Source: Acidobacteria bacterium RIFCSPLOWO2_12_FULL_66_21 (lineage in GTDB: Bacteria > Acidobacteriota > Vicinamibacteria > Vicinamibacterales > 2-12-FULL-66-21). Taken from it: DNA of 32,486 nucleotides. The translations under genes and the position numbers were made by a program. The notes beneath the pieces were generated by a model. It was not told the origin of the DNA. It ran no database searches and worked only from the letters and a program-made list of their open reading frames with translations. Where the stretch lies: NCBI GenBank assembly GCA_001767455.1, contig MELC01000020.1, forward strand, positions 1-32,486, in the 5' to 3' direction. Shown here piece by piece: positions 1-32,486 of this stretch; the stretch's first letter is position 1; every line of letters begins with the position of its first letter.

Positions 1-60
1 GGCTATGTTGGCGGGATGAGACGGATAAACTCACGCACCGCGTCTGCCGATACATGACGC

Positions 61-540
61 GTGAGCACGAGGCGTACGCGCGCCGTTACCTCAGACCAAT
101 GGGGTGTTCCGGACCGCAACGAGCAGGGGCAGCCGGTCTGCCGCTGGTGCCGCGTCGTCGTCACGCCTCCCCGGCGGACCTTCTGCAGCGACGCGTGCGT
201 GCACGAATGGAAGATTCGCAGCAGCCCCTGGTACGTGCGCCGCGAAGTGAAGAAGCGCGACAAAGGGGTCTGCCAGTCGTGCGGATTCGACGTGGTCAGG
301 GCACACCGCGAGTGGAGGCGCGCCAGACCGCCGGCGACGGATCGCGCCGGGCGAAAGCGATGGCGCGCCGCGCGGCCTCTGTGGGAAGCAGACCACATTG
401 TCCCCGTCGCCGACGGCGGCGGCGAGTGCGGACTGGACAACTACCGGCTGCTGTGCCGTGCGTGCCATCTTGCCGTGACGACCGCCTGGCGTGCTTCGAA
501 AAAGTCGAACCCGGCCCAGCGGGAATACCGAACGGCTTGA
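61..540 (+). CDS. HNH endonuclease with extra zinc-knuckle cysteines
   Basis: A 159-residue HNH-family nuclease. The C-terminal half carries the beta-beta-alpha-metal fold: DHIVPVADGG gives Asp111-His112, Asn127 lies in LDNYRLLC, and His136 follows the CRAC pair (Cys132/Cys135), which should pair with Cys71/Cys74 (CQSC) to bind structural zinc. A second set of cysteines near the N-terminus (CRWC at 27-30, FCSDAC at 42-46) looks like another small zinc ribbon. The start is a GTG just after an in-frame stop at 55-57, so no longer N-terminus is possible. The gene stands alone: no methyltransferase, terminase or phage gene is beside it, and it converges with the minus-strand gene that ends 8 bp downstream. 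HNH domains act as DNA nickases or nucleases; the target here cannot be inferred. Confidence 0.85.
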   Translation: MSTRRTRAVTSDQWGVPDRNEQGQPVCRWCRVVVTPPRRTFCSDACVHEWKIRSSPWYVRREVKKRDKGVCQSCGFDVVRAHREWRRARPPATDRAGRKRWRAARPLWEADHIVPVADGGGECGLDNYRLLCRACHLAVTTAWRASKKSNPAQREYRTA

Positions 541-547
541 CGAGGAC

Positions 548-2368
548 TCAGTGGAATTTGCCCGGTGGCGACGGGATTCGGAGGTCCTGCCGCTTCCGCT
601 CCCCGTCGGCGAGCGTGACCTTGAACGCCGACGCCAGCAGCGATTTGAGAAACGACGCATCGGCCAGGTCGATCGCGTCGATGTCTTCGGCCGCGGCAAT
701 GGCGTACTCGCCAGACGGGAGGCCGGCAACCGTGAACTTGCCGTCCGTGGCTGGGGCAGCGGATCGAATTCTTCGCGAATCGGGCAGCCAGAGCGTTCGG
801 TTGGTGGGAAACACGACGACCGAATAGCGCGCAAGCGGACGGCCTGCCTCATCGATCAGTCTGCCCGAAATCTCCGCGGCGCGGTCAGTGAAGGTGATCG
901 TCAGGCCCGCGATGTCGCTGCCTGGCTTCAACTCGAACGCGCCATCCGCCAAATCGCGGCCGTTCAGCACGGCCGATTTCAGAATCCACCGCGCGCCTCC
1001 CGCCGCCGCGGCCGGCGTCGCCTTGAGCGTGTAGATCCAGGGAACGACACTCGCAAAGGTGAACGCTCCATTGGCGGCGACGCTCACCTTGAGGGTTGAA
1101 AACAGTCCAAGCGATGAGCCCAACGCGCGAAGCGATAGGTCGATGCCGCTCATGTCGGCTGGCGGCGTCAGCGACATCGCTTCGAAGCGGATCGTGCCCG
1201 ACAGCTTGACGCCCGGAACGAGCCGCAGAACGAGATCTGGTTGATCCCGCCCCTCGACCGTGACGTCGGTCACGCACCACAGCGCGGTCGTGCTCGGTGC
1301 CGGCTCGGCAGAGCGGCCGCGGCCGCTCGGTCCGGAGCGCGCGAGGATCGTGTACTCGCCAGGCGCGACGCCAGGGATCGAGAAGCCCGCAGTCGTGACG
1401 GTGGCCCGCGGGAGCGTCAGCGCGCCAGACGACACGATCGCGTCGGCGGGCGACGATCCGTCTCCGCGCCGCGGGTACAGGAACACCGCCGCGCTCGGTA
1501 CCGGCTGCCCGCCGACGTCCACGATGGTGCCGGCGATCCGCGCTGTCGGGACAATCTGCAGCGCGAGATCGATCCCGGGTCGCTCCTCTCCAACGGCGAC
1601 CGTGACCCTCGTTGCGGATCCGGCGTCCGCCGTGCCGGGGTAGAACACGGGCGCGTAGGTGACGGGTCGGCCTGCCGGCGGTATCGACGCCAGCCCAGCC
1701 GTGCTGCGCGCCCATCGCACCTCAGCCTCCGTTGTGGCGGCGACGTCGGACGCCATGCCGCGCCCCGCGGCTCCGCTCCCGAGGCTGGGCAGCGCCGCGA
1801 CCAGATAATCGCCAGGCGCCAGTCCGAATACCCGATACACACCGCGGTCGTCGGTGACGCCGCGCGCCGGCCGCGCGCTTGCTGTCCGTGCGCCCGCGCC
1901 GAGGATCGCGAGGGGCACCTTCGCCGTGGGGTTGCCGCGCGCATCCACGATCGTGCCCGTGATGACCGCACCGCGGACGATCTCGAGCGCGACCTCGACG
2001 TGCTGTCCTTCCACGACCGCGACGGGCATGCCCGGACCGCGTCCCGGGTGCTTCGATCCGAAGAACGTCTGGACGTATCCAGGTTTTGTCGCTGAAAGCG
2101 TGAATGTTCCTGCCGGCAAGGCATCGAACACGAACCGGCCTTCATCATCCGTCCCCACGAGCCGCGTACTCGCGCCCGCACCGGACAGACGGATGGTCGC
2201 GCGCCGCACGGGTCGGGGCGGCGTATCCGTCGTGAGCACTCCGGAAACCACAGCGGCGCCGGAGGGCGCGACGGCGTCGCGCTGCACTGCGGCCGGATCC
2301 CGCACCTGCGTGTGCGCAGCAGCGGCGGCGACGACGGCAACGAGCGACGCGGCAATGGCAGCTCGCAT
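548..2368 (-). CDS. Secreted carboxypeptidase-regulatory-like domain protein
   Basis: A 606-residue exported protein built from repeated transthyretin-like (CarboxypepD_reg) beta-sandwiches. Residues 1-20 form a signal peptide (MRAAIAASLVAVVAAAAAHT). The domain signature, a strand of the form V-x-G-x-(V/I) with a GRFVF- or GVYRVFG-type strand and then LPAGTF or LAPGDY, recurs at least four times along the chain (for example ITGTIVDARGNP then GDYLVAALP). These domains usually mediate carbohydrate or protein contacts on secreted or surface proteins; no catalytic domain is present. It follows the homologous gene upstream by 3 bp and is probably co-transcribed and translationally coupled with it. 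The substrate or partner is unknown. Confidence 0.85.
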   Translation of the reverse strand: MRAAIAASLVAVVAAAAAHTQVRDPAAVQRDAVAPSGAAVVSGVLTTDTPPRPVRRATIRLSGAGASTRLVGTDDEGRFVFDALPAGTFTLSATKPGYVQTFFGSKHPGRGPGMPVAVVEGQHVEVALEIVRGAVITGTIVDARGNPTAKVPLAILGAGARTASARPARGVTDDRGVYRVFGLAPGDYLVAALPSLGSGAAGRGMASDVAATTEAEVRWARSTAGLASIPPAGRPVTYAPVFYPGTADAGSATRVTVAVGEERPGIDLALQIVPTARIAGTIVDVGGQPVPSAAVFLYPRRGDGSSPADAIVSSGALTLPRATVTTAGFSIPGVAPGEYTILARSGPSGRGRSAEPAPSTTALWCVTDVTVEGRDQPDLVLRLVPGVKLSGTIRFEAMSLTPPADMSGIDLSLRALGSSLGLFSTLKVSVAANGAFTFASVVPWIYTLKATPAAAAGGARWILKSAVLNGRDLADGAFELKPGSDIAGLTITFTDRAAEISGRLIDEAGRPLARYSVVVFPTNRTLWLPDSRRIRSAAPATDGKFTVAGLPSGEYAIAAAEDIDAIDLADASFLKSLLASAFKVTLADGERKRQDLRIPSPPGKFH

Positions 2369-2371
2369 CGA

Positions 2372-4279
2372 TCACTTGTCCACAGGCGCGATTGTCCTCA
2401 GCGACACGGTCTTCGCTTCGCCGCCTGCAAGCGCGAACTTCGTTGCGACGGGCACCAGGCGCGCGAGGAAGGCGGGATCCTGCCAGTCCCGCACTTGCAG
2501 CGCCCTGACAGCCGCGATGAAGTAGTCGCCCGGGGCAAGACCCGAGAACTCGAACGACCCGGCCGATGTCGCGTGCATCATGCGCGTGCGCCGGTTGTTG
2601 AAGATGCCTTCGCGCCACAGCGTGCTGTCGGCGGGAAACACGATCACGTCTGCGTTCACGTCAGGCGCGCCCTTCACATCGCCGACGGATCCCGACACGC
2701 GTGTGGCGGATTTCGAAAAAGTGAGCACGACATCGGCGACGTCCGCCGTCTCGAGATCGATCACGTCGTCCGGAAGAGTCTTGCCCGCGCGCGTGACGGA
2801 CTCGAGCGACCAGCCCGGCAGGGAATTCATCGTGAACACGATGTACCTGCCTGGGGGATCGCCGTGCGTTGTGTATGTGCCGTCAGGTCCGACGTCTCCC
2901 TGGAGGGAGCGCCAGAAGCCGGCTCCGACAGGCTGCAGCCCGACGAAAAGACGTTGGCCTGCCGGGAGCGGCGGTCCATTCGAGTCCTTGAATTCCACTC
3001 GACCGCTCACGCGAGCGCCGGTGTGAAGCGCGACTGTCAGACCTGCGATGCCGCGATCGCCAACGGCCAGAGGCAGCGAAACCGACAACGAAACATCCGG
3101 CCTGCCGGCGTCCGGCGCAGACCGGTCGATCAAGGCTGCCTGCAGCACGTACGATCCCGGCGAAACCGTGAGAAACCTGAATCTGCCGCTCGCATCGGTA
3201 ATCGCGCGTGGAAGACCCACCGGCTCAATCGTCGAAACGAATAACCCCGTGCCCGTCGGCTCGACCTTCGCAATTCGCGTGGTGGCGCCGCCCGGCGGCT
3301 GGAGGTCGATCGTCAAATCGCTGACTGGGCCGTCGGGACCAACCGCGATGCCAGACACGTCCACGGTTGGAGCGAATCGGACCGGCACGTCGATCCCGGC
3401 GAGGGCTTCTCCGGAGCCAAGCGTGATGACCGTCGCTTCAGCAGGGTTGGGCGTGCCTGGATACATTGTCGTCTGATACGTCAGCATCCGGCCGTCAGGG
3501 GCGAGAAGCGGCGGCGGTCCCGGTCGTCTGAGCACGAAGTCACCGATCCGCTGACCATCTCCTGCGATCACCTGACTTCCCCCCTTCAGCAGCTCCCTCG
3601 TGAGCGCCCACGAGTCCGCGGCGTTCGAGGAGGAGGCGTCGATCGCCGCCGCCAGGCCCGCGGGCAGCGACAGACTCGACGAAAGCACCGCGACGGCGTA
3701 ATTTCCGGGAGGCAGCTGCGCGATCCGGTACGCGCCGCGATCGTCGGTGTCGACGGTGGCGATGCCCGATCGAACCATGACGCCACCGGCGGCAGCGATG
3801 CAGCGAAACGCCGTGACCATCACGCCGACCACCGGTTCTCCCTGCTCGTCGATCACGTTCCCGGAAATCGATCCCGTTTTCCAGAGACGAAGCGCGACTT
3901 CGATCGGCGTATCGCGGTCGGCGAGCTCGACGAGATGCAGCGGGTAGGTCTCGTTCACATAGCTGAACGCATCAGCCGCCAGGGAGTAGCGTCCGGCGGG
4001 AAGGCCTCTGAAGATGAAGTAGCCGTCGGCGGTCGTCATGACGAATCGCGGCGCGGACGCGAGCGGGCCGGCGGCTGAGTCCGGCAGGCGGTCGGCCGGA
4101 CGGCCTGACGCGTCGAAGTAGCCGACGAGCGTCACGACGGCCCCGCCGACAGGCTGGCCGGTGCCCATGTCGACGACGCGGCCGAAGAGGACGTTGGCGC
4201 CTTTGGGAATCGGTGGAGCGGGTCTTTGCGCCGACACGAGCGATGCAGCGGCGAGCACGAGGACTCCAGCCGTACGCAT
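2372..4279 (-). CDS. Secreted carboxypeptidase-regulatory-like domain protein (first gene of the pair)
   Basis: A 635-residue exported protein and a clear paralogue of the next gene downstream. Residues 1-17 are a signal peptide ending LVSAQ. Several CarboxypepD_reg/transthyretin-like repeats follow, recognisable by GRVVDMGTGQPVGGA near residue 33, GYFIFRGLPAGRYSL, GNVIDEQGEPVVGV and GAYRIAQLPPGNYAV. Both proteins end in the same way: a GxYxIAA strand, then a DPAFL or DASFL helix, then a strand containing GGE or DGE, so the pair arose by duplication. The gene diverges from the permease gene with 85 bp between the start codons, so promoters for both directions must lie in that short gap. No enzymatic domain is visible. 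Confidence 0.85.
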   Translation of the reverse strand: MRTAGVLVLAAASLVSAQRPAPPIPKGANVLFGRVVDMGTGQPVGGAVVTLVGYFDASGRPADRLPDSAAGPLASAPRFVMTTADGYFIFRGLPAGRYSLAADAFSYVNETYPLHLVELADRDTPIEVALRLWKTGSISGNVIDEQGEPVVGVMVTAFRCIAAAGGVMVRSGIATVDTDDRGAYRIAQLPPGNYAVAVLSSSLSLPAGLAAAIDASSSNAADSWALTRELLKGGSQVIAGDGQRIGDFVLRRPGPPPLLAPDGRMLTYQTTMYPGTPNPAEATVITLGSGEALAGIDVPVRFAPTVDVSGIAVGPDGPVSDLTIDLQPPGGATTRIAKVEPTGTGLFVSTIEPVGLPRAITDASGRFRFLTVSPGSYVLQAALIDRSAPDAGRPDVSLSVSLPLAVGDRGIAGLTVALHTGARVSGRVEFKDSNGPPLPAGQRLFVGLQPVGAGFWRSLQGDVGPDGTYTTHGDPPGRYIVFTMNSLPGWSLESVTRAGKTLPDDVIDLETADVADVVLTFSKSATRVSGSVGDVKGAPDVNADVIVFPADSTLWREGIFNNRRTRMMHATSAGSFEFSGLAPGDYFIAAVRALQVRDWQDPAFLARLVPVATKFALAGGEAKTVSLRTIAPVDK

Positions 4280-4364
4280 GACCGCGAACCGGCGGCGCAG
4301 GAAGTTGGAACTCGTAGCTGGAAAGTTTACCGCAGGCCGTTCTCAACGCAACAGGTGGCATACC

Positions 4365-5735
4365 ATGTCGGTCGTGCAAACCTCCGAACCCGCGCCGCGC
4401 GAGCACGGACTGCGGCGTCAGCTCACCGCCGGCCAGATGGCCATGGTCGCCGTCGGCGGATCGATCGGCACGGGCCTTCTGCTCGGATCGGCCGCGGCGA
4501 TTGAAGCGGCCGGACCTGCGGTCATTCTCACCTTCGGGCTCGCGGCGTTCATCACGTGGACGGTCACGCTCGCCCTCGGCGAGCTCGCGAGCCGCCATCC
4601 GGCCGCCGGAGCGTTCCGGCTCTACGGCGAACTCTATCTGAACGAGTGGGCCGGGTTTCTCTCCGGCGCCGGCTACTGGGCCGCGATCGCCATCTCGATC
4701 GGCGCCGAGATGGTCGCCTCCGCCACCTACATGGCGTTCTGGTTTCCGGCGGTCCCGGCCCTGGCGTGGGTCGCGCTGGCGTCGCTCCTGCTGCTCGGCG
4801 TCAACGTACTCAGCGTTCGCGCCTTCGGCCGCTTCGAGTACTGGTTCGCGATGATCAAGGTCGCCGTCATCGTCGCGTTCATCATGGTCGGCGCCGGGCT
4901 GCTGCTCGGCGGCGGGACGAGTCCGCAGTACACCGCGCACGGCGGTCTCTTTCCGAACGGAGGGCTGGCGACGCTGCTGGCGTTGCCCTTTGCGCTCTAC
5001 ACCTTCGCGGGTGTCGAGTTCGTCGCGGTCACGAGCGGCGAGTCACGATCCACACAGGAGGTCGCGAGCGCGGTGCGGCTGACGTTCGCCACGCTCACGA
5101 TGGTGTACCTCGGCGCGATCGTCGTGCTCACCGGCGTGATGCCGTGGAACCATGCGGGCGTGAGCGAGTCGCCGTTCGTCACCGTATTCCGGACGGTGCG
5201 GATTCCCGGCGCCAGTCACGTCATGAACTTCGTCGTGCTGACCGCCGCCCTCTCGGGTGCGAACGCCGCGCTCTACTCCGCGTCGCGGACGCTTTTCTCG
5301 CTGGCGCGCAACGGATGGGCGCCCGCGGCGCTCGGCAGGCTCAATCGCGCTGGATCGCCGACTCGCGCCGTGATCGTCTCCTCGTTCCCGATCGTCCTGG
5401 CTCTCGCGCTCGAGCGGTGGGCGCCGCAGGAAGCCTTCGTCTCGATCCTCAACGCCGCGCTGTTCGGCCTGCTGCTGTCGTGGCTCGTCTCGCTCGCGTC
5501 TCACGTGCGGTTTCGCCGGGCGGCGAGCGCACGCGAGCTGGCCGCGCTGCCAATGCGGTCGCCGCTCGGTGCGGCGGGATCGGCGATCGGCTTCGTCCTC
5601 GTCCTTCTGGCAATCGTGAAGACGTGGTGGGACTCGCCCTTTGCCTTCGTGAGCGGGGTGGTATACCTCCTCATCCTCAACGCCGCATACCTGCTGCTGA
5701 GGAAATCCCACCGTCAACGCACCGTGGCGCGTTAG
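4365..5735 (+). CDS. APC-superfamily amino acid permease
   Basis: A 456-residue, about 12-helix cytoplasmic-membrane transporter of the amino acid-polyamine-organocation superfamily. The diagnostic first-helix motif is present (GGSIGTGLLLGSAAAIEAAGP, around residues 24-44), followed by ELASRHPAAGAF, matching the family's GELA..P..G.F. The reading frame is open upstream to 4161, but the ATG at 4365 is preferred: it has AGGTGG about 7 bp upstream, and residues encoded before it look like antisense of the divergent gene. The decarboxylase subunit gene begins 15 bp after its stop, so it probably heads a four-gene operon importing the compound that the next enzymes break down. Homologues carry amino acids or related carboxylates; the exact substrate cannot be read from sequence. 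Confidence 0.9.
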   Translation: MSVVQTSEPAPREHGLRRQLTAGQMAMVAVGGSIGTGLLLGSAAAIEAAGPAVILTFGLAAFITWTVTLALGELASRHPAAGAFRLYGELYLNEWAGFLSGAGYWAAIAISIGAEMVASATYMAFWFPAVPALAWVALASLLLLGVNVLSVRAFGRFEYWFAMIKVAVIVAFIMVGAGLLLGGGTSPQYTAHGGLFPNGGLATLLALPFALYTFAGVEFVAVTSGESRSTQEVASAVRLTFATLTMVYLGAIVVLTGVMPWNHAGVSESPFVTVFRTVRIPGASHVMNFVVLTAALSGANAALYSASRTLFSLARNGWAPAALGRLNRAGSPTRAVIVSSFPIVLALALERWAPQEAFVSILNAALFGLLLSWLVSLASHVRFRRAASARELAALPMRSPLGAAGSAIGFVLVLLAIVKTWWDSPFAFVSGVVYLLILNAAYLLLRKSHRQRTVAR

Positions 5736-5750
5736 AATTGGCGCCCGTTC

Positions 5751-6266
5751 ATGTCCGTCTCCTACGAGAACTCGAAGATCGTCTACCAGGGCATCAAAGA
5801 CGCCGGGATCACGTCGCTGTCGGCGTTGCCCGAGACATGGTTGGGGCTGCTGCTGCAGCACGCCGACAGAGATCCCGACATGAGGCTGATCCAGGTCGCG
5901 AAGGAGGAAGAGGCGATTGGCATCGCGGCGGGTGCGTACTTCGCCGGCGAGCGGCATATCCTGCTCATGCAGAACCACGGGTTCCTCGCGGCGATGAACG
6001 GCATTGTCTCGCTCGCCCTGCTGTACGGAATCCCCTTGTGCATGCTGATCGCGCTCCGCGGCCACTGGGGCGAGCCCTATCCGTGGCACACGCGCGGTGG
6101 CATCGTCACCGAAGGCGTGCTGCGGGCGTTGAACATCCCATTCGAGTACGCACGCAGCCCGAACGCCGTCGGGCGGCAGATTCGCGAGGCCTACACGCTC
6201 TCGCAAAGCGCCCTCTCGCCGATCGCGCTGCTCCTCACGCGCGACCTGATGGAAGAAGCGTTATGA
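5751..6266 (+). CDS. TPP-dependent 2-oxoacid decarboxylase, alpha (PYR-domain) subunit, ComD-like
   Basis: A 171-residue protein matching the PYR half of split thiamine-pyrophosphate decarboxylases such as sulfopyruvate decarboxylase (ComD) and phosphonopyruvate decarboxylase-like enzymes. Visible family features are AKEEEAIGIAAG (residues 50-61, containing the glutamate that activates the cofactor pyrimidine ring), MQNHGFLAAMNGIVSL (73-88) and RGHWGE (103-108). It should pair with the separately encoded PP subunit downstream to form an active site at the interface. The stop codon overlaps an ATG (ATGA at 6263-6266) that opens the repeat region. Its neighbours (permease and cyclase-family hydrolase, no coenzyme M genes) argue against coenzyme M synthesis and for a catabolic role. 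Confidence 0.85.
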   Translation: MSVSYENSKIVYQGIKDAGITSLSALPETWLGLLLQHADRDPDMRLIQVAKEEEAIGIAAGAYFAGERHILLMQNHGFLAAMNGIVSLALLYGIPLCMLIALRGHWGEPYPWHTRGGIVTEGVLRALNIPFEYARSPNAVGRQIREAYTLSQSALSPIALLLTRDLMEEAL

Positions 6267-6464
6267 CGAAGCGAACGAACGCAGCGAGTGAGCCACGCGG
6301 CCGGAGCGAGCCGACGAAGCGGCGAGCGAGGCGCGTGCAGGGGAGTCCGAGGGGCGAAGCGCGTCATGACGAAGCGAACGAGCGCAGCGAGTGAGCCACG
6401 CGGCCGGAGCGAGCCGGCGAAGCGGCGAACGAGGGCGCGTGCAGGGGAGTCCGAGGGGCGAAGC
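6263..6464 (+). repeat. Tandem 98/99-bp repeat between the two decarboxylase subunit genes
   Basis: Two copies lie at 6263-6360 and 6366-6464. By eye they differ by three substitutions and one inserted G, about 96-97 percent identity. Each begins with ATGACGAAGCGAAC and ends GGGGCGAAGC. Each opens a small frame starting MTKRT: 43 codons from 6263 (stop at 6392-6394) and 38 codons from 6366 (stop at 6480-6482). The first ATG overlaps the stop of the upstream gene as ATGA, and the last stop overlaps the ATG of the downstream gene as ATGA. The low-complexity Arg/Ser/Glu peptide is unlikely to be a folded protein. This looks like a mobile or slippage-amplified intergenic repeat inserted inside an operon. 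Confidence 0.85.
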
Positions 6465-6471
6465 CCCTCGG
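6451..6471 (+). other. Perfect 9-bp hairpin just before the beta-subunit start codon
   Basis: CCGAGGGGC (6451-6459) is complementary to GCCCCTCGG (6463-6471) across a GAA loop, giving a perfect 9-bp GC-rich stem that ends 7 bases before the ATG at 6479. The first repeat copy keeps the left arm but has lost the right arm (GCGCGTC instead of GCCCCTC), so only the second copy can fold. There is no T-tract, so an ordinary rho-independent terminator is unlikely. The position suggests an effect on translation initiation or mRNA stability, which is inference. Confidence 0.6.
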
Positions 6472-6478
6472 TGTACAA

Positions 6479-7051
6479 ATGAAGCGCGCGGAGTGCATCG
6501 GGATGCTGTACCCGGAGCTGGGCGACAAACTTGTCGTCACGATCATGGGCGCGTGCGCGCAGGAGCTCTACGATCGCGGGCACAAGGAGAACTTCTTCTA
6601 CCTGCAGCACGCGATGGGGCTGGCGTCTTCGATCGGCCTGGGGCTTGCGCTGCATCTGCCGCACGAGAAGATTGTCGTCCTCGACGGCGACGGCTCGGTC
6701 TTGATGAACCTCGGCACTCTCGCGACGCTCGCGCGGTACAGGCCCCGGAACCTCGTGCACGTCATTTTCGACAACGGCAGCCTGCTGTCGACGGGAGGAT
6801 TCGACTCGCACACCACGTCGGGCATCACCGATCTCGCGGCCATCGCGAGGGGCGCCGGCGTCGAGCACGTCGCCGCGGTCGATTCCGTGGTGGCCTTCGG
6901 CGAGGCGGCGATCGAGGCGTTCGCGCGAGACGATCTCAGCGTGATCGTGGCGAAGGTCGCAGCCGTGGGCCCGAATCACTACGGCATGGATCTGCAGCTC
7001 CCGGAAAACGCGTTTCGATTCAAGCGGTGGATCGCGGGAAGGAAACCATGA
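6479..7051 (+). CDS. TPP-dependent 2-oxoacid decarboxylase, beta (PP-domain) subunit, ComE-like
   Basis: A 190-residue protein corresponding to the diphosphate-binding (PP) half of split TPP decarboxylases. The Mg-diphosphate motif begins at GDGSVLMNLG (residues 70-79) and closes at FDNGSLLSTGG (97-107), spaced as in the family's GDG-x26-NN signature. The early segment FFYLQHAMGLASSIGLGLAL matches the substrate-side helix of ComE and phosphonopyruvate decarboxylases. The start ATG overlaps the stop of the second repeat micro-ORF, and no good Shine-Dalgarno sequence precedes it because the hairpin occupies that position. The stop codon in turn overlaps the cyclase-family gene start (ATGA at 7048-7051). 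It works with the 171-aa alpha subunit. Confidence 0.88.
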   Translation: MKRAECIGMLYPELGDKLVVTIMGACAQELYDRGHKENFFYLQHAMGLASSIGLGLALHLPHEKIVVLDGDGSVLMNLGTLATLARYRPRNLVHVIFDNGSLLSTGGFDSHTTSGITDLAAIARGAGVEHVAAVDSVVAFGEAAIEAFARDDLSVIVAKVAAVGPNHYGMDLQLPENAFRFKRWIAGRKP

Positions 7052-7827
7052 GCAGCGTGTTGACGCAACTGATCGATGAACTGAATCGCGGCACGCTGAA
7101 GGTGGTCGACTTGACGCAGCCGCTCGGGCCGTCGACACCGGTGATCGGCCTGCCGCCGATGTTCGCGCCGTCGCCCGGCGTGACGATCGACGTCATCTCG
7201 AAGTACGACGCCAACGGCCCGGCGTGGTACTGGAACACGATCCGGATGGGCGAGCACACCGGCACGCACTTCGATGCGCCCGTTCACTGGATCACCGGGA
7301 AGGATCTTCCGAACAACACCTGCGACACGATTCCGGCGTCGCGGTTCATCGGGCCGGCGTGCGTGATCGACGTCACCGACGACGTGTCGCGCGATCCCGA
7401 CTTTCTGCTGACACCCGAGCGGCTCGAAGAGTGGGAAGCCGGCCACGGACGGATTCCGTGCGGGGCCTGGGTCCTGCTGCGGACGGGATGGAGCCGGCGG
7501 GCCGACGCCGCGTCGTTCGTCAATGCGCGCGACGACGGTCCGCACAGCCCGGGATTCGATGCGCGCACGTCGAAGGTGCTCGCCGAGGACCGGGACGTGC
7601 TGGGCGTCGGCGTCGAGACGATCGGCACCGACGCGGGCCAGGCGGGCACGTTCAATCCGCCGTTTCCGAATCACGCGACGATGCACGGTGCCGGCAAATT
7701 CGGGCTGGCGAGCCTGTGCAACCTCGACGAGCTGCCACCGACCGGTGCGGTCGTGATTGCAGCGCCGCTCAAGATCGTGAACGGCAGCGGCAGTCCTCTC
7801 CGCGTGATTGCGATCACACCACGATAG
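7048..7827 (+). CDS. Cyclase-family metal-dependent hydrolase (isatin hydrolase / kynurenine formamidase type)
   Basis: A 259-residue member of the cyclase family (PF04199), which includes arylformamidase and isatin hydrolase. It opens with the family strand VVDLTQPLG (residues 19-27) and carries the metal-binding motif HTGTHFDAPVHW, with His70, His74, Asp76 and His80 as expected ligands for Mn or Zn. The later GVGVETIGTDAG and NHATMH segments are also typical. The ATG at 7048 is coupled to the preceding decarboxylase beta gene by an ATGA overlap and has GGAAGGAA upstream; the frame is open further upstream, but that portion is antisense-like. Such enzymes hydrolyse amide bonds in small ring compounds or arylformamides. 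Next to a 2-oxoacid decarboxylase it could open isatin to isatinate before decarboxylation to anthranilate; this is inference. Confidence 0.88.
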   Translation: MSSVLTQLIDELNRGTLKVVDLTQPLGPSTPVIGLPPMFAPSPGVTIDVISKYDANGPAWYWNTIRMGEHTGTHFDAPVHWITGKDLPNNTCDTIPASRFIGPACVIDVTDDVSRDPDFLLTPERLEEWEAGHGRIPCGAWVLLRTGWSRRADAASFVNARDDGPHSPGFDARTSKVLAEDRDVLGVGVETIGTDAGQAGTFNPPFPNHATMHGAGKFGLASLCNLDELPPTGAVVIAAPLKIVNGSGSPLRVIAITPR

Positions 7828-8452
7828 GCATCGTCGCGCAGCGCCTCGCGCGCATGGGCACACACCATCAGATCAGTGAGGACCGGTTGGCGATCGCGAA
7901 CTTGACGAGCGCTTTGCTGCCGTCGAGGCTGAGCTTGCCGCTGATCCCGGCGCGGTGATGTTCAATGGTCCGGACGCTGTCGCACGGTGTCTCGGCGATT
8001 TCGCGGCTGGTCCGGCTTCAGCCCCTGCGGCGTGTCATGAGCACCGCAGCAGATCAGGGCTGGTGTACTGCCGACGGGCATACACCGCGCGCACGCAGGG
8101 GCCCGCGACAATTGGCGGGTGTTCAAAATTGAACAGAAGTGCCGTGGCCTCTCTGGGATACTGCGTTCCCTAAAAAGTGGACCAGGCCAGACGACCGACG
8201 GCGCTGGCACCAAATGATCATGTGATGGTGGCAGAGCGGGCGGTGCGCGACACAAACTGCGCAGCGGACCTGCTCTTATATCGGGGTCACGAAAGGACTG
8301 CTCGATAGCATGCCGTTCGGACCGCATGTCTTTGTCGACGCCGCACGGCGAACATTCGCTTCAGTCAGTTAGTCACGCGCCCTCTCTATTGCCTTCGGCT
8401 CGGTCGTTGAAACGGCGGCGGCGAGCACGCTTCTGGCTCTACGGGAGCAGTC
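7828..8452. other. Gene-free stretch between the catabolic operon and the five-gene cluster
   Basis: No intact gene is visible on either strand. The left third holds a decayed LuxR-type regulator end (see separate entry). Further right there is a 6-bp inverted repeat GTTCAA-AA-TTGAAC at 8121-8134, a weak hairpin CCCGC/GCGGG at 8102-8119, and TTATAT at 8275-8280 without a convincing -35 element. The promoter of the five-gene cluster should lie in the last 200 bases, but I cannot place it. Confidence 0.6.
7868..8014 (-). pseudogene. 3' relic of a LuxR-type (HTH) response regulator
   Basis: Read on the minus strand, 48 codons encode the second half of a LuxR helix-turn-helix: TSREIAE, then SVRTIEHHRA (the recognition-helix region of this family) and the end KLSLDGSKALVKFAIANRS before a TGA at 7870-7868. 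Reading upstream in the same frame, a TGA stop appears at 8020-8018, and the receiver domain and first HTH helices are absent from the following bases in any frame. It is therefore a truncated, frameshifted remnant of a NarL/FixJ-family regulator, not a gene. It marks a place where sequence was lost or replaced, directly beside the start of the large cluster. Confidence 0.72.
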
Positions 8453-10522
8453 ATGGCAAATTCTGGCGTTGCGGGCATCATCACCGACGATGCGGGAGCT
8501 CCGCTCAGCGGAGCCTTCGTGGGCGCCTTTGACACTGACGGGCTCTTTGGAGATCGACTGCTTCGTGATTCGGGGGCACCACTCGCCGCCCCGTTTGCCG
8601 GGTTCGTCCGATCCGCGGCAGACGGCTCTTTTGTCATCTCCTACACGGCCGGCAAGTACACCCTTCAGGTTCGTGTTTTCAGCCACAACAAGCGTCTCCT
8701 CGGCAGCGCGCCGGTCGTGCCGGGAGCCACGAGTCCTCTCGTGACGCTCGCAGCGCCCATCAGAGTGAACGCGGCCGCGGTGACCGCGGCCGCGGCGACC
8801 GGATGGCTGGTTGCCGACGGTGCGTTCCCAACTGCAATTACCGGTTCGAACGTCGACTTCCGGATCGACAACCAGGAATGCTGGGACGAGGTCATCACGG
8901 CGGTCGATGCTGCGGCAACGTCGATTCATTGGATGCTCTTCTACCTCGACATCGGCAAGTGTGTCTTCAGGTTCGATGCCACGAACGTGCCCGCCACCGG
9001 CGGGCGACTGGAAGAGGCATTAAAGGCTGCCGCCCAAAGAAACGTGGTGGTCCGACTGGTCTGCAACGATCTGATTTATAGCAGGCCGAAGGTCGAGGCG
9101 GAAGGTCGCATCGTGCGCTCGCTTCCGTACCCCGTTCACACAGCGAAGCAGGTTGAAGCCTGGTTCGCCCAGAACGCGCCAGCCGTACAGGTTCGCCGGC
9201 TGAAGACTCCGGCCTACATCCCGATACACACGAAATTCGTGGTGATCGACAACTCCAAGGCATTCATCTTTGGCTCGCCATTCGTGCAGGACTACTACGA
9301 CGATTCGCGCCACGCGATCGACAACCCCAGGCACGGCGATTTCTGCAACGTGCCGTGTCAATCCCATGGCATCAAGCAGCCGACACACGACGTCAGCCTG
9401 TTCGTGACTGGAGCAGTTCTCGGGCCGCTCAACGAGACCTTCGCATTGCACTGGAACGCCGCGAAGGCGTCCGGCGAGCCGGACCTGCCGCCGATCGCGC
9501 CGCCTTCGCCCGTGGCTTCGAACGGCACGGTGCAGATCACCCGGACGTTGGCTGGCAACGGGCGCTTCCCAGCCTTCCCTCGCGGCGAAACAACCATCCT
9601 CGATTCCTATCTGCGCGCGATCGGCAAGGCCTCGGACTTCATCTATCTCGAGAACCAGTACTTCACCTGTGAAGAGATCGCCGATGCACTCATCCTGGCG
9701 GTCAAAACGAAACCAGATCTCAACGTCATCTTTCTTACGAATAACGCGGTCGACATTCCCGGATACAAGAAGTGGCAGCCGGCCACCATCTTGCGGGTTC
9801 GTTCAGAGCTCACCGAAGAGGAATTCGGACGGGTGGGCTTCTTCACGCTTTGGAGCCACGAACCCCCCCTGACCACCGGCGGCAAGACGCGGATCTGCAG
9901 AAACTATGTGCACTCGAAAGTGGCTATCGTCGACGACTTGTGGGCCACCGTCGGTTCGGCCAATCTCGACGGCGACTCGCTCGCGTTCAGCCAGAATTCC
10001 GTCCGGGACAGCTACTGGTTCGTCGGGGGAGAGTTCGGGCTTCGGCAGGAGGGCACCCTCACCGAAAACCGCGAGAGCGAGACGAACCTCGTCGTCTACA
10101 ACGGAGTCGACGGCCAGCCTTCGAGCACCCTTCCCGCCGAGTTGCGCCGCCGCCTCTGGGCCGAGCACCTGGGGCTGGCCACGTCGGCGACGGATGCGAC
10201 TCCCAACCCGCAGCACCCGCTTCTCGCGACGAAACCCGACACCGGCTGGCTCAAGCTGTGGCGGATTCGAGCTACCGAGAAGGTCAACAAGTTGAAAGCC
10301 GCCGTCCCCACGGTGGGGGTGACTCGCGTGCTGCCGTATCCCACAAGGCTGGATATGGACACCGATTGGCCGGCCTTCGAGGCGCGACTGGATTGGCACG
10401 TAGAACTTCAAGACCCGCAGTCGTATCTCGAGGCTTTCAGCATCGACGTTTCCAAGCTTGCTCTGTTAAAGCACTATCGACGCTTTTCGTGGGACACGAA
10501 GACGTGGGTGGATGACGAATGA
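8453..10522 (+). CDS. Phospholipase D-like protein with N-terminal beta-sandwich; first gene of the five-gene cluster
   Basis: A 689-residue PLD-superfamily protein. Two HKD motifs are intact: IHTKFVVID (His259, Lys261, Asp266, then FGSPF) and VHSKVAIVD (His487, Lys489, Asp494, then GSANLDGDS 501-509). The segment YLENQYF (399-404) before the second motif is also typical of PLD enzymes acting on phosphodiesters. Residues 1-105 form a separate transthyretin-like domain (GVAGIITDDAGAPLSGA, then DGSFVISY and AGKYTLQVRVF). No signal peptide is present. The ATG at 8453 has GGAG 5 bp upstream. The stop overlaps the start of the DUF6603 gene (ATGA). The family hydrolyses phospholipids or nucleic acids or transfers phosphatidyl groups; the substrate here is unknown. 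It is the only recognisable enzyme of the cluster. Confidence 0.9.
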   Translation: MANSGVAGIITDDAGAPLSGAFVGAFDTDGLFGDRLLRDSGAPLAAPFAGFVRSAADGSFVISYTAGKYTLQVRVFSHNKRLLGSAPVVPGATSPLVTLAAPIRVNAAAVTAAAATGWLVADGAFPTAITGSNVDFRIDNQECWDEVITAVDAAATSIHWMLFYLDIGKCVFRFDATNVPATGGRLEEALKAAAQRNVVVRLVCNDLIYSRPKVEAEGRIVRSLPYPVHTAKQVEAWFAQNAPAVQVRRLKTPAYIPIHTKFVVIDNSKAFIFGSPFVQDYYDDSRHAIDNPRHGDFCNVPCQSHGIKQPTHDVSLFVTGAVLGPLNETFALHWNAAKASGEPDLPPIAPPSPVASNGTVQITRTLAGNGRFPAFPRGETTILDSYLRAIGKASDFIYLENQYFTCEEIADALILAVKTKPDLNVIFLTNNAVDIPGYKKWQPATILRVRSELTEEEFGRVGFFTLWSHEPPLTTGGKTRICRNYVHSKVAIVDDLWATVGSANLDGDSLAFSQNSVRDSYWFVGGEFGLRQEGTLTENRESETNLVVYNGVDGQPSSTLPAELRRRLWAEHLGLATSATDATPNPQHPLLATKPDTGWLKLWRIRATEKVNKLKAAVPTVGVTRVLPYPTRLDMDTDWPAFEARLDWHVELQDPQSYLEAFSIDVSKLALLKHYRRFSWDTKTWVDDE

Positions 10523-13500
10523 CCACGTCCCTCGACAAGCTCGCCGAGACGGTTGCGCTCGCGCTGGTCCCGCTCGGAGAGATGGCCGGGCAGCCCGACA
10601 CGGTCGAAAGTGCGCTCGCAAGCATGGGGTTCGCGCCACCACCTGGCGTCAATCTCGGAACGGTACTCGCGCTCAACCCCACTCCCGTCATCGACAAGCT
10701 CGAAATCCTGCTGCGCTCGACGCCGGAAGAGCAGAAAGACAGCTCGATCATGGGCGGGCGCGCCGCCGATCTGGTCCTGGCTGTCGCCGAGCTGCTCGAG
10801 GCCATCACGCAGTTCGCAAACGACTTGCCGACGACCCTGGCGGCGGCGGGCGACTACGTCACGAAGACCGACATCACCAACGAGCTGCCGCGACGGCTGC
10901 TCGATCTGCTCGTGGTCGGCGCCGTTGGACAAGTCAGTCCCACTGCCGCCTTCGTCTTTCGCACCCTCGGCCTCTTCGGGTACGACCCGTACCCGGCTGG
11001 GCCCTCCATCTACCAACTCGCGCATCGTCGAACGGTCGTCAGGTACGAGCGCCTCCAGGATTTGTTTTCGAATCCCGGCAAGCTTTTCGTCGACGAATAC
11101 GGCTGGAGCACGGCGTCGTTCGACGCCGAAGCGCTGCTCACGAACATCGGGCTGCTCGTTCAGTCGCTCGGGATGCGGCCACTGGTCCGCGACATGCCTC
11201 AGGCGGTTGAGGAGGCGCTGACCGGCCAGCCGATGCCGGGTGCCGTCAGCGATCCCAGTTCACAGTTGCTCTTGCCGATGACGATTCACGGCGGCCCCTT
11301 GGCCGTCGATGTCGCCCTCTCTCTGCACCGGCTGCGGCCAACGTCAGTCAACGGCTCGGATGCCGGGCTCGAGCTGGCCGCGCTCGTCTCCGGTGCCGCA
11401 GACGTCAGCATCCCCCTCTCCACCAATCTGGCGCTGCGTCTCGATGCCAGCCTCGATCTCGGCGCGGGTGTCGGCGTCGCTCTCCGTCCGACGGGTGCCG
11501 AGCTGCGCACCGGGTTTCTCAGCGGGGGAATGCCAGGCGCAGGCGCGTCCGGACGTCTGGGAATCGGCCTGCATCGCGCACGCGCGGACGGCAAGCCTTC
11601 GCAGATTCTCTCCGCCTCCGGAGGGACCCGCATGGAGGCGACCGACATCTTCTTCGAGGTTGGATGCGGGCTGGCGATCGGAAAAAGCCCCGATCCGTAC
11701 ATCGTGGCGGCCGTGGTCGGCGGGCACATCGTCATCGCGCTCGGCGGCGCGGACGGGTTTCTCAGCAAAATCCTGCCGGCGGGAGGAATTGAATCGCGCT
11801 TCGATCTCAAGGTGCACTGGTCGCAGGTTCAGGGTCTGCGGTTCGAGGGCTCCGGGATGCTGGAGATTGCCATTCCGGTGCACGAGACATTGGGACCCTT
11901 CAAGCTCGACGTCATCACGATTGGCCTCGGCTCGATGCAGGGCGGGCTGCGGCTCACGGCCTCCGCAACCGGCGGAATTGCCCTGGGACCGGTGCAGTCG
12001 ACGATTGAGAAAGTGGGCATCAGCGGCAATCTGAAGTTCGTCGCCGGCAATCTCGGGAATGCTGATTTTTCACTGGGCTTCAAGCCGCCGAACGGAGTCG
12101 GGCTCAAGATCGAGGCCGAGGCGGTGACAGGTGGCGGGTATCTCTATTTCGATTTCGATCAGGAATCGTACGCGGGCGTCGCGCAGGTCAAGATCAAGGA
12201 CTTGATCGATATCAAGCTGATCGGACTGCTGACGACCCGGCTGCCCGAGCTCCCCCCGGGGCAGAAGGGCTTCTCGCTCCTGCTCATCGTGTCGGCCGAG
12301 TTCTCGCCGATCACGCTGGCGTTCGGCTTCACGTTGAATGGCGTCGGTGGGCTGATCGGCATCAATCGCAAGATGATGCTCGAGCCGTTGCGCGCCGGCG
12401 TCAAGAGCCGGACGCTGAACTCGATTCTCTTCCCGCAGGATCCGGTTGGACGCGCGACGCAGATCATCAGCGATCTCAAGACCATCTTCCCGCCGGCGCT
12501 GAACCGATTCGTGCTCGGTCCGATGGTCAAGATCGGATGGGGCTCGCCCTCCCTGCTCACGATGGAGATCGGGATCATGATCGAGATCCCGATGCCGGTG
12601 CAGATCGCGCTGTTGGGCATCCTCTCGCTGGAGTTGCCCAACCCGAAGGCGCCGCTCGTTGTCATCCACATGGACATCCTGGGCACGCTCGACGTCGCTC
12701 GGTGCGATGTCTCGATCGTTGCGACGGTGTACGACTCGCGCATCCTGGTGTTCACGCTCACCGGCGACATGGCGATGCGTTTGAACTGGGGCGAGAGTCC
12801 CGAGTTCATCCTCTCGATTGGTGGATTCAACCCGCGCTTCCCGGCGCCGGCGAATTTCCCTCCACTCGGGCGGCTCGCGCTGTCGTTGGCAGCCGGAGAG
12901 AACCCACGGCTCCGTCTCGAGACGTACATCGCGGTCACATCGAATTCGTTCCAGATGGGTGCCAAGGTCGACATCTTTGCATCCACCGACATCGTTATTG
13001 TCGGCAAGCTGACCGCCAGCGCGTATCTCGGGTTCGACTTGCTCTTCCAGTTCGATCCGTTCCATTTCATCGCCGAGCTCTATGGCGGCGCTGACATCCA
13101 GCGCAACGGCAAGTCCATCATTTCGGCCGACCTGCACCTCACGCTGGATGGGCCCGGACCGTTCCACGCCCTTGGCACCGCTTCGGTCAACTTCCTCGGC
13201 AGGCATGAGATCGCCTTCCAGGCGACGATCGGAGAGGCGCAGGCGCCAGAACCGCTGCCTGTCAGCCAGCCGCTGGCGCTGCTGCGCACGGCTCTTGCCG
13301 ACGCGCGCAACTGGAGCGTCGTGCTGCCGGCGCAGCAGGGCGTACCCGTGACGCTGCGGGAGCGGGATCCCGCTGGCGTCGCGCTGCTGCATCCCTTCGG
13401 CGGCGTGAAGTCGCGGCAGACCGTGGTCCCGCTGAACACCGCGATCGAGCGGTTCGGCAACACCGCACCTGATTTCACCGGGCCATTCGTCATCGAGAAG

Positions 13501-14037
13501 ATCGCGCTGCGGGGCACGTCCAAGGTCGTGCAGAAGCCTTCGAGCTTCGTGAAGGAACGCTTCGCTCCCGGACAGTACTTCTCGATGTCGGACGAAGAGA
13601 AGATCTCGCGACCGTCGTTCGAGGTGCGCGATGCCGGCGTCGAGCTGACGTGGCAGCACTTCGACACCGGTGACGCCTTCGATACCGGCCCTGCGATCGC
13701 GGCGGCGTGGGAATACGACACGATAGAAATCGACGTCAAGGACCGCACGCGTGCGAGCGCGATGACGACGGTGACGCCTGCGCTGGCGGGCAGCTGGCTT
13801 GCCGGCTCGGTGAGCCGACAGGCGCGGCTGGCCGAGCCGGGCAGCGCACGCTATGTCGGCACCCGACGCAGGATGACCGTCGCGGATACGGCATATGTCC
13901 TGATTGACGTGAGGACCGGCGTCATCGCGCCAGCCGTGAGTGCCGCGCCGGTCACGTACACCGATGCCCTGGCGGCACGTGACGGAGCGTCGAATCTGAA
14001 GGTCGTCGGCCAGCACGAGGAGCGCGCGAATGACTGA
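10519..14037 (+). CDS. DUF6603-type large beta-rich protein
   Basis: A 1172-residue protein that I recognise as DUF6603-like; the function of that family is not known. The first 240 residues are helical (LDKLAETVALALVPLGE onward). From about residue 255 to 920 the chain is a long series of alternating-hydrophobic strands rich in Gly: VTGGGYLYFDFDQESYAGVA near 535-555, FSLLLIVSAEFSPITLAFGF near 584-604, LFPQDPVGRATQIISDL near 637-655 and FTLTGDMAMRLNWG near 745-760. The C-terminal 230 residues are more mixed. There is no signal peptide or clear membrane helix. The ATG at 10519 overlaps the PLD-like stop and has GGTGG 7 bp upstream. The strand pattern resembles an elongated beta-sheet or groove; a lipid-handling role next to a PLD-like enzyme is possible but unproven. 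Confidence 0.8.
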   Translation: MTTSLDKLAETVALALVPLGEMAGQPDTVESALASMGFAPPPGVNLGTVLALNPTPVIDKLEILLRSTPEEQKDSSIMGGRAADLVLAVAELLEAITQFANDLPTTLAAAGDYVTKTDITNELPRRLLDLLVVGAVGQVSPTAAFVFRTLGLFGYDPYPAGPSIYQLAHRRTVVRYERLQDLFSNPGKLFVDEYGWSTASFDAEALLTNIGLLVQSLGMRPLVRDMPQAVEEALTGQPMPGAVSDPSSQLLLPMTIHGGPLAVDVALSLHRLRPTSVNGSDAGLELAALVSGAADVSIPLSTNLALRLDASLDLGAGVGVALRPTGAELRTGFLSGGMPGAGASGRLGIGLHRARADGKPSQILSASGGTRMEATDIFFEVGCGLAIGKSPDPYIVAAVVGGHIVIALGGADGFLSKILPAGGIESRFDLKVHWSQVQGLRFEGSGMLEIAIPVHETLGPFKLDVITIGLGSMQGGLRLTASATGGIALGPVQSTIEKVGISGNLKFVAGNLGNADFSLGFKPPNGVGLKIEAEAVTGGGYLYFDFDQESYAGVAQVKIKDLIDIKLIGLLTTRLPELPPGQKGFSLLLIVSAEFSPITLAFGFTLNGVGGLIGINRKMMLEPLRAGVKSRTLNSILFPQDPVGRATQIISDLKTIFPPALNRFVLGPMVKIGWGSPSLLTMEIGIMIEIPMPVQIALLGILSLELPNPKAPLVVIHMDILGTLDVARCDVSIVATVYDSRILVFTLTGDMAMRLNWGESPEFILSIGGFNPRFPAPANFPPLGRLALSLAAGENPRLRLETYIAVTSNSFQMGAKVDIFASTDIVIVGKLTASAYLGFDLLFQFDPFHFIAELYGGADIQRNGKSIISADLHLTLDGPGPFHALGTASVNFLGRHEIAFQATIGEAQAPEPLPVSQPLALLRTALADARNWSVVLPAQQGVPVTLRERDPAGVALLHPFGGVKSRQTVVPLNTAIERFGNTAPDFTGPFVIEKIALRGTSKVVQKPSSFVKERFAPGQYFSMSDEEKISRPSFEVRDAGVELTWQHFDTGDAFDTGPAIAAAWEYDTIEIDVKDRTRASAMTTVTPALAGSWLAGSVSRQARLAEPGSARYVGTRRRMTVADTAYVLIDVRTGVIAPAVSAAPVTYTDALAARDGASNLKVVGQHEERAND

Positions 14038-17000
14038 TCTCGTGTTTCTGCCCTGGGCCCGGCGTGGATTCGCGCGCGCAATCGCGCCGACGAGAAGCCA
14101 GGCCACCCGCGCCAACCCACCCATTACCCTCGACGTCTCGCTGACCGCCGACTCCGCGGGCGCCGTCGCGACGTCGGCGCATCTGCTCGGACCGGGCGAC
14201 GTGGTGGGCATCGACCTGCGGCAGGTCCTCAAGACCGATCCACCGTCCAACAGCTTCGACTTCGAGCCGAACTATCTCGCGTCGATCGAGTTCAAAGCGG
14301 CGGACCTTCCATGGATGTTCACGCCATGGACGCATGACAGCAATCGATTGGAGCCGTGGATCGCGCTGATCGTGCTGGAAAAACTCTCCGACGACCTGAT
14401 CAAGTCCGACCCGACCCGCCCGCTCCCGTTCGTCACGATCGCGTCGGGCGCAGATCTGCCGAACCTGTCGCAGAGTTGGGCCTGGGCGCACGTGCAGGTC
14501 TCGGGGGCGATCGACCAGGCCGATGCGCGCAGGAAGCTCGAGTCCGCGCCCGAGTCATGCCTGTCGCGGGTGATCTGTCCGCGCCGCCTCGACAGCCGCA
14601 AGATCTACGTAGCGTGCGTCGTTCCCGCGTTCGAAGTCGGCCGGAAGGCGGGGCTCGGCATTCCGCTCGCGGTCTCTGACCTCGAGGGGCAGAAGAGCAC
14701 ACGCTTCGCGTGGACGGCTGCCGACAGCCATTTCGACGTGCCGGTCTATCACTCGTGGGAGTTCGGCACGGGTGCCGGCGGCGACTTCGAGTCGCTCGTC
14801 TGGGACCTGCAGCGACCAAGCGAGCCACACGCCGACGAAATGGCGGGCCTCGGCCGGGTGCCGATGAACGTCGTATCGCCCTCCTGGCCAGCCGTGCCGG
14901 CGGACGCGCCGCCGGTGTTCTTCGAAGGTGCGTTGCAGCCGGTGGCAGCGGTCGCGCCGACCGCGTCGGCACCAGCAGCCTTCACCGCCCGATTGAACGC
15001 CGCGCTCAACACCGCGGTGCCCGGAACCGCGGGCGGCGGCGATCCTGAATTGCCGCTGCCGCCTCCTCTGTACGGCCGATGGCACGCGGGCAGGTCCACT
15101 GTGCCGAAACCGACCGACACGAAGGCGTGGGTCGCCACGCTCAACCTGGATCTCGGGTTGCGCGCCGCCGCAGGGCTGGGTGCGAGGATCGTGGAGGAGC
15201 AACAGGAGTCGTTGATGGCGGCCGCGTGGCAGCAGGTCGGCGAGATCGAGCGTGCCAACCAACTGCTGCGTCAGGGTCAACTGTCGCGATCGGGAAGCGT
15301 GGCGCTGTTCAAAAGCCGGTTCGAGTCGATGGCACCGGCGACGCTGCTTCAGCTTGCAGCCCCTGTGGCGTCGCGGGTGGCCGACCGCTGGTCGAAGTCC
15401 GCGGTGCTCGGCAAGATGCCGAAGGAAACGCTGGCGGCTCACCTGAGCCGGTATGACGTGTCCGGCAGCGTGCTGAGCGCACAGTTCCGCCGCGCGACGC
15501 GGGCACGCGGTCCCCTGGCGCGTCGGTTCGGCCGCGCCGGCGCATGGTCCGCCGCGCTGATCGAGCGCTGGAACGAGGGCGCGATCTCGCCCGACCGCGG
15601 GAGACGCCAGCCGCCTGGAACGTTCACCATCGACGACGTGACGCGCGGCCGCAGCGGACTGCTGCGCGTGTGCCAGTTGAACACGTCGCGTCTCGGAAAC
15701 GAGCGCGCACTCGCCTTCGGTCCATTTGAAGGGGTGAACGCGAAGCTCGCGCCGCTGCTCGAGTCGTTGCCGTCGACGATCGCGGCCGTGGCCCCGTACC
15801 CCGGCCTGGTGGAGGTCGTCAAACGGTTCGCAGGCAGTGCAACGAGGCTGCAGCGTGCGGCGCAGGGCCCGCATGTCGATTGGCGTGACGCGCTCGAAGC
15901 GATCCGCGAGCTGATTCTGCTGCAGGCGGCGCTGTTCTCGGCGCTCGGGCGCGCCAGCCTCGGCGTCGCCGCGGCCGCGGACGTGCGGGCGCGATTTGAG
16001 GCGTTTCGCCAATGGATTGCCGCGAGTCTGTTCCCTGCCCCTACGCAGCAGGAATCGCTTCGACTTCAGCGCCAATTCCTGATTGACCTGGCGCTCATCG
16101 ACGCGCAAGCGGGAATGCCGGCCTGCGCGTCCAGACGGCCGTCGCGCAAGCCGAAGCTGGATCTCGAGCACATCGCGGCAGTGCTGCTCAGACGACTCGA
16201 CCCCCGGCACACGATCTCAGCGCACGTGAAAGCGCGCATCGGGATGGGCGGCCGGACGTTCGAGTTTCACACCCGCAGCGACGGCGACGAGCTGGAGCCG
16301 GTGATGGCCGCGCCGCGCTTCGATTTGCCGATGTACAAGCCGCTAGTCGAACTCTCGCCGGAATACTTGCTGCCGGGCATCCAGGGTGTGCCCCGCAATT
16401 CCATCGGTCTGCTCCAGTCGAATCGCCGATTCATCGAAGCCTTCATGGTGGGCCTCAATCATGAGTTGGCGAGCGAGCTGCTGTGGCGGGAATTCCCGAC
16501 GGACCAACGCGGCACGTACTTCCATCACTTTTGGGATACGACGGCGGCCGCGCAACCCGCCGCCGACATCGGCGAGATCAGCGAGTGGACCGGCCTTCCT
16601 CTCGGCGAGAATGTTCCAGCGCAGACCACTGCGAACCCGGCGGTGCTCGTGCTGCGTGGCGATCTCGCGCGCCGGTATCCGCGTGTCCTCATCTTCATGC
16701 AACAGGCAAAGTGGACCGGCACGGGCGCGACGGCGCGGCGCACTCTCGGCACGCAGACCGTACAACCCACCTTCCGCGGGACGCTGCCTCCGGACGTCAC
16801 CTTTCTGGGCTTTCCGGCCCTCGAGGCCATTGCGTTGATCGGCTCGGAGGACCCCAACGCGAACGACCCGGGCTACTTCCTGGTGCTACAGGAACCGATC
16901 GGCGAGCTGCGGTTTGGCTTGAACGAGACGGCGCCCGACCTTCTCGAGAATACCTGGCGCGACCTCGCCTGGCCCAATGTCACCGTCACCAACCACCACC

Positions 17001-17161
17001 TCGATCTCGCCGGCCCGACGGCGCCCGCGGCGCCCACCACCGCAAACAAAGCCGCGTTCGGGATGACGTCAGATGCGGCGCAGATGGCGTACATCCTGTT
17101 GCAGCGTCCGGTGCGCGTGGCGCTGCACGCGAGCGATCTCATCATGGCGGGTGCCCAATGA
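14030..17161 (+). CDS. Uncharacterised 1043-aa cluster protein (PWIALIVL / GLNHELASELLWREFPTDQRG family)
   Basis: No function can be assigned. The protein has strongly conserved-looking blocks: PWIALIVLEKL near residue 109, SRVICPRRLDSRKIYVA and VPAFEVGRKAGLG near 179-210, PPLYGRWHAG near 346, a helical stretch QESLMAAAWQQVGEIERANQ near 390-410, FMVGLNHELASELLWREFP near 808-826 followed by TDQRGTYFHHFWD, and VLVLRGDLARRYPRVLIFMQ in the last fifth. From memory, similar blocks occur in hypothetical proteins of unrelated phyla in comparable neighbourhoods; that is recall, not a search. No signal peptide, membrane segment or catalytic motif is evident. The start overlaps the DUF6603 stop by 8 bases and has GAGGAG 7 bp upstream. 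The stop overlaps the giant gene start (ATGA). Confidence 0.8.
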   Translation: MTDLVFLPWARRGFARAIAPTRSQATRANPPITLDVSLTADSAGAVATSAHLLGPGDVVGIDLRQVLKTDPPSNSFDFEPNYLASIEFKAADLPWMFTPWTHDSNRLEPWIALIVLEKLSDDLIKSDPTRPLPFVTIASGADLPNLSQSWAWAHVQVSGAIDQADARRKLESAPESCLSRVICPRRLDSRKIYVACVVPAFEVGRKAGLGIPLAVSDLEGQKSTRFAWTAADSHFDVPVYHSWEFGTGAGGDFESLVWDLQRPSEPHADEMAGLGRVPMNVVSPSWPAVPADAPPVFFEGALQPVAAVAPTASAPAAFTARLNAALNTAVPGTAGGGDPELPLPPPLYGRWHAGRSTVPKPTDTKAWVATLNLDLGLRAAAGLGARIVEEQQESLMAAAWQQVGEIERANQLLRQGQLSRSGSVALFKSRFESMAPATLLQLAAPVASRVADRWSKSAVLGKMPKETLAAHLSRYDVSGSVLSAQFRRATRARGPLARRFGRAGAWSAALIERWNEGAISPDRGRRQPPGTFTIDDVTRGRSGLLRVCQLNTSRLGNERALAFGPFEGVNAKLAPLLESLPSTIAAVAPYPGLVEVVKRFAGSATRLQRAAQGPHVDWRDALEAIRELILLQAALFSALGRASLGVAAAADVRARFEAFRQWIAASLFPAPTQQESLRLQRQFLIDLALIDAQAGMPACASRRPSRKPKLDLEHIAAVLLRRLDPRHTISAHVKARIGMGGRTFEFHTRSDGDELEPVMAAPRFDLPMYKPLVELSPEYLLPGIQGVPRNSIGLLQSNRRFIEAFMVGLNHELASELLWREFPTDQRGTYFHHFWDTTAAAQPAADIGEISEWTGLPLGENVPAQTTANPAVLVLRGDLARRYPRVLIFMQQAKWTGTGATARRTLGTQTVQPTFRGTLPPDVTFLGFPALEAIALIGSEDPNANDPGYFLVLQEPIGELRFGLNETAPDLLENTWRDLAWPNVTVTNHHLDLAGPTAPAAPTTANKAAFGMTSDAAQMAYILLQRPVRVALHASDLIMAGAQ

Positions 17162-20100
17162 CGCTGTACGAGCTGCTCGAAGAGCAGCGGCAAATCCACG
17201 CGCTCGAGCAGCAGGTGCGCACGCTTGCGCAGCGGATTGCCGCGTGGACCGTGGAGAGCGAAGTGCTCACACTCCGCCTGTCCGCTGCTGTTGCCGAGGA
17301 GAACGCGGCCCAGGGCGCACTCGACCGCGCCTCGGCCGCCCGTGCGCGGTTCGACGCGGCCGGCACGGATGCGAAGTCGATCGGCGAGGCCCGCGCGACC
17401 GGCGCAGGCAAGATCAAAGAGCAGGATCGCCGGATCGCCGAGATCGAAGCGCTCGATGATCGCACGCGCCTTCGTTTCGCCCGCCAGTTGGCTGCCCTCC
17501 GCGCCGGACGCGCCTCGCTGCAAGCCGGCGTTGACGATTTCGACCGCCGACTCGCCGGGATCGAGGCTGAGCGCGCGAGCCTCTCGCGCGAGTTCGCAAG
17601 CCTGACTGAGCTGCAGGCTACCTTCGACGCTCGACGCGATAACCGACTGCGTCTCGAAGCGGAGAGGCAAGCACTGCGGTCGCGCATCGACAAGGCGAGC
17701 GCCGAGCTCCGGGCCGCGCAGTCCAGCCTCGCCATTCTTGTCGGCGCCCACGCCGCACACCTTGCCGGGCTGCTCGACCAACTCGTGCCCGGCGTCCCGC
17801 TTGCGCTTCTGCCGGTCAGGCTCGAGACCCGTTTCCAACAGCACAACTCCGAGCTGCTCGTGCGCGTGTACCCGGACGACGTGCACATGGACACGCACGA
17901 GTCCGAGCTCACGGCGCAGGAGGACGCCTGGGGACGTGATTTCTGGAATCGGGCCTGGTCATCGGGACCGGGGAAGAGTCAGGACCTCGATCGCGCGCGC
18001 CTCGCGCTCTGGCAGGTGCTGGCGGGAAAGTTCGGGCCCGTGCGCGCATCCTGGATCGTGTCGGCGGTACGCCCCACCAATCTCGAGCGCTGGGGCGACG
18101 ATCCCACCGCCGTGCCGAGCTTCCCCCCGAGCGACAACCTGCGCACGGGCATGTGGACGCGCGCCGCCCAGGCCCGTTGTCTTCCCGACCGTTGGCTGGT
18201 GCTCGGCTACGTCGGAAACGATCGGGTGATCGAGCAGTGGGGCAGCGTGATCGAGGCGCCGCTGCATGCCGGGCCCGATCCTGGCGCGGCGCCCGGACAG
18301 ATCGGCCACGTCGACGCCGGCATGCTGTGGATGGTGGACTTCGCCGCAGCCGAGCGCGCGGGAATGGGAGTCCGTGTGGCGTTGCCACCAAACGCGCGCG
18401 GTGGCCTCGATCGCCTCATCGTCGTGGGTACGCGAGCGACGCGCACGCCAGCGGAATCGGTTGACGATCTCGTCCAACTCCTGACGGCGCATCGATACAC
18501 CTGGACGCTCGATCTCGTGGAACAGGGCACGCCCACCAACAACACCGAGAGCGCGCGCTCGGGCTTCGACTCGCGCGATCGCGACTACGAGCAGACCTAC
18601 CGCGCGGCTGTCAGCAGACTCCTCGAGGGAAGCGCGGCCGCTCCGGGCGTCACGCGCGATCAAGAGATGCTGGCGGAGGCGCTCGGCGTGCCGGCCGCGG
18701 TCTTCGAGTCGGTCGCGCACAATCAGCTGACGGAACAGCACGATGCGGCGCTGATGCAGCACGTGCTGTGGCCGGCCACCTGGGGCTATTACCTGCGCGA
18801 GGGATTCGGCGGCGCGCTTCGGGATCGCAACGTCGACCTCGAGCCGTGGCGCGACTTCTACACACGGTACGTTCGCGCCCGCGGTCCGCTGCCGTCGCTC
18901 CGCGTTGGACGCCAGCCGTACGGCGTTCTGCCGGTGACGAGCCTCGACCTGTGGCAGCCGACGCTGCCCGAGCCCGAGATCCTGCTGTTGTACGCATCTG
19001 CCGGCGCGAGCGAGATCCTGTGCGCCATCGGTTGGGATCTGCAATCCGACGGTACGCTTGCCGGCGGGTGGTCGTCACCGCAACCGATTCCCTATGGCGG
19101 ATCGGGCACCGTCGCGCTGGGGGGGGCGCTGACGCGCTTTCCCAGTCACAGCGCGCCGGATCTGTTCGTTCTCGTCGCGTCGAGGGCGGGTCCGCTCGCC
19201 GTCGCCGCCGTGCGGGCGCTCTCCCCTACTGGCGTGTTCTCGGCAGGCTTCGGCAGTCCGCAGCCGGTACCTGGCCGTGCCGGCGATAGAGTCGTCGCGG
19301 CCAGTCTGGACGTCGCGCCAATCCACGATGCACGGTCGCGAGACCTGATCGCGCTGCGACTGGTCGCCGCCGGCGCGTCAACCTCGTACGAGCTGCTGCT
19401 GGCCATCGGCCGCAACGCGAATCGCGACGGCGTGCCGCTCGATGGCTGGACGCGCGCGATGTCCGTGCCGGGCGTCTGGAACAGCAAGATAATCGATGTC
19501 GCGGTCGCAGCGGACGACATCGACGGAGACGGACTCGCGGAAATCGTCGTGGCCGCGTTGGTGGATACGGGCGTCGGCGTCGAAGTGCGCATACTCATTG
19601 CGTCGGATGTGCAGCGGGCAGCCACCCCAACCTGGTCTTCGGCAACCGTGGTCCAGTTTCCGCCAATCACTTTCAGCCAGTGTCGTGGCCTGGATCTGGC
19701 GTTCTACCGCACGGGTGCCGGCGCAGCGGTCAGCGCGCTCCTCACGATCGTCACCGACGACGGCGCAAGCAGCCTGGCACGGACGTGGTGCAGGCGTCAG
19801 TTCTCGAGCACGGACCTGCACAAGAACTGGGATCCGACGGGACCGCCGTATGCGTTGCCGCCGGGTGCGGTGAACATCGGGGTCGCCGCCTGGGATCTGG
19901 GCCGCCGATCGGACGTCTCGGTGCAGGGCGGCGAGGTGTCGCTCGTCAATCTGATGTCGAAGCTCCGGACAGCGTGGCGAGCGGCACTGCCCGCGCTGCC
20001 CAACTACGCCGCGGCATCCGGCAGCGGCGGAGTCGCAGACCCCGACGCAAACCTGCTCGGGTCGCTCGCCCTGACCCCGCTCGGCGGCGCCCTCGCGGTT

Positions 20101-23100
20101 CGCCCGGCGACCGGCCCGGCGTACCTCGAGAGTCTCTACCGGCTCGCTCGCACCGCGTTTCCCCCCGGCTTTCTCGACGCGTCGCGAGTGGATCTCGAGC
20201 ACGTGCTCGCGTCTCTCGGGCTGGACGAGCTGCTGCAGACACACCCAGACGAATCCACGCGCTGGACGTCGATCCGGTTCACTCCCCAGGAGCTCAACGT
20301 CGACGAGCCGTGGGTGCAGGCCGGACCGAGGCCGGCCGGGACGCGACTGGCGACGCCGCTGGCCGGCGGACTGAACTACCTCGCCTGGCTCGCCACGGCG
20401 TCGCCGGAAGAGATACACGACTTGAACCTGCCACCCGGAGTCGATCCGAGTGTGCTCTTTCGCGTGGCGCGGCACGCGGTGCTGCAGGAGTACTCGGACG
20501 CAGCCCGGCAGCGTGAGTTCGGGTCGTCCTATCCCATGCGGGGATACCACGAGCCGGAGATCGTCGATCCGCCCGATATCGTCGAGAACATGTTGTTCGA
20601 GGCGCGATCGAAGACGCGCACGGCCTGGCGCATCCTGTCCGACCCGACGGGTACGCAAACCGAGCCTGCCGGCGCGACGATCCATCGTGAGCTCGCCGCC
20701 GGCGGCGCGCGCGACTTGCGGTTGCTCGAGCACAGCGCGGACGCGCTGCGGGCGCTGGCGGACCGCCCGGTCGATGCGCTCGAACGGTTGACGAAGGAAG
20801 CGCTCGACCTCGCATCGCACCGCCTGGATGCGTGGATTACCGCGATCGGGTGGCGCCGGCTGGTGGAGAGCCGGGGACCATCCGGCGTCACTGGCATTCA
20901 CGTCGGCGGCTTCGGTTGGGTGGAGAACCTCAAGCCGCGCGCCGCGGACGGCATGAGCGATGGATACGTGCACGCGCCGTCGCTGAATCACGCCGTGACC
21001 GCGGCGATCCTGCGCTCGGGCTATCGGACGCACCAGGGCGACGGTACCGAAGGCCATCTGTCGATCGATCTTTCGTCGCGTCGAGTGCGCGCGGCGCTTC
21101 GCCTGTTGAACGGCGTGAGCGAAGGGCAATCGATGGGCGCGCTGCTCGGATACGACTTCGAGCGCAGCATACACGAAGGCTTTCCGGCGCTGGAGCTGGA
21201 CGCATACATCGACGTCTTTCGGCAGAAGTATCCTCTCGTCATAGGCAAGCTCACGCCGCTGGCAGCAGTGGATGCAGCGGTGACCGGCGAACAGCTCGGC
21301 GCACGCAACGTGGTGGACGGGCTCGCCCTTGTCAAGCGATTCCAGGCAGGTAAGGAATCCGGACACTGGGACGCGAGCACCGTTGACTGGACCTCTCTCT
21401 TCGGACTGGCAGCGCCGCCCGACGGCGGTTTTCCGAGCTTCTATTCTCAGTCCGGCGGCTCGCGGCAGTCCGAGATCGCGTACAACGCGGTGGTCACCAC
21501 GATCGTGCGACTCGAGGACACGCTCGATGCAGTGGCCGACCTGCTCCTCTCCGAATCGGTGTTCCAGCACGTGCAGGGAAACTACCTGCGTGCCGGTGCG
21601 AGCCTCGACGCTTTGGGGCGAGGCGAGGCGTGCCCGACCGAGTTCGACGTGCTGCGCACACCTCGCACAGGCCAGGCGGTGACGCACACCGTCGCGCTGA
21701 CGATCGGCGTCGGCGAACATGTCGATCAGCGCGCCGTGCGGCGGTGGCTCACGGAAAAGCAGCTGGCCAAGGGAATGAGCCCGCGCGCGCTGGCCGAACC
21801 ACGACTCGACCACTGGCTGGCGCAGGTGCTTCCCGACCCGGCGCGCGTGCGGTGCGACGTGGAGTATCAACACGCTGACGGGAGCGCCCTGCAACACCCG
21901 CGGCAGATCGTGCGGCTGTCCGACTTGCACGTGGCACCGCTGGACGCGCTGGCCTGGCTGGCCGACGGCGCCACCGCGGGCCTGGGCGACCTTGAGTTGC
22001 GCGTACTGCGCGCCGAAGCGAGCGCGCGGTCTTTCGTTCTCGAGGCCGAGGCCAGGCGCGCGATTCAATTCTCCCGAACGGCACGCTTCGGCCCCGATGA
22101 CGTGAGCGTTCCGGAGTTCCTCGAGTTGACGCGGGCGATACGCGCCCTGCTGGCGGACGCGAGACCGTTGCAACCGGATGACTTCCGTGAGCTCGGCGTG
22201 CCGCCCGACAACATCGATCTCGCGGACCTGCGAACCCGCGCGCAAACCGCCACGCGCGGTTTCCAGGCTGCGGTCGACAGGCTCGTCCCCGACCTCGAGC
22301 ATCTCGCGGCCGACGAACTGGCCGACCTGCTGACGACGTTCGCGGGTTACGGCGTCGGCGGAGCATTTCCGGCCGCCGGCAGCAAAGAAAAAGGCGCGTT
22401 GCGTGACCAACTGCGCTCTGTCGCGTTGCGCGTGCGCGCCACGGAACGACAGCTTCAGCGGCTCCTCGCCGCCGAACCGGCCAGCGACGCTCCCGCGGCA
22501 GAACAAGCGTCGCACTACGTCGCTCGCCTGAAGACACTGTTCGGAGACAGCTTCGTCGTGCTGCCGGTGCTCGCCACGGGCGCCGCCACGATTGAGAGCG
22601 CGTTCGTCACGCGTGACCACGCGGGCGATGCGTCGCGCGAAAAGGTGGAGGCCTGGCTCCATCGTGCCGCCCAGGTGCGACGCCCGTTGCAGGCATTTGA
22701 GAACGTGATGCTGTATGCAGAAGCGATGGGCGCGGAGGACACCCTCAATCTGCGTGTCGCGCAGAGCACGCCGGCCAGCGCCAGCGACGACGTGTGGGTA
22801 GGGGCAGCGCAGCGCAGCAGCAATGGCTCACGATTCGCCGGACGTGCCTCCTGGGTCACGCACGTGGCGAGTCAGGGCGCGGACGATTCCGTCTGTGGTC
22901 TGCACCTCGACCGGTGGGTGGAAGTCGTCCCTGCGCCGGTCGAAACCACCGGCGTCGCCTTCCATTGCGATGCGCCTCAAGCGACGGCACCGCAGGCCAT
23001 CCTGCTCGCCATTCCGCCCAATCCGCGCAAATCGTGGGACGTCGCCTCGCTGGAAGCGGTGCTGCTCGAGACGCTCGATTTGGCCAAGCTGCGTATGGTG

Positions 23101-23220
23101 GATTCAGAACGCCGTCCCACGCTGGGACACTTCCTGCCGGCGCTGCTGTTTGCCCGCAACTCGGGCGATGCGCTGCGCGGCGATACGATCGCGACCAACT
23201 ACGGAACCACGCCGGAGTGA
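17158..23220 (+). CDS. Giant 2020-aa cluster protein: coiled coil, FG-GAP-like insert, conserved helical core
   Basis: The largest gene in the window, function unknown. Residues about 5-195 are heptad-rich coiled coil (LLEEQRQIHALEQQVRTLAQ onward). A conserved-looking segment follows: LALLPVRLETRF and LLVRVYPDDVHMDTHE near 220-250. GRQPYGVLPVTSLDLW near 583-600 leads into about 320 residues of beta-propeller-like sequence with an FG-GAP calcium-loop motif (DDIDGDGLAEIVVAALVD near 785-802). Beyond it lie IHVGGFGWVENLKP near 1245-1259, GYVHAPSLNHAVTAAILRSGY near 1268-1288 and LLNGVSEGQSMGALLGYDFE near 1315-1334. There is no signal peptide. The ATG at 17158 is chosen because it overlaps the upstream stop (ATGA) and the coiled coil begins there; the frame is open to 16483, but that part shadows the upstream gene. 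Size and domains suggest a scaffold or structural component. Confidence 0.8.
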   Translation: MTLYELLEEQRQIHALEQQVRTLAQRIAAWTVESEVLTLRLSAAVAEENAAQGALDRASAARARFDAAGTDAKSIGEARATGAGKIKEQDRRIAEIEALDDRTRLRFARQLAALRAGRASLQAGVDDFDRRLAGIEAERASLSREFASLTELQATFDARRDNRLRLEAERQALRSRIDKASAELRAAQSSLAILVGAHAAHLAGLLDQLVPGVPLALLPVRLETRFQQHNSELLVRVYPDDVHMDTHESELTAQEDAWGRDFWNRAWSSGPGKSQDLDRARLALWQVLAGKFGPVRASWIVSAVRPTNLERWGDDPTAVPSFPPSDNLRTGMWTRAAQARCLPDRWLVLGYVGNDRVIEQWGSVIEAPLHAGPDPGAAPGQIGHVDAGMLWMVDFAAAERAGMGVRVALPPNARGGLDRLIVVGTRATRTPAESVDDLVQLLTAHRYTWTLDLVEQGTPTNNTESARSGFDSRDRDYEQTYRAAVSRLLEGSAAAPGVTRDQEMLAEALGVPAAVFESVAHNQLTEQHDAALMQHVLWPATWGYYLREGFGGALRDRNVDLEPWRDFYTRYVRARGPLPSLRVGRQPYGVLPVTSLDLWQPTLPEPEILLLYASAGASEILCAIGWDLQSDGTLAGGWSSPQPIPYGGSGTVALGGALTRFPSHSAPDLFVLVASRAGPLAVAAVRALSPTGVFSAGFGSPQPVPGRAGDRVVAASLDVAPIHDARSRDLIALRLVAAGASTSYELLLAIGRNANRDGVPLDGWTRAMSVPGVWNSKIIDVAVAADDIDGDGLAEIVVAALVDTGVGVEVRILIASDVQRAATPTWSSATVVQFPPITFSQCRGLDLAFYRTGAGAAVSALLTIVTDDGASSLARTWCRRQFSSTDLHKNWDPTGPPYALPPGAVNIGVAAWDLGRRSDVSVQGGEVSLVNLMSKLRTAWRAALPALPNYAAASGSGGVADPDANLLGSLALTPLGGALAVRPATGPAYLESLYRLARTAFPPGFLDASRVDLEHVLASLGLDELLQTHPDESTRWTSIRFTPQELNVDEPWVQAGPRPAGTRLATPLAGGLNYLAWLATASPEEIHDLNLPPGVDPSVLFRVARHAVLQEYSDAARQREFGSSYPMRGYHEPEIVDPPDIVENMLFEARSKTRTAWRILSDPTGTQTEPAGATIHRELAAGGARDLRLLEHSADALRALADRPVDALERLTKEALDLASHRLDAWITAIGWRRLVESRGPSGVTGIHVGGFGWVENLKPRAADGMSDGYVHAPSLNHAVTAAILRSGYRTHQGDGTEGHLSIDLSSRRVRAALRLLNGVSEGQSMGALLGYDFERSIHEGFPALELDAYIDVFRQKYPLVIGKLTPLAAVDAAVTGEQLGARNVVDGLALVKRFQAGKESGHWDASTVDWTSLFGLAAPPDGGFPSFYSQSGGSRQSEIAYNAVVTTIVRLEDTLDAVADLLLSESVFQHVQGNYLRAGASLDALGRGEACPTEFDVLRTPRTGQAVTHTVALTIGVGEHVDQRAVRRWLTEKQLAKGMSPRALAEPRLDHWLAQVLPDPARVRCDVEYQHADGSALQHPRQIVRLSDLHVAPLDALAWLADGATAGLGDLELRVLRAEASARSFVLEAEARRAIQFSRTARFGPDDVSVPEFLELTRAIRALLADARPLQPDDFRELGVPPDNIDLADLRTRAQTATRGFQAAVDRLVPDLEHLAADELADLLTTFAGYGVGGAFPAAGSKEKGALRDQLRSVALRVRATERQLQRLLAAEPASDAPAAEQASHYVARLKTLFGDSFVVLPVLATGAATIESAFVTRDHAGDASREKVEAWLHRAAQVRRPLQAFENVMLYAEAMGAEDTLNLRVAQSTPASASDDVWVGAAQRSSNGSRFAGRASWVTHVASQGADDSVCGLHLDRWVEVVPAPVETTGVAFHCDAPQATAPQAILLAIPPNPRKSWDVASLEAVLLETLDLAKLRMVDSERRPTLGHFLPALLFARNSGDALRGDTIATNYGTTPE

Positions 23221-23221
23221 C

Positions 23222-24931
23222 ATGACATCCTTCACGAACTGGCTCCGCTTCGAACCTCGGCCGCGCACGACGTCTCTCGAGGAGAGCTTCGAGGCGCGCG
23301 TGCACGATCCGCTTTGGCTGCTCGGCCGACAGTGGCAGCTCGGCGAGTTCCAGGGAGAGGACGTGGGGACGCCTGTGCATGTGCGGCTTTCGGTCGCCGA
23401 TGCGCAGCTCGATGCCGTGGCGGTGGGAGCCGAAGTGCGTCCATACGACCCGGAAGTCCAGCCGTTGGAGATGCTCGTCGAACAGGAAGCGCTGCCTGAA
23501 ACAGCGGCGGCGGCGTGGCGGCGTGGCGCGCTGCACGGCCTCCAATTCCTGCGCATGCTCGACGCGCCGTTGTTCGCGCGCTACCGCGCGGAGATCGTCA
23601 GGCGGTACGCTCTCGCGGTCGCTCCGGCCAACGCAAATGCCGACCATCCGCTGGACCAGGCCTTCAAGGCGGTGACCGCCGGTCGTCTGCCGGACGGGTT
23701 TCTCATGGCGGCCGAATGGAGGCCGTGGGTCAAGGGACAGACAGCACCGCCAGCATTCATCCTCACGGGCGACGTCGATCTCTTCCGAGGCATCGCCGAA
23801 CGTTGGCTCGGCTGGCGACAGACGGTCCTCGCCCAGCCTGCGGATGCGGAAAGCGCGTGGTCGCCGGCGCGACTGAGCTATGCCGTTGCTGTGTCCGCGG
23901 CGAACCCTGACACGACGTCGAAGGCCACGCGCGTCGTCCTCGAGGCACCAGATTATCGCGGTGGCCGATTGGATTGGTATTCGTTCGATGCGGGTCAGCC
24001 CGGCCCCTTGTCACGACGACCGTCCGCAAACGTCCGCACACAGTCGAGTGTCCTCTTGCCGACCGCGCTCGCGTTCCGTGGCATGCCATCCCCGCGTTGG
24101 TGGGAATTCGAGGACGGCACCGTTGCGCTGGGCAACACGGATGTCGCGCCGGAAGATCTGGCGCGACTGCTGCTTCTGGAATTCGCCTTTTGTTACGCGA
24201 ACGACTACTTCGTCGTTCCGTTGCAGTTGACGCCTGGCGCCCTTTGCCACATCACAGAGCTCGTGGTCACGAACACGTTCGGGGATTTGATACCAGTCGA
24301 TCCGGCCTCATCGCAGGCATCGACCGGAAAGCCGTGGCGCATGTTCGTGCTCAATGAAGGCGTCGCCGATCAGTTGCCCAGCTTCTTCCTCGCGCCCGCG
24401 CTCCCGCCCACTGTCGATGGCGGGATCATGGAGGAGGTCTTTCTGACGCGCGACGAGATGGCCAACGTCGCGTGGGCGTTTGAAAAAACGGTGGAGAGTC
24501 CGACAGGGTATGCGCTTCACCTGCAAGAACGTGCGAGCGGGGACGCCGAGGCCGTTGCAGCAACGTCGCCCCCGCTGGACGCCTGGACGTATACGCTCGC
24601 CTCGCGGGTGCCAGACGGCTGGCTTCCATATGTACCCGTCCAGATGGCCCGAGTGAATGGCGTCCGGCCGCGCGCCGTGCAGTTGCAGCGGGTCAGCGCT
24701 CGAACGCCATCCAGTGTTCTCCTCCGGACGCCCGGCGCCAACCTCGTGAACGAAGAAGAGGTGCCCCGTCGTGGTGTTCGCATCACCAGGTCCTACCAGT
24801 TGGCACGCTGGATCAACGGGGAGACGTACGTGTGGAGCACTCGCGCCGTCGCTGCCGGCCGAGGCGAGTCCGCGAGCGGCCTGCACTTCGATGCCCTATC
24901 CGTGGCGACCAGAACCGAATCAGCCAAGTAG
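23222..24931 (+). CDS. Uncharacterised 569-aa cluster protein (DPLWLLGRQWQLGEFQGED family); last gene of the cluster
   Basis: No function can be assigned. The N-terminus carries a very recognisable block, WLRFEPRPR then DPLWLLGRQWQLGEFQGED (residues about 28-46), which I recall from hypothetical proteins in large operons of other bacteria. The remainder mixes helices (LARLLLLEFAFCYANDYFVV) and strands, with a C-terminal segment RITRSYQLARWINGETYVW resembling a structural or capping domain. No signal peptide or membrane helix is visible. The ATG at 23222 lies one base after the giant gene stop, with GGAG just upstream, so the two are translationally coupled. The frame is open back to 22823, but that part is a shadow of the giant gene. 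It closes the cluster. Confidence 0.8.
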   Translation: MTSFTNWLRFEPRPRTTSLEESFEARVHDPLWLLGRQWQLGEFQGEDVGTPVHVRLSVADAQLDAVAVGAEVRPYDPEVQPLEMLVEQEALPETAAAAWRRGALHGLQFLRMLDAPLFARYRAEIVRRYALAVAPANANADHPLDQAFKAVTAGRLPDGFLMAAEWRPWVKGQTAPPAFILTGDVDLFRGIAERWLGWRQTVLAQPADAESAWSPARLSYAVAVSAANPDTTSKATRVVLEAPDYRGGRLDWYSFDAGQPGPLSRRPSANVRTQSSVLLPTALAFRGMPSPRWWEFEDGTVALGNTDVAPEDLARLLLLEFAFCYANDYFVVPLQLTPGALCHITELVVTNTFGDLIPVDPASSQASTGKPWRMFVLNEGVADQLPSFFLAPALPPTVDGGIMEEVFLTRDEMANVAWAFEKTVESPTGYALHLQERASGDAEAVAATSPPLDAWTYTLASRVPDGWLPYVPVQMARVNGVRPRAVQLQRVSARTPSSVLLRTPGANLVNEEEVPRRGVRITRSYQLARWINGETYVWSTRAVAAGRGESASGLHFDALSVATRTESAK

Positions 24932-25027
24932 CACAGCGCGCGAGCGTGCGGGCGGATCGATTCGGTCGCGTGCGGCAACACATCGCACGGAGGGCGCCGG
25001 ATGCATCGCTTCGCGGAGCCCAGGATT

Positions 25028-25052
25028 CCGAGTGGACGACCGTTACACTCGG
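25028..25052. other. Inverted repeat downstream of the five-gene cluster
   Basis: CCGAGTG (25028-25034) is perfectly complementary to CACTCGG (25046-25052) around an 11-base loop, inside the gene-free 24932-25173 stretch. No T-run follows, so it is at best a weak terminator or a protein-binding site. GTTACA is also directly repeated at 25042-25047 and 25052-25057. Confidence 0.35.
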
Positions 25053-25173
25053 TTACACGGCATGTACGGGACGCAGCCGTTCGCGCCGCTCTGTTGAACG
25101 AAACGGAAGCAGCGTCACCAAAGCCGCCCACCAGGAGCGAGAACGGCTCCCATCGAAACGCCGTAACAGCGAT

Positions 25174-25854
25174 TCACCAGTCCCTAGCGCCACGCCGACC
25201 GGACCAACGTGATATGATGAAGATCCTTTCCTGAAGTTCCCGGCCGACACCAGTTGCCGACCTCACTAAAGTGACTGGCGGACTGGCGAATCCAGGTCCC
25301 CCTCCAGCCTTCGTCGCTTCGATGCCGTGGCCGCATACGGCCGTGGGGCTCGAAAACCGTGCTGACGAATGAGGTCGAGTTGCTCGGTCTCGTGTCGAGT
25401 GTCCCGCTTGCGGTGTTACTGGTGCGGACGCCGACCGCTTCGCCGCGGTGTCCAGCACTTCTGCGATCACTTTCGCTGCCTCGCCCGCGCGTCCGTTCGC
25501 GTTCGGATCGAGCTTGCCGGCCATGCGCTGGGCGGCGTCTATGCTCGCGAGGGCTGTCTGCACCTGCCTGTCTGCGGCGTCGAGGCCGAGACTCTTGAGC
25601 CGGTCGTCCGCGCGGCCGAGCAGGCCGCGGGCGCCTTCCAGATGTTGGCTCGCCTCGCCGAAGTTGACGCTGTAGATCGCCACGCGCGCATCGAGGACCG
25701 CGGCGCGCGCACCGAGCAGCTCGCCTCGCAGCTCGGAGGTCTGGAGCACGCGGTCAGCGTCCAATCGGCCCGAACGGCCCCAGAGCCACCCGGCCAGAAA
25801 CGCGACCGCCAACCCCGCCGCTATTCCAAGAACCAGCTTCGCCATCTCGTCCAT
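25174..25854 (-). CDS. Small membrane-anchored helical protein, unknown function
   Basis: A 226-codon frame. Residues about 5-26 are one transmembrane helix (LVLGIAAGLAVAFLAGWLWG), then a charged helical region with coiled-coil character extends to about residue 140 (LRGELLGARAAVLDARVAIY, DDRLKSLGLDAADRQVQTAL, ANGRAGEAAKVIAEVLDTAA). The last 80 or so residues are Arg/Ser/Gly-rich and look like read-through of non-coding DNA, so the true ancestral end may be near residue 145 and the gene may be frameshifted at its 3' end. The start could be the first ATG (25854) or the one three codons later. I do not recognise a named family; a periplasm-facing coiled coil on one anchor is all that can be said. 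Confidence 0.6.
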   Translation of the reverse strand: MDEMAKLVLGIAAGLAVAFLAGWLWGRSGRLDADRVLQTSELRGELLGARAAVLDARVAIYSVNFGEASQHLEGARGLLGRADDRLKSLGLDAADRQVQTALASIDAAQRMAGKLDPNANGRAGEAAKVIAEVLDTAAKRSASAPVTPQAGHSTRDRATRPHSSARFSSPTAVCGHGIEATKAGGGPGFASPPVTLVRSATGVGRELQERIFIISRWSGRRGARDW

Positions 25855-26038
25855 CCTGGAACGTCAAGTGCGTCCGGCGCGGCGCGGGCGCCCACGACGT
25901 ATCGCCGAAGTCAGAGAACCGACCGCAATGGTCGCATTCGAAGATGGCAAACCCGCGGTCCGCCGTCCGTTTGAGCAGCCGGCCACAAATCGGACAGGCG
26001 AGTGCGTCCGGCCGCGCGAGAGGTCGTGCTGCATGCAC
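25754..26038 (-). CDS. Small zinc-ribbon protein, overlapping the membrane-protein gene
   Basis: A 94-codon frame beginning at GTG. It contains a convincing two-knuckle zinc ribbon: Cys15/Cys18 (CPICG) and Cys35/Cys38 (CDHCG) separated by 16 residues, followed by RFSDFGDTSW. AGGAGG lies 3 bases before the GTG, but at a better 7-base distance from an ATG in another frame, so the exact start is unsure. The last 34 or so codons overlap the start of the downstream membrane-protein gene in a different frame and look unlike protein sequence, so the real product may be about 58 residues or the 3' end may be damaged. Zinc ribbons of this size often bind nucleic acid or protein; no specific role is visible. 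Confidence 0.5.
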   Translation of the reverse strand: MHAARPLARPDALACPICGRLLKRTADRGFAIFECDHCGRFSDFGDTSWAPAPRRTHLTFQDGRDGEAGSWNSGGVGGRVSGRVALGPFGPIGR

Positions 26039-26113
26039 AAGCCTCCTGCTCCCACAGGCTAGAACCGCCCCGCCGGCGCCGCTGTCTCATTTTGCACACC
26101 CGCCGCGCCGCAC

Positions 26114-26902
26114 TCACGGCCGCCGATGTTCACAACGGTACAGCCTGGACCCGGCTCGACCGCTTATCGTGCGGCTATGCATTGCGACTACTGCGCCCAA
26201 CAGGCTACCGCGCGAATTCCCAACCTGGCCGGCCAGGTATGTCTCACCCATGCCATCGCGTTCTGGACAGGGCTCCTGGCGTGCGCGAGAGACCAGCGAC
26301 GTGCACAAGGGAACAGCGAGCATCGGTTCCGATCGGCTGGGAGAACCAAGGGAGCTCAGTCGCGCACGACGACGGTCAGGATGGAATGACGGCGCCGACT
26401 GGACGAGCCTCACAGGCATGTTCTCGCGCGGGTCGAAGGGATCCGCGATCCCGAACGCGCGGGCGACCTCAGGCATCAGCTGCATCAATCCCATCGCGCC
26501 CGCGCGGGAGATCGCCGCGGGATCGAAGGCGGACTCCGCCTGCATGACGGACCGAATCAGCGTGGGGCTGACACCGTAGACCACGGCCGCTTCGTGAATC
26601 AACCCATCGTACGCCTGCGAGAGCGGGGTCGCGATGGCCGTGTCGATCGACGGGGCCACGGGCAACTCGGGCGCGCGTAGTGCGTGGCTGAACGTCAGCG
26701 GACTGTGCCTGAGTTGATGCGGGACCGACAAGAGCATGGCGGTGAAGAGGAGGCTGCGGAAGTTCACGCGCCGGCGCGCGCGTTTGCGTCTGTCGCGAGT
26801 GCCGCGTGTGGCCGCGCGGCGCTCCCCGCGGCGGCGCTCCTGATCGCGCCGAAGGCCGAGTCCGCGACCGCTGATCGCCGGGACTCCATGGTCGTCAGTC
26901 AT
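26114..26902 (-). pseudogene. Truncated lytic transglycosylase (SLT domain)
   Basis: From the ATG at 26902 the minus strand encodes an Arg-rich cytoplasmic tail, one membrane helix (FRSLLFTAMLLSVP) and the first half of a soluble-lytic-transglycosylase domain: SVMQAESAFDPAAISRAGA, then GLMQLMP, including the expected catalytic glutamate of QAES. Homology breaks off after FGIADPFDPREN at about 26420, where family members normally continue for another 50-80 residues; the rest of the frame to 26114 is antisense to a small plus-strand gene. The domain therefore lacks its C-terminal half and is probably inactive. The frame is also continuous with the EAL remnant upstream, with no stop between. Intact relatives cleave peptidoglycan glycan strands in the periplasm. 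Confidence 0.7.
26177..26389 (+). CDS. Small Cys/His-rich (zinc-finger-like) protein
   Basis: A 70-residue frame from the ATG at 26177. Its first 38 residues look genuinely coding: MHCDYCAQQATARIP, then GQVCLTHAIAFWTGLL, giving a CxxC plus CxxH set that could bind one zinc (Cys3, Cys6, Cys20, His23). The residues after CARDQ are low-quality and lie next to the point where the opposite-strand transglycosylase loses its sense, so the gene's 3' end may have been replaced in the same rearrangement. An ATG 17 codons upstream (26126) is in frame but less likely. Function unknown. Confidence 0.45.
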   Translation: MHCDYCAQQATARIPNLAGQVCLTHAIAFWTGLLACARDQRRAQGNSEHRFRSAGRTKGAQSRTTTVRME

Positions 26903-27439
26903 CACGTTCAGCGCATCAGCGGCTCGCCCGGTGTCGCCGATGACGGGCGGACACGTCTCGCCAGACCTGGTGTCCAGCAGCTTCACGAACTCGTCGGCAG
27001 CCAACGGCCGGCTGAAGAAGTAGCCCTGTCCCTCCCCGCACCGCTGGGCTTGAAGAAACGCGAGCTGCTCCCCCGTTTCCACGCCTTCCGCGATGACGCG
27101 ATGCCCGAGGCTCTTGCCCATGCTGATGACGGCGCAGACGATGGAGGTGCCCGCTGGATCGGCGCTGATCTCGTGGACGAACGCCTGATCGACCTTCAGC
27201 ACGTTGATCGGAAACTGCCGCAGATAGCTCAGGTTCGAGTACCCGGTTCCGAAATCGTCGATCGCCACCTGGACGCCCAGGTCCTTCAAGGTCTGGAGCG
27301 CGAGCGCGGTGGATTCGCCATGCTGGATGAGGGAACTTTCCGTCAGCTCGAGCTCGAGATAGCGGGCCTCCAGCCCTCTGTCGCTCAGGACCGCGCGCAG
27401 GTTGTCCAGGAAGCGCGGATCCCGGAACTCGACGGCCGA
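26903..27439 (-). pseudogene. C-terminal half of an EAL (c-di-GMP phosphodiesterase) domain
   Basis: About 179 codons encode the second half of an EAL domain: SAVEFRDPRFLDNL at the start, then LELTESSLI, VAIDDFGTGYSNLSYLRQFP, KVDQAFVHEI, VIAEGVETGEQLAF and QGYFFSRPLAADEF. These match the metal-binding DDFGTGYSSL and EGVET blocks, but the N-terminal part with the EAL signature itself is missing, so it cannot be a working phosphodiesterase. It begins at 27439, exactly where the PAS-containing frame upstream loses sense, and in a different frame. It therefore represents the 3' part of the same original gene after an internal deletion. It runs in frame, without a stop, into the truncated transglycosylase. 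Confidence 0.8.
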
Positions 27440-28149
27440 CCCCGATCGTGAATGGGGGAGGCGGAGTCCTCGATCGCGGTTTCGGGGCCATCGCGCGGGA
27501 TGAGGAGGCAGTTCGGGGTCAGGCCGACGGTCGTGTCGAGCTCCATGGCCTGGGCGATCGGGTTCCGCGCGGTTTCGCGCGACGTGGCGTCGATGATCTG
27601 GAAGACCTCGGCGAGCGGCCGGCCCCGCGCCTCCTGACGCGGCCAGCCCGTCATGCGTTCGGCCACGGGATTGAGATAGGTCACGTTGCTCTGGATATCG
27701 GTGCTGAGTACGGCGTCGCCGATCGAGTTGAGCGTGACATCGGCGCGCTGCTGTTCGAAGTACAACTCCTCTTCCGCCGCTTGTCGCTCGACGATCCGCT
27801 TGAGGGCTCGCGGCAACGTGTAGCTGTCGAGGCGGTCCCGCCGGAGAAAGTCCTGCGCGCCGAGCTGGACGGCTTGCGTGGCGGCGTCTTCGTCGTCCGG
27901 CGAGCTGATGACGAGGATCGGGACGTGCGGGGCCGCCCGCCAGACCTGTTCGAAGGCCTCGATCCCCCGGCTGTCCGGCAGGCACAGATCGAGCAGGATC
28001 GCGTCGATCCCGTTCTCACGCAGCCGTTCGAGCCCATCGACCAGCCGCGGCGCGCATTCGACGATGAACGAGCCGTCCCGACCGTCGGCGAGCGCCTCCC
28101 GAATCTCCCGGCCATCCGAGGGATCGTGCCCGATCAGGAGAACGCGCAT
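27385..28149 (-). pseudogene. Receiver-PAS N-terminal part of a broken receiver-PAS-GGDEF-EAL protein
   Basis: From the ATG at 28149 (MRVLLIGHDPSD) the minus strand encodes a response-regulator receiver domain, with phospho-acceptor Asp54 in ILLDLCLPDS, VISSPDDED and GAQDFLRRDRL (Arg where the conserved Lys normally sits), then a linker helix and a PAS domain (NSIGDAVLSTDIQSNVTYLN to AIEDSASPIHDR). Homologues of this exact type continue into GGDEF and EAL domains. Here sense is lost after PIHDR at about 27445, the frame ends at 27385, and the second half of an EAL domain resumes at 27439 in another frame. A deletion of roughly one GGDEF plus half an EAL domain, with frameshift, explains this. 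The original protein would have tuned cyclic-di-GMP in response to a phosphorelay. Confidence 0.8.
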
Positions 28150-28320
28150 CGCTTGGATGGGCCTGAATCGCTCGAGTCCGGCGTCGCGCTGGTTGTCCAC
28201 CCGGCCAGTGTACCGAGCGCGCTGAGCCCGGCGCTGTCCGGTAGAGCACACCCGCCCGCCGCGCGCTACAGGTCCGTCCATCGCGGCGACGTTCCCCGCA
28301 AAGGGTGCGTTGTGACGGGC

Positions 28321-28348
28321 ATAGCACGGTATGTGTGCTATAGTGCTA
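28321..28348 (+). promoter_or_regulatory. Operator-like palindrome over the higBA promoter
   Basis: ATAGCAC (28321-28327) and GTGCTAT (28335-28341) form a perfect 7-bp inverted repeat with a 7-bp spacer, and a further half-site AGTGCTA follows at 28342-28348. A good -10 box, TATAGT (28339-28344), lies inside it; I do not see a clear -35. From that -10, transcription should begin near 28351, two bases before the toxin ATG at 28353, so the message may be leaderless or nearly so. Autorepression by the antitoxin or toxin-antitoxin complex at this site fits HigBA modules in general. Confidence 0.6.
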
Positions 28349-28352
28349 ATGG

Positions 28353-28643
28353 ATGATCCGGACGATCGCGGATGACGCGACCAGAGACGTCTGGAACGGG
28401 GTCAACAGCAAGGCCGCCCGCCGTGTTCCGCGCGCGATCTGGCCGGTCATTCGGAGGAAGCTGGATCAGCTCGACGCCGTCACCCAGCTCGACGACCTGC
28501 AGGTGCCGCCAGGGAATCGGCTGCATGCCTTGTCTGGCGACCTCGCGGGCTGCCATGCGATTCGCGTGAACGACCAGTACCGGTTTGTCTTCCGCTTCGA
28601 AGGAGACGACGCGTACGACGTGCGTTGCACGGACTATCACTGA
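28353..28643 (+). CDS. higB: HigB-type toxin (RelE/ParE superfamily mRNA interferase)
   Basis: A 96-residue toxin of the HigB/plasmid-maintenance killer family. Features are RRVPRAIWPVIRRKLDQLD, RLHALSGDLAGCHAIRVNDQ and the C-terminal block YRFVFRFEGDDAYDVRCTDYH, the family hallmark. Relatives are ribosome-dependent endoribonucleases that cut translated mRNA and are held inactive by HigA. The toxin gene precedes the antitoxin gene, the usual HigBA order. No Shine-Dalgarno sequence precedes the ATG, which lies immediately after the palindromic promoter, consistent with a leaderless transcript. The antitoxin gene follows after 9 bp. Confidence 0.9.
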   Translation: MIRTIADDATRDVWNGVNSKAARRVPRAIWPVIRRKLDQLDAVTQLDDLQVPPGNRLHALSGDLAGCHAIRVNDQYRFVFRFEGDDAYDVRCTDYH

Positions 28644-28652
28644 GGGATATCG

Positions 28653-28952
28653 ATGTTGCCGACCAACCGACCGCCGACGCACCCTGGAGAGATGTTGCTC
28701 GAGGAGTTTCTCGAGCCGCTCGGCGTGTCCCAGGTCGAAGCGGCGCGTCGAATGCACATCCCGTTTCAGCGTCTCAATGCCATCGTCAGGGGACGTCGCG
28801 GCGTGAGCGCCGACACGGCGATCCTGTTCGAGGCGCTCACGCGCTGGGACGCGCAGATCTGGCTGACGCTCCAGGCGAAGTGGGATCTGTGGCACGCCCT
28901 GCGAGCCAGGGGCCAGCGGCCCAGAGTGAAGGCCCTGCCGAAGATCGCCTGA
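28653..28952 (+). CDS. higA: HigA-type antitoxin (XRE-family HTH)
   Basis: A 99-residue HigA antitoxin. It shows the standard opening HPGEMLLEEFLEPLGVSQVE, the recognition-helix area IPFQRLNAIVRGRRGVSADT, and the family tail QIWLTLQAKWDLWHA. HigA neutralises HigB by direct binding and represses the operon through its helix-turn-helix; the palindrome upstream of higB is the likely target. The ATG at 28653 has GAGGGA 5 bp upstream, overlapping the higB stop. A C-terminal extension of about 15 basic residues goes beyond the usual family length. Confidence 0.92.
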   Translation: MLPTNRPPTHPGEMLLEEFLEPLGVSQVEAARRMHIPFQRLNAIVRGRRGVSADTAILFEALTRWDAQIWLTLQAKWDLWHALRARGQRPRVKALPKIA

Positions 28953-28956
28953 AACC

Positions 28957-29001
28957 CTGGCGCGGCGGATGAAGTCTTGCGCAAGTTGGCGCGCGCCAGG
29001 T
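28957..29001. other. Long hairpin with nested palindrome downstream of higA
   Basis: CCTGGCGCG (28957-28965) is perfectly complementary to CGCGCCAGG (28993-29001). The 27-base interval itself contains the perfect 10-bp palindrome CTTGCGCAAG (28977-28986). It begins 4 bases after the higA stop. No T-tract follows, so intrinsic termination is uncertain; it may stabilise the mRNA or be a protein or recombination site. Confidence 0.5.
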
Positions 29002-29204
29002 TCGATTAGCCCCTGAGACCGCCGGCCGGCGGCGCTTGCGCTCGGGCGACGGGAAGAATTACTCTCCTGTCACACATCGCGCCATGGTGGGGACCAACGA
29101 GGCGGTCGAGGAACGGAGCAGTCGCGGCGATCCAGGACGCCATCGATACACAGGCGACTCCGATTGCCAGCGCCACCACCAGCCACGCGTGTGCGGCGAC
29201 GGCC

Positions 29205-30332
29205 GTGACGACTGAAAGAACGCTGGCGGGATTCGTGTCCGCTGCGCGCTGGACGATCGCCGCCGGGGTCGCGGCGCTGCCGCTGGCCTGCTGGCCGGCG
29301 GCGTCGCGACCGTTTTCGACGCCCAAGCTGTGGGCGATTGCCGCCCTCGATCTCGCGATCGGGGCGCTGTACCTGGCGGCACCAAGAAAGGCGCTCGCGT
29401 TGCCGTCCTGGACGTGGCTCGCCTGGATCGCGGCGGTATCCCTTTCCGCGGTGACGGCGCCGCTTCTCTCCCCGGCCGCATTCCTGCTCGTCGTGCTTCC
29501 GCTGCCGCTCGTCGTCGCGGGCGTCGATGCGCCGCGCGCGCTGTGCGCGGGCTCGGTCGTGGAGTCGGTGATCGTCGTGTTGCAGAGGTCCGGGCACGAC
29601 CCGTTCGGGTGGATCGGCTGGATGCCGGAGGCATTCGGCAGCCCGCGCATGCGGATGTACGGGACGCTCGGCAATCCGGACTTCGTCGCGGCGTGGCTGT
29701 CGTCGACGCTTCCGCTGTGCGCTCTGGCGCCGCGCCGCGCCGTTCGCGCGGGCATCGCCGTCCTTCAGGTCGCAGCCATCCTGTGCACCGGATCGCGCGT
29801 GCTGCTCGTGGCGCTGCCGGCGGCCCTCGTCGCCTTCGCGCTCGCGCGGAAGCGATTCGAGCGATGGTGGCTGCTGGCCGTGCCGCTGCTGTGTGCCGTG
29901 GTATGGCTCTCGCCGGGCCGCTCGCTCGCCGCTACCGTCACAGGCCGGCTGCACTTCGCCGCGGTGACCGTCGCACACCTGCCCGAGGTGCCCGTCACCG
30001 GCTTCGGCCCGGGCGCGTTCGAGTCGAAGTTCGCCGCGTGGCAGCAGGCGTGGCTGCGCGACCATCCGATCGATCGCCGCTTCGAGGGGCCCGTCGATCA
30101 CGCGCACAACGACTACCTCGAGTTCCTCGTCGAATACGGTCCGCTCGGGCTGGGCGCCTTTCTCGCTCTCTGCGGATCGTCGTTGTGGCGCCTGTCGCGG
30201 CGCCCGTTCCCTGGCGAGGTGGCCGCGGCGCTCGGCGCCCTGCTCGCGGTCGCTCTCGTGGACTTCCCGTTCCACCGTCCGGCGGAGTGGACCCTGTTCA
30301 CGATTCTGGCCAGTACCAACAAGGAGACGTAA
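29205..30332 (+). CDS. O-antigen ligase-like polytopic membrane protein
   Basis: A 375-residue protein with about ten hydrophobic helices (for example LWAIAALDLAIGALYLAA, WLLAVPLLCAVVWL). It ends in the O-antigen ligase/WaaL/polymerase signature: GFGPGAFES followed by the periplasmic loop DHAHNDYLEFLVEYGPLGL around residues 297-316. Family members join lipid-linked glycans to lipid A-core, polymerise glycans or glycosylate proteins on the outer face of the inner membrane. The GTG at 29205 is the first usable start I find in this frame; there is no strong Shine-Dalgarno sequence and the frame is open for some codons upstream, so the start is uncertain. At 375 residues it is at the short end for the family and lacks the C-terminal TPR region of some homologues. 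It is followed after 3 bp by a secreted-protein gene. Confidence 0.75.
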   Translation: MTTERTLAGFVSAARWTIAAGVAALPLACWPAASRPFSTPKLWAIAALDLAIGALYLAAPRKALALPSWTWLAWIAAVSLSAVTAPLLSPAAFLLVVLPLPLVVAGVDAPRALCAGSVVESVIVVLQRSGHDPFGWIGWMPEAFGSPRMRMYGTLGNPDFVAAWLSSTLPLCALAPRRAVRAGIAVLQVAAILCTGSRVLLVALPAALVAFALARKRFERWWLLAVPLLCAVVWLSPGRSLAATVTGRLHFAAVTVAHLPEVPVTGFGPGAFESKFAAWQQAWLRDHPIDRRFEGPVDHAHNDYLEFLVEYGPLGLGAFLALCGSSLWRLSRRPFPGEVAAALGALLAVALVDFPFHRPAEWTLFTILASTNKET

Positions 30333-30335
30333 GCC

Positions 30336-31310
30336 ATGACGATGCGGAGCAAGCGTGCCGTGACGGTGTCGATCCTGATCCTGCTCGCGTTAGCGGCGGC
30401 ACGCGCCGCGACGCAGCGATACCAGCAGCGCGAGGAGGAATTCCGCAAGCAGGGCCAGGCCGAGCGTGAAAAATCTGGACTCTCGGCCACGGCGCTGAAG
30501 GAGAAGTACCCGACGCCGGAGATGCGTCTGGTCTCCGCCGCGTCGGTCCTGCCCGGGGCGACCGGGGAGGTCGCCGTCACGGGCACATTCGCGGCCGGGG
30601 CGAAGTTCTTCGTCGAGAACGACAACTTCGAGGTCGTGAAGGAGAGTGCCACCGGGAGCCAGTATCGCGCCACGGTGCGGGCGGCATCCGGCATCGGGCC
30701 TGAAACCGCGGCGCTGGTGGTGATGAACCCGGTGACGGCGCAGACCGCGCGGGTCGCTAACGCGGTGAGGGCCGGCGGCCGATTCGAATGGACCATGACG
30801 GCCGCGAACGGCTGGACGGTGATCGCGCGATCGCACGCGACGAACGCAGGCGGCGCGGCCGCGATGGCCAATCAGTACGACGTGTCGTTCTTCCGTCAGG
30901 GCCAGAGCGCCCCGTTCGAGACGATCGCCGGCACCCTGGGCTTCCTGCCCGCGAACCAGCGGAACTACCGTTTCGACCTGTCGGTAGCCGCCGCCGAGCC
31001 GCCCGGCATGGAGCCCTACCGGGCGCTGATGCAGCAGATGCTCGATCCGAAGTTGAGCAACGCCGAGCGCGAGAAGCTCGCGGCGAAGCTCAAGGAAGCC
31101 ACGAAGGAGATGACGGCCGCGCTGATGAAGATGTCCGACCCGGCCTACGTGAAGCAGCAGGCGGAGGAGCATCAGCGCAGAGAGCAGGAGTTCGGCTGCC
31201 GGGCGCTCGAGTTGACGGCGGAGAATGGGAAGTTGACCGGCGAGATGTCCTGCTCCGACAAGGTGGGGCGACGCGTGCCTCTCTCCGGGACATTCGCGTC
31301 CGTGCGGTGA
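30336..31310 (+). CDS. Secreted protein of unknown function, co-transcribed with the ligase-like gene
   Basis: A 324-residue exported protein. Residues 1-25 form a signal peptide (basic MTMRSKR, then VSILILLALAAARA). A Gln/Glu/Arg-rich helix follows, then two beta-rich segments (LPGATGEVAVTGTFAAGAKF and FEWTMTAANGWTVIARS to NQYDVSFFRQGQ). A highly charged helix, KLSNAEREKLAAKLKEATKE, comes next, and the last 40 residues contain a Cys pair (EFGCRALELT and GEMSCSDKVG) that could form a disulphide. No known domain is recognised. AAGGAG lies 10 bp before the ATG, spanning the end of the ligase-like gene, so both genes should be translated from one mRNA. The product probably works in the periplasm or at the cell surface. 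Confidence 0.75.
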   Translation: MTMRSKRAVTVSILILLALAAARAATQRYQQREEEFRKQGQAEREKSGLSATALKEKYPTPEMRLVSAASVLPGATGEVAVTGTFAAGAKFFVENDNFEVVKESATGSQYRATVRAASGIGPETAALVVMNPVTAQTARVANAVRAGGRFEWTMTAANGWTVIARSHATNAGGAAAMANQYDVSFFRQGQSAPFETIAGTLGFLPANQRNYRFDLSVAAAEPPGMEPYRALMQQMLDPKLSNAEREKLAAKLKEATKEMTAALMKMSDPAYVKQQAEEHQRREQEFGCRALELTAENGKLTGEMSCSDKVGRRVPLSGTFASVR

Positions 31311-31353
31311 TCCGTCGCCTCGCCGCCAATCGGGTGAGTTCTGGGCGAGTTCC

Positions 31354-31593
31354 TCACCGCCTGCCCACCTCGATTCCGACCCACGCGTGCCGGCCGTAGC
31401 CGTCGAGGCCCGAACCGTGGACGCGATAGGCTTCGTCGAGGAGGTTTCCTGCGCCGCCGACGACCTTCACGGCCGGCGCAATGCTCCACGATGCCCGCCG
31501 ATCCAGCACGGTCCACCCCGGCGTAACCGGCGGGTCGATCCGGTGATCGTCCCTGTCGCCCGGCGTGAGCCGGTCCTGCGGGAGACCGAGCCG
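31354..31593 (-). pseudogene. 3' relic of a TonB-dependent receptor
   Basis: On the minus strand about 79 codons match the C-terminus of TonB-dependent outer-membrane receptors: PGWTVLDRRASWSIA, then VKVVGGAGNLLDEAYRVHG (the conserved NLLD-x2-YR-x-HG strand), then GLDGYGRHAWVGIEVGRR and a TGA at 31356-31354. The normal family end (GR-x-x-WVG-strand-stop) is intact, but a stop codon precedes the first codon at 31593 and no barrel-encoding sequence continues upstream in any frame; a plus-strand gene begins at 31649. More than 90 percent of the receptor gene is therefore missing. Confidence 0.75.
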
Positions 31594-31648
31594 TTATGGA
31601 AACAAAAGAGTATGATCCGGCCGGCTTCAGCCCCGACAAGGAGGACCC

Positions 31649-32044
31649 ATGTTCAAACTGCCCGTCATCGCACTTCTGGCCGCCGCGTTCGTCGTGGCGA
31701 CGCTTCCCATCGCCGCACAACCGAAGACAGGGACGCAGTTCTACAACGAATACCGGGCGGCATACGCCAAGGCGAAGGGGTTCAACGACATGATGCCGTG
31801 GATGTCCAAGGCACAGAATGACAAGCTGGCGTCGATCCCACCCACGCAGCAGAAGGCGCTGTGGGATATCAACAAGCAGATGGACGTGAAAGACGTCAAG
31901 GTGGTGAAGGAGACAGCGACCGCCGACGGCGCAACCCTGGAGGTCACGGGGACGGGCCCGGACAACACGAAGTTCAAGGGGACCGTGAAGCTGGTCAAGG
32001 AAGGCGGCGCCTGGAAGTGGGACGGCGAGGACGTTGTGATGTGA
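31649..32044 (+). CDS. Small exported protein of unknown function
   Basis: A 131-residue protein with a signal peptide (MFKLPVIALLAAAFVVATLP, cleavage likely after AAQ at residue 24). The mature part starts with a helix-forming segment (FYNEYRAAYAKAKGFNDMMP, MSKAQNDKLASIPPTQQKAL) and ends in beta-strands (DVKVVKETATADGATLEVTG, FKGTVKLVKEGGAWKWDGED). This is the architecture of small periplasmic proteins with a lipocalin- or NTF2-like C-terminal sheet, but I recognise no named family. The start is secure: AAGGAGG lies 6 bp upstream of the ATG. It probably has its own promoter between the TonB relic and its start. Confidence 0.8.
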   Translation: MFKLPVIALLAAAFVVATLPIAAQPKTGTQFYNEYRAAYAKAKGFNDMMPWMSKAQNDKLASIPPTQQKALWDINKQMDVKDVKVVKETATADGATLEVTGTGPDNTKFKGTVKLVKEGGAWKWDGEDVVM

Positions 32045-32486
32045 CCGGGTCTCTCGCTGCACGAGGAGCCAGGAAGCTGGGGAACCCGAGCCACGAGTTC
32101 GGGTACACGAGAGGATCGAAACCCGATCCCTCACGTCAGCGTACACGGCGAGATTGAACTCGTTGGCGACCTGCGATCGTCGGTCCTCGCGCCTCGGCAT
32201 GGACGTCGATGTCAACTCCGAACACGAGCATCTTCGACGGTGCTACTTCACGGGCTCGAATCCCGACGAGTAAACCTTCCGAAAAAAGCTGCGCACAGCA
32301 TCGCCACTCGCCTCCCCCACTGTTGTAGCCGAGTCTGCGCCCTGTTTTTGCATCATCGCCCCTTCGTTTCCTCCACCTGGTGGCCGTTGGCCAGCCTTCA
32401 CCACCGCGCCGACCCTCTTTATCGCATACCTGTTGGTGACAAGTTTTCCGGTGTTCTTAACCATACCCCCGCCGGGTTCAACGATG
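32045..32486. other. Mostly gene-free right end
   Basis: No convincing gene on the plus strand. ACCCGA/TCGGGT (32084-32089 with 32099-32104) and GGATCG/CGATCC (32113-32118 with 32124-32129) form two short hairpins after the small exported protein gene. Neither is followed by a T-run, so termination is only a possibility. The remaining bases hold one doubtful minus-strand ORF (separate entry). Confidence 0.5.
32243..32464 (-). CDS. Doubtful small ORF, unknown product
   Basis: A 73-codon minus-strand frame (MVKNTGKLVTNRYAIKRVG to FRKVYSSGFEPVK) with a purine-rich GGCGGGGG just upstream of the ATG. Its base composition is less GC-rich than the rest of the window and it uses AAG, AAA and ACA codons more freely, which could mean foreign origin or that it is not a gene. 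It has no recognisable motif, signal peptide or membrane helix. Because it lies at the window edge its context is unknown. Confidence 0.3.
   Translation of the reverse strand: MVKNTGKLVTNRYAIKRVGAVVKAGQRPPGGGNEGAMMQKQGADSATTVGEASGDAVRSFFRKVYSSGFEPVK

What the first reader, a model, noticed from the sequence alone, without database searches (positions are those of the whole stretch)
8453..24931. Five-gene, 16.5-kb translationally coupled cluster of giant uncharacterised proteins with a PLD-like enzyme
Seen: five genes (689, 1172, 1043, 2020 and 569 aa) run head to tail, with ATGA overlaps at 10519 and 17158, an 8-base overlap at 14030 and a 1-base gap at 23221. None has a signal peptide or clear membrane helix. 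Only the first has a recognisable catalytic motif (two HKD motifs); the second is DUF6603-like; the other three have long, sharply defined conserved-looking blocks but no assigned domain. Known: such tight coupling usually means a fixed-ratio complex. Inference: this is a multi-megadalton-scale cytoplasmic or lysis-released assembly in which the PLD-like enzyme is the effector and the others form the body. Antiphage defence, a toxin-like particle and a lipid-handling machine are all open options.
Basis: partly seen in the sequence, partly recalled or inferred. Interest (0 to 1): 0.88.

Follow-up and report, generated by a model that had tools for sequence, protein, structure and literature searches.

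The report
Conserved protein assembly, interchangeable hydrolase gene
Four very large uncharacterised proteins are encoded side by side, usually in the same order, in bacteria of several phyla and in salt-loving archaea, next to a gene that differs between species and is often a hydrolase (here phospholipase D-like), which looks like an undescribed modular protein machine.

Summary
The five genes and four tight junctions are real. P2 (DUF6603), P3, P4 and P5 behave as one unit: 43 of 65 loci (window plus 64 relatives) carry P2-P3-P4-P5 in order; 16 of the other 22 are cut by a contig or locus end. Record titles point to eight bacterial phyla, and two haloarchaeal plasmids carry the set. Apart from DUF6603, P2-P5 match no Pfam, NCBIfam, PHROGs, PADLOC or PDB sequence family convincingly. 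The gene ahead of P2 is exchanged: PLD here, elsewhere a PhoD-like phosphatase, subtilase, trypsin-like or M64 peptidase; a 36-operon tree needs 11 changes. One relative holds three complete operons with three different front genes. P2 is predicted to be a long strand meander with one very hydrophobic face, suggesting contact with lipid or membrane. Best reading: a cytoplasmically made modular assembly that carries a swappable enzyme to a membrane or envelope target. The chassis-plus-slot anatomy is shown; assembly, release and target are inferred. Antiphage defence has no support here but is not excluded. Seven full-text searches found no description.

The parts
8453..10522 (+). P1, PLD-like protein, 689 aa: the exchangeable 'slot' enzyme
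   Evidence: PLDc_2 4.7e-17, PLDc 1e-7; HxKxxxxD at residues 259 and 487
8468..8737 (+). N-terminal CarboxypepD_reg-like stretch of P1 (residues 6-95)
   Evidence: E 6.3e-5, but 23.7 bits against a cut-off of 32.3
9227..9250 (+). first HKD motif of P1
   Evidence: residue 259
9911..9934 (+). second HKD motif of P1
   Evidence: residue 487
10519..14037 (+). P2, DUF6603 protein, 1172 aa
   Evidence: PF20248 1e-122
11260..13230 (+). long amphipathic beta-meander of P2 (residues 248-904, 40 predicted strands)
   Evidence: AlphaFold2 model pLDDT 78.9, pTM 0.52; strand alternation
11878..13596 (+). DUF6603 domain of P2 (residues 454-1026)
   Evidence: same span
14030..17161 (+). P3, 1043 aa, no named domain
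   Evidence: no Pfam/NCBIfam/PHROGs/PADLOC/PDB hit; 56 relatives over 60% of its length
17158..23220 (+). P4, 2020 aa
   Evidence: 58 relatives over 60% of its length; no named core domain
17179..17733 (+). N-terminal coiled coil of P4; a separate gene of about 270 aa in Nitrospira
   Evidence: weak SMC-like hits within residues 7-192; separate gene
18976..19923 (+). insert in P4 (residues 607-922), FG-GAP-propeller-like
   Evidence: present in under 35% of the other rows of A3; FG-GAP only weak, E 0.026-0.057, below cut-off
21130..21540 (+). P4 segment related to a P5 segment
   Evidence: hhalign probability 76.5, E 2.2e-5
23222..24931 (+). P5, 569 aa
   Evidence: 65 relatives over 60% of its length; AlphaFold2 model pLDDT 78.5, pTM 0.75
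23519..23833 (+). P5 helical segment (residues 100-204) related to P4
   Evidence: helices
10519..10522 (+). ATGA overlap P1/P2
14030..14037 (+). 8-base overlap P2/P3
17158..17161 (+). ATGA overlap P3/P4
23221..23221 (+). 1-base gap P4/P5

Best explanation
The locus encodes a modular protein assembly. P2, P3, P4 and P5 are a fixed chassis inherited as a unit; P1, the PLD-like enzyme, sits in an exchangeable slot at the front of the operon. Proposed mechanism: the chassis is made in the cytoplasm and assembles with the hydrolase (inferred). P2's long one-sided hydrophobic beta-sheet engages lipid or a membrane (predicted structure plus sequence pattern). P3-P5 form the body (inferred; one P4-P5 fusion and a related P4/P5 segment suggest contact). 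Propeller-like inserts or genes, which vary between lineages, provide target recognition (inferred). The assembly then leaves the cell by lysis or an unknown route and brings the hydrolase to an envelope, membrane or polymer (inferred from what such enzymes usually cut). Shown here: the conserved unit, the swapping slot, the lack of signal-peptide-like N-termini in nearly all members by a hydropathy test, the hydrophobic-face pattern. Not shown: assembly, stoichiometry, release, target.
For: 43 of 65 loci have P2-P3-P4-P5 in order; gaps of 30 nt or less at 38 of 42 P2-P3, 32 of 40 P3-P4 and 57 of 60 P4-P5 direct junctions. P3 and P5 distances correlate, r 0.92 against a maximum of 0.18 in 1000 permutations, 57 operons. 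Phmmer groups of slot-linked proteins: PhoD-like 18, PLD 7, a joint S8/trypsin-like group of 7, M64 4 (representatives in Pfam). 11 slot changes on a 36-row P5 tree, 7 being the least possible for 8 labels; two PLD rows sit beside PhoD rows at branches with 99 and 100 support. G047 has three complete operons with three different front genes. A Kelch gene lies between P2 and P3 in four loci (Pfam for one, grouping for the others); FG-GAP_3 is above cut-off inside P3 of L022 and L065. P2: 19 of 33 strands alternate at p<0.05, face means +2.24 and -0.73; P5 as comparison 2 of 10. Distant sister clusters: G221 pairs DUF6603 and a P3 relative with a Sortilin/BNR gene, G126 with an astacin-like gene.
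Against: Nothing shows that the proteins bind each other. I saw no secretion or lysis system tied to the operon, but made no search for one. GH10 and several unknown slot-linked proteins do not point to one target class. The P2 model has pTM 0.52, and its PDB matches have rmsd 10.3-13.5 A in the 50 rows shown, so barrel, groove and packed sheet are all open. Exceptions: L016 has P3-P4-P5 without an adjacent P2 despite 19.6 kb more upstream, L057 has the order P4-P5-P2-P3, L027 has split P3 and P4. Of 35 first P2 genes with a called gene upstream, 21 have it on the same strand within 30 nt; L046, L047, L049 and L063 have no slot gene near P2. DUF6603 occurs without the other three.
Confidence: 0.5

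Rival explanations
1. Intracellular machine: the chassis stays in the cytoplasm and restrains a dangerous hydrolase until a trigger (phage infection, stress) releases it, killing or dismantling the cell; an antiphage or programmed-death system.
For: Almost no signal-peptide-like N-termini on chassis or slot-linked proteins by a hydropathy test; patchy spread (7 of 396 genomes of the phylum, own included) and plasmid copies fit accessory systems; many slot proteins are proteases, PLD or phosphatases.
Against: No PADLOC match for P2, P3 or P5, a chance-level one for P4 and only weak DrmC matches for P1. Of 129 flanking proteins from 25 loci, 29 PADLOC models were matched; of the 25 shown, 24 hit one protein each, a few of them strongly, with no family recurring in more than two (no control set was run). 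Linked PG-binding proteins (one with an M23 match just below its cut-off) and a GH10 enzyme make little sense inside the cell.
Confidence: 0.2
2. Lipid-handling machine: P2 is a lipid-binding groove or belt, like ApoB or the repeating-beta-groove proteins (the latter recalled), and PLD and PhoD-like enzymes process the lipids it carries.
For: One-sided hydrophobic strands of P2; ApoB100 at rank 9 of the Foldseek list (E 1.1e-3); PhoD-like is the commonest slot group and PLD among the next.
Against: Proteases in the same position (S8, M64, trypsin-like) and a linked GH10 do not act on lipids; better-scoring Foldseek hits are mostly pilus ushers.
Confidence: 0.15
3. P2 is a pore and the set is a toxin complex of the Tc kind in architecture (membrane-inserting part, propeller-bearing shell, exchangeable enzyme; Tc layout recalled) but unrelated in sequence.
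For: Barrel-like meander: FimD E 3.7e-5, porins and related barrels at Z up to 13.2 with rmsd 10.3-13.5 A; FG-GAP inserts; swappable enzyme.
Against: Slot enzymes here are separate genes; no Tc or RHS family among the Pfam matches of the five proteins; no credible PDB sequence match.
Confidence: 0.15

Closest known systems
DUF6603 (PF20248)
   Same: P2 holds a full-length DUF6603 domain, E 1e-122.
   Different: Pfam gives no function; here it is tied to three further families and a slot enzyme.
PLD superfamily (HKD enzymes; cardiolipin synthases, DISARM DrmC)
   Same: P1 has two HKD motifs and PLDc_2.
   Different: Far below the curated cut-offs of cardiolipin synthase (39.8 of 290 bits) and DrmC (34.8 of 133 bits).
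Divergent DUF6603 clusters found here ('type II': own contig C50, G221, G126)
   Same: DUF6603 followed by a P3 relative (hhalign probability 97.5, E 5.6e-12, three rows on one side) and another large protein; a Sortilin/BNR gene in G221 and an astacin-like gene in G126.
   Different: Their large protein is not detectably related to P4 or P5; in G221 and G126 DUF6603 lies inside proteins of 3364 and 3283 aa.
Tc toxin complexes and extracellular contractile injection systems (recalled)
   Same: Works-like only: a large body, recognition modules, exchangeable enzyme.
   Different: No sequence match to their families in the five proteins.

Membership tests
PLD superfamily | two HxKxxxxD motifs in PLD-like domains | tested here: met
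   Residues 259 and 487; PLDc_2 4.7e-17
Cardiolipin synthase | score above the curated equivalog cut-off | tested here: not met
   TIGR04265 39.8 against 290; PRK11263 44.4 against 281
DUF6603 | full-length match above cut-off | tested here: met
   410.7 bits against 27, profile 1-501 of 502
DISARM defence | DrmC equivalog together with other DISARM proteins | tested here: not met
   DrmC 34.8 against 133 bits; no match to another DISARM protein in the five at E up to 1
Phage tail, tailocin or eCIS | tail tube, sheath, baseplate or spike families among the operon's proteins | tested here: not met
   No PHROGs match at E up to 1 for P2, P3, P5; P4 only SbcC-like at E 0.35; P1 a family of unknown function at 2e-5. 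Only the five proteins were scanned
Phage tail, tailocin or eCIS | shared fold with tail proteins | tested here: inconclusive
   P5: no match at E 1e-3 in PDB or BFVD; P2 matches ushers and porins and was not searched against BFVD; P3 and P4 not folded
Tc toxin complex | TcA/TcB/TcC domain families | tested here: not met
   No such Pfam family in the five proteins at E up to 1; no such protein among PDB matches of the P2-P5 profiles
Outer-membrane beta-barrel | signal peptide for export | tested here: not met
   Hydropathy only: P2 N-terminus maximum 1.8 in the window; 3 of 52 P2 at 2.2 or more. The family also occurs in Actinomycetota and haloarchaea
Outer-membrane beta-barrel | closed barrel fold | tested here: inconclusive
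   VIA Z up to 13.2 but rmsd 10.3-13.5 A in the rows shown; model pTM 0.52
Antiphage defence system | protection against phage | not testable with these tools
   No experiment; profile and neighbourhood searches give no support

The most novel reading that the evidence does not exclude
A class of modular hydrolase-bearing protein particle, not derived from phage tails and shared by bacteria and archaea, in which a four-protein chassis with a membrane-engaging giant beta-sheet carries interchangeable enzymes (PLD, phosphatase, proteases) to other cells.
Probability: 0.35. Interest if true: 0.93.

Novelty: categorically new. Interest (0 to 1): 0.82.

Why it matters
A four-gene unit of about 4,800 residues kept in order from Acidobacteriota to haloarchaea, with its enzyme exchanged repeatedly, would be a general-purpose biological machine that has gone without a name. 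If it delivers enzymes, it would be a new route of protein delivery; if it stays inside, a new way of holding dangerous hydrolases in check. Either way, the slot makes the function directly testable, because the payload can be changed without touching the chassis.

Tried and rejected
Annotation searches of P2-P5 in Pfam, NCBIfam, PHROGs and PADLOC gave nothing beyond DUF6603 and weak coiled-coil or FG-GAP hits. PDB sequence profiles gave no credible relative; the P4 insert alone gave none. P5 fold: no PDB or viral match at E 1e-3; the best VIA rows are FN3 domains at Z 4.0, rmsd 2.7-3.2, 62-69 residues, which I do not read as a relationship.

Phage origin: one IMG/VR scan gave no relative. One 'Bacteriophage sp.' record (MT835531.1) holds P3, P4, P5 and the end of P2, but it is marked unverified, has no annotation, and its other ORFs did not look phage-like to me by eye (no search was made), so I do not count it.

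Defence island: no recurring defence family (no control set). P3 related to P4 or P5: not seen. P4 or P5 related to the type II large protein: not seen. A 343-aa protein near the G355 cluster looked PLD-like by eye but had no Pfam match, and a 1191-aa protein in G126 looked propeller-like but had none either; neither is counted. Promoter and terminator scan: no promoter-like site and fewer terminator-like sites (7) than in shuffles (mean 10.7), so nothing on transcription. Literature: six searches gave 0 papers; one listed two genome papers that look unrelated by title and start of abstract. No paper was opened.

Rows left out of counts: L066 (only a 46-residue match) from the synteny count. 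Slot groups: genes over 130 bases from P2 or P5, or of 150 aa or less, left out; genes between P2 and P3 taken whatever their gap; genes of nine further operons (three of G047, and G104, G125, G307, G418, L132, L133) picked by hand. Tree: 36 operons with hand-assigned labels, from phmmer groups (L031) plus Pfam for representatives, not from a Pfam scan of each; a quick tree with the window on a long branch. Some slot proteins are cut at their N-terminus (L022, L027, L054, L133). L031 and L053 hold genes that my codon-based caller missed (compare with 46).
Full report
What is there. P1 has two HKD motifs and PLD-like domains. P2 is a DUF6603 protein. P3 and P5 match nothing in Pfam or NCBIfam at E up to 1; P4 matches only a weak FG-GAP repeat and weak coiled-coil-type models. 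PHROGs and PADLOC add nothing solid, and profiles of P2-P5 find no credible solved relative.

It is a conserved unit. A scan of one genome per species with P5 gave 65 loci (it finds close relatives only). Record titles name Nitrospira, Acidobacteriota groups, Actinomycetota, Bacteroidota, Nostoc, Myxococcota, Pseudomonadota (Paracoccus; a Steroidobacter MAG) and a Cloacimonadota MAG: eight phyla, the last with a rearranged order. A 'Patescibacteria' MAG (L051) may be mis-binned, since its gene sizes and a 248-aa partner are those of the Myxococcales and Deltaproteobacteria loci L050 and L052. Plasmid records with P5 add Streptomyces, Nocardia, Gemmatirosa, Rhizobium, Paraburkholderia and four genera of haloarchaea (15 records); in the two haloarchaeal records read, Salinigranum and Natrinema, all of P2-P5 lie in order. 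Of 65 loci counted (window plus 64), 43 show P2-P3-P4-P5 in order. Of the other 22, 16 are cut by a contig end or, in L028, by the flank I fetched; two (L031, L053) are ORF-calling failures; four are real variants: L057 (order P4-P5-P2-P3), L027 (split P3 and P4), L016 (no adjacent P2) and L010, where P4 and P5 lie in one ORF. The L010 fusion is in a MAG and could be a lost stop. Where two chassis genes are direct neighbours, gaps are 30 nt or less at 38 of 42, 32 of 40 and 57 of 60 junctions. P3 and P5 distances correlate at r 0.92 over 57 operons, maximum of 1000 permutations 0.18.

It is patchy. In 396 genomes of the window's phylum, its own included, P5 is in 7, P3 in 8 and DUF6603 in 10; in the first two only the best 2-3 candidates of each genome were scored, so these are lower bounds. 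Six genomes have both P3 and P5. P3 without P5: one genome 76% complete with the hit near a contig start beside a DUF6603 fragment, and one short fragment with a stop (E 8e-5). P5 without P3: one broken copy (G205). DUF6603 without P3 or P5 at the place: own contig C50, G126, G221, G355. In the window's family, 3 of 12 genomes have P5, its own included. A Streptomyces plasmid (L137) keeps P5 without P2-P4 in the 17 kb before it, with IS5 transposase genes nearby.

The enzyme slot. The gene just ahead of P2 varies. Of 35 loci with a called gene ahead of the first P2, 21 have it on the same strand within 30 nt, 9 of them with a 4-nt overlap as here. Grouping slot-linked proteins by phmmer gives PhoD-like 18, PLD 7 (window included), a joint S8/trypsin-like group of 7 and M64 4; three of the S8 genes and one M64 gene stand ahead of the second P2 copy of Nitrospira loci rather than at the front. 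Pfam on representatives: of two PhoD-group proteins, L002 has PhoD (29.9 bits against 27) and L062 only DUF7800; S8 in L038 and L043; M64 in L009 and L019; PLD in L056; in G047 a PLD not linked by phmmer to the window's (1e-32), G418 Trypsin just above its cut-off and G307 below it. Behind P5 there are other enzymes: GH10 in L033, a PLD in L049, M64-like in G047. Some slots hold unknown proteins (L017, L057, G047 operon 3; G047 operon 1 has a 275-aa protein with a below-cut-off DUF2515 match), and L046, L047, L049 and L063 have no slot gene near P2. On a P5 tree of 36 operons, slot type needs 11 changes (least possible 7; shuffled mean 16.8), so it is inherited for a while and then exchanged; PLD needs 4 changes, 3 of them forced by well-supported branches. 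PLD in Rhizocola (L056) is sister to PhoD in a Steroidobacter MAG (L018) at 100, and PLD in G047 operon 2 to PhoD in L033 at 99. G047, of the window's family, has three complete operons within about 58 kb of one contig, each with a different front gene.

Other variable parts. The window's P4 has a 316-residue insert (607-922) absent from most relatives, with a DxDxDG stretch and weak FG-GAP similarity, below the curated cut-off. In L022 and L065 clear FG-GAP repeats sit inside P3 instead (44.3 and 40.5 bits against 26.9), while L017 and L031 are below it. In L019, L040, L042 and L043 a gene of 378-396 aa lies between P2 and P3; the L019 one is a Kelch protein by Pfam and the others group with it. 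So propeller-type modules appear at different places. In Nitrospira the coiled coil of P4 is a gene of its own (about 270 aa), and P2 is duplicated in four of the six loci with extended upstream sequence (L009, L012, L015, L024; L030 has one, L016 none beside P3).

Structure. P5 (47-row alignment) gave pLDDT 78.5 and pTM 0.75, with no convincing PDB or viral match; its helical segment 100-204 is weakly related to P4 1325-1461. P2 (49 rows, many partial) gave pLDDT 78.9 and pTM 0.52: an N-terminal helical part and then 40 strands in residues 248-904. Foldseek lists mostly pilus ushers first (FimD, best E 3.7e-5), then porins and ApoB100; VIA gives porins and related barrels at Z 10.9-13.2 with rmsd 10.3-13.5 A in the 50 rows shown, so what is shared is an up-and-down meander, not a proven barrel. 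Of 33 strands of seven or more residues, 19 alternate in hydropathy at p<0.05, with face means +2.24 and -0.73; in P5 2 of 10 do. That is the pattern of membrane barrels and of lipid-binding sheets (general knowledge). By a simple hydropathy test, signal-peptide-like N-termini are rare: 3 of 52 P2, 0 of 56 P3, 0 of 64 P4, 0 of 64 P5 and 0 of 65 slot-linked proteins (some cut at the N-terminus) reach 2.2; within whole proteins, one P3 and one P4 have a 19-residue window of 2.2 or more. With members in Actinomycetota and haloarchaea, an ordinary outer-membrane protein is unlikely.

A sister class. The window's own genome has a second DUF6603 gene on contig C50, followed by a 718-aa and a 1216-aa gene. 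The 718-aa protein and its counterparts in G221 and G126 are related to P3 (hhalign probability 97.5, E 5.6e-12; three rows on one side); the large proteins next to them are not detectably related to P4 or P5. In G221 the DUF6603 protein has 3364 residues with a below-cut-off alpha/beta-hydrolase match, and a Sortilin/BNR gene follows the cluster; in G126 an astacin-like gene lies near the same end. The theme of DUF6603, a P3-type protein, a propeller or a hydrolase thus recurs in distant relatives, in part.

Interpretation. The chassis-plus-slot anatomy is well supported (I would put it near 0.9). That the chassis forms a physical assembly is likely (fusion, co-inheritance) but unproven. That it carries the enzyme to a membrane or envelope target outside the cytosol is my best guess: the slot enzymes act on lipids, phosphodiesters or proteins, propellers are common recognition modules (general knowledge), and P2 carries a very hydrophobic face. 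That no export or lysis route was identified (none was searched for) is the weakest point. An intracellular trap-and-release system is the main rival; the defence reading has no support from profiles or neighbourhoods.

Novelty. Seven full-text searches by family name or combined terms found nothing relevant. The library lacks most subscription papers and all preprints, so an earlier description cannot be excluded. I call it categorically new because the defining families of the known systems that I tested were not found in it.

Noticed in passing
L141 (G000:C50:1-19179), 166-9567 minus strand: A second, divergent DUF6603 cluster in the window's own genome: 197 aa, DUF6603 995 aa, P3-like 718 aa, 1216 aa, tightly spaced and near the contig end.
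   Followed up: partly
L115-L118 (G047:C77:1-66000): Three complete, diverged copies of the operon within about 58 kb of one contig, one on the opposite strand, each with a different front gene.
   Followed up: partly
L115:2324-4735 minus and L117:3448-5166 plus: Two unnamed slot-linked proteins of G047 share a motif of the form APFCxHxCxHxHWRWG (read by eye), which looks metal-binding; the first also has a below-cut-off matrixin match near its C-terminus.
   Followed up: no
window 26114-28281, minus strand: A receiver/PAS-like ORF by eye (27385-28281) and an ORF with EAL and SLT matches (26114-27985) overlap in different frames; possibly a broken or frameshifted signalling gene beside a lytic transglycosylase gene.
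   Followed up: no
window 548-2368 and 2372-4279, minus strand: Two adjacent proteins with repeated CarboxypepD_reg matches, the domain type that also matches weakly at the P1 N-terminus.
   Followed up: no
L134:28716-34005: On the Rhizobium lusitanum plasmid, two annotated GH25 lysozymes and a glucosaminidase-domain gene lie about 10-15 kb beyond P5.
   Followed up: no
L132:17001-19715: In the haloarchaeon Salinigranum, P5 is annotated as a lamin tail domain protein and is 904 residues long, so it carries a long C-terminal extension.
   Followed up: partly
L138:3656-13747: DUF6603 inside a 3364-aa protein with below-cut-off PGAP1-like and alpha/beta-hydrolase matches.
   Followed up: partly
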